64,000 nt of DNA from Verrucomicrobiaceae bacterium (GTDB taxonomy: Bacteria > Verrucomicrobiota > Verrucomicrobiia > Verrucomicrobiales > Akkermansiaceae): contig JAIXQH010000014.1 of the NCBI GenBank assembly GCA_027484055.1, positions 124,001-188,000 of the forward strand, written 5' to 3'. The translations under genes and the position numbers were made by a program. The notes beneath the pieces are model-generated. The model searched no databases, was not told the origin of the DNA, and saw only the letters and a list, made by a program, of their open reading frames with translations. Below, piece by piece: positions 1 to 64,000 of this stretch. Each line of letters opens with the position of its first letter. Within the stretch, counting starts at the first letter, position 1.

Positions 1-2
1 GC

Positions 3-359
3 GAGAAGGTCGTCGGAAGTGGCCCGCTTTACCGCGATCACAGCATCGTTGGCGGCACGGTCCGCGTCCGCCTCACCGGCATCGGCGGGGGACTCGTTGT
101 GGGTTCGGCTCCTTGGCGTCCTGCCGGCGTCCAGCCTTTGCCGGTGGACAAGTTGCTAGGTTTTTACATTGCCGGGGCGGATCAAAAATGGGTTGAGGCA
201 GAGGCCCGCATCGAGGGCGACTCGGTTGTCATCTCCAGTCCGGCGGTGTCCTCGCCCGTGGCCGCGCGTTACGGTTGGGCCGCTTCGCCGCATGTCAATC
301 TCTACAACCGCGAGGGTCTCGCAGCGGCACCGTTCCGCACCGACGCCGCGGATCGCTAA
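3..359 (+). CDS. Sialate O-acetylesterase (SGNH-type), C-terminal part, truncated by window start
   Basis: Frame open from base 3 (EKVVGSGPLYRDHSIVGGTVRVRLTGIGGGLVV...). C-terminus GADQKWVEAEARIEGDSVVISSPAV..ARYGWAASPHVNLYNREGLAAAPFRTD aligns with the C-terminus of the 25810..27339 paralog. Confidence 0.85.
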   Translation, partial: EKVVGSGPLYRDHSIVGGTVRVRLTGIGGGLVVGSAPWRPAGVQPLPVDKLLGFYIAGADQKWVEAEARIEGDSVVISSPAVSSPVAARYGWAASPHVNLYNREGLAAAPFRTDAADR

Positions 360-425
360 GCCGCTCGTCTTGGTGATCGCGAAATTTCCCGCAGCTTCCA
401 ACCGGGATGGGATCTGCCGAAACGG

Positions 426-463
426 CGACGCAAAATAACCTGCCTACGACGCAAGATCGCCCC
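426..463 (+). promoter_or_regulatory. Candidate operator site A: 21-bp-spaced direct repeat (CGACGCAAAAT / CGACGCAAGAT)
   Basis: Half-sites at 426-436 and 447-457, followed by CGCCCC; about 57 bp upstream of the 514 start. Same arrangement as four other sites in the window. Confidence 0.7.
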
Positions 464-513
464 ATAGGATTGTGTCGCTGAATTCGTAATCTAGGAGTTA
501 GACCAATCAATCC

Positions 514-3500
514 ATGAAAACCCACCAGTCGCCGCTTCTCGCCTTTCTCTTCACGGTCACGATCATCAACCTGCAAGCCGCGTCCGATCCATCGAAGTCG
601 CCCTTTTCAGACAAGCCGTGTGATTCTTATGCGAATCACAAGGACGAGACGGGCAAGCCCGCGATCCTGCGCTGGGGGGAAGCACCGTATGAGGATTTTG
701 GATCGCGGGCGGTGACGTTCGACTCCTCGGGCGTCAGGAAACTCCGCCAGGTTCCCGCACCCGGGGTTCATCCGCGGATCTTCTTCGGGCCGGATGATCT
801 GGCGGATGTGAGAAAGCGTGTGCGCGAAACCCGGTGCGGGCAGGAGGCATGGAAGAACATCCTCAGTTGGACGGAGATGATGAAGGGCCGTTATGACGAT
901 ACCCAGGAATACGCGAAGCCGTACCGATGGAACGGGGGCTTCGGCGGCCTTCACGGGCGGGTGCCGCTTTTCAGGTTGGGAATCCCTCGCGAGAGCGGCA
1001 AGGCTCCTTATAACAGAAATTTGGCGGCGGCTTCGATCTATCAGGGACTGGCTGATGGAAGTGCCAAAGATTTTCCGGAATTCTACTGGAACACGATGGC
1101 GCTGGAGTCTTTCCGCTGCCTGATCGACGAGGACTCCGCCGGAGCTAGGACGGCTGCCAACGCCGTGGTCACGATGATGAGGATCAGCCAGGCGAAACGG
1201 GCGGTGGATCCGAAACAGCAGGGGAAGACGCCAGCCCAACCGGTTGGAGGATTCCAACTCGCGTTTGCTTATGATTTCCTGTATGGGCAGTTGACCGCTG
1301 AACAACGCCGACTCATTCACGACGAGCTTGCCGCCACCACGTGGTCGCACGACAACTACGGCACCTTTAATACGGCGGAGTCCTCGCGCAGCAACTGGGC
1401 GACATTTTCCTACTGGCTCTTCCAGGTATTGGCCATTGAGGACGAGCCGGGATTCAACGACCTGAAAGTGCGTGGCATGTATCGCGGCTGGAGGAACCTG
1501 CTCACCTACGGATGGTTCGAATCCGGAGCCACCTTCGAGGGCGAGGCGAAGAATCAGCTTGGCATGGATGGCATCATCGCGTTCGCCTCCCGCCAGTCCC
1601 GGTACGGATTCCAGAACCTCGCGGGCCATCCCTACCTTCAGACGTATGCCAGAAATTTCCTGCCGCACAGTGTGAATCCGATGCTTTCCGGCTTCCATAA
1701 GTATGATCTGCTAGGTGGCAGCCGCGCGCTGAGCGCAGGTGCCGCGCCGTCCGACATGATCGGGCTGAAGTTCATGTTTCCGCAGGATAAGGCGATCGAC
1801 TGGATCTATCGAAAAGCGGTGGGCGAAGGTTATGAGAATGTCCCGGACCGCCCGGACGGCTACTTCAATGCCCTGCTTTTCTTCGCCATATTCGCCACGG
1901 ATTTCGATCCGGCGAATGACGACCCGGCGAAGTTAGATTTGGGAAACACCTTTTTCTGCGGAGAGCGGGCGTTGATGATGACGCGAAGTTCCTGGGATCA
2001 GGACGCCATGATGCTCAACATGCACACAAGGCAGGCGAACGGTGGTCATTCCTTCGCGGATCGCAACGCGATCATGCTCGCCGGTGCGGGGAGGGTCTGG
2101 TCGCCTAACGGATATGCGTCTTTCCGGACGATGGAGAACAGCGTGGTTTGCATCGATGGAAAAAGTCAGAACGAAATCGTGCCCGGTCGCTGCGTTGATT
2201 TCCAAAGGACGGACTCGGCATCGTTCATGGTGGGGGATGCGAAGTATTCGTGGGACTGGGATTGGAAGCGGCTTGAGAAGGGCGGCGGATATTTCATGGT
2301 CTCGGACGTCGATGCGGGCAAGGTGGCTGTGCCGCCCGGATGGGAACCCGTTCTCCACAGTGTGAATGATTTCGCTTACAAGAAACTGCGGCACGCCTAT
2401 CTCGACTGGCCGCAGTTCCGCTACGCCCACTGGATCCTGCCGAAGGGGGCGCTTTCGCCCTACGTGCGCCGTCCGCTGAATCCGATTCAAAAGGCATTCC
2501 GTACGGCCGGGCTTGTCCGAGGCTCGTTCCCCTATGCGGTTGTCATCGACGATATCCGCGTGGACGATTCAAGCCATCGTTACGATTGGACGCTCGCGCT
2601 GGAATACGACATCCGCATCGCAAGTGTCGAAAAGCATGCTGACGGCTCGCTCGATGTCATTCTAACCGGATCAGACCCCGATCTGAGATTGGAGCACCCC
2701 AAGCAACCGTTGCCATCCGCCATCGACTCCGGGAGCCTGATTCCGCCTGGCCAGCCGATGCTGCTGGTAAAATTGCTCAACCGCTCCACCGATCCCGGCC
2801 ATTCCGTTAGCGAGCCTGTGATCGTCGAGCTGCCCAACGGTGCGGATGCCGTAAAATACGGGCGCATCCGGCGTTTGGTGATTTCCGCAGAGTCCGTGGC
2901 TCCGGATTTCAAGTTCATCCTCGCACCTTACCGGCAGGGCGGACCCGTGCCCCGGATCGCTTGGGATAAGACAAGCTCCACCGCCATTGTTAGTTCCGGC
3001 GATGCCACGGACACCGTTGTTTTTTCTACGGCTCATTCCGGCAAAACCGACGTGGTGATCAATCGAAAAACCGGAACGGCTCCTGCAACAGAAGTCATCC
3101 ATGTAGACAAGCCGATCACTCCATTGGCGGACGTGCTCGCCGACAAGCGGGCCAAGGAGATCGCCGATACGAAGGCATGGGTGAAAAACGAACTGGCGGG
3201 TTTCAGTCCAAGGTCTCTCGAAGGTCTTGTGGCGCATTGGAATTTTGAAGATTTGCTGGATTCGAAAACGTCATCTATTGGAAGTCTAACTGCCACGATG
3301 GATTGTGTCGGGGGCAGGCTCGTCCCCGGAAGGGTCGGCAAGGCGCTGCAATTCACCGGTGCCAAGGAGGGGGTTCCTCTTCATGTCGATTTGAGCGGGT
3401 TCGCATCCGAAGGCTTCACCATCGCGTTCTGGGCCAAGGATGCGGAGCGGAAAGGCGGCTATTTTTTCAACAACAACGGTAATCGCGGCATCAGTTTGGG

Positions 3501-3807
3501 AATTGAAAACCAAACACTCAGGGTGGATGCCGATTCGCGGCATCGCTGGTGTAAATCACCGGCGACGTTCGACGAGTGGCAGCATGTCGTCTGGACCTAT
3601 GATGGCAAGACCATGCGGCTCTATCTGGGCGGCAGGCAAGTGGCCACGGGTGATGCGTCCGCGGCGTTTAGTGTATCGAAAAACACCACACTGGCTCCCG
3701 GATTCGCCGGGGTCCTTGATGAGCTCGTGATCTGCCGCCGTGCACTTTCTGCGGATGAGATTGCCCGGGTCTTCGCGGTGCAGACCTACGGACCGGGAAC
3801 GCAGTGA
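514..3807 (+). CDS. Secreted heparinase II/III-like polysaccharide lyase with C-terminal LamG/concanavalin-like domain
   Basis: Signal peptide; PAPGVHPRIFFGPDDLADVRKRV N-terminal motif; toroid-like helical region then beta-sandwich; C-terminal GLVAHWNFED..GKALQFTGAKEGVPLHVDLSGFASEGFTIAFWAKD..YDGKTMRLYLGGRQVATG LamG signature. Confidence 0.75.
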   Translation: MKTHQSPLLAFLFTVTIINLQAASDPSKSPFSDKPCDSYANHKDETGKPAILRWGEAPYEDFGSRAVTFDSSGVRKLRQVPAPGVHPRIFFGPDDLADVRKRVRETRCGQEAWKNILSWTEMMKGRYDDTQEYAKPYRWNGGFGGLHGRVPLFRLGIPRESGKAPYNRNLAAASIYQGLADGSAKDFPEFYWNTMALESFRCLIDEDSAGARTAANAVVTMMRISQAKRAVDPKQQGKTPAQPVGGFQLAFAYDFLYGQLTAEQRRLIHDELAATTWSHDNYGTFNTAESSRSNWATFSYWLFQVLAIEDEPGFNDLKVRGMYRGWRNLLTYGWFESGATFEGEAKNQLGMDGIIAFASRQSRYGFQNLAGHPYLQTYARNFLPHSVNPMLSGFHKYDLLGGSRALSAGAAPSDMIGLKFMFPQDKAIDWIYRKAVGEGYENVPDRPDGYFNALLFFAIFATDFDPANDDPAKLDLGNTFFCGERALMMTRSSWDQDAMMLNMHTRQANGGHSFADRNAIMLAGAGRVWSPNGYASFRTMENSVVCIDGKSQNEIVPGRCVDFQRTDSASFMVGDAKYSWDWDWKRLEKGGGYFMVSDVDAGKVAVPPGWEPVLHSVNDFAYKKLRHAYLDWPQFRYAHWILPKGALSPYVRRPLNPIQKAFRTAGLVRGSFPYAVVIDDIRVDDSSHRYDWTLALEYDIRIASVEKHADGSLDVILTGSDPDLRLEHPKQPLPSAIDSGSLIPPGQPMLLVKLLNRSTDPGHSVSEPVIVELPNGADAVKYGRIRRLVISAESVAPDFKFILAPYRQGGPVPRIAWDKTSSTAIVSSGDATDTVVFSTAHSGKTDVVINRKTGTAPATEVIHVDKPITPLADVLADKRAKEIADTKAWVKNELAGFSPRSLEGLVAHWNFEDLLDSKTSSIGSLTATMDCVGGRLVPGRVGKALQFTGAKEGVPLHVDLSGFASEGFTIAFWAKDAERKGGYFFNNNGNRGISLGIENQTLRVDADSRHRWCKSPATFDEWQHVVWTYDGKTMRLYLGGRQVATGDASAAFSVSKNTTLAPGFAGVLDELVICRRALSADEIARVFAVQTYGPGTQ

Positions 3808-3855
3808 TCGCTTGCCTTGATCACGGGAGTTCGGGACCATGGCCCTTCCGAAAAT

Positions 3856-3893
3856 TGACGTAAAATCATCCGCCCACGACGCAAAATCACCCC
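3856..3893 (+). promoter_or_regulatory. Candidate operator site B: 21-bp-spaced direct repeat (TGACGTAAAAT / CGACGCAAAAT)
   Basis: Half-sites at 3856-3866 and 3877-3887 followed by CACCCC; about 100 bp upstream of the 3988 start. Confidence 0.7.
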
Positions 3894-3987
3894 TGTTGAG
3901 TCCCGGTCGCTTGCCATTGAGTCAATTTTTACATTCGGGAAGGTTCATTCAATCGCTTTTCCACCAAACACCAAGCCAGAAAAACCC

Positions 3988-6900
3988 ATGAAACCACGAT
4001 TCTTTTCATTCACGCGGACCGCACTGATCAAGGCGACTCCGGTCATCATTGTCATTGCCCTGTCATCAGGCGTCACTCAGGCAGCCATCAGATACTGGGA
4101 CCTTAACAGCACGACTTCCGGTCTCGGCTCAGGTACCGGTTCATGGGATCTATCCGCTACGAACTGGAACGCGGCGACAGCAGGCACCGCCGCCACTGTT
4201 GCCTTCGTCAACGGCGATGACGCGTTTTTCCAGACAGCAGGAGTTAACACGGTCACCCTCGATGCCAACCTCACCGCGAATTCCATCACTCAAACCACGA
4301 CTGCCACCGCCACCACCATCAATTCGGGAGCAGGCACCCAGATTACGATCACTTCCGGCAGAATCGATAGCATCGGCAATCAGCCGTTCATCATCAATCC
4401 CGATGTTGTTCTCAGTGCCGCTGGCACGATAACGTCCTCATTGTCCACCAATCCCATCACTCTGGCCGGCGTGGTGAGCGGAGCGGGATTCACCAAAGCG
4501 GGAATAGGAACACTCAATCTCAACGGAGCCAACACCTATACCGGAACCACCAATGTCATCGCGGGCACAGCCAGTGTTGTGGGTGCCACGGCGAACATCA
4601 ATGCTTCTTCTGCAATCACCCTCGGAGGTTTCGGGCTTACCGCCACGCTCACGCTGGACAATACAGCGGGCATCGTGAATCGCGTCAGTGATGCGGCACC
4701 TCTTTCACTTTCGACGGGCGGTGCCTTGAGCCTCGTGGGCAACGCGAGTGCGAATACCTCCGAAACGGTCGGTGCCCTCACAATTGGCTCTGGTGCTTCG
4801 TCCATTTCGATTTCCGGAACGGCGCTAGGCCTGCTCCACACACTGTCGGCGGCCAGTATCACGCGCACCAACCTGGGAACCGGTCTTGTCCGCGGCACCA
4901 GTCTCGGTCAGGCGGCGACGAATGCGACGCTGCTCACTCTATCGGATATTTCCGGGCTGAATTTAGTCGGCACCACCACTGCCAACGGTACCTCGCCGGG
5001 CACCGCCGACAACGTGAAAATTGTGCCGTGGCTTATCGGTGACTCCAGTGCCACCTCAGGAGGAATCAACTTCGTGACCTACGATACCACCGGCGGCTTG
5101 CGACCGCTGGCTACGGGTGAATACGCGACTCTTGCTGCAGGTTATGTGGCAACCGGCGAAAACGTGAGGGCCTTCAATGGTACGATCACGGCAGCCAGCC
5201 CCAGCTTGAACTCGCTGCTCTTCAGCACCGCCAGTGCGCTCGGCGGCAGCGGAACTCTCAGCATCGCCAGCGGCGCAGTGGGACTCATTAACAGCAACAC
5301 CGCCTCGATAGGCAGCGGTTTCTCCAGCCTCAGTCTGGGGAACAACGAGGGGGTGATTTATGTCACCAGCAGCGGTTCACTTACCATCAACACACCGGTC
5401 GACGTTACCGGTGGCGGTGGACTCACTAAAGCGGGTGGTGGGAGTGGCTCACTTGTCCTCGCAGCAGCGAACCTTTACACCGGTCCTACGACCGTCAACC
5501 AAGGCACCCTTGCTATCGGCACTGGTGGCAGCACCCACGCGTCTTCTGCGGTTACGGCAGTGACCGGCGGCACCCTGAATGTAAACTCCGGAGGCACTGT
5601 CAACGGCAGCGTTACCTCCCAGATATCCACCGCGCAGACCACCGCCAACGTCATCAACAGCGGCACCATCGTCGGCGCGCTTACCACCAGCGCTGGCACA
5701 GGTCCAGCTAGTCCGAATGCAAACGCCACCCCTATCGTCAACACCGGGCACGCTCAACTGAATGCGGGTTCCACCACGGGCAGCATCACCAACAACGGCC
5801 AGTTGACGTTTTCCGGCGCGGCTCCGATCACGTCGTTCGGCACCATCAGTGGTTCCGGCGGCTTGGGCGGATTCAACGATGCGAACACCGACACCAAGAC
5901 GCTCACCCTCGCCGCAGGCAGCGCATTCTCCTATTTCCGCAATACCAACTCGACAGGCACCGCCACCTCGGTCCTGCAAGTCGCGGGCGGTGGCACAACG
6001 TCCTTCCAATGGTTTGGATATAACAACACGGTCACCGGAGCGGCTGATGTGACCTTCAACGGCGGCATCTTCAATATTGGCAGGATCGGCCAAAATAACA
6101 CCGGAGCCACCTCGATCGGGATCTTCAAGGTTACCAATGGCTCGGCTCTCAACATCGCGACCAGCGGCCACGAGCACGGCACCTGGAACATCATCAACGG
6201 CACCATGGCTTTCACTGGCAGCATCCTGCAAGCCAACGGAACCAACGCCGCCGCTTCGGCTTTGCAGCTGACGGTCAACAACAGTGGCGGAGGTTCCGGA
6301 AGCACCCTTTCCGCGACGGGTTCTCTAACGCTTGGCAGCGGCCCGACGGGTTCAAGCCAGAACAATTTCCTGACTATCGGCAACGGGGGGACCGCTTCGT
6401 TTACGGGCGGCCTGCTTTCTGTTGGAAACGCGACGGCGGCGACCGCTGAAACCAATACGGTTAACCTGAATGGCGGCAAACTGCTCGTCGGCGGCACATC
6501 AGGGATTTTTGCGGCAGCAGGCACAGGGCAGATCAAGACCTTCAACTGGACCGGCGGCCGACTCGCGTCCTTGCAAATCACCCCGGGCGTCAATTTCACC
6601 AATCCTGCCAGCGGTGGCATCACGACCACGGGCCTAGTCAACAGTGGTGGTGTTCTCGCTCCGGGAGATGTCGGCACTGCGGGCCGCACCACCATCACTG
6701 GCGACTACACCCAGCAGGCCGGGGGCACCCTCGCCATCGACATCGGCGGCACCAACCAGACCGGAGGCTTTCAGAATCTGGTAAACTCCTATGACAACCT
6801 GCTGTTGAACGGTGCCTCCACCGCGAATCTTTCGCTCAACGGCAATCTCCAAGTCTCGCTCCAAGGATTCACTCCGGCGAGCTCCGATTCCTTCACGATC

Positions 6901-7464
6901 ATTCGCGCTGCTCCCTCCACACTGGTAGTGAGCGGGGCGTTTTCCAATGTGGCCTTCGGTGCCCGTATCACCACCCAGGGCGGCGAAGGAACTTTCCTAG
7001 TGAGCAACACGGGCACTTCGGTGACGCTCAGCGACTATCAGTCTAACACAGCAAATGACTTTGCCGCATGGATCGGAACCTTCGGTGTGAGCGATCCTTC
7101 CTTCGATGCCGATCCGGACAACGACGGACTCGACAATGGAGTCGAAAACATCCTCGGCTCCAGTCCGTCGGTTTTCAGCGAAGGGCTCACCCAGATCTCC
7201 ACCACCGGCAGCTCGGTCAAATTCCGGCACAGCCAGAGTAACACCATCGCCTCCGACGTGGCGAAGACCTATCAGTGGTCCCCCGATCTGGTGAACTGGG
7301 CCGCCAGCGGCGTGAGCATCGGCGGCACTACTGCCACCATCGCCGAGAGTACTATCACGAATGTCTCCGCTCCAGGCAACGATGTGATCGAAGTCACAGT
7401 CACCGTCACCGCCGGTCCTGCGACCAAGATCTTCGGTCGTCTCGTCTCGACCCAGACACCGTAA
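3988..7464 (+). CDS. Secreted autotransporter-associated beta-strand repeat protein (1158 aa)
   Basis: Signal peptide; repeats such as GFTKAGIGTLNLNGANTYTGTTNVIAG and GGLTKAGGGSGSLVLAAANLYTGPTTVNQGTLAIG; Gly/Thr/Ser/Asn-rich; shared C-terminal module. Confidence 0.85.
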   Translation: MKPRFFSFTRTALIKATPVIIVIALSSGVTQAAIRYWDLNSTTSGLGSGTGSWDLSATNWNAATAGTAATVAFVNGDDAFFQTAGVNTVTLDANLTANSITQTTTATATTINSGAGTQITITSGRIDSIGNQPFIINPDVVLSAAGTITSSLSTNPITLAGVVSGAGFTKAGIGTLNLNGANTYTGTTNVIAGTASVVGATANINASSAITLGGFGLTATLTLDNTAGIVNRVSDAAPLSLSTGGALSLVGNASANTSETVGALTIGSGASSISISGTALGLLHTLSAASITRTNLGTGLVRGTSLGQAATNATLLTLSDISGLNLVGTTTANGTSPGTADNVKIVPWLIGDSSATSGGINFVTYDTTGGLRPLATGEYATLAAGYVATGENVRAFNGTITAASPSLNSLLFSTASALGGSGTLSIASGAVGLINSNTASIGSGFSSLSLGNNEGVIYVTSSGSLTINTPVDVTGGGGLTKAGGGSGSLVLAAANLYTGPTTVNQGTLAIGTGGSTHASSAVTAVTGGTLNVNSGGTVNGSVTSQISTAQTTANVINSGTIVGALTTSAGTGPASPNANATPIVNTGHAQLNAGSTTGSITNNGQLTFSGAAPITSFGTISGSGGLGGFNDANTDTKTLTLAAGSAFSYFRNTNSTGTATSVLQVAGGGTTSFQWFGYNNTVTGAADVTFNGGIFNIGRIGQNNTGATSIGIFKVTNGSALNIATSGHEHGTWNIINGTMAFTGSILQANGTNAAASALQLTVNNSGGGSGSTLSATGSLTLGSGPTGSSQNNFLTIGNGGTASFTGGLLSVGNATAATAETNTVNLNGGKLLVGGTSGIFAAAGTGQIKTFNWTGGRLASLQITPGVNFTNPASGGITTTGLVNSGGVLAPGDVGTAGRTTITGDYTQQAGGTLAIDIGGTNQTGGFQNLVNSYDNLLLNGASTANLSLNGNLQVSLQGFTPASSDSFTIIRAAPSTLVVSGAFSNVAFGARITTQGGEGTFLVSNTGTSVTLSDYQSNTANDFAAWIGTFGVSDPSFDADPDNDGLDNGVENILGSSPSVFSEGLTQISTTGSSVKFRHSQSNTIASDVAKTYQWSPDLVNWAASGVSIGGTTATIAESTITNVSAPGNDVIEVTVTVTAGPATKIFGRLVSTQTP

Positions 7465-7489
7465 GGCACCGCTACAGATTGATTAGAAT

Positions 7490-7517
7490 TTCCGGAGGTA
7501 ACGGGTTTTCTCCGGAA
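7490..7517 (+). other. 3'-UTR hairpin TTCCGGAG-GTAACGGGTTTT-CTCCGGAA
   Basis: Perfect 8-bp stem, 12-nt loop, just after the stop codon; near-identical element at 36928-36954. Confidence 0.6.
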
Positions 7518-7524
7518 GGAAAAA

Positions 7525-7562
7525 CAGGGGGCGCCGAGTGGAGAATCGGCGGCCCTTGTCTT
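7525..7562 (+). terminator. Probable stem-loop terminator
   Basis: GGG(G)CGCCGA..TCGGCG(G)CCC stem followed by TTGTCTT, downstream of the 7464 stop. Confidence 0.5.
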
Positions 7563-7735
7563 CGCTCTTGAAACAACCGGTTCTCTCTCCCTTAGCGAAC
7601 CATGGGGTCGCGTGAATCCATCAGCTAATGAATGGAAGGCAGGCGTTCAATCTTGGGCACCGGGGTGGGGGAGTCGTGTGCCAGCCACAGCAGGGAAAAT
7701 TTCCCGATCAATCCGATTTTACCAAACGGCCAATC

Positions 7736-10700
7736 ATGAAAAAATCCGAAAGGCAGAAGCCCAAACCTCTTGTGATGGGCACCATTTTACGCACGTCTCT
7801 CATCATGCAGGCAGTTATGCTGTCTGCCCAAGGTGCTGATTTCTACTTCGATGTGAATGGCGCGTCCCCCGGCAGCGGTGTCGCTAGCGGAGGCTCCTAC
7901 GCTTGGTCCGGTGCCTTCTGGTCCACCGCCACGGACGGCACCGCCGCCACCGGCACACTTCCGACGCGTAACACGTCCTACTTCTCCGCCGGCGTGGATG
8001 GCGAGGGCAGCTTCACCGTCACTGGCGCGACCAGTGAGACTGGCAGCGTCGTCGTCCAAGAGGGAAACGTCACCCTCCAGAGCCTCACTCGCATTTTCAA
8101 CAATGGCTCGGTCCTGCGCACGCTCGCCGGCACCAGCCTTACCATTCAAAACTCGCCAGATTTCTATAACAACGGGGTTACCTTTGACACTGCCGCCGAC
8201 ACGACGATTACGATTGCCGGGACCAGTAGCGGCAGTCGCAAAGCACTCCTCACCAAAACCGGACCGGGGCGAGTGATCTTCCAAGGCGTCAACTCCGGCG
8301 GCTCCGGTGGCACGCTCACCATCCATAATGGCGAATACAGGATCCAGAACAGCGCGTCCGTCGCCGACGGCGCTTCGGTCGTCAACTCCGGCGGCACCCT
8401 CTCGCTGGCCAACAACATCGCTCCAACTCGCGGCCTCACACTCAATGGCTCAGGCTACATCTCTGCTGGCGCACTCCGCAGCGTTTCCGGCAGCAACTCC
8501 TGGAATGGCCTGCTTACCTTGGGTTCCGCGACCCGCATCCACGCCGACCCCGGTGCTTCCCTTACCCTGAACCCCGCCGCTGGAAATTCGGTGACCGGCG
8601 CTTTTCCGCTGGCCCTCGGAGGCTCGGGGACGATCACCGTTTCCAAGCCCATTTCCGCCGTGGCGTCCCTCACCAAAGACGGCGCGGGCGTAGCTATTCT
8701 GGCTGCCCCAAATCCCTTCACCGGACCGACCACCGTATCCGTTGGAAGCCTGCGTTTCTCCGAAACCTCCGGCGTGTTGGCGACTGTCGGCGGGTCACTT
8801 GCCGTGAATGCCACCGTCGAGGTGGTCAACGCCGCTTCCCAAACATGGTCCACACCGCTTTCCGGCGGCACTGCGGGCCGTTTCGTAAAGCAGGGTGGGG
8901 GACGCCTCACGCTCTCCGGCAGCCACTGGTTCGCAGGCACGGTAGCAATCCAGTCCGGCACCCTGACCCTTGCCACCGGCTCGTCTGTTTCTTCCGTTGC
9001 CCGTTTCGATGTCTCCGCCAATTCCACCTTCGATGTCTCCGCAGTCCCGGGCTTCGCGCTCGTCTCCAGCCAAACGCTTTCCGGCGTCGGAAATGTCACT
9101 GGATCCATTACCACGCAGGCAGGCTCCGTTCTTGATCTTACTCCGGGCACACCGCTCACCGTCACGGGTGCTATGACGATCACCTCGGGCACCGCAGTGC
9201 GTGCGCCCGCCGCCCTCGTCAATGGCACGTATCCGCTCATCCGCACCACCGGCGGCACCCTAACGACATCGCCCTCCGGGCTTTCCGTAGTCGGCTTCGT
9301 TTCCCCGACGCAGGTCGCCTCGCTTGAACTCAACGGTGGGGCCACTGAGCTTTCTCTGGTTGTTGCGACCAATCCCTATTCCAGCCGCGCGTTAACTTGG
9401 ATGGGCGATGGTTCGGAAAATTTCTGGGACAACGCGACTTCTAGCACTTGGCGCACTAACAGCATGCCCGTCGTCTTTACGACCTCCGACACACTGACCT
9501 TCGACCAAACTGGATCTGCCAACCCGACGGTCAACCTCACAGGGACCCTTGTGCCGGGTTCCGTGACTGTCTCGTCTAACACCGACTATACGTTGACCGG
9601 CGAAGGCAGAATTGCTGGACCCACAGCACTGTCCAAATCCGGCACCGGCAAGCTCATTCTAACCGGCTCGCACACCTTCACGGGCGGCACCTCGCTGATC
9701 GGCGGCACCCTCGAACTCCGCGCTACCGGTGCACTCGGCACCGGCCCCTTCACTAACACCGCGACGCTGGCACTTGCTCCTCCCACGTCTCTCACCTTCG
9801 GAAATACGGTGTCCGGCTCCGGTGCGCTGGTCGTCTCCGGGGGGAGTGCGACCGTTGCAGGTAACAACTCAGCCTTCACCGGCCCCGCCACGGTTTCTTC
9901 CGGCACTCTGACACTCGGCCATGTCTCCGCGCTTGGCACCGCAGTTGGCGCAACTACGATTTCCTCCGGCGCGACGCTCGACCTGGCGGGGCTTGCCGTG
10001 GGCGCTGAGCCCGTCGTGCTTGCGGGTGGTATCTTGGCCAACACTTCCGCGCCTGTTGCCTCGCTCGCCGGCCCCCTCACCGTGTCCTCGGCTTCGAGCT
10101 TGGTCACGGCGAGCGAACTCACATTATCCGGTGCGCTCGGCGGCAATGCAGCGCTTGAGATTTCTAGCGGCGTGTTGCGGATCAACGGAAATTCCGCGAC
10201 TAACACCGGATGGGTCACGGTCGCAAGTGGTGCCACCCTTGCCGGCTCCGGGTCGCTCGGCGGCGGGCTAATAGTCGCAGGCACGCTAGCACCGTCTACC
10301 GGTATCGCGGTTGTGGCCGCACTCACCGTGCAGGGAAATTCCACACTGCAGTCCAGCTCAACGACCCGCCTGCGCATCCAGAAAGCCAGCGGCGTGGCAT
10401 CCTCCGATCGACTCGTCGTTGGAGGCACGCTCACCTTAGGCGGCACTCTGGCCATAACGATTTCCGGCCAGGCGCTCGCCGCTGGTGACACGTTCACCCT
10501 CTTCACCGCCGGCTCTTTGAGTGGCAGTTTTTCGGCGGTCCAGCTGCCTTACCTCTACGGCGATCTTCAATGGGACCGCTCCACCTTGGCGACCCACGGT
10601 GTCGTGCGTGTCATCGCTTTACCTGCGGTCTCCACCCAGGCCCAGCGCCGCGAGTGGTTGCTCACCCGCGTTGCTGACGATCCGGGGGGAGTCGACGGTT

Positions 10701-13654
10701 TCACGGCTGCCGGTGGATTTTTCGCACGCGGTGATATCGAAGCAGGCCGCAGCTACGCGCTCAGCCGCTCCCGCAGCCTGCTTTCCAACCATCGTAGTGG
10801 CGCGGTGCAAGTCGATCTTTTCTATATCTGGCCCGCCATAGATCTCGCTATCCGCTACGGCCAATTTCTCGACGCCGAAACCCACGCCAACATCCGCGAA
10901 GTCATCCTCACCTTCAACCAATACAAGGACACCACGACCTCTAACTTGAAGACCTTGTCCTGGGTCACCCGCTTTCTCGGCGGCCAGCTTTATGGTGAGG
11001 CCGCCTTTGATGCGGCGGTGGACGGCAATGGCGTCCCCGTCACTAACGACTGGCGCCCCGCCGATCCCGACGCCCGCTCCACCCTCCTCAGCCACCTCGA
11101 TACCGTTGTCTCCTCCGGTTTCGGCGAGATCGCCTCGCGCCCCTATTTTTGGAAAAATCTCCTGCCCATCCTGAGCCTTGGTCAGCTCGCTCAGGACCCT
11201 GTCGTGCGGCAACGCGCCGCCATCGCCTACGAGGCCGGTCTAGCCCAAAATGCCGGTTACTGGCTGCGCGGCCATCTCGCCATGCCCACTTCGCGCAGCT
11301 ACCCCGACATGTTGGAACAACATCCCTCTAGCGGCGCTTCGATGGGGATGTTCTGGTATCACTTCGGCGGTGAATTGCCCGCCCTCGACAGCGAATCCGC
11401 TCTGATGACAGCCGTCATGAACCCTTCCGTCTCGCCCTTGCTCGAACTCGCCGCTTCCGACCGCGACACGCCCTTTTTCTCGCGCAGCCGCAGCGGCGGA
11501 AATTTCCTCCAGTCCTACGTCGAGAGAGACTACGCCCTTTTCGCCGACGGCCCGGTCGGTCCGAATAGCGGACAAGTTTACGCCAACGGCGTCGTCTGGA
11601 CCGACTCAGACCGCTCCCGCTCCCGCTACAGCCACCTCTGGGTCGCCAAGCCCATTCACGACGATCCTTCCTCGATCAATGTTTCCAACACCCACGGCAA
11701 GGAGTCGCGCCAGTTCAACGAAACCATCGCCCGCGACGCCTTGCTCTATAGCTTCGACATCGCTCCCCCTGCCGACCTCACCATCACCCCCACACCCACG
11801 CCCTACGGCATGGGCTACGTGCCCGGCGGCTACCGCGCCGTGGTCAACGATGCCGCCGCCACCGGCCAGATTTTTCTCCACTACGGCAGCGTGCTCATTG
11901 CCATCCGCTCCGAGCTACCCTTTGGTTGGAATCCCGCCGTCGGCATCACTTACCCCTCCGGCACAGTCCGCGCCGGCGACTCCGAGTTTCTCATTGATGG
12001 CGATACTGCCACCACTCGCCCGCCCGCTACTTTCACCACTCCGCTCACCGCCAATCTTCGTTTCGCAGTCGCGATCGAGACTGCCCGCCCCGCCGATTTT
12101 CCCGGTACCACGCCCGCCGACAAGCTCGCCGCTTTCCGCACCGCCATCCTTGCCATCCCAAAACCTTTCCGCCCCTCTGACGCTCCCACCACCGCCGTTT
12201 ACACCACCCGCCGCGGCGACCGTCTCCGCTTGACCAAAACCCAGGACGCCTCCACCTATCCCGTCACCGTCAATGGCGCGCCGGTCGAGTATGCCCTCTT
12301 CCCGCGCATCGAGAATCCCTGGATCTATCAGCCTGCTGGTTCCAACACTCTGATTTTGCGTTCCGCTGATCGCCGCGAGACCCTCGACTTCTCGACTTGG
12401 TCGCGCACCGTTGCCACCGGTTCCATCGACGTTACCCCGCCGGTCTTGGCCAACGTCCCGGCCAATTTCACCATCGCCCCCGCGCACCCGCAGCCGACCG
12501 TCACCTACGCCGCCACCGCCAGCGACGATATCGAGGGCTCCGTACCTGTGGTTTTCACTCCGCCCAGCGGTTCTGCTTTCACGCCGGGCACCACGCGCAT
12601 CGTCACCGCCACCGCCACCGATTCCAGCCTCAATTACACTCGCGCCACCTTCACTGTCACCGTTCTGCCTTACCCCACGCCGCCCGCGCCCGCCGCGCCG
12701 TGGAGCGTGCGAAACGTCGGTGTTCCGCCGCTTGTTCCGGGCTCCGCCCAACACGACGTCGCTAACCGCGTATTGATCATCTCCGGCACCGGCGGCACCA
12801 GCGGTGGCGGCACCAACGGCGACATCTGGAGCGGCACCAGCGAGGGATTTACCTACGCCTCCCGAGCCTGGACCGGCGACGGCGTTTTCACCGCCCGCGT
12901 TTGGAGTCTCAACGCCAGCGACAGCGGAGCCAAGGCAGGCATCATGGTCCGCGAGAGCAACACCACCGGCGCCAAGAACGCCATCACTTACATGAGCGCC
13001 AGTGGATCCGCTTTCTTCCAGACAAAATCTGCCACTAACGGAAATGTTGCCAGTTCCACCACCTCGGGTCGCGGAATCCCTGAGTGGGTCCGCTTGGTCC
13101 GCAGCGGCAATACTTTTACCGGCTTTTATTCCCACGATGGCATCCTATGGACTCAACAAGGAGCCGCCACCACCATCTCCATGTCCGGCCCGGATCTAAC
13201 TGCAGGTCTCGCCGTTGCCCCGCGCACGGGTGGTCAGACAGCGTCAGTCATTTTTGACAACGTGACCTTTCACACCCCGCTGGATGCTTGGCGGCTTGCG
13301 GCGTTCGGCACCGACCTCAACACCGGCACCGCCGCCGACACTGCTGACTTCGATTTCGACGGCGTGGCCAACCTCACGGAATATGCCCTCGGCACCACGC
13401 CCACCAATACCGCCTCGGCCCCCGCTACGATAGCGGTAATTTTAAATCAGAGATTACAACTCACCTTCCTCCGAGCCCGCCCGGATGTGACCTACATCGT
13501 CGAGGTCTCCTCCGGCCTGTCACCGGATTCGTGGACCACGCTCGCCACCAACCCCGGCAGCGTCGGCCAGACCGTAACCGTCATCGACACGGTCAATGTC
13601 TCCACTGCCAACCCGCCTCGCAGATTCCTGCGCCTCCGCGTCACCAGCCCATGA
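7736..13654 (+). CDS. Giant secreted multidomain protein: beta-strand repeat region, putative helical-toroid/beta-sandwich catalytic region, HYR-like domain, DUF1349-like domain, C-terminal module
   Basis: ORF listed from 7628; ATG at 7736 (MKKSERQKPKPLVMGTILRTSLIMQAVMLSAQGADFYF) gives a signal peptide. PATR-type repeats (LSKSGTGKLILTGSHTFTGGTSLIGGTLEL); HYR-like PPVLANVPANFTIAP...FTPGTTRIVTATATDSS; C-terminal FDFDGVANLTEYALGTTP..FLRLRVTSP. Confidence 0.8.
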   Translation: MKKSERQKPKPLVMGTILRTSLIMQAVMLSAQGADFYFDVNGASPGSGVASGGSYAWSGAFWSTATDGTAATGTLPTRNTSYFSAGVDGEGSFTVTGATSETGSVVVQEGNVTLQSLTRIFNNGSVLRTLAGTSLTIQNSPDFYNNGVTFDTAADTTITIAGTSSGSRKALLTKTGPGRVIFQGVNSGGSGGTLTIHNGEYRIQNSASVADGASVVNSGGTLSLANNIAPTRGLTLNGSGYISAGALRSVSGSNSWNGLLTLGSATRIHADPGASLTLNPAAGNSVTGAFPLALGGSGTITVSKPISAVASLTKDGAGVAILAAPNPFTGPTTVSVGSLRFSETSGVLATVGGSLAVNATVEVVNAASQTWSTPLSGGTAGRFVKQGGGRLTLSGSHWFAGTVAIQSGTLTLATGSSVSSVARFDVSANSTFDVSAVPGFALVSSQTLSGVGNVTGSITTQAGSVLDLTPGTPLTVTGAMTITSGTAVRAPAALVNGTYPLIRTTGGTLTTSPSGLSVVGFVSPTQVASLELNGGATELSLVVATNPYSSRALTWMGDGSENFWDNATSSTWRTNSMPVVFTTSDTLTFDQTGSANPTVNLTGTLVPGSVTVSSNTDYTLTGEGRIAGPTALSKSGTGKLILTGSHTFTGGTSLIGGTLELRATGALGTGPFTNTATLALAPPTSLTFGNTVSGSGALVVSGGSATVAGNNSAFTGPATVSSGTLTLGHVSALGTAVGATTISSGATLDLAGLAVGAEPVVLAGGILANTSAPVASLAGPLTVSSASSLVTASELTLSGALGGNAALEISSGVLRINGNSATNTGWVTVASGATLAGSGSLGGGLIVAGTLAPSTGIAVVAALTVQGNSTLQSSSTTRLRIQKASGVASSDRLVVGGTLTLGGTLAITISGQALAAGDTFTLFTAGSLSGSFSAVQLPYLYGDLQWDRSTLATHGVVRVIALPAVSTQAQRREWLLTRVADDPGGVDGFTAAGGFFARGDIEAGRSYALSRSRSLLSNHRSGAVQVDLFYIWPAIDLAIRYGQFLDAETHANIREVILTFNQYKDTTTSNLKTLSWVTRFLGGQLYGEAAFDAAVDGNGVPVTNDWRPADPDARSTLLSHLDTVVSSGFGEIASRPYFWKNLLPILSLGQLAQDPVVRQRAAIAYEAGLAQNAGYWLRGHLAMPTSRSYPDMLEQHPSSGASMGMFWYHFGGELPALDSESALMTAVMNPSVSPLLELAASDRDTPFFSRSRSGGNFLQSYVERDYALFADGPVGPNSGQVYANGVVWTDSDRSRSRYSHLWVAKPIHDDPSSINVSNTHGKESRQFNETIARDALLYSFDIAPPADLTITPTPTPYGMGYVPGGYRAVVNDAAATGQIFLHYGSVLIAIRSELPFGWNPAVGITYPSGTVRAGDSEFLIDGDTATTRPPATFTTPLTANLRFAVAIETARPADFPGTTPADKLAAFRTAILAIPKPFRPSDAPTTAVYTTRRGDRLRLTKTQDASTYPVTVNGAPVEYALFPRIENPWIYQPAGSNTLILRSADRRETLDFSTWSRTVATGSIDVTPPVLANVPANFTIAPAHPQPTVTYAATASDDIEGSVPVVFTPPSGSAFTPGTTRIVTATATDSSLNYTRATFTVTVLPYPTPPAPAAPWSVRNVGVPPLVPGSAQHDVANRVLIISGTGGTSGGGTNGDIWSGTSEGFTYASRAWTGDGVFTARVWSLNASDSGAKAGIMVRESNTTGAKNAITYMSASGSAFFQTKSATNGNVASSTTSGRGIPEWVRLVRSGNTFTGFYSHDGILWTQQGAATTISMSGPDLTAGLAVAPRTGGQTASVIFDNVTFHTPLDAWRLAAFGTDLNTGTAADTADFDFDGVANLTEYALGTTPTNTASAPATIAVILNQRLQLTFLRARPDVTYIVEVSSGLSPDSWTTLATNPGSVGQTVTVIDTVNVSTANPPRRFLRLRVTSP

Positions 13655-16600
13655 CCCGCCCCCTTTACAGTCTCCCTCCTTTTGATTCTTCCCGTTGGCT
13701 TTTCTCGATGAAATTCCTCCTAACGTTCCTCTGCGTTTTCCCCGCCCTATCAACTTTGCGGTTGGTCGCCTCCACGCCGCAATTCCCCGTCCCGGTCACC
13801 ATCAATCCGGACCAGTCTATCACCTATAACCCCACGCCCAAGGGCGACCGCATCCCCGATTTCTCCACCGTCGGCTACAACTACGGCAACTCCCCCCTCC
13901 CCGGCGAACCCGGCGGCTACGCGGTCCCCGTCCTCGTCACCCTCTCCCCCCAGCCCGGCGACCAGACCGACCGCATCCAGGCCGCCATCGACTTCATCTC
14001 CGCCAAGCCGCTCGTGAACGGCTTTCGCGGCGCCCTCCTGCTCAAGGCCGGTCGCTGGGACATCCATTCCATCAACCGGCTCTACGTCCGCGCCTCCGGC
14101 GTCGTCATCCGCGGCGAGGGCGATCACCCGCTCACCGGCACTCGCCTCTACGCCCTCGGCACCATCAACGAAAACACCAACGGCGCCACTCTCCCCCGCG
14201 CCCCGCTCTTCACTTTCAGCGGCGGCTCCAACACCGCCAACTCCACCGCCCGCTCCCTCGTGGACGCGGTCTACGTGCCGTCCGGAGTCAACGTCATCCC
14301 CGTCAACGGCCATCCTTTCACCGTCAACCAGCGCGTCCAGGTCCGCTGGCCCGGTTCCGTCGCCTGGCAAAAGGCCAGCCTCTACAAAACAGACGCCAAC
14401 GCCGACGCCGATCCTGCCATCACTTCCTCGCGCATCGTCACCGCCGTCACACCGAACTCCATCACCCTCGACGCGCCCATCACCACGCCCCTCGACCCCG
14501 CCTACGGCCGCGGCTACGTCGTCCCCGTCACCGCCTTTGGCAACATAACCAACGTCGGTATCTCCAACTGCTACTTCGAGAGCGCCTACGCGAGCGACAG
14601 CGACGAAACCCACGCCGCCAACGCCGTCGTCTTCAACAACGTCGAGGACGGCTTCATGCACAACTGCACCGCCCGCTTTTTCACCTATTCCATCGCCTCC
14701 GTCGGCACCAGCACGCGCAAGATCACCGTCAACCGCAGCCAATACCTCGACGGCGTCTCCCGCCTGATCGGTGCCCGCCGCTACAGCTTCCTTCTCTCCG
14801 GCGAACTGGGCCTCGTCTCCAATTCCATCTCCCGCTACGGCCGCCACGCCTTCGTCTCCAGCTGGCCCGCCGTCCCCGGCCCCATCGTGTTCGTCGACAG
14901 CACCGCCATCGGCAGCTACAACGAGTCCGGAGCCCACCTCGATTGGAACAACGGCGGTCTCTGGGACAACATCACCGACAACAAGCTCCAGGTGAAATTG
15001 GAGCGCCCCTCCGCCTCCTGCGTCGCTTGGAACTGCATCCTCAACAGCATCACCTTTGAGAACATGCCGCTCTCGCCGAACTGGTCCCTCGGCACCACCA
15101 CCGCGAGCGGCGGGCCCGCCACGTGGATCAACTCCGTCTCCGGCGGCGCCTACGCCTACACCGCCCCTTTCCTCGGCAAGGCCGAACAATGGTCCAACGG
15201 CACCCGCATGTCCGTCCGCTCCCTTTACGAGAACCAGCTCAACACCCGCCTCGCCGCCGCCGGCAACCCCCACCGCTACGCCGCCAATCCCGCCACCCGC
15301 GTCAACTACCTCCCCGCCTTCCGCACTCCCGCCCAGCTCTTCGCCTCTTCCGGCACGGCCTGGTCCTACCAGGTTCCCGTATCCAACCTCATCCCCTACA
15401 CCCGCAGCCCCAACTACACCGCCACCGGCCTTCCCTCCGGCGTCACCATCAACGCCACCACCGGCCTGATCTCCGGCACCCTGCCATCGGTCGCCGCGGA
15501 CACGAATTACAACCTCACCCTCACCGCCCGTAATATAGACGGCACTACGACCAGGGCCATGATACTCACCGTCCGCCCCGCCGGCACCGCCAAGGTTCCG
15601 CTCGGCATGTCCGTCGAGGCCGACACCAACCGCACCGTCACCATCGATGTCCGCGGCCTCGGCGCTTCCCCAGTGCCCATGGTCCCCGCCTCCCGCCTGC
15701 TCGCCCCGCTGATCGTTCGTAAGGGCTACACTTCCGATTTCACCGGCGTCGCCTACACCGCCACCGACGTTCCCGTGCCCGTCCGCGGCGTTCTTTCCAT
15801 CGAGGGCCTCACTTCACCGGTCACCATCACCTACAACGGCTCCACCACCCTGCCCACCGCCCCGGGCTTCTACGACATCGTCGCCACGCTCGACGACCCC
15901 GTCTACTCGGCCTCCGCCACCGGCCGTCTCCTCATCACCAACGCCACCGCCGTCACCGTCACTCTCAACAATACCGCCGCGCCCACCGCCGCCTCCCCCG
16001 TCACCGCCACCTCCACCCAGCCCGCGATCACCCCGGTCATCACCTACGACGGCTCCCTCTCGTTCCCCACCGCCACCGGGCTCTACACTGCCAAGGCCGT
16101 CGTGGCCGACCCCGAGTATTTCGGCTCCCGCCTCGCCCTCTTCGGCGTGCCGCCGCAGATCACCCAGCAACCCGCTTCGCTCACCGTCAACCAGGGCGCC
16201 CCGGCCGCCTTCTCCGTCGTCGCCACCGGTATCGCCAGCACTTTCCAATGGCGCAAAAACGGCGCCCCCATCCCAGGCGCCACCTCCGCCACTTTCGCCA
16301 TCGCCTCCACCCAGGGCTCGGACACCGCCTCCTACGACGTCGTCGTCACCGACCAGACCGGCATCACCACCTCGGCGACGGTCACTTTGACCGTTATCGT
16401 GCCGCCCCAGATCACCCAGCCGCCTGCCTCCATCAACGTCGCCCAAGGCGCTCCCGCCACCTTCAACGTCGCCGCCACCGGCGGCGCCCTCGCGTATCAA
16501 TGGCGCAAGGACACCTCTCCTATCTCCGGCGCCACCTCCGCCAGCTTCACTTTGCCTGCCACCTCCACGACCGACGCCGGCTCCTACGACGTCGTCGTCA

Positions 16601-19600
16601 CCAATTCCCAGGGCACCGCCACTTCCGCCTCCGCCACCCTGACCGTCGTCCTTCCTCCGCAAATCACCCAGCACCCGCTCTCCCAGACCGTCAACCAGGG
16701 CACCGCGACGTCCTTCACCGTCACCTCCACCGGCATCGGCAACACCTACCAATGGCGCAAGGCGACCGCCCCCATCCCGGGCGCCACTGCCACCACCTAC
16801 ACCCTTCCCTCGCCCCAAGCCAACGACGCCGCCTCCTACGACGTGGTCGTCACCAACATCGCCGGAACCGCGACATCCAACGCCGCCGTTCTCACCGTCA
16901 TCGTCCCCCCGCAGATCACCCAGCAACCGCAGCCGCAGGTCGTCACCCTCGGCGCGTCCGCCACCTTCACGACCGCAGCCAGCGGCCTATCCGCTACCTA
17001 CCAGTGGCGCAAGGGCGGCACCCCTATCTCAGGCGCCACCGCCAGCACCTACACCATCCCGTCCGTGCAGACCGCGGACGCCGGCTCCTACGACGTGGTC
17101 GTCACCAATCCCGCCGGCACCGCGACCTCCTCCGCCGTCGCCCTCACTCCCCTCAATCCGAGCGGTATCCAAAAACTGAATAACACCACCGCGCTCGACC
17201 TCCCCGGCAGCTGGACCGGCGGCATCGTGCCCGGCCTCTACGACACCGCGTCATGGAACGGCACCTACACCAGCGGGACCGTCGGCGTCGGCGCCGGTCT
17301 CTCCGTCGGTCGCCTCCAGCTTCTCTCCCCTTCGACCGCCATCACTCTCAACACCGGCACCGGTCCGCTCACCCTCGGCGGCGGCGGCCTCGACCTCTCC
17401 GTCTCCACCCAGAGCCTCACCGTCAACGCTCCGGTCATTCTCAGCGCCTCCCAGACTTGGACCGTCGCCACCAGCCGCGTGCTCAACCTCAACAGCGTCG
17501 TCTCCGACGGCGGCTCCGCCTTCGGCCTCACTTTCTCCGGCGCCGGCTCCAGCGTCCTCTCCACCAACAACACCTACATCGGTCCCACCACGCTCACCGC
17601 TGGCACCCTCCACCTCGGCGCGACCGCCGGCACCACCAGCGGCTCGGTCGCCGGCCCCTTCGTCCTCGGCGGCGGCACGCTGCGCTCGAACCGCACCGAC
17701 GCCCACTCCCCCCTCGGGGGCGCTCTCACCGCCACCGCCGGCACTCTCCAGGTCAACAACGCCAGCGCCGTCTTCACTCTCAACTCCACCAACCTGCCGC
17801 CCGGCTCCACCAACGTTTTCACCACCCTCACCGGCGTTTCCGGCGCCACTTTCGTCGTGGACGGCGCGCCCACCTCCACCCTCGGCTTCGGCGGCAGCGT
17901 GGGCGGCATGAATCTCACGGTCAAAAACGGCACGGTTAACTTCTCCACCAACGGCGGCGCCTTCAACTTCCGCATCGAGGGCGGCTCCTTCACCTCCACC
18001 GCCGCCGATCGTTTCCAACTCGCCACCGCCAACCAGACTTTCACCGTCACCGGCGGCTCGGCCAACCTCACCGCCAGTTCCCAATTCGGCTTCCGAGTCG
18101 GCGGCAGCGGCAGCCCCACCCAGGCCGGCGCTCAAACCGTCATCGCCACCCAGTCCGGCGGCACCGTTTCGGTGGCCGGCTTCAACCTCGGCGGCACCGA
18201 CACCACTCTATTAAAGAGCCCTTCCTACACCTTGAGCGGTGGTATCCTTTCCGCCACTACAAATCTTCAAATCGGCGCCGACTCCGGAGGCAATGGCACC
18301 TCCACCTTCACTTTCTCCGGCGGCAAACTCGTCGTCCCCGGCACGATCAGCGGCGCGCAATCCGGCGCGAAACAAATCTTCGCCTTCACCGGCGGCAATC
18401 TAGTCTCCGGCACGCTGAACGCCACCAACCTCCGCTTCTCCGAACTCTCCTCCAACGGCACCCTCAACCAGACCGGCGGCACCCTCGCCCCCGGCGACCT
18501 CGGCACCCCCGGCCGCACCGCTATCACCGGAAGTTACATCCTCGGTGCCAACGCCACTCTCTCCCTCGACCTCGGCGGCAACTCCACCGCCACCACGTTC
18601 CAGGGCACTGCCAGCCAGTTCGACAACGTCACCGTCTCCGGCACCACCACCCTCGGCGGCAATCTTTCCGTTGCCCTGACCAACGCCTACCTCCCCGCCA
18701 ACACCACCACCGTTACCGTCCTCACCTCCACCGGAACTCTCACCGGAGCCTTCGCCAACGTCCCCTTCGGCTCCCGCCTCCTCGTCGCCGACGGCCAGGG
18801 CAGCTTCCTCGTCAGTCAGTTGGGCAACACCGTCACGCTCTCCGCCTTCCTCCCTGTCGTCGTCACGCCTTTCGTCACCCCGGGCGTCAGCTCCAACCTC
18901 CTCGATTGGTCCGGCTCCATGGCCCTCAGCTACGATCTCGACCGCGCCCTCTCCGCCGGCGGTCCCTTCACTCGCCTCGCCACCGGCCTCGCCGCCACGC
19001 AGTTCACCGACTCCACCATCGTTCCCGGCACCCAATACTACTACCGCCTTTCCGGCACCGACAGTTTTGGTCGCACCTCCACCGTCATCTCCGGCCCGCC
19101 TCCCGCCTCGCCGACCTCGCTAGCCGTCACCCCCGGCTTCACCACCACCGCCCTGACGTGGAGCCCCGTCTCCGGCGCAACGGGCTATCGCATTCGACGC
19201 GCCCTCGCCGACTCCGGCCCCTTCGTGCTGGTCGCCTCGCCCGTTTCCCCCGCCTACACCGACACCGCCCTCACTACCGGCGTCACATATTACTACACCG
19301 TCACCGCCCTCAACGGCTCCGGCGAATCCGCGCCTTCCGCCGTAGCCTTCGCCACTCCTTTCCCCGGCACCGCCACCAAGGCCAACAACACCACCGCCCT
19401 CGACCTCGGCTCCAGTTGGTCCACCGCCACCGTCCCGACCGCGTCCGACACCGCCCTCTGGAACGGCACCTACGCCAACGCCACCGTCTCCGTCGGCTCC
19501 GGTCTGTCCGTCGCCCAGCTCCGCCTCACCAGCCCCTCCCAGGCCGTCAACCTCAACGCCGGCACCGGCCCGCTTAACCTCGGCGCGGGCGGCTTCGAAC

Positions 19601-22600
19601 TCTCCACTTCCACACAAAATCTAACCGTCAACGCGCCGCTCATCCTCGCCGACACCCAAACCTGGACTGTCAACACCGGCCGCACCCTCACCCTCAACGG
19701 CAACATCTCCGAGTCCGACCCCGAGACCGCCCTCACCAAATCCGGCTCCGGTCTCCTCGTCCTCGCCGCCTCGTCCAACTCCTGGACCGGCCCCACCCTC
19801 GTCACCGCCGGCACGCTGCGCCTCGACGCCAACGCCGTCCTGGGCCTCGCCCCGGGCACCGGCGAATCCACCGCCTCCCTCTCAAGCCTCAGCATCGCCT
19901 CCGGCGCCACTCTCACCGGCACCGGCTTGGTGAATTGCCCCGTCAACATCAGCGGCACTCTCGCCCCCGGCCTCCTCGGCGCGGGCACGCTCACCCTTCA
20001 AGACTCCCTCACCCTCGCCTCAACCAGCTCCACCACCGTCTCCATCCACCGTTCGTCCCCCGCCGCCTGCTCTTCCGTCACCGGCCTCACCACCGTCAAC
20101 TACGGCGGCACTCTCACCGTCACCAACACCGGCCCGGGCCTCGTCACCGGCGACCGCTTCGTGCTCATCGGCGCGACCTCCTACAGCGGTGCCTTCGCCA
20201 CCCTCAACCTCCCCGCGCTCGACCCCGGCCTCTCCTGGGACACTTCCGGCCTGCCCGTCGACGGCAGCATCCTCGTCCGCTCCTCCGTGAACGTCCCGTC
20301 CACCAAATACTGGGACACCTCCGCCACCACCGGTCTCCAGGGCGGCTCCGGCACTTGGGATGTCCTCGCCTCCGCCAACTGGAATCCCGCCGCCGACGGC
20401 ACCGGCACCCGCACCTCGTTCTGGCATTTCGACTCCGCCGTCTTCCAAAACGGCGTCACCAACACCATCACCCTCGCCGGCCCCGTCGCCGTCACCGCCC
20501 TCACCCAATCCGCCAACGGCACCGCCACCACCCTCAACGGCGGCATCCTCGTCCTCGCCGGCCCCACTCCGCTCAGCAACGGCGTCCCCAACGGCAACTC
20601 CACTCTCTCCATCCAGGCCCCCGTCCGCATCAACAACCTCCCCGTCACCCTCGCCGCCGTCCAGCCCGTCCTTCTCGGCCAGGGCCTCGGCGGCTCCGGC
20701 AACATCACCAAAACCGGCAACGGAACCCTCACCGTCACAGGCGACAGCGACTGGAGCGGCGCCCTCGCCCTCGACGGCGGCACCACCCGCTTCAACGGCG
20801 CCACCCCCGGCCTCTCCCGCCTCACCTTTGGCTCCGTCGCCGCCACCGTATCCAGTTCCACCTTACAACTCACCGCTGACGCCGACCTTACCTCCCTCGC
20901 CGTCCAGAACCTCGGCGCCAACACCCTCGACATCGCCGCCGGCAAGACCCTCTCCGTCACCGGCCCCGTCATCCTCGGCCTCAACGCCAACACCGCCAAC
21001 ATCACCGCGAGCACCGTCACGTCCATCGCCTTCACCGGCGGCGGCTCCGCCTCGTTCAGCAATCTCGCCGGCAGCTTCATCGTCGCCGGCGGCAACAAGG
21101 GCGGCATCGTCACCGCCGATTTCTCCGGCCTCTCCTCCCTAGTCATCGATACCGGCCCCGCCGGCAACATCTTCCTCGGCGTCAATCTGTCCGTCACCAG
21201 CGACACTCTTCGCCTCGCGCCCGACTCCACCCTCACCGCCGCCAACTTCTACGTCGGCGACGCCAACACCGGCGGCACCCACTCCCTCGTCCTCGGCTCC
21301 AGCGACAACATTTTCAACATCGACAACCTCTACGTCGGCCAGCGCCCCGGCGTCAGCAACCGCTCCGACGGCTCCGTCACCTTCCCCCCCGGCACCCCCA
21401 ACGCCACCCTCCGCCTCCGCGACGCCGATGGAGTCAACCGCGCCAACCTCCAGCTCAACGACAACAGTTCCACCACCGGCCGCCTTCTCACCACCACTTT
21501 TGACGTCTCCGGCCGCTCCGCCGACCTCCTCCTCAACACCCTCGTCGTCGGCCGCCGCAACGCCAGCAGCAGCCCCGCCCAGGTCACCGCCGACACCTTC
21601 CGCTGGGATCGTGGCACCCTCGATGTCCTCCAACCCGTCGTCCTCTCTCAAGCCCCCGCCGCCGCGCAAAAAACCCACGTCGGCTCCATGAACATCGGCT
21701 CGGCCAACTCCACCCTGGCCGACATCGCCATCTTCCGCGGCGGCATCGTCGTCGCCGAAAACCGCTCCACCGTCACCACCGCCGGCGCCGCCACCCAGGC
21801 CACCCTCACCATCGGCGGCGGCTCCATCACCAGCGCCGACATCACCCTCGGCGACATCTTCACCCTCACCGCCCCCACCAGCGGCACCCGGCAATCCCTC
21901 GCCATCCTCAACGTCACCGGCGGCACCCTCACCCTCACCGCTCCCCTTCGCTCCGGTTCCTCCGGCGGCCCCGGCTCCAAGACCGCCACCCTCACCCTCG
22001 ACGGCGGCACGCTCGACCTCGGCGGCAACGCCCTCGGCGGCACCGGCCCCTCCGCCCTCACCACCCTCAACTTCCTCTCTGGCACCCTCGCCAACGTCGC
22101 CTCCATCAACAGCACCTCCGGCCTCGCCAAAACCGGCAACGGCACCCTCACCCTCGCCGGCACCAACACCTTCACCGGCCCTGTCTCCGTCTCCTCCGGC
22201 ACTTTCGTTCTCGCCCCCGCCGCCACCGCCACCACCTCGATCACCGTCGCTTCCGGTGCCACCATCGTGCCCGCAGGCACGATCGCCGGCAACCTCACGT
22301 TGCCCGTCGGCGCGACTTGGCGCGTGCGGCTCGACTCCGCCACCGCCTACGACCAGCTCACCCTCGCCGGAGCAAACTCCACCGCCACTCTCGGCGGCAC
22401 CTTGGACATCGTCGCCGCGCCCGCTCTTCCCGCCGGCACCCGCTTCCGCATCCTGCGCAATCAGGGCAACTCCGCCGCCCCCGTATCCGGCTTCTTCGCT
22501 GGCCGCGCCAACCTCTCACCTTTCACCGCCTCCGGCCGCACTTGGTATCTCGACTACGCCGTTGGCTCCGGCGGCGACGTGGACCTAGTCCTTGCAAGCG

Positions 22601-22968
22601 ACCTTGAACTCTGGCGTCAAACGGCTTTCGGAACGCTCTTTTCAACCGGAAACGCTGCTGATACCGCCGACTTTGATTTCGACGGAGTTGCCAACCTCAT
22701 GGAATACGCCCTCGGCACGACGCCGACTTCGGCTGCATCGCGCCCGAATCTGGAATCTCAAATCTCAAATTTGAGATTACAGATCACCTTCCTCCGAGGT
22801 CGTTCTGATGTGACTTACTACGTCGAGGCTACCTCCGACCTCGCCACTCCCTCGCCGTGGCCTGTCATCGCCACCAACCCCGGAATCGTCGGTCAACAAG
22901 TCATGGTGGCCGACCCCGAGCCCGCTAATCCCCGCCGGTTTCTTCGCCTCCGGGTGACCAACCCATGA
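13651..22968 (+). CDS. Giant secreted protein (about 3100 aa): N-terminal right-handed beta-helix/pectate-lyase-like domain, four Ig-like repeats, two FN3 domains, beta-strand repeats, C-terminal module
   Basis: ORF listed from 13531; ATG at 13651 overlaps the previous stop (ATGA); ATG at 13708 (MKFLLTFLCVFPALS) also possible. Ig-like PPQITQQPASLTVNQGAPAAFSVVATG..YQWRKNGAPIPGAT repeats; FN3-like ALTWSPVSGATGYRIRRA..YYYTVTALNGSGESAPS. Confidence 0.8.
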   Translation: MTRPLYSLPPFDSSRWLFSMKFLLTFLCVFPALSTLRLVASTPQFPVPVTINPDQSITYNPTPKGDRIPDFSTVGYNYGNSPLPGEPGGYAVPVLVTLSPQPGDQTDRIQAAIDFISAKPLVNGFRGALLLKAGRWDIHSINRLYVRASGVVIRGEGDHPLTGTRLYALGTINENTNGATLPRAPLFTFSGGSNTANSTARSLVDAVYVPSGVNVIPVNGHPFTVNQRVQVRWPGSVAWQKASLYKTDANADADPAITSSRIVTAVTPNSITLDAPITTPLDPAYGRGYVVPVTAFGNITNVGISNCYFESAYASDSDETHAANAVVFNNVEDGFMHNCTARFFTYSIASVGTSTRKITVNRSQYLDGVSRLIGARRYSFLLSGELGLVSNSISRYGRHAFVSSWPAVPGPIVFVDSTAIGSYNESGAHLDWNNGGLWDNITDNKLQVKLERPSASCVAWNCILNSITFENMPLSPNWSLGTTTASGGPATWINSVSGGAYAYTAPFLGKAEQWSNGTRMSVRSLYENQLNTRLAAAGNPHRYAANPATRVNYLPAFRTPAQLFASSGTAWSYQVPVSNLIPYTRSPNYTATGLPSGVTINATTGLISGTLPSVAADTNYNLTLTARNIDGTTTRAMILTVRPAGTAKVPLGMSVEADTNRTVTIDVRGLGASPVPMVPASRLLAPLIVRKGYTSDFTGVAYTATDVPVPVRGVLSIEGLTSPVTITYNGSTTLPTAPGFYDIVATLDDPVYSASATGRLLITNATAVTVTLNNTAAPTAASPVTATSTQPAITPVITYDGSLSFPTATGLYTAKAVVADPEYFGSRLALFGVPPQITQQPASLTVNQGAPAAFSVVATGIASTFQWRKNGAPIPGATSATFAIASTQGSDTASYDVVVTDQTGITTSATVTLTVIVPPQITQPPASINVAQGAPATFNVAATGGALAYQWRKDTSPISGATSASFTLPATSTTDAGSYDVVVTNSQGTATSASATLTVVLPPQITQHPLSQTVNQGTATSFTVTSTGIGNTYQWRKATAPIPGATATTYTLPSPQANDAASYDVVVTNIAGTATSNAAVLTVIVPPQITQQPQPQVVTLGASATFTTAASGLSATYQWRKGGTPISGATASTYTIPSVQTADAGSYDVVVTNPAGTATSSAVALTPLNPSGIQKLNNTTALDLPGSWTGGIVPGLYDTASWNGTYTSGTVGVGAGLSVGRLQLLSPSTAITLNTGTGPLTLGGGGLDLSVSTQSLTVNAPVILSASQTWTVATSRVLNLNSVVSDGGSAFGLTFSGAGSSVLSTNNTYIGPTTLTAGTLHLGATAGTTSGSVAGPFVLGGGTLRSNRTDAHSPLGGALTATAGTLQVNNASAVFTLNSTNLPPGSTNVFTTLTGVSGATFVVDGAPTSTLGFGGSVGGMNLTVKNGTVNFSTNGGAFNFRIEGGSFTSTAADRFQLATANQTFTVTGGSANLTASSQFGFRVGGSGSPTQAGAQTVIATQSGGTVSVAGFNLGGTDTTLLKSPSYTLSGGILSATTNLQIGADSGGNGTSTFTFSGGKLVVPGTISGAQSGAKQIFAFTGGNLVSGTLNATNLRFSELSSNGTLNQTGGTLAPGDLGTPGRTAITGSYILGANATLSLDLGGNSTATTFQGTASQFDNVTVSGTTTLGGNLSVALTNAYLPANTTTVTVLTSTGTLTGAFANVPFGSRLLVADGQGSFLVSQLGNTVTLSAFLPVVVTPFVTPGVSSNLLDWSGSMALSYDLDRALSAGGPFTRLATGLAATQFTDSTIVPGTQYYYRLSGTDSFGRTSTVISGPPPASPTSLAVTPGFTTTALTWSPVSGATGYRIRRALADSGPFVLVASPVSPAYTDTALTTGVTYYYTVTALNGSGESAPSAVAFATPFPGTATKANNTTALDLGSSWSTATVPTASDTALWNGTYANATVSVGSGLSVAQLRLTSPSQAVNLNAGTGPLNLGAGGFELSTSTQNLTVNAPLILADTQTWTVNTGRTLTLNGNISESDPETALTKSGSGLLVLAASSNSWTGPTLVTAGTLRLDANAVLGLAPGTGESTASLSSLSIASGATLTGTGLVNCPVNISGTLAPGLLGAGTLTLQDSLTLASTSSTTVSIHRSSPAACSSVTGLTTVNYGGTLTVTNTGPGLVTGDRFVLIGATSYSGAFATLNLPALDPGLSWDTSGLPVDGSILVRSSVNVPSTKYWDTSATTGLQGGSGTWDVLASANWNPAADGTGTRTSFWHFDSAVFQNGVTNTITLAGPVAVTALTQSANGTATTLNGGILVLAGPTPLSNGVPNGNSTLSIQAPVRINNLPVTLAAVQPVLLGQGLGGSGNITKTGNGTLTVTGDSDWSGALALDGGTTRFNGATPGLSRLTFGSVAATVSSSTLQLTADADLTSLAVQNLGANTLDIAAGKTLSVTGPVILGLNANTANITASTVTSIAFTGGGSASFSNLAGSFIVAGGNKGGIVTADFSGLSSLVIDTGPAGNIFLGVNLSVTSDTLRLAPDSTLTAANFYVGDANTGGTHSLVLGSSDNIFNIDNLYVGQRPGVSNRSDGSVTFPPGTPNATLRLRDADGVNRANLQLNDNSSTTGRLLTTTFDVSGRSADLLLNTLVVGRRNASSSPAQVTADTFRWDRGTLDVLQPVVLSQAPAAAQKTHVGSMNIGSANSTLADIAIFRGGIVVAENRSTVTTAGAATQATLTIGGGSITSADITLGDIFTLTAPTSGTRQSLAILNVTGGTLTLTAPLRSGSSGGPGSKTATLTLDGGTLDLGGNALGGTGPSALTTLNFLSGTLANVASINSTSGLAKTGNGTLTLAGTNTFTGPVSVSSGTFVLAPAATATTSITVASGATIVPAGTIAGNLTLPVGATWRVRLDSATAYDQLTLAGANSTATLGGTLDIVAAPALPAGTRFRILRNQGNSAAPVSGFFAGRANLSPFTASGRTWYLDYAVGSGGDVDLVLASDLELWRQTAFGTLFSTGNAADTADFDFDGVANLMEYALGTTPTSAASRPNLESQISNLRLQITFLRGRSDVTYYVEATSDLATPSPWPVIATNPGIVGQQVMVADPEPANPRRFLRLRVTNP
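16150..17157 (+). repeat. Four tandem Ig-like domain repeats, period 252 bp (84 codons)
   Basis: Repeat starts (CCNCC[GC]CA[GA]ATCACCCAG) at 16150, 16402, 16654 and 16906: exactly 252 bp apart. Confidence 0.85.
22761..22778. repeat. 18-bp perfect palindrome AATCTCAAATTTGAGATT within a heptamer-periodic element inside a CDS
   Basis: Read directly; flanks TCTGGAA|TCTCAAA|TCTCAAA|TTTGAGA|TTACAGA show period 7. Confidence 0.75.
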
Positions 22969-22972
22969 GCCT

Positions 22973-23293
22973 ATGAAGACTATCCTGACACCCAGTAACC
23001 TCTTGTTTCGAATGCTCTTAATCGCTGCGTATTCGCCAATGACTCCGTTATGCTGCGCCGACACGCCGTCCTCCATCGTCGACCCGGAGGCCCTGTGCCA
23101 GGCCGTCCCTGCGCCCGGAGTTCATCCGCGCATCCTTTTCGGCCAAGGCGACATCCCAATGCTGAAGCGTCGCCTCGAGCAAAGCAAAACCGGCCAGAAT
23201 GACACGCTCGTCTTCTCTGCTAGCGACTGTGCCGCCGCCACCCGCGTCAGCGTCCTGCGCGATGGCGCTGAAATCCTTTCCTCACGCACATGA
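22973..23293 (+). pseudogene. Internal-deletion remnant of a heparinase II/III-like gene
   Basis: 106-aa ORF with signal peptide; ALCQAVPAPGVHPRILFGQGDIPMLKRRLE resembles the N-terminus of the 514..3807 protein; then abruptly NDTLVFSASDCAAATRVSVLRDGAEI, resembling its late region TDTVVFSTAHSGKTDVVINRKTG. Confidence 0.6.
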
Positions 23294-25617
23294 AGCCAAG
23301 CACTGTTCTATTCGTTTGCATACTCTGCATCGCTGCCAACTTGCGCGCGGCGGTTTCGCCTTTCCGCGACGAGGTGGACTGGCCTGCTTTTCTCTCCCGC
23401 CAAGACCTCGTGTGGGAACAGCTTCCGCGTCAGTGGAACGAAGGGGCGTTCGTCGGCAATGGCCAGCTCGGTGTGATGCTTTACGCCTCGCTCGCCGACA
23501 ACCGCCTCGATTTTCATCTTGGCCGCGCCGACGTCACCGACCACCGCAAGGCGCCGGATCGTAAAACTTCAATGGGCGCGCCGGGTGCGGGAGTGATGTT
23601 CGATTTCCCCCGCCTCGATGTGGGGCATATGGCGTTGCGTCCTGCCGGCAAGATCCTCGACGGCACGCTGCGACAGGATTTGTGGAATGCGGAAATCACT
23701 GGCCTCATCAAAACCGACCTCGGCGAACTCCGACTGCGCCTCGTCACCGTGCGCAACCAGATGGTTCATGTCGTTGAAATCACCTCGACCGAGAAAAACG
23801 CTGCCGGCGTTGCCCAGCCTTGGCGGTGGGAGTTTTTGCCAGGCAACGCCGATTCGCCTCGCGCCCAGGTGAAGCCCGAGCAGGCCGCGCAGCAAAATTA
23901 TCAATCCAATCCACCGCCACGGCTGGAAGCCATCGAGGGCGTGACCGTTTGCGTCCAACCGCTCCTCGCTGGCGGCGATTACGCGACTGCGTGGATGGAG
24001 GAGATCACCGCCGACCCTAGCACCTCGCGCCTCATCATCAGCACTTCCAACGAAGTGCCCGCCGGAGGTCTTTCGGCTCCGCGCGCGGTCGCCGATGTGC
24101 GCGCTGCCGCTCTTGTCAAGACCGAGGCCTTGCTCGCCGGACACCGCGCGTGGTGGCACGCGTTTTACCCGGCAGCTTTCCTGACCGTGCCTGACTCGCG
24201 CGTTGAGGCCTTTTATTGGATTCAGATGTATAAACTCGCCGCCGCCTGGCGAGAAGATGCTCCGGCCATCGATCTCTTTGGCCCATGGTTCCGCGTCAGC
24301 CAATGGCCCGGCGTGTGGTGGAATCTCAACATCCAACTCACCTATTGGCCGGTTTACGCGGGTAACCGCCTCGCCATCGGGCGCAACTACCTCGACCTCG
24401 TGGACACACAATTTGACACCACATTTGAGAGCGCGCTGAACGGCAAAGTCATCGGTGACTTCGCGTGGGCGCTGCACAACTATTGGTGGCAACTGCGTTT
24501 CGCCGGTGACTGGCGCGGCGTGCAGGAAAAGTGGACGCCCAAAGCCCGCCGGGTCGTGGACGCCTATGCCGCCAAGCTCGTTAAAAATGCCGAGGGGCGC
24601 CTCGAACTGCCCGGGCTCGGCTCGCCCGAATACCACGGCTTCGCGACGTTCAATAACACAACCTACAATCTCGCGCTGTTCCGCTGGTTACTCACGGCCT
24701 TGATCGAAGCCGACGCGCGCTCGGGCCAGCCCGCGAGTCCCAAAGCGGGGGAGTGGCGGAGGGTGCAATCGGAACTCGTGGAGTATCCGGTCGACGCCAA
24801 CGGCCTGATGATCGGCAGCGACCAGGCGGTGGACGAATCCCACCGCCACTTCTCACACCTGCTACCCCTCTACCCGCTCTACCAAATGGATCCGGACGAT
24901 GTCGTCCAGCGCGAGCTCCTCATTCGCTCCGCCCGCCATTGGCACGGCATTCAAGATGGCAAAGCCTTGGCCGGCTATTCGTTCACCGGCGGTGCTTCCA
25001 TTTACGCGTCGCTCGGCATGGGCGATGAGGCACTGGGGATGCTGAACGATTTTTGCAACAACGCACGCGGCGGCGGAAAGGTCCTGCCAAACACGATGTA
25101 TGTGGAGAGCGGCGGGAAAAATCCTGTGATTGAGACGCCGCTCAGCGCGGCATCCGCGACCATGGATCTCCTTCTCCAAAGCTGGGGCGGCAAAATCCGC
25201 GTCTTCCCTGCCGTGCCTTCCGCGTGGGCCGAGGCGAGTTTCCGCGATCTGCGCGCGATGGATGGATTTCTTGTGAGCGCCGTCCGCGAAAAAGTTGTCA
25301 CCGCGTGGGTCGCAATCACCAGCGAAGCCGGAGAACCGTGCGTGCTGAAAGTGCCCGATTGGAGAGGGCCGCTGGAGGCGCATGCCGCTCGCACCCCTGA
25401 GATCACCGTGCTAGGCCCCGGCGAATACCGGGTCGATCTGCGCAAGGGTGAGAGCGTCGTGCTTTGCCCAGTCGGTCGCTCAGTTTCGCCCGTCATGAAA
25501 GCAGTTCCTAACACTTCCGGTGTCACCAATCCATTCGGCGTTAAACGCGGGGGAGAGCTGAAAACGCAACAAACTTGGACCGAACCTCCCGTCCATACGC
25601 CCGCCGCTCGACCATGA
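23290..25617 (+). CDS. GH95-like glycoside hydrolase (alpha-L-fucosidase family)
   Basis: Signal peptide; LPRQWNEGAFVGNGQLGVMLYA; DESHRHFSHLLPLYPLYQ; LLLQSWGGKIRVFPAVPSAWAEASFRDLRAMDGFLVSA, typical of GH95-type enzymes. Confidence 0.75.
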   Translation: MKPSTVLFVCILCIAANLRAAVSPFRDEVDWPAFLSRQDLVWEQLPRQWNEGAFVGNGQLGVMLYASLADNRLDFHLGRADVTDHRKAPDRKTSMGAPGAGVMFDFPRLDVGHMALRPAGKILDGTLRQDLWNAEITGLIKTDLGELRLRLVTVRNQMVHVVEITSTEKNAAGVAQPWRWEFLPGNADSPRAQVKPEQAAQQNYQSNPPPRLEAIEGVTVCVQPLLAGGDYATAWMEEITADPSTSRLIISTSNEVPAGGLSAPRAVADVRAAALVKTEALLAGHRAWWHAFYPAAFLTVPDSRVEAFYWIQMYKLAAAWREDAPAIDLFGPWFRVSQWPGVWWNLNIQLTYWPVYAGNRLAIGRNYLDLVDTQFDTTFESALNGKVIGDFAWALHNYWWQLRFAGDWRGVQEKWTPKARRVVDAYAAKLVKNAEGRLELPGLGSPEYHGFATFNNTTYNLALFRWLLTALIEADARSGQPASPKAGEWRRVQSELVEYPVDANGLMIGSDQAVDESHRHFSHLLPLYPLYQMDPDDVVQRELLIRSARHWHGIQDGKALAGYSFTGGASIYASLGMGDEALGMLNDFCNNARGGGKVLPNTMYVESGGKNPVIETPLSAASATMDLLLQSWGGKIRVFPAVPSAWAEASFRDLRAMDGFLVSAVREKVVTAWVAITSEAGEPCVLKVPDWRGPLEAHAARTPEITVLGPGEYRVDLRKGESVVLCPVGRSVSPVMKAVPNTSGVTNPFGVKRGGELKTQQTWTEPPVHTPAARP

Positions 25618-25677
25618 ACACATTAAACAAGAACCATACACCTGAAACCCTCACCTTGTCTCTCTCTCTCGGTCCGA

Positions 25678-25764
25678 TCAAAAGCGCAGCTTGACCGTCA
25701 TGCTCCAGTCGCGGCCTGATAGAAAAATCGGGCTCCTTGGTTTTACGAAAATCAATTCTACCCC
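25678..25764 (-). pseudogene. C-terminal remnant of a TonB-dependent receptor
   Basis: Minus-strand frame reads GVELIFVKPRSPIFLSGRDWSMTVKLRF-stop, typical of a terminal outer-membrane beta-strand; no ORF upstream (that space is coding on + from 25810). Confidence 0.5.
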
Positions 25765-25809
25765 TGCAGAATCTAAATAACAATGAACTTCCTAACTCCT
25801 CCTTTACAA

Positions 25810-27339
25810 ATGAAGCACAAAAGACACCTCCTGCTCCTCTGGCTGCTTGTCCAGAGTCTAACGCTCCACGCCGAGATCAAGCCTAACGCTCTGTTCGCGG
25901 ATCATCTTGTGCTGCAACGTGACAAGCCGGTTCCCATTTGGGGCACTGCCGATGCCGCAGAAAAAATCACCGTAAGTTTCGCTGGCCAGGTCAAAACCAC
26001 GGAGGCCGATGCGCAGGGGCAATGGCGTGTCACGCTTGATCCAATGCCCGCCAGCAGCGAGCCACATGAACTCAATTTCAAATCTGAAATTTCAAATTTC
26101 AAATTTACGGATGTGCTCGTCGGCGACGTCTGGATTTGTAGTGGTCAATCGAATATGGAACGTCAGCTTGGTTTGCGCAGCGGTCAGCAACCACTGGTCA
26201 ACTGGGAACAGGAAGCCGCCTCGGCCAACTATCCCCACATTCGCCACTTTGCCGTCGATCGTAAATTCGCCGATACCCCCCAGCTTGAAACCAAAGGAGC
26301 GTGGGAGGTTTGTTCACCCGCGACTGTTCCAAATTTTACTGCCGTTGGTTATTACTTCGGCCGAGATCTGCACCAGAAATTAAAAATCCCGATTGGTCTA
26401 ATCCATGCCTCTTGGGGCGGAACGCCAGCGGAGGCATGGACGCGGACAGAAGCATTACAGACTTCCTTGCCCGAGGTCTCCAAAGCGCAAACAAAAGCGG
26501 TCGCAGAGTATCCGGCCATGCTGGAAAAGTATAAAGCGGAAGAGCCGCTGCTGCTCGCCACTTGGGAAAAGGCCGTGGCGGAGGCCAAGGCGGCGGGCAA
26601 ACCGGAGCCCAGAAAACCCGGCCCACCGCGCGATCCCTCTACGGGCCAGAATCGCCCCTCGGTGCTTTTTAACGGCATGATTTCACCGTTGCTCCCGGTC
26701 GCGATGCGTGGCGTCATTTGGTATCAAGGGGAATCTAACGCCAGCCGTGCGCTCCAGTATCAAACGCTTTTTCCACTCTTGATTGCGGATTGGCGTCAAC
26801 AATGGCAGCAGGGGGAGTTTCCGTTTTTCTTCGTGCAAATCGCTCCGTTCAAAGGTCAGAACCCAGAGATTCGTGAGGCGCAATTACTCACGTGGAAAAA
26901 AACGCCGAACACCGCGATGGTGGTGACAGCGGATGTGGGCGATGCCGAAGACATTCACCCGACTCGGAAAGAGCCTGTCGGGCAACGCTTGGCCTTGGCC
27001 GCACGGGCTTTGGTTTATGGAGAAAACATCGTTTACTCCGGACCCGTTTATGAGTCGGTAACGATAAAAGGGAACCGGGCTGTGCTCCGTTTTACTCATT
27101 TGGGCGGCGGACTCGTTGCCAGGGACGGAGAGCTTAAGGGGTTCACCATCGCCGGTAGCGATCAAAAATTTGTTCCGGCTCAGGCGAAAATTGAAGCCGA
27201 TCAGATCGTGGTCTCCGCTCCGGAGATCCCAGCGCCAGAAGCTGTGCGCTATGGCTGGGCAAACGTGCCCGAGGTCAACTTGTTCAACCAAGCCGGCCTC
27301 CCTGCATCTCCCTTCCGCACGGACAACTGGACTAAATAA
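25810..27339 (+). CDS. Sialate O-acetylesterase (SGNH hydrolase family)
   Basis: ORF listed from 25783; MKHKRHLLLLWLLVQSLTLHAE signal peptide at 25810; DVWICSGQSNME, GVIWYQGESNA and DIHPTRKEPVGQRLALAARAL motifs. Confidence 0.9.
   Translation: MKHKRHLLLLWLLVQSLTLHAEIKPNALFADHLVLQRDKPVPIWGTADAAEKITVSFAGQVKTTEADAQGQWRVTLDPMPASSEPHELNFKSEISNFKFTDVLVGDVWICSGQSNMERQLGLRSGQQPLVNWEQEAASANYPHIRHFAVDRKFADTPQLETKGAWEVCSPATVPNFTAVGYYFGRDLHQKLKIPIGLIHASWGGTPAEAWTRTEALQTSLPEVSKAQTKAVAEYPAMLEKYKAEEPLLLATWEKAVAEAKAAGKPEPRKPGPPRDPSTGQNRPSVLFNGMISPLLPVAMRGVIWYQGESNASRALQYQTLFPLLIADWRQQWQQGEFPFFFVQIAPFKGQNPEIREAQLLTWKKTPNTAMVVTADVGDAEDIHPTRKEPVGQRLALAARALVYGENIVYSGPVYESVTIKGNRAVLRFTHLGGGLVARDGELKGFTIAGSDQKFVPAQAKIEADQIVVSAPEIPAPEAVRYGWANVPEVNLFNQAGLPASPFRTDNWTK
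26071..26107. repeat. Heptamer-periodic AT-rich element inside a CDS
   Basis: CTCAATTTCAAATCTGAAATTTCAAATTTCAAATTTAC; (TTTCAAA)n-like with period 7; encodes NFKSEISNFKF. Confidence 0.6.
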
Positions 27340-27347
27340 TTCTCCCG

Positions 27348-29519
27348 ATGAACCCTCGCCTCATACTCTCATTCGGACTTGCTTTGCTGCTAGTTCCGCT
27401 CGACCTCACTGCAAAGCCAGACGGGCCTGCGGTGAGCGATTACAACGTTTCGTGGACGGATTTTGCAAAGGACTCGCAAGACTCCATGCCCACCGGCAAC
27501 GGCGACATCGGCCTTAATGTCTGGACGGAGGCCAACGGCGATGTGTTGTTTTACCTCAGCAAAACCGATGCGTGGAGCGAGGCGCAGAATTCGCAACTCG
27601 TGAAACTTGGCCGCATCCGCCTTTCGCTTCAGCCCAATCCTTTCACTGCCGAGAAGGGATTCACGCAAACGCTCCGGCTACGCGACAGCGAAATTCTCAT
27701 CACGGGTGGCGGCACCACGCTGCGCCTGTGGGTCGATGCCAACGCCCCGGTCGTGCGCGCGGAAATGATCGCGACGCAACCCACGACTCTAACCGTCACC
27801 CTCGACCCGTGGCGCACTGAGGCCAAAGATAAAGTGACCGCTGATGTGGTGTTACCGAACGAGAAAGATCGACTTACGTGGTATCATCGCAACTCTGAAA
27901 AACCGACGAACCCCGAATTGGCCCATCGCACTTTTGGAACTACCATACAGGGTGCAGGGCTGGTGCGAGGGGAGGGGAATACCTTGCGCTCGCCGACACC
28001 GCAGACCACTACGCGAGTCGAGATTTATCCCTTAACCACCGTGACAGAGACTGTGCCTGAGTGGCAAGCCAAGCTCTCGGCTCAAGCCGCGCGTCTCGCC
28101 CTCGTCGATCTCAAGCAAGCGCGTCTGGCGCATCAACAGTGGTGGAGCGAGTTCTGGGGACGAAGTTATATTTTCCTCAGCGGTGACGCCGAGGCAAGCC
28201 GCGTCACGCAGGGCTATGTGCTACAACGTTACATCACAGCGTGTGCTGGGCGCGGGGCCTATCCGATTAAATTTAACGGCTCCATCTTCACCACGGATCA
28301 TCCCGGCAAGACCAAGCGCGAAAAGGGTTCCACGGTAGACATCCCCGCCCCGATGAACGCGGATGAGCGCGATTGGGGCGGGCAATATTGGTTTCAAAAC
28401 ACCCGCCCGATGTATTGGCCCCGCCTCGCTGCCGGGGACTTCGATTTGATGCAGCCGCTCTTCAAAATGTATCGCGAAATGTTGCCGCTCAATAGTGCCC
28501 GCGTCCGGGAATTTTACGGCCACGAAGGCGCCCACTTCCGTGAGACCGCACCCTTCTGGGGCGATCTGAGAAAAATCTTGCCCGAGGCAAAGGGAAGCTA
28601 CACCGATCACTACTATCTGCCGATCATTGAACTCGGCGCGATGATGCTCGATTACTACGACTACACCGGAGATGCGAGCTTTGCGAAAGAGACGCTGTTG
28701 CCGGTCATGACGGCAGGCCTCACTTTTTACGATCAACATTTCCCCCGCAGCCCCGATGGCAAACTCCTGCTTGAGCCAGTGAACTCGATTGAGATGTTCT
28801 GGAAAGTGCGCAATCCCGCACCTGATCTCGCGGCCTTCCATTTTCTCCTGCCTCGTCTACTGGCCTTGCCGGATGCACTGCTAGAGCCCAAGACCAATCA
28901 ACAGTGGCAACGTTTACTGTCACAATTGCCGCCTCTGCCCATTGGTCAAAAAAACGGTAAGCGCGTCATCCTCCCCTACGAAGGGGGACAAACGGCCCCG
29001 GCTAAAAATACCGAGGTGCCTGAACTGTATGCGATTTATCCCTTCCGCCTTTACGGCGTGGGCAAACCCGACTTGCAACTCGCTCTTGATACCTTTGCGG
29101 AACGCAGCATCAAGCGCACGAAGTGCTGGCACCAAGACCCGGTCTGGGCCGCTTATCTGGGTTTGGCCACCGAGGCGAAACGGGATGTCATCAAGAATCT
29201 AACCAACCGCGATCCGCGTCTGCGCTTTCCGGCGTTTTGGGAAAAGGGGCACGACTACGCACCCGATCAGGACAATGGCGGAAATGGTGAACTCGCCTTG
29301 CAATGCATGTTGCTTCAGGCGGAAGGGAGGAAAATCCGGCTCCTACCAGCCTGGCCCCGGGAATGGAATGCGGTCTTCAAATTGCATGCCCCACTCAACA
29401 CCATCGTCGAAGGCCGGGTGGAAAACGGCAAGTTGCTCGATTTGCGCACCAACCCGGAATCACGGAAGGCTGATGTGATCATCATGACTGAAATGCCACC
29501 CACATCTCCAAATCCTTAA
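27348..29519 (+). CDS. DUF5703-like / GH95-related glycoside hydrolase-like protein
   Basis: VSDYNVSWTDFAKDSQDSMPTGNGDIGLNVWTEANGDVLFYLSKTDAWSEAQNSQLVKLGRIRLSLQP N-terminus matches the DUF5703 pattern; (alpha/alpha)6-type C-terminal half. Confidence 0.75.
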   Translation: MNPRLILSFGLALLLVPLDLTAKPDGPAVSDYNVSWTDFAKDSQDSMPTGNGDIGLNVWTEANGDVLFYLSKTDAWSEAQNSQLVKLGRIRLSLQPNPFTAEKGFTQTLRLRDSEILITGGGTTLRLWVDANAPVVRAEMIATQPTTLTVTLDPWRTEAKDKVTADVVLPNEKDRLTWYHRNSEKPTNPELAHRTFGTTIQGAGLVRGEGNTLRSPTPQTTTRVEIYPLTTVTETVPEWQAKLSAQAARLALVDLKQARLAHQQWWSEFWGRSYIFLSGDAEASRVTQGYVLQRYITACAGRGAYPIKFNGSIFTTDHPGKTKREKGSTVDIPAPMNADERDWGGQYWFQNTRPMYWPRLAAGDFDLMQPLFKMYREMLPLNSARVREFYGHEGAHFRETAPFWGDLRKILPEAKGSYTDHYYLPIIELGAMMLDYYDYTGDASFAKETLLPVMTAGLTFYDQHFPRSPDGKLLLEPVNSIEMFWKVRNPAPDLAAFHFLLPRLLALPDALLEPKTNQQWQRLLSQLPPLPIGQKNGKRVILPYEGGQTAPAKNTEVPELYAIYPFRLYGVGKPDLQLALDTFAERSIKRTKCWHQDPVWAAYLGLATEAKRDVIKNLTNRDPRLRFPAFWEKGHDYAPDQDNGGNGELALQCMLLQAEGRKIRLLPAWPREWNAVFKLHAPLNTIVEGRVENGKLLDLRTNPESRKADVIIMTEMPPTSPNP

Positions 29520-29523
29520 CTTT

Positions 29524-31050
29524 ATGATCAAAACTTTCTTCCTAAATTTCATATTCGCCATTGGGATTCTAACGGGATCAGCTGCCGAATTCGCGCCCGT
29601 GTTCACTTCCGGCGCGGTCTTGCAGCGCGAAATGCCCGTAACGTTGTGGGGAAAAGGCCGGGAAGGGGAAAAGCTCACGGTCGAGTTTCTCGGGCAGAGT
29701 GTTTCCACTACGGTGAAGGAAGGACGTTGGCGGTTAGAGTTGGCCGCGATGCCGGCGAACCCCGGTGCGCCCTTAGTTTTGCGCGGAGACCAAGAAATCA
29801 CGCTGACCGATGTCGCGGTCGGCGAGGTCTGGATTGGCGGGGGACAGTCGAACATGGAGTATCGCTTGAACCAATGTTCACCGCATACCGATACCGTGCT
29901 GGCGACGGCAGATGAGCCAGGTGTGCGCCAACTCAAGATTCCGCTCCGTCCCTATGCGGGCGATCCTTTTCCGGCTTTTGGCTGGAAGCGTTTTGACAAG
30001 GCCTCGGCTCCGTTCTTCAGCGCCGTGGCCTATTATTTCGCGGCCCAACTTCACCAAAAACTCGGAGTGCCGGTCGGCATCGTGAATTGCAGTTTCGGTG
30101 GGGTGCCCATTGAGTCCTGGATGAGCCGCGAGGCCATCACGCATGCCGGACTGAAAGCCACCCTTGATACGCATGATCAAAAAATGGCGAGCTTCCCCAC
30201 GGCGGAGGCCTACGAAGCGGCGGTGAAAGAATTTCAAACGGCGCAGAAGGCTTGGGATGAACGCAAAAAAGCGGGCACGCCAGAGGCGGAACTGGGGCCG
30301 CAACCGCAGGAACCCTATGGCTACCGATATAAGCGGAGGCCGACCGGACTTCGTGATTCCATGCTGCGCGAGATCATTCCCTACACCGCCCGCGGGGTGC
30401 TCTGGTATCAGGGCGAGAACAATTCAGACAAGCCTGCTGAATATGCCGCCTTGCTCCCGCAATTGATCGCGGAATGGCGTAAGGATTGGGCGCGCCCTGA
30501 CTGGCCGTTTTTCATCGCCCAGATTGCTTCATCCAACAGCAAGCAGCCAGAGATCGAAGGCTGGGCCACGTTCCGCGAGGCGCAGCGCGTCGTGGCCACG
30601 ACCACGCCCCACGCGGGTTGGGTCGTGACGCTGGATTACGGGGAACTCGGTCAAGTGCACCCGACTCAAAAGCAGCCGATCGGAGAACGTTACGCGCGCC
30701 TCGCCTTGGCTCGGGTTTACGGGCAAGAGGTCGGCACCGTGCAAAGTCCTTGCGCGGTGAAAGCCAAGTTTGTGGCCGGTATCCTCACCATCACGTTTGA
30801 TGAATTGCGTTCCGCATTGGAAATCCGCGATCCCGCGATGCCCACTTTGGAAGTCGAAACCGGCACAGGCACTTGGCAGGCAGTCACCGGTAAATTAGGC
30901 GCGGATGGCCGCACGTTAGAGGTCGCTGTTCCCCCCTCGGCGGGTGCACCGAAGGTGGTGCGTTATGCCTGGCGACAATTCTGCGCGCTGTCCCTTTACA
31001 CCGCCGATGGCCTGCCGGTCACTCCGTGGAAATTGGTGCTTATTCCTTAA
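29524..31050 (+). CDS. Sialate O-acetylesterase (second complete paralog)
   Basis: EVWIGGGQSNMEY, GVLWYQGENNS and VHPTQKQPIGERYARLALARVYG motifs; starts 5 bp after the previous stop. Confidence 0.9.
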   Translation: MIKTFFLNFIFAIGILTGSAAEFAPVFTSGAVLQREMPVTLWGKGREGEKLTVEFLGQSVSTTVKEGRWRLELAAMPANPGAPLVLRGDQEITLTDVAVGEVWIGGGQSNMEYRLNQCSPHTDTVLATADEPGVRQLKIPLRPYAGDPFPAFGWKRFDKASAPFFSAVAYYFAAQLHQKLGVPVGIVNCSFGGVPIESWMSREAITHAGLKATLDTHDQKMASFPTAEAYEAAVKEFQTAQKAWDERKKAGTPEAELGPQPQEPYGYRYKRRPTGLRDSMLREIIPYTARGVLWYQGENNSDKPAEYAALLPQLIAEWRKDWARPDWPFFIAQIASSNSKQPEIEGWATFREAQRVVATTTPHAGWVVTLDYGELGQVHPTQKQPIGERYARLALARVYGQEVGTVQSPCAVKAKFVAGILTITFDELRSALEIRDPAMPTLEVETGTGTWQAVTGKLGADGRTLEVAVPPSAGAPKVVRYAWRQFCALSLYTADGLPVTPWKLVLIP

Positions 31051-31156
31051 GTTTTTTCTAATAAATGCATGATCCTCCCGGTTGATAAAGCCGATGGGGG
31101 ACGGTCGCCGCGCCGCCCCAGTGGGCTGCTTCTCTTTGCGCTGACCTCCCGACTCG

Positions 31157-31194
31157 CGACGCAAAATCGCACGCCAACGCCGCATTATCACCCC
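31157..31194 (+). promoter_or_regulatory. Candidate operator site C: 21-bp-spaced direct repeat (CGACGCAAAAT / CGCCGCATTAT)
   Basis: Half-sites at 31157-31167 and 31178-31188 followed by CACCCC; about 110 bp upstream of the 31297 start. Confidence 0.7.
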
Positions 31195-31260
31195 TTCTGT
31201 CACAGGGAAACTCCTGCAAGATGAGAGCATATTCCTACCCGAGGATCATTCGTCTGCACT

Positions 31261-31284
31261 CCCAATAAATCCCAATAAATCCCA
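31261..31284 (+). repeat. Tandem decamer CCCAATAAAT CCCAATAAAT CCCA just upstream of a start codon
   Basis: Read directly. Confidence 0.8.
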
Positions 31285-31296
31285 CCGCATCGCACT

Positions 31297-34200
31297 ATGA
31301 AAGCTCGCAAAAATCCGTTTCTTCACGCTGGAGGCATCGCCGCCAAGTATTCGTGCACCCATTACAAGGCCTTCTCCACCCTGCTGGCCGCCGTGTCTCT
31401 CTTGGCGGTCTCCGCGCCTTCCGCTTTCGCGGCCAGTTATTATTGGGACACCAACAACGCAGACGGCTTCACCTCTATCACTGGCGCGTGGAACGGAATC
31501 AACACTTTCTGGAATACGGACATCACCGGCGCCGCTTCTGGCACCTTTATTGCCTCCCCGACCTCAGCCGATGATTTGTTTGTCAACGGTGGCACGACCG
31601 GAACCATCACCATGTCCGGGACGCAGTCTACTAGCAGCATTAACTTCGGTGCCAATGTCGTCACGACGCTCTCAGGTGGCACCTCTCTGACCATCGGTGG
31701 CACCGGCACCCAGTCGGGCGTCTTTGCCTCTTCCTCCGCCGCGAGTAACCTCAATACCCCGCTTATCCTGAACGCGTCCCGGACTGCGTTCAACTTCAGC
31801 AATACCAGCACCGGATTGCTCACCATTGGCGGCAACGTCACCGGTGCAGCCTCCAGCGGCACGCAAACGATCACGGCGGGGTCAAGCGCAGCAGGTGGCA
31901 TCACGTTTAGCAGCATCATCGGCGACGGTCTTGCAGGTGGTATCACAGCACTGACGGTCAACAGCTCCAACACGAGTGCAATCACCACGCTAAACGGCGC
32001 GAACACCTACTCCGGCCCAACCACCATCTCGGCCGGCAGGCTGACTGTCGGCGGCACGGGGAGCCTTTCCTCCAGCTCAGCCGTAGCAGTAAACAGCACG
32101 ACAACGGGCGCTCTGACAATCAATTCGGGTGGCGTCGTCGGTGGCAATGTCACGGTGGCTCCTTCTTCGTCTGCCGCAACTAACTCAAACAATCTGGTCA
32201 ACAGCGGCACCATCAGTGGTAATCTGACGATCAACAGCTCTACGGTGCCGGCACCGATCGTAGTGCAAGCAAACTCCGTCATTTCCGGCAACGCGATCTT
32301 GAACGGCGGCAGCAGCACGAGCAGTGGTGGCACGATCAGGAATGACGGCCAGTTGACCATCGCAGGTTCCACGGCGGTGACACTGGGAACCCTCACCAGC
32401 ACCGGCACAGGCAGTGCAGGTAGTGGGGGCACGGGGGCCATTCATTACAATAATACCAATGCCTCCGGTAATACGCTCAATTTTGCCAATGGCTCGTCCT
32501 TCGCTTGGTTGTCTGTTGGCAACGGCGCGATCGGTTCTCTGAATACAACTGGCACGGTCTCTCTCTACAGTTATGCCCAGGGTGCTATTACCAATCCAAA
32601 CAGCGCATGGCCCTTCACGATGAGCTTCACGGGCGGCACTTGGAATGTGGGGCAAGTGGGACAGAATAATTCGACGAAGATCGCCACTGGAACCACCAAC
32701 ATTCTCGGAGGTTCCATCTTCAATCTTGCTCCGGTAGCAGCTTCCACATGGACGGGGCTTGCTGCGTCTAACGGTGGTACCTTCATGCACGGCACTTGGA
32801 ACATTGGTGGCGCGTCTGCTGGAACGTTGAATATCACCGGAGGCTTCAATGAGTCCGGAGGATATAACACGGTTCCGATTTCCACAGGGATCAACGGACT
32901 TCAGTTTACGGTGGGCAACAGCGGCACGCTGACCACAACGGCAGCCTCTGTGTTGGGTTTTGCTACCTCGCAATTGACCGGTCAAACCACGGCGCAAACC
33001 ACCAACTCGCTTACGGTGAACTCTGGCGGCTCGGTCACGATGGCGGGAAACTTTTCTGTAAACAACACCACTTTGCAGAATGCAACAACCACGTTTAACA
33101 CCGTGACGGTAAATGGTGGAACGCTATCGAACAATGGCATCCTCTATATTGGTAACACGAACCTCGTTAATACCTTTCTGGGAACCAACACCGTCAACGT
33201 GGCTGGCGGCACTCTGACCCAGACGGGCGGCTCTGTCTCCCTCGGTGCATCGGGCACAGCTGCTACCAACTATGCCAATATCCTCAATGTCAGCTCCGGC
33301 ACCATGACAATAGGAAATTCCACCACCGCACAATCTTTGCAGGTCGGCACGGCAAGTAATACGGCTTCTTCAGTTTCCAACACGGTCAATCTCTCAGGTG
33401 GCAAATTGGTAGTGGCTGGAGCAATCTCGGCCTTTGCTGGCACGGGTCAGGTTAATACTTTTAATTGGACGGGTGGTCAGCTTACGGCGGGAACCGTCAC
33501 CACGACCAGCGCGACTTGGGCAGCGGCCGGTGGAGGCGGCATCGCGAGTTCCACCTTGAACAACACGGCCGGCACCTTTGCCCCTGGCGATATCGGCACC
33601 GGCGGCAGGACCACCGTCACTGGCGCTTACACGCAGGGTGCAAGTGGCACACTGGCCATCGATCTCGGCAGTAACACGATCGCCACTGCCTTCCAAAGCG
33701 GCGCGGCCTTCTATGATACCATTGCAATGACGGGAGCACTTACCTTGGGTGGTAAGCTTAACGTGTCGGCGATCAATAGCTACTCACCGTCCGGAACCTT
33801 TAACATCATCACTGGAGCGACGAGCAATTCAGGCACTTTCACCAACGTAAATCCCAACAACAACCGCGTAAACCTCCTGACCGGCGGCAGCATGATATTT
33901 ACTCGGGGTGCCACCTCGACTCTCACTGGCTACACAGCCGGTTCCAACCTAGTCTGGACAGGAAGTGCAAGCCTGCCCAATGGCTGGGACGACAGCACCG
34001 CAAACTGGGACAGGGACGGAGTCGCGAGCTCGTTCTCCAGTGCCAACGCGGATTACGTGACCTTCGACCAGTCGGGAATCGCCAATAACACCGTAAATCT
34101 AAATTCCACGGTAACTCCTAGTTCCGTTCTATTCTCGAATACCTCAGGCACCTATACGGTTACGGGTTCCGGCAAGATTTCAGGCTCGTCCACCGTGACA

Positions 34201-36921
34201 GTGCAAGGAGCAGGCGGCACTGTTGCCCTTGGCACCGCGAATGATTACAGCGGTGCGACCTCCATCGCGGCAGGCACCTTGATGCTCGGCAACGCTACGG
34301 CACTCGGCACCACAGCTGCTGGCACCACAGTCACGTCCGGCGCGGTGCTCGATCTCAATGGCCAGACAGTCGGCGCGGAAGCGCTGGCGATCAACGGCAC
34401 GGGCATCAGCAGCGGCGGCGCTCTCATCAATAGTAGCGGCACGGCGGCAAGCTTGAGCGGTCTGACCACCTTCAGTACCGGCACCAGCATCGGCGGCAGC
34501 GGTAACATCACTCTCAGCGGCGGTATTGCGGCCACGGCGTCCACCAATAATCTGATCAAAGTCGGCGCGGGAACGTTGACTCTCTCCGCTGCTGCCACCA
34601 CCAACCGCAGCACCGTGAATGCCACCACTCAGATTGATGGCGGTGTGCTCAGAATCCAAAATGCCAGTGCTCTGGCAACAGGAACAACAGCCGTCACTAC
34701 GATCAATGGCGGTGTATTGGAGCTCAATGGAGGCATTACGTTGGATCAACCGATCAGCTTGAACAATGGCGGAACGGTGCGTTCGAACGGCACCAATGCA
34801 AGTAACGGCAAAATCACAGTTTCCAACGCAGTCGCGGCCAATAGCGTGACGCTCTCGACGGTCGGTGCGAGTGACGTCTTCACCGTTGGTAACGGCTCGA
34901 ACGACATCACAGGCGGCAACGGTTCCGACGACACCATCACGGTCTCCGGCCCCGGCACCGTGGTTCTAGGCAACGCCAGTGACTACGTCGGCAACTGGTC
35001 CTTCAATGGAGGCACCACTCAAATCGGCTCGGCCGCCGCCCTCGGTGCCACACCCGCTTCAACCATCACCCTCAACGGTGGTGCACTGAATGGACGTCTC
35101 GCTTCCAGCACCGTCTTCACCGCGAACCCGATCACCGTTTCCTCCAACTCGTCCCTAAACGCTGACCGTAGCTCTAATGGAGCAGGCGTTAACTACACAT
35201 TTGGCGCCTTATCCATCGGCAGCCAGACCCTATCGAGCACTTCCACCGCAGCAGTTACCAGCGGCACAGGCGGAGTAATCGTTGGGGCCACCACGCTCAC
35301 CGGAAGTCCAACCTTCAACGTCACAAACGGAGCGACAGCCGCGACTACATTGACCCTCGGCGGGATTGTATCCGGCTCCGGCTTTGGAATAACAAAAAGT
35401 GGCAGCGGCGCTTTGAGTCTGCTGGGTGTAAACACCTATTCCGGCGGCACAACCGTTAACAATGGTACACTGAACGTCGGGGGGACCGCGACCAATACCG
35501 GTACCACTATCACGGGATCGGCTACCGGCACTGGCAACGTTGGCTTTGCAAGCGGCACTAGCTTAAACAACTCATTCGGAGCTGCTTGGTTCGTTCCCAC
35601 GATCACTCTTGGGGGCGCTGGCAGCACGTTGAACCTCGTTAGTTCCAATCGTCTGCAAGTTAGTTACAACATTTTGGAGCTGGGCGATAGCGGTCGCACG
35701 GGTGTGACCACTATCAATGTAAACGGTGTGAGCAAGTCCGTCACCGGGGGCAATACCCTGGCGTTGGAAAACACCGGCCAGTGGGGATGGGAAGTGGCGA
35801 CAACCGTCGCTACGGGGGGCGCGACGACCATCCAAAACGGCACGCTCGATCTCCAGACCAGTACCTTCTCCGGCACCAACTACGGGATGCACTTTATTCG
35901 GTCGACCAATTTCACCAACGCCGACCTAGTGATTGGGAACAATGTGATTCTCGGGGCCAACGGCAGTTCTGCATTGGGCACCAACGCCGCAACTTCCCCT
36001 AACGTCACCATCAATAGCGCAGGTATTCTGAATCTCTTGGGAAGCAGCAAGACCGTCAAATCGCTTGCTGGCTCAGGTTCGATCTACAACAGCATGGTTT
36101 CGTCAAACGCCAGCGTCAATACGCTGAATATCGTTGGCACCTCCGGCTCTACGACATTCTCCGGAGTGATCGGTAACGGTCCCGGCACAGGAACCTTGTC
36201 AGTTAACAAAACGGGCGCATCCACCCAGATCTTATCCGGCACTAACATCTACTCAGGCACGACTACAATCAGCGGCGGAACGCTCGCAATCAACGGTGAT
36301 CACAGCGGTGCGACCGGTGCGGTCAGCGTAGGTGGAAACGGCAGCTCCGGTACTCCGACTCTTGCAGGTAGCGGCACGATTGGTGGTGCTACAACCATCG
36401 CCGCAGCGGGTTCCGGCGTGGTGGGAACCCACTCGCCTGGTGTCGCCGGCGTGAGCAACGGGGTCGGCACCCAGTCACTCAGCAGTACTTTGGACTATGG
36501 CACTGGTTCAATCTTTGAGTGGTCGCTTCAAGCTGCCTCCACCTCCGATCCGGGTGCGGTTTCGGATGCATCAACCGGGACCTACGACAAGGTGGTTGCC
36601 GGCGGCGCTGTCACGGGAACCGGTGCGATCTTTAAGATCGTGCTTGGTGGCAACGACTTCACCGACGCCTTCTGGAATACTGACAAGACATGGACGGACA
36701 TCTTCTCAGGCGCAGGCACACCGACTAACCTCGCCTCCATTTTCACCACCTTCAGTGGCACGAACGTGAACGCGGACGGCACGGTGATTGGCAACCCTGG
36801 TCGCCATTTCACCTTCAACGGTACGTCCACCCTCACTTGGACCGCTGTCCCCGAGCCCACCAGTGCACTCGCCGGTCTGCTGATCGCCGCCGGCCTGATG
36901 CGCCGCCGCCGCGACGCTTGA
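31297..36921 (+). CDS. Secreted autotransporter-associated beta-strand repeat protein with C-terminal PEP-CTERM signal (1874 aa)
   Basis: PATR-type repeats (FGITKSGSGALSLLGVNTYSGGTTVNNGTLNVGG); C-terminus WTAVPEPTSALAGLLIAAGLMRRRRDA is a canonical PEP-CTERM tripartite signal. Confidence 0.9.
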   Translation: MKARKNPFLHAGGIAAKYSCTHYKAFSTLLAAVSLLAVSAPSAFAASYYWDTNNADGFTSITGAWNGINTFWNTDITGAASGTFIASPTSADDLFVNGGTTGTITMSGTQSTSSINFGANVVTTLSGGTSLTIGGTGTQSGVFASSSAASNLNTPLILNASRTAFNFSNTSTGLLTIGGNVTGAASSGTQTITAGSSAAGGITFSSIIGDGLAGGITALTVNSSNTSAITTLNGANTYSGPTTISAGRLTVGGTGSLSSSSAVAVNSTTTGALTINSGGVVGGNVTVAPSSSAATNSNNLVNSGTISGNLTINSSTVPAPIVVQANSVISGNAILNGGSSTSSGGTIRNDGQLTIAGSTAVTLGTLTSTGTGSAGSGGTGAIHYNNTNASGNTLNFANGSSFAWLSVGNGAIGSLNTTGTVSLYSYAQGAITNPNSAWPFTMSFTGGTWNVGQVGQNNSTKIATGTTNILGGSIFNLAPVAASTWTGLAASNGGTFMHGTWNIGGASAGTLNITGGFNESGGYNTVPISTGINGLQFTVGNSGTLTTTAASVLGFATSQLTGQTTAQTTNSLTVNSGGSVTMAGNFSVNNTTLQNATTTFNTVTVNGGTLSNNGILYIGNTNLVNTFLGTNTVNVAGGTLTQTGGSVSLGASGTAATNYANILNVSSGTMTIGNSTTAQSLQVGTASNTASSVSNTVNLSGGKLVVAGAISAFAGTGQVNTFNWTGGQLTAGTVTTTSATWAAAGGGGIASSTLNNTAGTFAPGDIGTGGRTTVTGAYTQGASGTLAIDLGSNTIATAFQSGAAFYDTIAMTGALTLGGKLNVSAINSYSPSGTFNIITGATSNSGTFTNVNPNNNRVNLLTGGSMIFTRGATSTLTGYTAGSNLVWTGSASLPNGWDDSTANWDRDGVASSFSSANADYVTFDQSGIANNTVNLNSTVTPSSVLFSNTSGTYTVTGSGKISGSSTVTVQGAGGTVALGTANDYSGATSIAAGTLMLGNATALGTTAAGTTVTSGAVLDLNGQTVGAEALAINGTGISSGGALINSSGTAASLSGLTTFSTGTSIGGSGNITLSGGIAATASTNNLIKVGAGTLTLSAAATTNRSTVNATTQIDGGVLRIQNASALATGTTAVTTINGGVLELNGGITLDQPISLNNGGTVRSNGTNASNGKITVSNAVAANSVTLSTVGASDVFTVGNGSNDITGGNGSDDTITVSGPGTVVLGNASDYVGNWSFNGGTTQIGSAAALGATPASTITLNGGALNGRLASSTVFTANPITVSSNSSLNADRSSNGAGVNYTFGALSIGSQTLSSTSTAAVTSGTGGVIVGATTLTGSPTFNVTNGATAATTLTLGGIVSGSGFGITKSGSGALSLLGVNTYSGGTTVNNGTLNVGGTATNTGTTITGSATGTGNVGFASGTSLNNSFGAAWFVPTITLGGAGSTLNLVSSNRLQVSYNILELGDSGRTGVTTINVNGVSKSVTGGNTLALENTGQWGWEVATTVATGGATTIQNGTLDLQTSTFSGTNYGMHFIRSTNFTNADLVIGNNVILGANGSSALGTNAATSPNVTINSAGILNLLGSSKTVKSLAGSGSIYNSMVSSNASVNTLNIVGTSGSTTFSGVIGNGPGTGTLSVNKTGASTQILSGTNIYSGTTTISGGTLAINGDHSGATGAVSVGGNGSSGTPTLAGSGTIGGATTIAAAGSGVVGTHSPGVAGVSNGVGTQSLSSTLDYGTGSIFEWSLQAASTSDPGAVSDASTGTYDKVVAGGAVTGTGAIFKIVLGGNDFTDAFWNTDKTWTDIFSGAGTPTNLASIFTTFSGTNVNADGTVIGNPGRHFTFNGTSTLTWTAVPEPTSALAGLLIAAGLMRRRRDA

Positions 36922-36927
36922 ATGATT

Positions 36928-36954
36928 TTCCGGAGTTAATGGGTTTTCTCCGGA
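36928..36954 (+). other. 3'-UTR hairpin TTCCGGAG-TTAATGGGTTTT-CTCCGGA
   Basis: Near-identical to 7490-7517, same position relative to the stop codon. Confidence 0.6.
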
Positions 36955-36961
36955 CTTGATA

Positions 36962-37003
36962 GGGGAGTCGCTGACTGGAGGGTCGGCGACTCCCTGCTTT
37001 TTT
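36962..37003 (+). terminator. Rho-independent terminator
   Basis: GGGGAGTCGC ... GCGACTCCC followed by TGCTTTTTT. Confidence 0.8.
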
Positions 37004-37098
37004 GGCCGACGTGCAGAGTTTCTGCTCAATCCAATGACAAATGACAGCCGCTCTTCGGGCCCTGGCGCACTGTCTTTCATCCTTTGCTACTTTTTCGC

Positions 37099-37136
37099 CG
37101 ACGTGAAATACTACCGCGGTGACGCAATATTGCCCC
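37099..37136 (+). promoter_or_regulatory. Candidate operator site D: 21-bp-spaced direct repeat (CGACGTGAAAT / TGACGCAATAT)
   Basis: Half-sites at 37099-37109 and 37120-37130 followed by TGCCCC; about 300 bp upstream of the 37431 start. Confidence 0.6.
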
Positions 37137-37430
37137 TTTGGGAAACGGGTGATGGCGTAGACTTTCAATCTGTAAGTAGTAGTGTGAGGCCGCGCAGGCA
37201 AGACTGCGCTCTATCTGTTTCTCGATGGTCACGTGGAGCGCCTGCAGGGTGACCGAGGCGAAGCCAATTGCTCGGCCCATCCGGACGAGACGAACATCTG
37301 GAAGTGGAGGCGATCATCCGGTGCCAGCCTAGCAGACCTTCGACAGCGGCGTTGTTGTTTGGTCGTTGCCGCCAGCGCCGGTTGGATTTTCAGTCGGCGT
37401 TCATCGTGGTTCAAAAGTGCGTATCCCTTC

Positions 37431-40400
37431 ATGAAATCCAGTCCAACAGCCGCCCGCTCCGCCCTTCGCTTCATCACGGCGGCTGCGCTCAGGCTTGCCC
37501 TCTCAATGCCATGCCTCTCGCATGCCGGTGGCATCGGGCAGACGGCCATCACCGCCGTCCATGACACCTACATCCAGCGAGGCAGCACCACGGATTACGG
37601 CGCTGGCACCACCTTCCTCGTCAAGCGCGACGGCGCCGACTTCTCGGGCGGCAGCGACCGCATCGGCTACCTCCGCTTCGCTGTCGGCGGATCGCTCGCT
37701 GCGGTCGATAGCGCGAGCTTGCTGCTCTCCTTCACCAACTATCCCGGCGATGGCACCACGCCCTTCACCTTCGAGGTATTCGGCCTACCCGACGGCCACC
37801 CGAACGAGGCCTTGGATGAATCGTTACTGAATTTTTCGAACGCCACCAATGCCAGCACCACCCTGGCCGGCAGCCTCAACCCCACAGGCCTCACTTCCCT
37901 CGGGACCTTCACGCCCGCCGCGGTATCCGGCGTTACCGATGTCGAGTTCACCGGCACAGCTCTGCGCGACTTCATCGCCGCGAACGCGAACACCCACATC
38001 TCTCTCGTCATCTTCCGCCAGACTCCTAACGGCGGACTTCCCAGCTTCTTTGCCTCCAGCGAGAACACCAACCTTAGCTCCCGGCCGACGCTCGTCATCC
38101 GCAGCCCTAACGATGCTTACACGGTCGCCAGCACCACCTCCAGCAGTGCCGCTTCGGGGTTCCCGGCCACGAATGCCACCGACAATCTTTTTACCACCCG
38201 CTGGTCGGCCAATGCGGACAACAGCAGCACGAAATCTTCGATTACATTGGATCTCGGTTCCACCCAAACGGTCAATCGCCTCAACCTGATTGCCTATCAA
38301 CACGGGCGGACCTACCGCCTCGAAAGCTCTGCTAACAATTCTACTTGGACGTCGGTCGCCCCTGATTTTCGCAGTGGTATCGGCTCCGACGTCAATACGC
38401 AGCTCCAGAGCACCAACCTCTATTTCCAGCCCCGCACCGCCCGCTATTTTCGCCTCACCTCGCAGACCTCGCTCTCCGGAAAAAGCGTCTCGATGTGGGA
38501 AATCCAACTCTTCAATGATGCCTCCGCCTCCACCGTCCTCGCCCGCATCGCCTCGCTGCGTACAGCGGTGGCGGCGCTTCCTTCCACTACGGCGGACGAT
38601 CGCATCAAGCGCGCCGTGCTCGACGTCGCCATCGAACGCGCCCAGGCCTCCATCAACATCAGCGACTTTATCCACGCTGGCTTGCTGATGGACGATGCGG
38701 ATGAAAAACTGCCCGTCTCCGCAGCCACGATGGCCGCCCAGATCAGCGGGCTTCCTAACATGCGAGTCCTCCGCCCGCTGCTTCAAACCACCACCGCCAC
38801 CAATCCCTATCTCAAGCGCGTCACCGACGGCGTCAACCTGTTTCTCGCAACCACCGATCCCGCATGGGAAAAAAACACTCCGCAGGCAAATGTGCTGGAG
38901 GATTTCAGCCTGGCCCGCACCACTGGCCAGCAGATGGACGCGTTATTCTGGGCCTTCGCCCATCCAGATAGTCCGCTGAAAAACAACGATGAAGTCCTGC
39001 GCCGCCTGCTTCGCCGCAGTTATGCCTATCTGGATGCGATCAATGTCCACGGACCCCTGATTCCCGCAGGCCAGCTTGCCAGCATTTACGACGACTTCGC
39101 CATCGCTCCCGCCTCCAGCGTCTTCCGCGAGTTCCCCGGCCTCTATCCGGGGCTCGTCCCCACCAACTCCGCCGCCGAGTGGGACAACGCGATGAAAATG
39201 GCCGCCCAAAACCTATGGGCTGCCTACCAGAATCGCGTCGCCTCATGGGTGAACACCGACGTCGCCATCGCTTGCGAGCTTTTCAACTTCGGCACCTGGA
39301 CCGCGCGTCCCGAGCTTCTCGCCAAGGCGCAGTATTTCATCGACTCCGTTCTAACCATGAATCGCATGTTCGAGGACGGCGCGGTCGGTTACATAGGCAC
39401 CCAGAATGAAACCGTCAACTATCAGGCCACTGTTTCCGAATACGTCTCACGCTACTTTGAGACCACCGGCAACGCTAACGCCGGCTTGATTCTCCAGAAA
39501 ATGCAATGGTATGGCGCGATCAACGGTCGCATCGGCGACTGGTGGACTGCCCCGGCCTGGAAGCACGCATGGAACGATATCCGCAGCAGCTTCTCCGGCG
39601 GTGAAACCGTTGCCGGAAACAACCCCTACGTCCGTGCCGAACTGGACGCATGGATCGCCGGTGCCGCCACCCTGACGAATTGGTATGGTCGCGCCCGCGT
39701 CGATCTCGCGTGGTATCAATCCGGCACTTCTCCCCTCAGCCGCCCGGACTACACCGTTTTTGATCGAAACACCCAGGGACCGCGCGCTTGGTATGGCCGC
39801 TGGAATTACTCCGCCACGCTTCGCAATATCAACTTTTCCGAGTCCGGACACACCACGCTCATCGGTGCGCAGGTGGCCGATCCCGATCCGGATTTCCGCG
39901 TCAATGCCTCGCTGATGGGGATCTATCCACGCCTTCGGGTGACCGCCGCCCCGGCGCGGAGTGGTGATGGCACACTCAACGAAGCCGGGCACGCATGGAT
40001 CACCTCCGGTCTCACCGGCGACTCCACCGTGAGCCGTGATTTCAGCGCGATTGGGGCTTCTTACGGATTGCACCAAGATGCCAGTTCGGTGAAGGGGACG
40101 ACCTACGATTGGACCGGCCGCCAAGTTTGGCTCAATCTGCCAGACCGCATCATCGGCCTGATGGACATCGCGCCCAATGCCGACCTAACGGCCTTTGAAG
40201 TCCAGGGCGTTATCCGTCTCGGCTTCGGCGGCACCTCGTTCAGCACGCCCAAGACGCTCGCCTCCACCGGAACCGACTCCTGGAGTTATGGCGACCTGCG
40301 AGTCAAACTTCACTCGCACAACTACGCCGCCGTGACGCCGGAAGTCTATGCCTTCCGCAACCCGAGCGCTCCCTTCACGGAAATCACCCTTCGCGACATG

Positions 40401-42728
40401 GTCGACGGTGCTTCCAATATCACGCCCGTTGCCCACACTGCCGGAACCCTCCGGAAATTCATCGCCGAGATCCGGCCTGCATCCACTACCGGGGAAGTCG
40501 CCGTCACCGAGGTCGCCGAAGCCGGTGGCTTGATCGGACTGGACGTTGCGAACCCCGAAACCGGTAGGAAATACCGCGTCGTTTACAACCCTGGCACCGT
40601 AGCTGCGAACTACACGCCCGCCCTTGGGTGGAGCGGTCCCGTCCGCATCCACCGGAGCGGCGCGCGCCACCGGCCGGACTGGCTGCCGGATCCCAGCGGT
40701 CCGCTGGTCTCGGTATATCTAAGCGGCGGACAGGTTCTAACGATCCTACCGAAGGCCCACATCGTCCTTGAACAAAGCATCCCGATCATCAAGGCGAACA
40801 ACATCGATCCACTCGACCAATCCTCCAGTTGGACAACCAGTCCGCTGATAGACGGAAGCATCGCCACTTGGAACTCCACCGTCGCCGCAGCCAATACGAC
40901 TAACGTCGGAAAAGGTAAAAACCTCGCTGGTATCATCATCGCCGATCCCGGCGGCAATGTCACCATCAGTCCTAACACCACGGGGCTGATGGCTCTCGGT
41001 AGCGCCGGAATCGATACCGCCACGTCCATCCGCACGCTCGTTCTTTCCGCGCCTGTCCGGCTCGACGCTGCCCAGACATGGACCACCGGCAGCTCCGGCT
41101 TAGCAGGTTCCACCCAGATTTCCGCCAGCGGCGTGATCTCGGGAGCCGGAGCACTGGCAATTTCCGCATCCGCTGGCCGTGGTGTCTCGCTCACCGCCGC
41201 TAACACCTTCAGCGGCGGACTCACCCTCGGTAGCGGCGCGATCCTTGATTACTCCGCAGCAGCAGCCTTCGCCGCGACAGGCGGTGTCCTAACCAGCAGT
41301 CCGTTCGGCACTGGCCCGCTGACGATCCAAGGCGGCACGCTCGTCGCTGGAAACCGGTTTTTCTACAATCCTAGCGTCACTATTCTCGGGAATTTTATCT
41401 GGTCCACCGCCTCCGCCCGCGTCGATACCAGCGGTGCGTTCGATCTCGGCGGGGGAATCCAGACGCTCAGTCTGGCCCGTCCCGTCACCGCGTCTAACGT
41501 TGTGGTCTCCGGGGGGAATAATTCGATCCGCTTCATCCCGGTCACCGGAGGAATTGCGACGAACACCTTCACTAACGGAACCTTGAGACTCGCCGCCGCC
41601 GCTTCGGTTGGTGCCGCTGATTTCGTCGTCGCCACCTTTGGAAACAGCAACCGCTTCACCGAAAACTCGGGTCTGGTAGTTGGCCCCCGGGTTTATATTT
41701 CTCCCTCCTTCTCCAGCACACCCTTCGGCTCGGCTGCGGCCATGCGCCCCGCCGTCACCCTCGAAGCGGGCGGACTTCTCTCTCTATCCGACGGCGGCTC
41801 CGGCCGCGGCCACTCGGTCTTCTCGCTGGCTGGCGGCGGCACCGTGCTCAATAACACCAGCGGCACCGCCGCGCGTACCGACGTTCTCACCATCGACGGC
41901 GGCATCAAAACCAGCAGCTCCGATTTTTCCGGCAGCATCGTCGATACCGACCTCTCCCGGTTTCCCACCGCCAATCCGAATTTGAAAACCGGCCTTACCA
42001 AAACCGGAGCCACCACCCAGGTTCTATCCGGTGCCAGTTCCTACACCGGCCCCACCAGCGTCACCGGCGGCGTTCTAACGCTCACCGGTAGCGTCGGCAA
42101 CACCAGCACCCTCACCATCGGATCCGGCGCAAGGTTTGAGAATCTCGGCTCCCTTGCGGTCACCGGAAACATCACCAACGGCGGCACCCTGCTCGTCACC
42201 GGGGCCGCCCAGCTTGCGGTGGGTGGCAGCTTCACGAACAACGGCCTACTCGACATCCGCGGCTGGTCCGGCACCCTGCCGCCCGGCCTCGTCAACAACG
42301 GCACAATCCTATCCGGTCCCACGCCGACGCTAGATCCCGGTGTTTTCACCGATTGGCAAAAACTCGTCTGGCCCGGAACCAGCGATCCCCAAATCGTCGG
42401 ACCCGATGCCGATTCCGACCAAGATGGTAGAAACAACCTACTCGAATGGGCATTGCTGCTCGACCCGAAACTGCCGGATGTTTTCAACCCCACCTTCAGC
42501 CTCAACGGCGGAATAATCGACTTCACCTACACCCGCCGCAAGGTCGCACCCGGCGAGGCCAGCTATCAGGTCGTGTGGTCGGACAGCCACGCCAGTGACT
42601 GGTCGGCTGCGAACGTCCTCACCGATCCTCCGGTGTCGCTCTCGACCACTTGGGAAAGCGTTCGTTCCACTCTGCCCGCAGGTGTTGGCGGCAGGCGTTT
42701 CGTTAGGGTCAGATTGATCCGCCCATGA
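37431..42728 (+). CDS. Giant secreted putative polysaccharide lyase: DNRLRE-like domain, F5/8 type C (discoidin)-like domain, helical toroid plus beta-sandwich, beta-strand repeats, C-terminal module
   Basis: ORF listed from 37233; likely start MKSSPTAARSALRFITAAALRLALSMPCLSHAG at 37431. DTYIQRGSTTDYGAGTTFLVKRDG (DNRLRE-like); FPATNATDNLFTTRWSANADNSSTKSSITLDLGSTQTVNRLNLIAYQHGRTYRLESS (discoidin-like). Confidence 0.75.
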   Translation: MKSSPTAARSALRFITAAALRLALSMPCLSHAGGIGQTAITAVHDTYIQRGSTTDYGAGTTFLVKRDGADFSGGSDRIGYLRFAVGGSLAAVDSASLLLSFTNYPGDGTTPFTFEVFGLPDGHPNEALDESLLNFSNATNASTTLAGSLNPTGLTSLGTFTPAAVSGVTDVEFTGTALRDFIAANANTHISLVIFRQTPNGGLPSFFASSENTNLSSRPTLVIRSPNDAYTVASTTSSSAASGFPATNATDNLFTTRWSANADNSSTKSSITLDLGSTQTVNRLNLIAYQHGRTYRLESSANNSTWTSVAPDFRSGIGSDVNTQLQSTNLYFQPRTARYFRLTSQTSLSGKSVSMWEIQLFNDASASTVLARIASLRTAVAALPSTTADDRIKRAVLDVAIERAQASINISDFIHAGLLMDDADEKLPVSAATMAAQISGLPNMRVLRPLLQTTTATNPYLKRVTDGVNLFLATTDPAWEKNTPQANVLEDFSLARTTGQQMDALFWAFAHPDSPLKNNDEVLRRLLRRSYAYLDAINVHGPLIPAGQLASIYDDFAIAPASSVFREFPGLYPGLVPTNSAAEWDNAMKMAAQNLWAAYQNRVASWVNTDVAIACELFNFGTWTARPELLAKAQYFIDSVLTMNRMFEDGAVGYIGTQNETVNYQATVSEYVSRYFETTGNANAGLILQKMQWYGAINGRIGDWWTAPAWKHAWNDIRSSFSGGETVAGNNPYVRAELDAWIAGAATLTNWYGRARVDLAWYQSGTSPLSRPDYTVFDRNTQGPRAWYGRWNYSATLRNINFSESGHTTLIGAQVADPDPDFRVNASLMGIYPRLRVTAAPARSGDGTLNEAGHAWITSGLTGDSTVSRDFSAIGASYGLHQDASSVKGTTYDWTGRQVWLNLPDRIIGLMDIAPNADLTAFEVQGVIRLGFGGTSFSTPKTLASTGTDSWSYGDLRVKLHSHNYAAVTPEVYAFRNPSAPFTEITLRDMVDGASNITPVAHTAGTLRKFIAEIRPASTTGEVAVTEVAEAGGLIGLDVANPETGRKYRVVYNPGTVAANYTPALGWSGPVRIHRSGARHRPDWLPDPSGPLVSVYLSGGQVLTILPKAHIVLEQSIPIIKANNIDPLDQSSSWTTSPLIDGSIATWNSTVAAANTTNVGKGKNLAGIIIADPGGNVTISPNTTGLMALGSAGIDTATSIRTLVLSAPVRLDAAQTWTTGSSGLAGSTQISASGVISGAGALAISASAGRGVSLTAANTFSGGLTLGSGAILDYSAAAAFAATGGVLTSSPFGTGPLTIQGGTLVAGNRFFYNPSVTILGNFIWSTASARVDTSGAFDLGGGIQTLSLARPVTASNVVVSGGNNSIRFIPVTGGIATNTFTNGTLRLAAAASVGAADFVVATFGNSNRFTENSGLVVGPRVYISPSFSSTPFGSAAAMRPAVTLEAGGLLSLSDGGSGRGHSVFSLAGGGTVLNNTSGTAARTDVLTIDGGIKTSSSDFSGSIVDTDLSRFPTANPNLKTGLTKTGATTQVLSGASSYTGPTSVTGGVLTLTGSVGNTSTLTIGSGARFENLGSLAVTGNITNGGTLLVTGAAQLAVGGSFTNNGLLDIRGWSGTLPPGLVNNGTILSGPTPTLDPGVFTDWQKLVWPGTSDPQIVGPDADSDQDGRNNLLEWALLLDPKLPDVFNPTFSLNGGIIDFTYTRRKVAPGEASYQVVWSDSHASDWSAANVLTDPPVSLSTTWESVRSTLPAGVGGRRFVRVRLIRP

Positions 42729-42737
42729 AGCGCCGGA

Positions 42738-42775
42738 TGCTGCAAAACAACCCTTGATTGCCGCAAAATTGCCCC
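42738..42775 (+). promoter_or_regulatory. Candidate operator site E: 21-bp-spaced direct repeat (TGCTGCAAAAC / TGCCGCAAAAT)
   Basis: Half-sites at 42738-42748 and 42759-42769 followed by TGCCCC; about 73 bp upstream of the 42842 start. Confidence 0.65.
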
Positions 42776-42841
42776 TGACGTGTCGCATCGCCCTCAAGTT
42801 CAATTGACCTATCCTGCGGCTTGATTCCGCGATTGATTCCG

Positions 42842-45004
42842 ATGAAAACTTTCTATAACAATCTGCTCCGAGCCTCTGCGATCTTCGCCTTTGGAGTCCT
42901 GCTATCCAATTGCCAGAAAGGCCAGAAAGGCACGCACCTCTATGTCTCACCTTCCGGTGATGATTCGGCGGATGGCTCGAAGTCCCATCCATTCGCCACC
43001 TTGGACCGAGCGAAATCCTCCGCCCGCACAGCGACCGAACAACCGGTGACCGTCTGGCTCGCCGGGGGTGACTATCATTTCGAAAAGCCCTTCGAACTCG
43101 GCAAGGAGGACTCGGGCACCGCGCAATATCCCATCGTCTATCGGGCGATCGAGGGCCAGTCTCCTCGACTGCTAGGTGGAAAGCAACTCACTGCCTCCTC
43201 GTTCAAGCCCGTCACCGACGCTGCCTCTCTTGCCCGCATTGCCGGGCCCGCCCAAGGCAAAGTCCTCAGTCTCGATCTGAAGGCCCATGGAGTCACGCAC
43301 TCGAAACCCTATCCAGATATCTTCACCGATGCTGGCGGTATCGTCGATCTGTTCTGCAACGGCGAGCGCATGACGCTTTCCCGGTTTCCCAACGACGGCT
43401 GGATGACCTTCAAATCCGTCATTCACACTGCGGGCGGACCGCAGGGAGAAGGTTGGAACGATCCTGCGACCTTCCAGAAAGTCCCTCCCGGCTCGCCCGG
43501 TGGTATCTTCGAATACCGCGAGGAGTTCCATGACAAACACGCGCTATGGAAAAAGCAACTCGACCGCGGTGTCTGGTTCCGTGGATATTGGCGCGTGGCC
43601 TGGGAAAACTCCGCCCTGCGCGTTCTCGACATCGATGACTCCGCCCACACCGCCACCTTCGCCAAGCCGATCACGAACGGCATTGGCAATAAATACAACC
43701 GGCCGAAGGGCAACGGCCGCGAGGCCTATCAAATCATCAACCTGCTGGAGGAAGTCGACCAGCCCGGCGAGTGGTGTCTCGATTTCAAGGACCAGATGAT
43801 CTATTTCTATCCACCCGCAGCACTCGATTCATCCCAGATCATCCTAGCGGACCGGGAGGCTCCTGTCGTCAGCGTCAATGGCGCTTCCCACATCACCTTG
43901 CGTGATCTTACCGTCGAATTCAATTTCGGCGACGGCATCAGGGTCAACGAAGGGGAAGGGAATATGATCGCAGGTTGCACCGTGAGAAACGTGAACCACT
44001 ACGCGATCGTTCTCGACGGTGGGAAAAACCACACCGCGCAAAGCAACGACCTGCATCACTTAGGTGCTGGCGGCATCTGGCTCGGCGGTGGTGACGAAGC
44101 CGCGCGGCCGCGCATCCCGGCCGGGCACCAGGCGGTCAACAACTACATCCACCACTTCGGCCAGATTGAGCCGGTCTATGCAGCCGGCATCAACTGCGGC
44201 TTCACCGGCGGCGGTGGGGGAGGGCACCATCCGGCGGTTGGCATGTATGTGGCCAACAACGTGATCCACGACACGCCTCACGTCGGCGTGCTCTGCGGCA
44301 GCATGGACAGCGTATTCGAATACAACGAGGTTTACCGCTTCTGTCTCGTCTCTAACGATATGGGCGGATTCTATTCCTATGACTACGGGAAACGCAATTT
44401 CGGCAATCTCACCTACCGGCACAATTTCATCCACAGTTCACCGTTGGGCGACGGCATCTACTTCGATCACGATCATCCAGACATGAAGGTCATCGGGAAC
44501 ATCGTCGCGCTCGGCAGCACCGGGACGCGTGGCACCGGCTATCTTTTCAAACAGGGTGACATGCCCAAGGACGGCAAGTCGCAGCCTTTCGATTGTGTTG
44601 GAAACATCGCGGTGGATTGCAAATTCGGCTATGAGTTCGTCAGCCTGCTGCCGCACCAAGGGAAGATCGAAAACAACGTGGCCGTGGATTGTAAGACGCC
44701 GTTCAAATGGAGCGATATCAAGAACGGGAAAATCGTGGCCACGGAGGATTTCTCCACGGGTAAGAACATCGCCTATCAGGAACATCCCGGATTCAAGGAC
44801 GCCGCCTCGCTGGATTTCCGGCTGACTCCGGATGCGAAGTTACTAAAGGATCTGCCGGGCTTCGAAGCGATCCCGGTCGACCGCATCGGTCTGCACACGG
44901 ATGAATACCGTAAAGTGCTTCCCAATACGGCGAAACCCACACAATCGGGAGCATCGGTGGTTCCCAGTGGAGGTCTTGGCTACGATATTCTGGACAGGCA
45001 ATGA
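42842..45004 (+). CDS. Right-handed parallel beta-helix lipoprotein, probable polysaccharide-active
   Basis: ORF listed from 42821; MKTFYNNLLRASAIFAFGVLLSNC lipobox; HLYVSPSGDDSADGSKSHPFATLDRAKSSAR start typical of beta-helix carbohydrate-active proteins; NNYIHHFGQ, NNVIHDTPHVGV and EYNEVYRF coils. Confidence 0.8.
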   Translation: MKTFYNNLLRASAIFAFGVLLSNCQKGQKGTHLYVSPSGDDSADGSKSHPFATLDRAKSSARTATEQPVTVWLAGGDYHFEKPFELGKEDSGTAQYPIVYRAIEGQSPRLLGGKQLTASSFKPVTDAASLARIAGPAQGKVLSLDLKAHGVTHSKPYPDIFTDAGGIVDLFCNGERMTLSRFPNDGWMTFKSVIHTAGGPQGEGWNDPATFQKVPPGSPGGIFEYREEFHDKHALWKKQLDRGVWFRGYWRVAWENSALRVLDIDDSAHTATFAKPITNGIGNKYNRPKGNGREAYQIINLLEEVDQPGEWCLDFKDQMIYFYPPAALDSSQIILADREAPVVSVNGASHITLRDLTVEFNFGDGIRVNEGEGNMIAGCTVRNVNHYAIVLDGGKNHTAQSNDLHHLGAGGIWLGGGDEAARPRIPAGHQAVNNYIHHFGQIEPVYAAGINCGFTGGGGGGHHPAVGMYVANNVIHDTPHVGVLCGSMDSVFEYNEVYRFCLVSNDMGGFYSYDYGKRNFGNLTYRHNFIHSSPLGDGIYFDHDHPDMKVIGNIVALGSTGTRGTGYLFKQGDMPKDGKSQPFDCVGNIAVDCKFGYEFVSLLPHQGKIENNVAVDCKTPFKWSDIKNGKIVATEDFSTGKNIAYQEHPGFKDAASLDFRLTPDAKLLKDLPGFEAIPVDRIGLHTDEYRKVLPNTAKPTQSGASVVPSGGLGYDILDRQ

Positions 45005-45370
45005 CACCCAGTTTGGTTTTTGGAGTCAGCTGACATCCGGTTGCATTCTACCAGACGAAATTGTGCTCTTCATTCCTTACAGGGTTGGAGATTCCCGACA
45101 TCATTCGCTGCGGGTTCGCGATGATGTAGACCGTTCACTAAAAATCATTGCCGAAATGCGAAGCTCCAAGAAGCGTCGATCTTCTATCGACTGTCTCCGA
45201 CCGACATCCTGTCCGCCAGAAACAGCATTCAGAATGAACGCGCTCCTGTGATCTGGTCAACTGGACGGTAGCTGCCAAGGTTCTGCCGTCCGCCACGACC
45301 GGGGGGCCGCGCAGACGGCGCAATTTTCATGGCCCTTCGGATTTCTAGGCTGGGTAATCCCGGGTAAGGA

Positions 45371-46987
45371 TCAATGCCCTTTGGTGGTGTCCACGCCGAG
45401 CACGCCTTCCGAGCCACTCAGCTTGCTCCAGAAAAGTCCGTATCCGGCGACCCAGATGAAGCAGACAAGTGGGACGATGAAACCGGCGGACATGCCGTCC
45501 TGGTCGGCGATGTGGCCCATCAACTTCGGCATGATTGCGCCACCCATGATGGCCATGACGATGAATGACGATGCCTTTTTCGCGCGGCTGCCCAGACCAT
45601 GGATCCCGAGCGAGAAGATCGTCGGGAACATGATGGACATGAAAAAGTAACTCAGGAACAACGCGACCGCCGAGGCCCAGCCCAGCTTGAGCAGAACGGT
45701 TAGGCTGCACGCGGCGGCGAGGATGGCGAAGGTACCTAGAACCTTGTGAGCCGGATATTTTTTCAACAGCCCGGCACCGATGAAGCGGCCGGCGAGAAAG
45801 AAAATGAAGCCGACCGAAGCGAGCGTGGAAGCGCCCTTGTCGCTCAGGCCGAGAACTCCGTTTTTGTGGATTTCAAACCAGCTGCCAAACGAGCCGGCTT
45901 TCCAGGCGTCCGGCACGGCGGGAATCTGGGAGGTCATGTAGTTGATGAAGTAGGCGAAGACTCCGCATTGCGCGGCGACGTAGAAAAACTGGGTGAGCGT
46001 GGCACCCGAAAAGTGCGGATGACTCCAGATGCTGTGATGGGTGATCTTGTGGTTCTTCTTAAAAAAGACGATGGTGCCAATGACCAGCAAAACGCCGGAG
46101 GCGGACCAAAGTGCTTGGTTTTCACTCATCCCGACCGCAGCGGAAACCGACGGAATCGCCACGAAGGCGGAAATGATCATGCCGACAGCCAAGGACAACA
46201 CCACCACGTTCAGCCATAAAAACGTGAGCGCGGTGCCGCGGTTCGCGCTGGCGACCGACAATGCGGCGGCATCCAGAGCTGCGGCGTGCCTGTTGGACTC
46301 GATCGGGTTCGGCGATGGCGCGCCGTCAGGATCGTCAAGGTGGAACTCATCGTCCGACTTGATGTCCGGCAGCTTGCAGAATGAAAAGACCACCGCGAGA
46401 ACCAGCACGAAGCCACCGATGGCGGCGTATGGAATCCACAAGGTCTCGGAACCGGTGCTCTGGCCACTCGCGTCCTTGCCGTAGAAAAACGACGCTCCGG
46501 CGATTGGGCCGAAGATCCAGCCGATTCCGTTGCAGGACTGGGCCAGGTTGATGCGCGTGGCGGCGTATTGTTTCGGGCCGAGAACCGTCGAATACGGGTT
46601 GGCGACGGTTTCCAAAAAGGTGAGGCCGGATGCGATCACGCAAACGCCGAGCAGGAATGCGGGGAAGGTGGCGATCTTCGTGGCCGGGATGAACCAGAAG
46701 CCGCCGACCGCGACCATTAGCAGTCCGGCGATGATGCCGCCCTTGTAGCCAAGCTTGCTGGCGAGCCATCCGGCGGGCATCGCCATCAGGAAATAACCGA
46801 GGTAATGGGCGAACTGCACCCAAGCGGATTGGGCGAGCGTGAGGTGGAGCTCCTGTTGGAAATGCTTGTCCATCACATCGATCATGCCGTTGCAGAACCC
46901 CCAAAGAAGGAACAGCGAGCTGACGAGTGCGAAGGTGACGAAGTAGCTTTTACCGTCGGGAGATGTGAAGATGCCGGGTTTGCTCAT
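45371..46987 (-). CDS. fucP: MFS L-fucose:H+ symporter (FucP-like)
   Basis: LFLLWGFCNGMIDVMDKHFQQELHLTLAQSAWVQFAHYLGYFLMAMPAGWLASKLGYKGGIIAGLLMVAVGGFWFIPA..GLTFLETVANPY is FucP-like. Confidence 0.85.
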   Translation of the reverse strand: MSKPGIFTSPDGKSYFVTFALVSSLFLLWGFCNGMIDVMDKHFQQELHLTLAQSAWVQFAHYLGYFLMAMPAGWLASKLGYKGGIIAGLLMVAVGGFWFIPATKIATFPAFLLGVCVIASGLTFLETVANPYSTVLGPKQYAATRINLAQSCNGIGWIFGPIAGASFFYGKDASGQSTGSETLWIPYAAIGGFVLVLAVVFSFCKLPDIKSDDEFHLDDPDGAPSPNPIESNRHAAALDAAALSVASANRGTALTFLWLNVVVLSLAVGMIISAFVAIPSVSAAVGMSENQALWSASGVLLVIGTIVFFKKNHKITHHSIWSHPHFSGATLTQFFYVAAQCGVFAYFINYMTSQIPAVPDAWKAGSFGSWFEIHKNGVLGLSDKGASTLASVGFIFFLAGRFIGAGLLKKYPAHKVLGTFAILAAACSLTVLLKLGWASAVALFLSYFFMSIMFPTIFSLGIHGLGSRAKKASSFIVMAIMGGAIMPKLMGHIADQDGMSAGFIVPLVCFIWVAGYGLFWSKLSGSEGVLGVDTTKGH

Positions 46988-47023
46988 GGATTTTGGTGGT
47001 GGATTTCAGGTATTCGGTCGCTC

Positions 47024-47059
47024 GCGGAAGATGTCAGGCCGTGACCTGACATCTCCCGC
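47024..47059. other. Strong inverted repeat between fucI and fucP
   Basis: GCGGAAGATGTCAGG-CCGTGA-CCTGACATCTCCCGC: 15-bp arms with one mismatch. Confidence 0.7.
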
Positions 47060-47070
47060 GACTTGATGGA

Positions 47071-48855
47071 TCATGCTTTGCCGTAAAGTGGCCCGTAGTT
47101 CGCGCAAGCGCGGAAGTCGGCGCCCTCCAGATCCGCTGTACCGAATGCGGTCCAGGCGCTCGGACGGAAGACCCGTTCCTCGGCAATGTTGTGCATGTAA
47201 ACCGGGATGCGCAGCATGGAGGCCAGTGTCAGATAGAGGTGGCCTACGTGGCCGCAGGTCATCACGCAGTGGTTGGCGCCCCAGTGGTTCATGACTTCAT
47301 AGGCGCTGACGAAGGCTCCCTTGCCGGTGAGGATCGGTGCGAACCAGGTGGTCGGCCAGGTGGGGTTGGTGCGTTGGTCGAGCGCGTCGTGCACGTCTTC
47401 CGGCAGGTCCACCGTGTAGCCTTCCGCGACTTGAAGCGCCGGGCCGAGTCCGTCCACCAGGTTCAGGCGAATCATTGTGGCCGGCATGCCGCCGCGGGTG
47501 CGGAAGCGAGTGCTGAGGCCGCCACCGGGGAAATATTCGGTGATGGAGGGATGCCAGGTGGTGGCCTTGAGACATTTTTCCACTTCCGCGTCTGTGATTT
47601 CCCAGAAGGGTTTCATCGTCGGCTTGCCGGTGGCATCCGTTTGCTCACCGGTGCCGTCGAGGGCGGCGGGTCCGGAATTGATCAGGTGGAGGATGCCGTC
47701 GCCCACGAGCGGATGGCTGAAGGATTTGCCGCTGGCCGTCTTGATCGCATCGGTGCTCCAGTAGGTGCGGAGGTCGGCGAAGATCTGGGCGGTATTGGTG
47801 AGCAGGTAGCCGAAGAGCATGCTGGCACCGTTGAGCGCGTCGTTTTCCGTGGCGACGATGTAGGGAGCGCGCTTGCCGTTCCAGTCGAAGGAGGAATTGA
47901 GGATGGCTTCGAGGAAATCCCCGTTCGGGAAATGGTCGGTCCACTGGCGCTGGCCCTGGAAGCCGGAAACGAGGGCGTTGTGTCCGTGTGCCTGCTCGCC
48001 GAGTCCCATTTCCTTGAGCTTCGGATTACCGGTCATGAGGTCGCGGGCGATGAGTGCCATCTTCACGCTGTCTTCCCATTCCTTGTCGATTTGCTCACGC
48101 GAGCGGGTGGTGGCGGGGGAGTTGTAGTCCTTTCCTTCCGGGCAGTTTTTCTTCACCCAGGCGAGGGCTCTTTGGTATTCGTCGGGGTCATACTGGCCCT
48201 TCGCCATGCGACCGGCGAGTTCGGTCATGTCGATGGCCTCCACGCGCATTCCCAGCCATTTTTCCCACATTTTTGAATCAACTACCGATCCGGCGATGCC
48301 CATCGAAGTCCCGCCCATCGAGAGGTAGCTCTTGCCGCGCATCAGGGCGACGGCGAGCCCACACCGGACGAAGGAAAGTAACTTGCCGCGAACATCGGCG
48401 GGGATCTCGGTGTCACTGGCGGACTGCACGTCCTTTCCGTAAATCCCGAAGGCTGGTAGGCCCTTTTGCGTGTGGCCCGCCAGCACAGCGGCGAGGTAAA
48501 CGGCACCGGGCCGCTCGGTCCCGTTGAAGCCCCAGACCGCCTTGGGCAGGTGCGGGTCCATGTCCATCGTCTCTGAGCCGTAGCACCAGCAGGGGGTGAC
48601 GGTCAGTGAGACACCCACGTTGGAAGCCTTGAATTTGTCCGCACAATCGGCGGCTTCTCTCACGCCGCCGATGCAGGTGTCGGCGATGACGCACTCGACG
48701 GCTGTCCCGTCCGGATAGCGCAGCTCCTCCGCGATCAACGCCGCGACGGCTCGGGCCTGTTGCATGGTGCGCTCTTCGAGAGACTCGCGGACGCCGCCGA
48801 GGCGCCCGTCGATGGCGGGGCGAATGCCGATTTTTGGATACGTGGTTGGTTTCAT
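47071..48855 (-). CDS. fucI: L-fucose isomerase
   Basis: ORF listed from 48900; likely start [34 protein letters not shown] at 48855. [56 protein letters not shown] and [29 protein letters not shown] match FucI end to end. Confidence 0.95.
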
Positions 48856-48871
48856 AAGAATGGATTTAGGT

Positions 48872-48885
48872 GACTCAATTGAGTC
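48872..48885. promoter_or_regulatory. Perfect 14-bp palindrome GACTCAATTGAGTC just upstream of fucI
   Basis: Read directly; lies 17 bp upstream of the likely fucI start. Confidence 0.5.
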
Positions 48886-49054
48886 GAGGTATGGCAGCAT
48901 ACGCCGATTTGTCAGCTTGAAAGTTCAGCTACATAGGAAATCGGGGGATCTCCGGCACACGCGGCCATTCCGCTATCGGAGTGCATGAAGATTCTATGAT
49001 GAAATGACGATTATTGTCTTGAAGCAGATTCGTCAGTGGGCCTGAATCACCGCC

Positions 49055-49933
49055 ATGGAAAACGTCCAGACAGCGACTTCATTTGTGTCGCACGAGGTCG
49101 AGTCTTCGCGGTTGTTTTTCCTCGACCCGGGTGAAGACGAGAATTTCGCGGTCGTGTTTGGCGGGTTCGAACGCTGCTCTGCGGATTACCGAATCGACAG
49201 GCGCGAATTTCCTTGGTATGCGCTCGAATTCGTCTGTCGTGGTGCCGGTCGCCTCCGGATGGGAGAGGCGGATGTGGAGTTGGTGCCCGGGAGCTTCTTC
49301 GTTTATGGGCCGCTGCTTCCCCATACGATTGAAACGTCTCCCGATAGTCCACTCGGCAAATACTTCGTGGGATTTACCGGGACCGAAGTTCCGGAGTTTT
49401 TGGAGCATTTCGACCTGCGGCCCGGCTATATCTCACGCTGCGCCAAGGCCGAGCCGATCCGGCGGGCATTTGACACCTTGATCGACCGTGGAATCCGGAA
49501 GTCCAAGCTGGCGGGCCCGCTTTGTGCCACCATCACCCGCCAACTGCTGCTGATGTGCAGGGATGACGCCGCCGAACTCGTCAGTACCGACACCCCGGCT
49601 TACAGGACGTATTCCCGTGTAAGGGAGTTCATCGAGCGGAATTTCCTCACCCACACCACATTGGATGCCATCGCCAAGGCCTGCGATGCCGATGCTCCAT
49701 ACCTTTGCCGGCTGTTCGCCCGCTTTCACGACGAAAGTCCGTACCAGTCTCTAACCCGCCTGCGGATGGAGTATGCCTCCCGCATCCTGCTGGAAGGCGG
49801 GGCCTCGGTGAAATCGGTGGCGGCTGAGCTGGGTTTCAAGGATGCCTTCCACTTCTCCCGAGTTTTCAAATCCGTCCACCACGTTCCGCCTTCGCGCTTC
49901 CGGCAGTCCATGCACCTGCAATGGCCGACCTGA
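49055..49933 (+). CDS. AraC-family transcriptional regulator
   Basis: Cupin-like N-terminus (FPWYALEFVCRGAGRLRMGEADVELVPGSFFVYGPLLPHTIE) and AraC HTH (THTTLDAIAKACDADAPYLCRLFARFHDESPYQSLTRLRMEYASRILLEGGASVKSVAAELGFKDAFHFSRVFKSVHHVPPSRFRQ). Confidence 0.92.
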   Translation: MENVQTATSFVSHEVESSRLFFLDPGEDENFAVVFGGFERCSADYRIDRREFPWYALEFVCRGAGRLRMGEADVELVPGSFFVYGPLLPHTIETSPDSPLGKYFVGFTGTEVPEFLEHFDLRPGYISRCAKAEPIRRAFDTLIDRGIRKSKLAGPLCATITRQLLLMCRDDAAELVSTDTPAYRTYSRVREFIERNFLTHTTLDAIAKACDADAPYLCRLFARFHDESPYQSLTRLRMEYASRILLEGGASVKSVAAELGFKDAFHFSRVFKSVHHVPPSRFRQSMHLQWPT

Positions 49934-49998
49934 TGGTAGATTGACGAAATCATCCAGAACCGGAAGATAACCAAGAATTTCCAAACCAACTCCAAACC

Positions 49999-50388
49999 AT
50001 GCTACAAACAGGAATCCTCAACCCGCACGTGCTCGAACTTATCGCCCGGATCCGGCACACAAACACGCTGGTCATTGCAGACTGGGCGTTTCCCTACTGG
50101 CCCGAAATTGAAACGGTGGATATCTCGCTCACGCGTGGAATTCCCAGCGTGCTCGACGTGCTGGACCTACTGACTCCGGTCTTCAAAATCGGGCGGATCT
50201 GGCAGGCCGAGGAATTCACCGCGGTGAACAACGCGGAGACCGTCGCGCGTTTCGAAAAATCCTTCGGCCAGATCCCGTTGACCCGCGAGGCTCATGTGGA
50301 TTTCAAAAAGCGCGTACCCCACGCCATCGGATTGATTCGGACGGGAGATGCGACGCTCTACGGCAACATCATCCTCGAATCCGAATAA
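49999..50388 (+). CDS. RbsD/FucU family mutarotase (probable L-fucose mutarotase)
   Basis: GILNPHVLELIARIRHTNTLVIADWAFPYWPEIETVDISLTRGIPSVLDVLDLL..RTGDATLYGNIILESE matches RbsD/FucU; context is fucose utilisation. Confidence 0.85.
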   Translation: MLQTGILNPHVLELIARIRHTNTLVIADWAFPYWPEIETVDISLTRGIPSVLDVLDLLTPVFKIGRIWQAEEFTAVNNAETVARFEKSFGQIPLTREAHVDFKKRVPHAIGLIRTGDATLYGNIILESE

Positions 50389-50712
50389 ACTTCATTCGAC
50401 CGGTGGCGGTCATAAGCGTCGCGTTGATCGGTGGTTGATATCAATGATTTCCTTAGCTTGATGGCCGTGCCCGATGCATCGGTATCGAGACCATTGGATC
50501 AGACCTTCGGTTTTGCTTCTAATCATTCGCGGTTGGTGTTTTCCCCCTGTAGCGTCGCGTCTGTGACCGTCGCAAGCCACCCTCACCCGCCGGAGGCTCT
50601 GAGGAAGGTGGAAAGTCGATCGTTGATCGGAAGATTGATGCCGGAAAGATTCCGCAGCAACCCCGGAAGATCCGGCTTTCGCTCTCCCAGTCTTTCCGCT
50701 TGTCTAATCCCT

Positions 50713-51612
50713 GTGCTCCACGCTGCCGCCATCGAACGCCTCTACGACCTCAATGTCGGCATCATCGGCGTGAGTGGGGAGCGGCACGAGCGGCCGCACA
50801 AGCCCTTGCTGCTGCTCGCCACCTTCGATCTCATCGACGAGGGGCTGGCCACTCCCGAGCGCATTCCGTGGTGCCAAGAACTCCGCGACCGCTTCACAAG
50901 CCGCTTCAATCTCGTCAGGAAACACGACGATAAAAATACGCCGGACAATCCTTTCCACTTCTTGCAATCCGAGGGTTTCTGGCAGGCATGGAAGGAACAA
51001 AACGGCAAGTCCCGCCCGGTCGATGCACCACCGCTGGCTCGCGATTTCGGCCAAGTCTTCGCCCGCTTCACCGATGGTTTCCAATACCTCGTCGCCCTCT
51101 CTGCCAACCGCCAGCTCATGCGCGAGGCCCTGATCTCCCGGTATTTCCCTAATCTTCTCTCTTCCATCCCACCGTCCACCATCCCCGATCTACGATCCCG
51201 CGTAGCGGAAGAGCCTCTGGAATACGGCCGTTCTCCTGCATTTCGCCTCAAGATCGTGGAAATCTACGACCACCAATGCGCCGCCTGTGGCCTTCGTATC
51301 AAGCTTCCTGCCGGAAACGACGTCTCCTTCATTGACGCCGCCCATCTCATCCCGTTTTCGGTCAGTCAGAACGATCATCCCACCAACGGCCTCGCGCTTT
51401 GCAAAAACCATCACTGGGCGATGGACCGCAATTTGATTGCTCCATGCCCGGATCACCACTGGCACGTTTCCAAGATCCTCGATCCCCGACGGTCCACGGG
51501 AGAGAAAGAGCTCGCTGCCCTATCTGGCCAAGTATTGCTGCTCCCGCAGGATGAAGCTTTCCACCCCGATGCGGATGGGTTGAAGTGGCGGTGTGAACAA
51601 CTGATTGCGTGA
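50713..51612 (+). CDS. HNH endonuclease with N-terminal McrA/sulfur-binding-domain-like region (type IV-like restriction)
   Basis: Open frame from 50431 but the conserved region begins near GTG 50713. HKPLLLLATFDLIDEG..IPWCQELRDRFTSRF..NTPDNPFHFLQSEGFWQA; HNH C-terminus HQCAACGLRI..FIDAAHLIPFSVSQNDHPTNGLALCKNHHWAMDRNLI. Confidence 0.75.
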   Translation: MLHAAAIERLYDLNVGIIGVSGERHERPHKPLLLLATFDLIDEGLATPERIPWCQELRDRFTSRFNLVRKHDDKNTPDNPFHFLQSEGFWQAWKEQNGKSRPVDAPPLARDFGQVFARFTDGFQYLVALSANRQLMREALISRYFPNLLSSIPPSTIPDLRSRVAEEPLEYGRSPAFRLKIVEIYDHQCAACGLRIKLPAGNDVSFIDAAHLIPFSVSQNDHPTNGLALCKNHHWAMDRNLIAPCPDHHWHVSKILDPRRSTGEKELAALSGQVLLLPQDEAFHPDADGLKWRCEQLIA

Positions 51613-51687
51613 CGTGCGCTGGGTGTGATTTTGACCACTTCTTGACTCATTCTCCATAGACCTCGCGGCGATTTCAGCATGGACTTT

Positions 51688-51709
51688 GAGTCATGCCGAA
51701 ACATGACTC
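51688..51709. other. Inverted repeat GAGTCATG-CCGAAA-CATGACTC between convergent HNH genes
   Basis: Perfect 8-bp arms; no poly-T tract. Confidence 0.4.
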
Positions 51710-51767
51710 CCTTCTTGCCTCTCTGGGGCAAAACGTCCGCCAGACATACTTTCACCAACCCATCGTA

Positions 51768-52559
51768 TTAACAGATCAACAATTTCCTGTGTGCGCTTAG
51801 GAATGACATTTCTGGATGAGTGCCGTCCTCTGGCAAAATTAGCGACTGTCCTTCATAGCGTTCAAAATGATGGACCACCGCCTCGCGGGGCAGGGTGGTT
51901 TTCAACTTCTTCGACAAGACGAGACACAGATCGTCGTCGAAGCCGATGAGGTGCTGGTCGAACGCTGCGTCATGGAGGCGATTCAGACAGATTCCATTGC
52001 TGACATTGAGGCGTTCCGTTTCATGATCGCGCCATGGGAGAATGTGAGAGGCGATGAGGAGTTCCCGAATCGGAAGGCCGGTAATGGCGCAGCGGTTGTC
52101 GTAATTGTTGAGAACGATGTTCCGGAAGTAGTCCTGACCCCGGCGCTGTTTTGTGAGGCGAATCGTCTCAGTTTCACCGGTTGGAGGTCGGGCGATTTTG
52201 CGGATGCCGGTGCCGGGGATGACTTCGGTGGTCTCGGAATCCGCTTCCACGAATAGAGCATCGAAGCGTTCTTGGCTGAGCGGGACGAGTTCGACTGGGT
52301 TTTGGTGGAACTCGTCCCAGACTTCACGGTCGAGGTTGCTGGCACCCGGCAGGCCGACGATTCCGCGAAATTGTAGAACGGGATCGAAGGAGGCAAGATT
52401 GCCCAATTTCATAGAGACGCTCGACGGTGTGCGGCCCATGCGATTGGCAAGTTCAATGATCACGGGTTGGCGTGAGCTGATCTTACCAAACGGGATCTTA
52501 TGATAGAGATTGAGAACGATGAGAAGTTGATCTCTAGTCCAGCGTTTTCCGGCAGCCAT
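51768..52559 (-). CDS. HNH endonuclease (second, convergent with the first)
   Basis: ORF listed from 52601; likely start MAAGKRWTRDQLLIVLNLYHKIPFGKI at 52559. NYDNRCAITGLPIRELLIASHILPWRDHETERLNVSNGICLNRLHDAAFDQHLIGF HNH signature. Confidence 0.8.
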   Translation of the reverse strand: MAAGKRWTRDQLLIVLNLYHKIPFGKISSRQPVIIELANRMGRTPSSVSMKLGNLASFDPVLQFRGIVGLPGASNLDREVWDEFHQNPVELVPLSQERFDALFVEADSETTEVIPGTGIRKIARPPTGETETIRLTKQRRGQDYFRNIVLNNYDNRCAITGLPIRELLIASHILPWRDHETERLNVSNGICLNRLHDAAFDQHLIGFDDDLCLVLSKKLKTTLPREAVVHHFERYEGQSLILPEDGTHPEMSFLSAHRKLLIC

Positions 52560-52673
52560 GGGAGAGTAAATGCTGAAAGCCGAGTGAGCGCCAGCGAACA
52601 TTCATCATTTGCGCAGCCAGACCGCTTGGACGGAGGGGAACGGAGTCAAACGTTTAGTAACTGAAATAGGAAA

Positions 52674-52970
52674 ATGGCGAAAATCCCGCTTGTCTTGCGT
52701 GAGGAACCTGGCCAGGTATTTTTACCAGTTATGGTAAAACGCTACCGAATCGAGCTGGACGAACATGATTGGGGGCAGCTTCTGGATGGATTGGAGTGCC
52801 GCGCGGAATCATGGAGACGCAATGCCGAGTACCTGCGGACGGAGGAGATGCCGGAGGGCGAGTTTTTTGTCATTGAGGAGCACAGCGACGAGGAAGAGGC
52901 GGAGGAGATCGCGGCACGTTACAAGGAGATCATCAAAAACATCCGAAGCCAGATGGAGGTGCAGCCATGA
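52674..52970 (+). CDS. Hypothetical protein (98 aa, acidic C-terminal half)
   Basis: ORF overlapping the following ORF by ATGA (stop 52968-52970, next start 52967). Confidence 0.5.
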   Translation: MAKIPLVLREEPGQVFLPVMVKRYRIELDEHDWGQLLDGLECRAESWRRNAEYLRTEEMPEGEFFVIEEHSDEEEAEEIAARYKEIIKNIRSQMEVQP

Positions 52971-53269
52971 ACCGGCATGGTTACTGCATTTTCATCGATA
53001 CTCTTTGTCAGGGAGCGGTTCCGTCTGTGACTGAAATCTTACCGGATGATCCCGACCATGCCGAAGGACGGATTTGCGTTTTCCAAACAGAACTGGAAGC
53101 GCAGCGAGAGATTGCCGATTTTATGATGACACGGCTGCAAGAGTTTCTCGATGGAGAGCGTGATTTTGAGGATGCGATCACGGTGGAAGAATATGTCGTC
53201 GCGGTTGAAGTGTTACCCGACGGGACGATTATTGAAGCGAGTGGGAAGTGTGATTTATCCAGAGTCTGA
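52967..53269 (+). CDS. Hypothetical protein (100 aa)
   Basis: Translationally coupled ORF (ATGA overlap) downstream of 52674..52970. Confidence 0.5.
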   Translation: MNRHGYCIFIDTLCQGAVPSVTEILPDDPDHAEGRICVFQTELEAQREIADFMMTRLQEFLDGERDFEDAITVEEYVVAVEVLPDGTIIEASGKCDLSRV

Positions 53270-53274
53270 ACCGA

Positions 53275-53380
53275 CGAGAGCAGGGAGACGCCAGTAGAGG
53301 TCGAGGAGCGAGTTTTCGTTGCGGAGATCGCGTTGCGGGTTGCCATGGATCTTTTCCATCCAGAAGGCGTTGCGGGATTC
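53275..53380 (-). pseudogene. Remnant of a Vsr-type (very short patch repair) endonuclease
   Basis: Minus-strand frame contains SRNAFWMEKIHGNPQRDLRNENSLLDLYWRL, matching the FWxEKIxxNxxRDxR...LxxLGWR pattern of Vsr; rest of domain missing. Confidence 0.4.
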
Positions 53381-53513
53381 CCGCAAAGAAAGACGCAAGA
53401 CTGGAGAGCGGGCGCGAAGAGGGGGGAGTGAGGAGCCGTCGCCGCTGCGCTTCCTGTCGTCGCCTTCGGCTGCGCCGGGATGAATTGCCGAGAATTTTTG
53501 AATGGAAGAGGAG

Positions 53514-53601
53514 ATTTTTTTAACCGCAGATGTCGCAGAGAACGCAGAGAGGGAGAAGTGAATTTTGATCCTTCGTGCTCTTCGTGTTCTTTGTGGTTCA
53601 T
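53514..53601. repeat. Interspersed intergenic repeat (AACCGCAGATGTCGCAGAGAACGCAGAG...CTTCGTGCTCTTCGTGTTCTTTGTGGTTCA)
   Basis: Recognised intergenic element family whose antisense yields spurious NHKEHEEHE peptides (ORF 53008..53601 starts MNHKEHEEHEG). Confidence 0.6.
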
Positions 53602-53650
53602 GCATCATCTCATGAAGCGACAGGAGTGTCGCTTCTCCTTATCTTGACTC

Positions 53651-53683
53651 TAATCCGCGTTCATCTGCGTGCATCGGTGGTTC
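53651..53683. repeat. Second interspersed intergenic repeat (TAATCCGCGTTCATCTGCGTGCATCGGTGGTTC)
   Basis: Recognised intergenic repeat type, about 50 bp from the previous one. Confidence 0.5.
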
Positions 53684-53930
53684 TCTTCATCTTTCTGGAC
53701 GGCTCGTAGCCTCCGGCGGGAGAAGGGGGAGGTGCGACGGTCGTAGACACACCTCTACGGCTGGGGCTGGAGCCGGGTGCGCTGCCGTTTCCCCCGCCGC
53801 GTTCCCCGAAGACTTCACTAGTCACCGCGACACCTGCGTTGCGGAGAGTGTCTACGCATTTTCTCGGCAGCGCCGATCTTGGATGCGCCTATTCAGCGAT
53901 TCTCCAACCCGGTGGTGGGGTCTTGGGCCT

Positions 53931-54083
53931 CTAGTTCCCGGTTTTTTTGATGGGATTCCGGACGCGGTACCCTTCGTCATGGGCGACGTAGCCGACGGCT
54001 GCACCGGCGGCGAGGGGGAGACACGAGGAGAGGCTGGAAATGCCCAAGGCGAGAAGAAGTAGTGTGAATAGGTGGAGTTTCAT
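53931..54083 (-). CDS. Small lipoprotein (50 aa), absent from the supplied ORF track
   Basis: Manual translation: MKLHLFTLLLLALGISSLSSCLPLAAGAAVGYVAHDEGYRVRNPIKKTGN*; signal peptide with LSSC lipobox and a GYVAHDEGYRV motif. Confidence 0.65.
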   Translation of the reverse strand: MKLHLFTLLLLALGISSLSSCLPLAAGAAVGYVAHDEGYRVRNPIKKTGN

Positions 54084-54437
54084 GATGGTTCGTAATCGAG
54101 TCGTGGGGTGTTGAAGGCGGTCGTCCGTCGATCAACTGAACTGACGATAGAGTGCGAAGTCCATCGAAGCCATGGGGTCTTTCCCTCATGCCTCGCGACG
54201 CTAGGGCTCTAGTAATGGCGAGCGAGTGGATAGTTTGGGCTCGAATCTCCAGCCACGATCCAATACGCAAGGACCTTGGGCGAACGACCGAAGGCGGTGT
54301 CGAGATAGCAACTCGCCGTCGGCATGTTTGGCCGGGTCAGCAGTGCGCGATACTCCAGCTTAGTCGTCGGTGTAGTCGCTTGTATCAAGGCTTTAAACAA
54401 CCTTGGCAGAATGCTCGGGGCCGCTAGACTCGCATCC

Positions 54438-57383
54438 ATGAGTATCTCACCTGTTGCTTCGACACTGGCCAAGCCTCGGCGGTCGTCAGAAATTTCTCCG
54501 CGGAATCCATGGCTTGGCATTTTCCAGACGGTGGGTCTCATGAGCGTGCTGGCCTCGTCCGCGATGGCCGCTCCACCTAGCAATGATGCATTTTCCGCTG
54601 CCAGCGTGCTTGCTTCTGGCCTGGCGAGTCCCCTGACGGGCGATGCGCTTGGGGCGACTTACGAGGCCAATGAACCTATTTTGGACAGTCGAGCGCAAAA
54701 CGGTTCGCTCTGGTTCAAGTGGACTCCCGCTGCGGCGGGCACGGGCTTCGCGGTGCCTACGTTCACCTGGGAAGAGGATGCGACGGCGACGGTCAACGGC
54801 AGTGGCTTTGAAATGGTGGTTTACCGGGGCGCTTCCATGAGTGCGTTGACGCCGCTTGCTCGTGGCTCGGAAAACTCCCCGGTCCAACGCTTCGCTTACT
54901 CACTAGCGCAAACTTACTACATTCAAGTGTGTGTCGATACCGGGGCAAGCGCAGCCACTTTCCCTTGGAGACTGGTCCTTGACGCGGGGACAGCAGCGCC
55001 TACGGCTCCGGCCAATGACGCGTTTGCCTCCGCAGTCGTTATTTCAACTCCCTTGCCGAGGTCTGTAAATGGCTCGACGGAAGCTGCGACTTTGGAGAGT
55101 GGCGAAAGTATCGAGACGAATCTAACTCGGTCGGTTTGGTATCGCTTCACGGGCGCTGCGAATAGCACCCGCAGCTTCACAATCTCATCGACCGTGGCCA
55201 ATTCCTACCCGCAGGCGGATCTATTTACAGGGACCACATTGCAAAATCTCACGCGAGTCGCTCGGCTCGATACGGATGGTGAGGTGCTGATTTCTTCAAC
55301 AAGCTCCACGACGTATTACATCCGTGTTTTTAATGACGATAGTTTCAGCGCTCCAGGAGCGTTCACCCTCACCGTGGCAGCGGCTCCGGCAGGTGCTGCC
55401 CCGGGAAATAATGCATTCGCCAGTGCCACTAATCTCGGTTCTGTGATAGATGGGACGACGGCGGGGTCGACCTTTAAGGCAAGCATTGAGGCTGGTGAAA
55501 AATCGCCAATGGGCACGAATGCGACCGTTTGGTTCAAATGGACGGCTCCCGCAGCGGGATGGTACGCGGTTTCTGCGGAGTCTGACATCTTGCCCCCCGG
55601 CATTTCCGTGTGGTCAGGAACGAGCTTGGCCAACTTAAAATTAAAAAAGTCTTCCGACTCCACCGTGGCCAACTCGGTATTTAAAGCCAGCAATGGCGAA
55701 ACCGTTTATTTTCAGGCAGGAGCGGAAGGAGGCTACGGCGGAGATTTCACGATTTCTGTCAGTCTCGATGTCGACCCTGGGCTGCCGCAGTTGACGGCTG
55801 TCGGCTTGAGCAGCACCTCGGTCAATGTGACCAGCGCCGATCAACCGGTGACGGTGACCCTGAATCTCGAAGGCGCGGCTGATGGTTTTATCAGTTCGGT
55901 CCAGCTTCTCCATCCGAACGGTGGTGTCGCGGGCTTCGCTGAAACGGCGGATCTGGTGCAAACTTCGGGCACTCCGGGAAATGGGACGTTCACCGCTAAT
56001 CTGACGATTCCCAAGGGCGCTGCTCCAGGCGCCTATCCTTTGGTCATCGAACTGGCGAATGACTCGGGAGTGGTGATGGTGGTCGCTCAGACCGGGCTGA
56101 TCACGGCACTGAGTCCGATTGGAACCTGGACCTCTTATATGGATATCCCGACGGGGCCAGATTCTCTGACGGTAACCAACTCCGGCACGGCCGATGCCGC
56201 ACCCGCCTTGACCAGTTTCAGCGTGACTCCCACAAGCACCGACTTGGGCACCGGAGACGCGGTCCTCACCTTCAGAGCGGTCGTCACCGATGCTCAAGGC
56301 GTGGATGCCGTAACCCTAGGCTTGAACGACCCTGCAGGTATCTTGGGGTCTGATGTCTTGGATCTGGCACTCACCGCAGGCACGGTTTTAAACGGAACTT
56401 GGACCGGGGCCATCACGATCCCCAGGTTCACCTCCTTGAGTCGCATCGACTTGACGCTGGTGGTGTCAGACAGCATCGGACAACTTCGCCAATTCGGGAT
56501 TCAGCCGGAGAATAGTCTTCTATCGGACAAGTTCTACGGGCGCTTGCAAGTGATGACGAATGCATTCGTCACGCTGACCAACAGCCTCGGGCCTGACGAC
56601 CTGCCCCCGCAAGTCAGTGAGGTGAGCCTGACGCCGAACCCCGCGACTTTCGGCTCGAATGGAGAAGTGGAAGTGGCCGTTTCCGTAAGAGTGAAAGATA
56701 CCGTGAGTGGCACGGATGAAGTGAATTTTTCATTGGATTCCGCCGTGCAGTTTCTGCTCCCACGGATCAGTGGCACGAGTGCGGATGGGGTTTATGGGGC
56801 GACGGTGAAAATTCTACGGACAGATTCCGCGCCGGGCGTTCAGAATTCCACCTTCACAACCACGGATCTCAGCGGAAATAACGGGATTACGACTTCAATC
56901 GTTCCTGGCATTCCTTCACTCACGTTATTGGCACCCACGGAGGGAACCTATGATCGATGGGCCTTCGATTATGCGCTGGAAGCTCCGGACGAGGTGGCGG
57001 CGGCAAATCCAAGCCTGGATGGGATTTCCAATATGCTTAAATACGCCTTCAACTTGGACCCTACCGTCTCCGTGGTGGGTGAAGATCGAGTTCTTCTTGC
57101 TGGCACCGGGCTCTCCGGCCTGCCGAGCATCAGTCAGACCGGAACGGGGGCTTCGGCACGCCTCAGGGTCGAGTATATCCGCCGCGTGGGTGCGACGGGA
57201 ATTACCTATCAAGTGGAGTTTGCCACCAGTATGAATGGGCCGGGCGACTGGGCTGCAGCGACGAGCGAGACCGTGAGCCCGATCGACTCGTTATGGGAGA
57301 GAGTCGTAGTGGAGGACACGCTCGGGGCCGGGGCGCTGCGCCGCTTTGGCCGGGTCAAAGTGGTGCTAAGCACAAATGGGTAG
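54438..57383 (+). CDS. Secreted surface protein with three N-terminal PPC-like beta-sandwich repeats and shared C-terminal module
   Basis: ORF listed from 54324; likely start 54438. Repeated PPSNDAFSAASVLAS / APANDAFASAVVIST / APGNNAFASATNLGS units each with a VWFKW/LWFKW/VWYRF strand; C-terminal module YALEAPDEVAAANPSLDGISNMLKYAFNLDP..YQVEFATSMNG..RRFGRVKVVLSTNG. Confidence 0.75.
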   Translation: MSISPVASTLAKPRRSSEISPRNPWLGIFQTVGLMSVLASSAMAAPPSNDAFSAASVLASGLASPLTGDALGATYEANEPILDSRAQNGSLWFKWTPAAAGTGFAVPTFTWEEDATATVNGSGFEMVVYRGASMSALTPLARGSENSPVQRFAYSLAQTYYIQVCVDTGASAATFPWRLVLDAGTAAPTAPANDAFASAVVISTPLPRSVNGSTEAATLESGESIETNLTRSVWYRFTGAANSTRSFTISSTVANSYPQADLFTGTTLQNLTRVARLDTDGEVLISSTSSTTYYIRVFNDDSFSAPGAFTLTVAAAPAGAAPGNNAFASATNLGSVIDGTTAGSTFKASIEAGEKSPMGTNATVWFKWTAPAAGWYAVSAESDILPPGISVWSGTSLANLKLKKSSDSTVANSVFKASNGETVYFQAGAEGGYGGDFTISVSLDVDPGLPQLTAVGLSSTSVNVTSADQPVTVTLNLEGAADGFISSVQLLHPNGGVAGFAETADLVQTSGTPGNGTFTANLTIPKGAAPGAYPLVIELANDSGVVMVVAQTGLITALSPIGTWTSYMDIPTGPDSLTVTNSGTADAAPALTSFSVTPTSTDLGTGDAVLTFRAVVTDAQGVDAVTLGLNDPAGILGSDVLDLALTAGTVLNGTWTGAITIPRFTSLSRIDLTLVVSDSIGQLRQFGIQPENSLLSDKFYGRLQVMTNAFVTLTNSLGPDDLPPQVSEVSLTPNPATFGSNGEVEVAVSVRVKDTVSGTDEVNFSLDSAVQFLLPRISGTSADGVYGATVKILRTDSAPGVQNSTFTTTDLSGNNGITTSIVPGIPSLTLLAPTEGTYDRWAFDYALEAPDEVAAANPSLDGISNMLKYAFNLDPTVSVVGEDRVLLAGTGLSGLPSISQTGTGASARLRVEYIRRVGATGITYQVEFATSMNGPGDWAAATSETVSPIDSLWERVVVEDTLGAGALRRFGRVKVVLSTNG

Positions 57384-57446
57384 GGACGGCCCGGAATGCC
57401 GAGCGAGTGCTTGCCCGGCGTGGCGGGATGACTCAGGCTTTGGGAA

Positions 57447-58130
57447 ATGAGCGACTTGATGATTGAAACGAGCGATCTGCACCGGAGCTACCGGATTGGC
57501 CGGAAGTCGATCGAGGTGCTGCACGGGATCGACCTACAAATCCACCGCGGCGAGCGGGTCTTTCTGTGCGGGCCGAGCGGGGCTGGGAAGACGACGCTGC
57601 TCTACACGCTGGCGGGCCTTGAGCCACCGGAGAAGGGCAGTGTGCGGATCGATGGCACGGATCTTTACCGCCTCGGACGGCGGGACCAAGCGCAGTTCAG
57701 GAATCAACGGATCGGCTACATTTTTCAAAATTACCATCTTCTCCCAGAGCTGACGGCCTTGGAGAATGTGGCTGTCCCAGGGGCGATTGCCGGGAAAAAT
57801 AGCAATGCGCTCGCGCTGGAGGCCTTGAAGCGGGTGGGCCTGGCAGACCGCACCGATCATTTGCCAGCAGAGCTTTCTGGAGGGGAGCAGCAGCGGGTGG
57901 CGATCGCGAGGGCGATTGTGAATTCGCCAAAAGTGCTCTTTGCCGATGAGCCGACCGGGAATCTGGACTCGAATAACAGTGCGGAAGTGATGTCGATCCT
58001 ACTGGATCTGGCAACGGAGCAGGGGGTGACGCTGGTGGTGGTGACTCATGATCAGAGCTTGGCGAAAGTGGGGGATCGCACGTTGATCATCAAAGACGGA
58101 GCGATACACACTTCAGGCTCGGTCGCTTAA
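57447..58130 (+). CDS. ABC transporter ATP-binding protein (LolD/MacB family)
   Basis: Walker A GPSGAGKTTLL, signature LSGGEQQRVAIARAI, Walker B VLFADEPTGNLDS. Confidence 0.92.
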   Translation: MSDLMIETSDLHRSYRIGRKSIEVLHGIDLQIHRGERVFLCGPSGAGKTTLLYTLAGLEPPEKGSVRIDGTDLYRLGRRDQAQFRNQRIGYIFQNYHLLPELTALENVAVPGAIAGKNSNALALEALKRVGLADRTDHLPAELSGGEQQRVAIARAIVNSPKVLFADEPTGNLDSNNSAEVMSILLDLATEQGVTLVVVTHDQSLAKVGDRTLIIKDGAIHTSGSVA

Positions 58131-58852
58131 GGGAGCTTCCAAGCACTGCGGAGTTTTTCGTAGTCGGCCCGTGGCAGGAGGACGTAGAGAGGGCGGCGGG
58201 CGGGGTCGATTTTGGCGATCAAGGACTGGAGCTTTTTCACGTCCATGGTGGTGCAGCCCGCGGTGGCTTTGGCACCGTCATTCCGCCAGATGTGGAAAAA
58301 AATGGCGGAGCCTGCACCGGGAGTGGCAGCGGGCGGTGGATTGTGGGCGATGAAGAGCTTGAGCGCGTGGACGGGGTCGTTCTGCTTCATTTGCTGCTTT
58401 TTCTCCCATGCCGTGGTCGGCTCGTGGTCGAGGATGATGTGTTTGTTGTAACTGGGAGAGGTCGGGTCTTCCACCCAGAGGTCGCGGGAGGTGACTTGAC
58501 GGTAGGCTAAGCTGGGGGATTTCTGGATTTTTGCAGCAGCCCCCCAAGCTCCGCCGATGGCAAAGACGCCGGCGGGCGAGCGATTGTCGCCTTCTCGCTT
58601 GGTGCCGGACTTCGTGGGTTGTGGATGGAGGCCCTTGCCCCAGATCAGTCCGTTTTTCCCGAGACGGGCTTGCCATGATGGCCCAGCGGCCTGCCATTTG
58701 CCTGAGGATTTCTGATAGAGGCAGAGGGTCGCCGTAGAGCTGTCCCAAGTGTCTGCGATGCCGACGAGGCACTGGGTGGAATCGGCCGGTAGCTCGAAAG
58801 CAGCGACAGGTAGGAAAAGGCTGGCGAGCAGGAGCAGGGTGCGGGGGATCAT
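58127..58852 (-). CDS. L,D-transpeptidase family protein (YkuD/ErfK-type)
   Basis: GDNRSPAGVFAIGGAWG; IFFHIWRNDGAKATAGCTTMDVKKLQSLIAKIDP catalytic HxW..GCT motif; signal peptide. Confidence 0.8.
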   Translation of the reverse strand: MIPRTLLLLASLFLPVAAFELPADSTQCLVGIADTWDSSTATLCLYQKSSGKWQAAGPSWQARLGKNGLIWGKGLHPQPTKSGTKREGDNRSPAGVFAIGGAWGAAAKIQKSPSLAYRQVTSRDLWVEDPTSPSYNKHIILDHEPTTAWEKKQQMKQNDPVHALKLFIAHNPPPAATPGAGSAIFFHIWRNDGAKATAGCTTMDVKKLQSLIAKIDPARRPLYVLLPRADYEKLRSAWKLP

Positions 58853-58864
58853 GGGTGGAGGAGG

Positions 58865-59662
58865 TCAGGGGATCAAGGTGGCGCGGACGTCGCCGATGAA
58901 GGCGGCGGCGCGTAGCTCAATTGGGAGGCGTGAAGCGTCGTCGCTGAGCCAGAGAGTGGCGTCATTTTTGAGCTTTTTGTAGGGCAGGAGTTCGAGGGTT
59001 TTACGGTCGATTTTCTGCATGCCGATTTTCAGGCGGATGGCGTTGCGGTCTTGGTGGCGCTCGCGTGCTAAGACTTTGACGCGCAGGAGGTAAGGGGTGT
59101 CAAAGGGGTGAATGACGAGGGTGAAGTGATCTCCTAGCTCCAGCTTTTGGCTGCGGATGTAAAGCATGGCCGAGAAGATGTCGAAGACTGGTGTGAAGGC
59201 GAAGCTGCGCTCGGTGAGTTTGCTTTTCCCGGTCTTGGCATTTTTGGCGAGCTCTTCGCTCAGAACTTGCGTGGGAAGGTGGCGGACCGTGGTGGTGACG
59301 GTTTCTTTCTGATCGGTTTCGATGCCCTGGAAGTAAATGGGGCGGAGGGTAAGGGGATTCATTTCCGACCAAAAACGACTGGTGTAGGGAAAGAGCAGTG
59401 CCGCTGGACCCGTGCTCGATGAGTTTGCGCGGACCACGTAGGCACCTGGCTTCTTGGCGGCGGGTGGGGCGAACTCGATCTGCACCTTTCCCGCGCTGAG
59501 CATCCCTTGCCAACTGACTTGGAGATTCAGCACGGTCGGTGGCAGTGCCGCGAAGTTGCCGGGCTGTGGCGGGCTCACTTCTGCCTGCCACGCGGGAGCT
59601 GCTTGGCTGGACAGGGGAAAGCAGAAAATCCCAATCAGGGTCAGGCGGAGTGACATCGACAT
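58865..59662 (-). CDS. DUF3108 domain-containing protein
   Basis: NLQVSWQGMLSAGKVQIEF..DIFSAMLYIRSQKLELGDHFTLVIHPFDTPYLLRVKVLARE..ATLWLSDDASRLPIELRA is DUF3108-like. Confidence 0.7.
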   Translation of the reverse strand: MSMSLRLTLIGIFCFPLSSQAAPAWQAEVSPPQPGNFAALPPTVLNLQVSWQGMLSAGKVQIEFAPPAAKKPGAYVVRANSSSTGPAALLFPYTSRFWSEMNPLTLRPIYFQGIETDQKETVTTTVRHLPTQVLSEELAKNAKTGKSKLTERSFAFTPVFDIFSAMLYIRSQKLELGDHFTLVIHPFDTPYLLRVKVLARERHQDRNAIRLKIGMQKIDRKTLELLPYKKLKNDATLWLSDDASRLPIELRAAAFIGDVRATLIP

Positions 59663-59839
59663 GGAAGATGCGGTGCGGATTGAATTTTGTAAAATAAGGT
59701 TTTTTAAAATGAAAGCCGCCGAAGCTGCTTGGAGCTTGGTTTACCGTTGATTCCACCTTGGACGGAAAGAGGATTCCAAGAATTCGGCGTTTTCTTCGTG
59801 ACGGCAGGGGGGGGGCTGGTAGAACCCCCGCAACCGAAT

Positions 59840-60835
59840 ATGGAGGGCAAGTTAACTTACCAACAAGCAGGAGTGGACACGCGAAAAGCGGCCGCACTCG
59901 TGGGCGACATCGGCACGCATGTGCGCAGAACTCAGCAAACACGTAAGCTCCTAGGAGCCTTCGGGCTTTTTGCCGCCTGCTACGACCTCAGCTCTTACAA
60001 GCAGCCCGTCATGATGACTGGCTGCGATGGCGTGGGCACGAAATTGGAACTCCTGCTCGAACACGATTTGCTCGAAACCGCTGGCAAAGACCTCGTGGCC
60101 ATGAGCGTGAACGACATCCTCACCACCGGTGGCGATCCTTTGCTTTTCCTCGACTACATCGGCATCGCCGCGCTCGATGAGGAGAAAATCACCCGGCTCA
60201 TTTCCGGCATGGCGGACTATTTGGAAGCGTGCGACTGCATCCTCGCGGGCGGTGAAACGGCGGAAATGCCAGGCATCGTCCCGGTCGGGATCATCGAGCT
60301 TTCCGGTTTCTGCATCGGCTGTGCCGAGAAGCCAGACCTCATCGACCCGACGACCGTGGCCGTGGGCGATGTCTTGATCGGCTACGCCTCCGACAGCATC
60401 CATGCGAACGGCTGGTCGCTCGTCCGCCGCGTGCTGCAAGAATTTCCCGGTGAAGTCACCCCAGAGGAACTCGGCGCTTGGCTCAAGCCGACCCGACTTT
60501 ACCACGACGTCACCCGCGATTTGAAAAAGGCCGGCATCAAGCCCAAGGCCATGTCCCACATCACCGGTGGCGGCCTTCCTGAAAATCTGGAACGCCTGTT
60601 CCGTGGCATGGGTGCGGATTTAGAAATCCCGCGCTGGGAGCTGCCGGGCATCGAGAAACTCCTCTCGCACGTCGATGCCGAAGATCGCTTTCACACGTTC
60701 AACATGGGCATCGGCTGGGTGGCAATCGTCGCCGAGGCTGATGTCGCCGCCGCCGTGCAAGCGGGGGCCGGCGGAACGGTCCTCGGACGAATGGTCCCTG
60801 AAGAAGGCGTGCGCGTTTGCGTTACAGGCGAGTGA
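59840..60835 (+). CDS. purM: Phosphoribosylformylglycinamidine cyclo-ligase
   Basis: ORF listed from 59729; start MEGKLTYQQAGVDTRKAAALVGDIG at 59840. DGVGTKLELL, MSVNDILTTGGDPLLFLDYI, AGGETAEMPG, AMSHITGGGLPENLERLF and HTFNMGIGWV motifs. Confidence 0.93.
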   Translation: MEGKLTYQQAGVDTRKAAALVGDIGTHVRRTQQTRKLLGAFGLFAACYDLSSYKQPVMMTGCDGVGTKLELLLEHDLLETAGKDLVAMSVNDILTTGGDPLLFLDYIGIAALDEEKITRLISGMADYLEACDCILAGGETAEMPGIVPVGIIELSGFCIGCAEKPDLIDPTTVAVGDVLIGYASDSIHANGWSLVRRVLQEFPGEVTPEELGAWLKPTRLYHDVTRDLKKAGIKPKAMSHITGGGLPENLERLFRGMGADLEIPRWELPGIEKLLSHVDAEDRFHTFNMGIGWVAIVAEADVAAAVQAGAGGTVLGRMVPEEGVRVCVTGE

Positions 60836-60854
60836 GCTTACAATCCCCTAAAGC

Positions 60855-62780
60855 ATGAGCGACTTCCTCACCCATGAATGCGGGATCGCCGCCGTGCGAC
60901 TCCGCAAACCGCTGGCCTATTACTACGACCGCTACGGCACCTGCCTGTGGGGTCTCAACAAGCTGTTTCTCCTCATGGAAAAGCAGCGGAACCGCGGCCA
61001 AGACGGCACCGGCATCGGCTGCGTGAAAATCGACATGCCCATCGGCCAATCCTACGTCCACCGGCGGCGTGGCATCGAGAAAGACGCGCTGACCGAGATT
61101 TTCCGCAAGGAAATCAAGGACTTCTACAAAATGTCGCGCAAGGGCCTGATGAACCATAAGGACCCGGACAGCGTGAAGACCAACTTCGATTTCGGCGGGG
61201 AAATCCTCATCGGCCACCTCCGCTACGGCACATCAGGTGACTTCGACGCTGGCTGCTGCCACCCCTACCTCCGCCGCAGCAATTGGCCCACCCGCACGCT
61301 CATGGTGATGGGAAATTTCAACATGACCAACGCCGCCGAGCTCAACGAGGTGCTCATCAATCGCGGCCAACACCCCGTTTTCGGCACAGACACCCAGACG
61401 GTGCTTGAGGAAATCGGCTACCATCTGGACGAGGCCCACACCGACCTCTACCGCCACCTCCGCGATAGCGGCGTGCCCGGCGCCGAGATGCCGGGCCGGA
61501 TCTCCGCCGCACTCGACGTGCCGCGACTCGTCGCCGAATCCGCCGCCGCCTGGGATGGTGGCTACGCGATTTGCGGAGCCATCGGCAACGGTGACATGTT
61601 CGTCATGCGGGACCCCCACGGCATCCGCCCCTGCCACATGCTCGTCACTGATGAGGTCATCGCCTTCGCCTCCGAGCGGGTGCCTTTGATGACCGTGTTC
61701 GAGGCCGATGCCAGCGAGGTCAAAGCCGTCGATCCCGGCTCCATGATCACCATCAAGTCAGACGGCACCATGTCTGACTCCGCCTTCACCCCGCCGCGCC
61801 GCTACACCCCGTGCTCGTTTGAGAAAATCTATTTCTCCCGTGGCAATGACCCACAAATCTACCGCGAGCGGAAAGCCATGGGGGCGGCACTCGTCGCTCA
61901 GGTTGTCGATTCCATCCAAGGCGCGTTTGAAAAAACCATTTTCTCCTTCATCCCGAACACCGCCGAGACCGCCTACTACGGCCTCATGGATGGCCTCCGC
62001 CTCTATCGCCGCCAAGAAGTCCGCTCGTCCATTTTAGAAGCCTCCAGCGACGGCACCCTCACCCCAGAACTGCTGGACGACTTGATCCTCCGCAACTGGC
62101 CGCGTGGTGAAAAAGTCGCCCACAAGGACATCAAAATGCGGACCTTCATTTCTCAGGAAAAAGGCCGTAACGAGATGGTCTCCCATGTTTACGACATCAC
62201 CTACGGCATCGTCCGCCCCGGGGACATGCTCGTCGCGCTGGATGACTCCATCGTCCGTGGCACCACCTTGAAGCAGTCGATTCTAAAAATCCTCGCCCGC
62301 ACCAAGCCGTCCAAGATCGTCGTCTGCTCGACTGCGCCGCAGATCCGCTATCCCGATTGCTACGGCATCGACATGTCAGAACTCGGGAAATTCATCGCCT
62401 TCCAAGCCGCCATCGCCCTGCACCGTCGTGCGGGTCGCCAGACTCTGCTCGACCGGATTTACGACGACTGCCTCGCCGAGCTTCAGCTTCCCAGCGAGCA
62501 ACGCCGCAACCGCGTGCAAGCCGTTTATGCGCCCTTCACCCACGAGGAAATCTCCGAGGAAATCAGCCGCATGGTTTACCCAGAAGGCATCGAGTGGGAC
62601 GGCGAGGTGCAAGTGATTTTCCAAACCATCGACAACCTCCACGCCTCCATCAAAGGCGAATGCGGCGACTGGTATTTCACCGGAAACTACCCAACCGCAG
62701 GCGGCTACTCCATGGTGAACCTCGCCTACCTCCGCTGGTACGAAGGCGTCGGTGGCCGGAGTTATGACTTGGCACTGTGA
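60855..62780 (+). CDS. purF: Amidophosphoribosyltransferase-like protein (Bacteroidetes-type, 641 aa)
   Basis: MSDFLTHECGIAAVRLRKPLAYYYDRYGTCLWGLNKLFLLMEKQRNRGQDGTG; LRYGTSG; MGNFNMTN; PRTase motif MLVALDDSIVRGTT. Confidence 0.85.
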   Translation: MSDFLTHECGIAAVRLRKPLAYYYDRYGTCLWGLNKLFLLMEKQRNRGQDGTGIGCVKIDMPIGQSYVHRRRGIEKDALTEIFRKEIKDFYKMSRKGLMNHKDPDSVKTNFDFGGEILIGHLRYGTSGDFDAGCCHPYLRRSNWPTRTLMVMGNFNMTNAAELNEVLINRGQHPVFGTDTQTVLEEIGYHLDEAHTDLYRHLRDSGVPGAEMPGRISAALDVPRLVAESAAAWDGGYAICGAIGNGDMFVMRDPHGIRPCHMLVTDEVIAFASERVPLMTVFEADASEVKAVDPGSMITIKSDGTMSDSAFTPPRRYTPCSFEKIYFSRGNDPQIYRERKAMGAALVAQVVDSIQGAFEKTIFSFIPNTAETAYYGLMDGLRLYRRQEVRSSILEASSDGTLTPELLDDLILRNWPRGEKVAHKDIKMRTFISQEKGRNEMVSHVYDITYGIVRPGDMLVALDDSIVRGTTLKQSILKILARTKPSKIVVCSTAPQIRYPDCYGIDMSELGKFIAFQAAIALHRRAGRQTLLDRIYDDCLAELQLPSEQRRNRVQAVYAPFTHEEISEEISRMVYPEGIEWDGEVQVIFQTIDNLHASIKGECGDWYFTGNYPTAGGYSMVNLAYLRWYEGVGGRSYDLAL

Positions 62781-63505
62781 GGCGGGTGCAGCGGTCGGAC
62801 GGCGGATGGATCGCAGTCAACCAAGGTCCTGTCTCCGAAGTTGGGATGTTGTGTGGGTGTCGAAACCAGATGGGTTCGCACCACGACCGTGCCTGCGATA
62901 AGGTCGTGCAGCGCACGATTTTTCCGGCTGGAAAGAAGGGTGATCAAATCCGCGAAACCCCAGAGTGCTGGGATCATAGCGATTAACCAACGGTTATCAA
63001 ATATCCCAGATTCAAACGCAGCAGCGCTGTCGCCCGCGTAAACCAAGCAGGCGATGCCGATGCCGATTGGTATCCCCTGACGCAAGCACGCCTGACGAAA
63101 CGAGATAGGTCCCTCGGTGCGGAAGTCCACCACCTTCAGCTTGCAAACCTTCATGCCATAAGTCTGTCCGTATTTGAGGAACAGGATGACGGTATAAAAG
63201 AGTAGTGCTAGATCCTCTGGATAAGCCAGCCCGCCACGGATGCTTGGAGGGAGCTGGAGAGTTAATAGAAGCGCAACGGCCAATCCAACCGGTGCTAGTA
63301 TGCAGGCGTCAATCTGCAGCCGCCAAAATCTCGGGTTAAAGGTCGAATACTTTTCGCCAGGTAAAAATGTCCTATCACGGTAGTAGCGCCACACGAAGTA
63401 GGTCACCAATAAGCTGATCGCGAAATAGATGAGGTGATGTAGGGTGATGTCCATCGTGTTGAGGGTGGGGTATTTGGCTAGATCAGGATCATGGGTTGCT
63501 TTCAC
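62762..63505 (-). CDS. RDD family membrane protein
   Basis: FWRLQIDACILAPVGLAVALLL..GQTYGMKVCKLKVVDFRTEGPISFRQACLRQ..SSRKNRALHDLIAGTVVVR. Confidence 0.8.
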   Translation of the reverse strand: MKATHDPDLAKYPTLNTMDITLHHLIYFAISLLVTYFVWRYYRDRTFLPGEKYSTFNPRFWRLQIDACILAPVGLAVALLLTLQLPPSIRGGLAYPEDLALLFYTVILFLKYGQTYGMKVCKLKVVDFRTEGPISFRQACLRQGIPIGIGIACLVYAGDSAAAFESGIFDNRWLIAMIPALWGFADLITLLSSRKNRALHDLIAGTVVVRTHLVSTPTQHPNFGDRTLVDCDPSAVRPLHPPHSAKS

Positions 63506-63831
63506 CGATCCGAGTCATGACCTCTGCCTTTCATGAAGGGGAAAAGAGGATTCGTCGAGATTGTTTGAGATGCCCATGTGCTAAAGCGATCTATTCTCGC
63601 CATGGACTGCGTGCAGCCGGCTGCCGCTTTCCGTAGCCAGCCTGCTGGCACGGGGCTGGTCAGTTCAAGAATCATCAGTTCCCGTGAAAGACTATGGTGG
63701 CATTTTTCACCAATTGTCATGCGCAGTAGTCGATATCGTCCTTTTTTTGGCGATGAGCTGAAGCTACTTAGAGGGAGAGGGGGGATTCACTTCATCCCTT
63801 GACCACGGTGCATCGTGCCTGACTGTCGGGC

Positions 63832-64000
63832 ATGTCAGGAACGGTATTACTCATCGGCGGGAATTCAGGAATAGGTCTCGCCACGGCGCGGTTGTTATTG
63901 GCTCAGGGCTACACGGTGCTAGCGGCGGCTAGAAGTGCTGGGCCGCTTGAAGAACTCGGGATCTCGGTGCAGCCGTTTGATGCGTTGAATCCGACTCCGT
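63832..64000 (+). CDS. Short-chain dehydrogenase/reductase, N-terminal part, truncated by window end
   Basis: MSGTVLLIGGNSGIGLATARLLLAQGYTVLAAARSAGPLEELGISVQPFDALNPTP; Rossmann GGNSGIG motif. Confidence 0.75.
   Translation, partial: MSGTVLLIGGNSGIGLATARLLLAQGYTVLAAARSAGPLEELGISVQPFDALNPTP

Follow-up and report, generated by a model that had tools for sequence, protein, structure and literature searches.

Which regulator reads the repeated sites that stand before the genes of this verrucomicrobial locus, and how far does its control extend? The DNA analysed here (the window) is a stretch of 64,000 nucleotides, contig C62:124001-188000 of a 4.4-Mb genome, and holds five 38-bp direct repeats, each made of two half-sites of about 17 bp, far above chance. 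All lie on the + strand: operator 1 at 426..463 (half-sites at 426 and 447), 50 bp 5' of an ATG at 514; operator 2 at 3856..3893 (3856 and 3877); operator 3 at 31157..31194 (31157 and 31178); operator 4 at 37099..37136 (37099 and 37120); and operator 5 at 42738..42775 (42738 and 42759). An earlier note, made from the sequence alone, had placed sites at 426, 3856, 31157, 37099 and 42738 with exactly 21 bp between half-site starts, and both statements held for all five copies. With a two-half-site matrix applied to both strands of the window, these sites scored 36.7-41.9 and the next-best position 13.2, and each of them, when omitted from the matrix, still ranked above every non-site position.

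The genome-wide scan that the same note had called for, run here as a pattern search, found the motif not scattered: at <=3 mismatches there were seven matches, all on the + strand of C62, with no site elsewhere in the 4.4-Mb genome and 0 matches to a reversed control pattern at the same threshold. Weak sites were sought by matrix scan over C62 bases 1-248000, the remaining genome being covered by the pattern search at <=3 mismatches, and three weaker ones (80688, 91131 and 111245) were added. Thus, C62 carries ten sites, all on the + strand (80688, 91131, 95133, 111245, 113563, 124426, 127856, 155157, 161099 and 166738), while its best non-site position scores 13.5. Furthermore, 8.8 Mb of simulated third-order Markov DNA contained 0 positions scoring >=23 and three scoring >=19. 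Two other arrangements were seen in the related genome G034: at L120:840-899 (contig C97) a tandem of three half-sites, each 21 bp from the next (starts 899, 878 and 857, - strand), takes the place of the usual two before a beta-strand-repeat-like gene, and at L119:4529-4644 (contig C78) a pair of operators lies back to back on opposite strands for divergent genes.

The consensus of 38 sites, taken from the present genome and its relatives, is YGACGYAAAATNRYMCSCCNNYGMCGCAAWATYRCCCCT, with the core GACGCAAAAT. In this alignment conservation is confined to positions 1-39, and the flanks share almost no sequence. Locus DNA totalling 480 kb contains 29 same-strand half-site pairs spaced at 21 bp and one at 68 bp, with no further spacing up to 80 bp. 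Moreover, a -10-like hexamer peaks 23 bp past the site end, that is, 40 bp past the start of the proximal half-site; the peak has p about 0.001 over all 39 sites and is also significant in the relatives' sites alone (p 0.001-0.002), while in the ten own-genome sites alone it is suggestive only and not significant (p 0.06-0.10). The earlier note had placed a -10-like hexamer, where one could be guessed, roughly 40-53 bp from the proximal half-site start; the range narrows to a peak at 40 bp. By this fixed position, TAATCT at 487..492 (+), 23 bp past operator 1, is a candidate -10 hexamer, and TAGACT at 37158..37163 (+), 21 bp past operator 4, is another. All ten C62 sites have a same-strand gene start 41-157 bp downstream, and the five repeated sites of the window are promoter operators. 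Their -10 distance fits the activator geometry of AraC and XylR, and it is from this geometry that an activating role is predicted.

The ten sites span C62:80688-166738, each heading an operon of a polysaccharide-utilisation locus of about 88 kb, with operon limits drawn by shared strand and short gaps; the regulon reaches 44 kb upstream of the window. Behind the upstream sites lie a Kelch/SSF-transporter operon (C62 80883 on), an operon of an isomerase-like protein (AP_endonuc_2), a GH88/105-like hydrolase and a regulator (C62:91210-95115), a 2118-aa multidomain surface protein (C62 95326), a GH43 enzyme (C62 111365), and a 1077-aa secreted protein with GDSL and SASA esterases (C62:113650-124359). 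Within the window, where all target genes are on the + strand, operator 1 precedes a secreted 1097-aa protein with a Laminin_G_3 domain (514..3807), and operator 2 a predicted operon at 3988..31050, outlined from ORFs and Pfam, that starts with two PATR beta-strand-repeat proteins, a 3145-aa ORF and a small ORF, and continues with a GH95-like protein, a SASA esterase, a DUF5703/GH95-like protein and a second SASA esterase. The 2008-aa PATR gene overlaps at its end with the 3145-aa ORF (13531-22968). Operator 3 precedes a 1874-aa PATR protein (31297..36921), operator 4 a 1831-aa ORF of uncertain start codon with an F5/F8 type C domain and PATR (37233..42728), and operator 5 a 727-aa right-handed beta-helix protein (42821..45004), the last gene of the site-bearing region. 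In the following block of L-fucose isomerase (fucI), MFS transporter and AraC genes (45371-49933), matrix scans found no site.

Regarding the substrate, the GH88/105-like hydrolase and the esterases suggest an acetylated uronate-containing polysaccharide, and the GH95-like enzymes together with the neighbouring fucI suggest fucose. Since both kinds of clue are present, a 'fucose-rich' polysaccharide is not established; nor does the content of the locus (GH88/105-like, GH43, GH95-like, SASA) single out xylose. Four of the relatives' sites (L128:13885, L133:894, L115:544 and L115:18958) precede genes with prepilin-type N-termini (GFTLVELLVVI), and pilin-like or secretion proteins may belong to the regulon.

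The candidate regulator is encoded outside the window, about 29 kb upstream, by the last gene of the isomerase-hydrolase-regulator operon. This 397-aa protein (P0001; C62:93922-95115) has its best PDB match in Escherichia coli XylR (4fe4/4fe7, E 9e-28, residues 68-396) and carries the Pfam domains Peripla_BP_3 (117-284) and HTH_18 (317-392). It thereby combines a LacI/GalR-like ligand domain with a C-terminal AraC HTH, as XylR-type proteins do, and the DNA likewise presents a direct repeat of two half-sites, with a spacing of about 21 bp, by the promoter.

The distribution of this gene follows that of the sites. Orthologues (77-87%) occur in exactly 6/74 same-genus genomes, own genome included, and promoter-type sites were found in all six of these genomes compared with 2/68 without the gene (Fisher p = 1.5e-7), a count that leaves out matches judged to be in coding sequence, among assemblies most of which are fragmented. 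Pattern matches in many other genomes (CGCCGCAAGATGTCGATGCTGCGCCGCAAGATCGCC) fall inside long reading frames and were rejected as coding sequence, not operators. One of the six genomes, G087, was picked by its XylR-type protein, and only then was the motif looked for in its DNA: contig C38 gave one promoter-type match, and on C79 the regulator operon is preceded by a weaker site, with a matrix score of 19.3. In the two other genomes with sites, G020 (completeness 59%) and G077 (96%), the orthologue was not found, and a query restricted to the HTH domain gave no match above 35% identity in either. In G077, two near-identical variant sites (L131:1769 and L132:3839) precede two paralogous genes that look, by eye, alpha-L-fucosidase-like.

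Proximity is also conserved. In G000, G036, G034, G030, L115 and L116 the regulator gene is followed by a site at a distance of at most about 76 bp, which is kept in the last two at orthologue identities of 69% and 59%, respectively. In G000, G034, G060, G030 and G087 there is a site ahead of the isomerase-hydrolase-regulator operon; directly behind the regulator gene, no site was found in G060 and G087. In G725, from a different family (46% orthologue), the single site of a 36-kb contig (score 31.2 vs 10.2) lies about 70 bp behind the regulator gene and has a -10-like element. In addition, the recognition helices SRVTLER(R/H)FR and DRRRLNQVF are near-invariant across eight XylR-type orthologues; those of paralogues and of the AraC protein of the window are different. 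From co-occurrence and adjacency, we infer that the C62:93922-95115 protein binds these sites.

Given the observed sites, their geometry, their confinement within the genome, the co-occurrence and adjacency of the regulator gene, and the conserved helices, we put at roughly 85% the reading that the sites are operators of this protein, acting as a ligand-responsive, autoregulated XylR-type activator of ten operons, in which binding, ligand and activation are the predicted elements. By family knowledge, the LacI/GalR-like sensor domain would bind a sugar or oligosaccharide that breakdown of the target polysaccharide sets free, and a regulator dimer would sit on the two 17-bp direct-repeat half-sites, 21 bp or two helical turns apart. 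With the proximal half-site abutting the -35 region, the ligand-bound regulator would recruit RNA polymerase, and the ten promoters, that of its own isomerase-hydrolase-regulator operon included, would switch on the locus of about 88 kb, the site before that operon providing positive feedback.

It is unlikely that the XylR-type protein mainly represses and that sugar relieves the repression. A LacI/GalR-like sensor domain would suit such a role, and an operator beside the -35 region could also block polymerase, but the strict 21-bp direct repeat and fixed -10 distance are the activator geometry of AraC and XylR, and the operator takes the place of the -35 element.

Less probable still is that the sites are bound by another, unrecognised regulator travelling with the locus. 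The genes of a locus occur together as one block, the XylR-type regulator could co-travel without being the binder, and G077 has sites with no XylR orthologue detected. Against this, inspection of the ORF lists and translations read for the site-bearing region, by eye and for part of them with Pfam, revealed no second regulator; a site still adjoins the XylR-type gene at 46% identity in G725, and the operator geometry matches the XylR-type family.

The earlier note had, as an inference, linked the sites to the AraC-family gene at window 49055..49933 (+; AraC_binding and HTH_18 by Pfam); its interpretation is supported in part, but this link is not supported. This protein has an AraC-type HTH and sits 4 kb past the last target gene, and among 61 same-genus genomes compared its orthologue occurs in five of the seven bearing sites; the resulting association, however, has p = 0.026 against 1.5e-7 for the XylR-type gene. 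It is carried by 19 of the 61 (own and orthologues at 57-84% identity), 14 of which have no promoter-type site, including those with the five closest orthologues (80-84%; G001, G011, G016, G062 and G025), while G034 has nine pattern matches and no orthologue. Sites and gene show no more than this weak association across the genus, its recognition helices differ from those of the XylR-type orthologues, and the upstream regions of its orthologues share other blocks (TTTGTCA, ATTGTCTTG) and no GACGCAAAAT. We consider it highly improbable that this protein binds the sites, and rejected it as the binder by co-occurrence. The blocks TTTGTCA, ATGATGATTCT and ATTGTCTTG, conserved at window 48900-49055, are possibly AraC's own operator. 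Two HNH_2 endonuclease-domain proteins (50431-51612 and 51768-52601) are encoded beside the gene. The AraC identities also bear on descent: the distribution of XylR and sites is probably not simply that of one clade, as judged by AraC protein identities and not by a species tree, because the AraC-closest genomes (80-84%) lack both while G030, G036 and G060 (66-72%) have both.

That the repeats are chance or mobile/structural copies of no regulatory role can practically be dismissed and was rejected for its dissimilar flanks, since, although the copies cluster on a single contig, almost no sequence is shared outside positions 1-39 and no likeness extends beyond 39 bp, the sites hold a fixed place before genes and a fixed -10 distance, and other species keep them before different genes.

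Returning to the XylR-type activator, we lean slightly towards a broader view in which the whole locus of about 88 kb is switched by one dedicated regulator, a cytoplasmic XylR-type sensor acting through a previously undescribed operator, with regulator and operator moving patchily between species as a unit; the switch is predicted to take in the giant surface beta-strand-repeat proteins. In brief, an unannotated verrucomicrobial locus becomes a defined regulon with a named candidate regulator, an operator code and ten listed promoters, and large beta-strand-repeat surface proteins previously without an assigned role gain a co-regulated function. Moreover, the nearest AraC gene proves an unsafe guess for the regulator.

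Escherichia coli XylR is an activator that binds a direct-repeat operator with about 21 bp between half-sites next to the -35 element. The C62:93922-95115 protein shares its two-domain architecture over aligned residues 68-396 and is only a distant homologue (E 9e-28); unlike in E. coli, the operator has a GACGCAAAAT core, and in place of xylose genes there are ten operons encoding surface proteins and polysaccharide-degrading ones. E. coli AraC occupies 17-bp half-sites at araI1-I2 as a 21-bp direct repeat, the proximal one adjoining the -35 element; half-site length, repeat and -35 position are the same here, whereas the AraC sensor is cupin-type and the present one periplasmic-binding-protein-like. 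The mechanism would be of a known kind, with an operator sequence, regulator clade and regulon that appear undescribed as far as the literature was searched; no described verrucomicrobial XylR-type regulon was found there, which is not proof of absence. Bacteroides HTCS regulators likewise place an AraC-type HTH on direct repeats at polysaccharide loci, at sites of 16 bp with a 5-bp spacer or 12 bp with a 9-bp spacer, equivalent to a 21-bp period (PMC3878776). These are membrane two-component hybrids, in contrast to the single, predicted cytoplasmic protein of C62:93922-95115.
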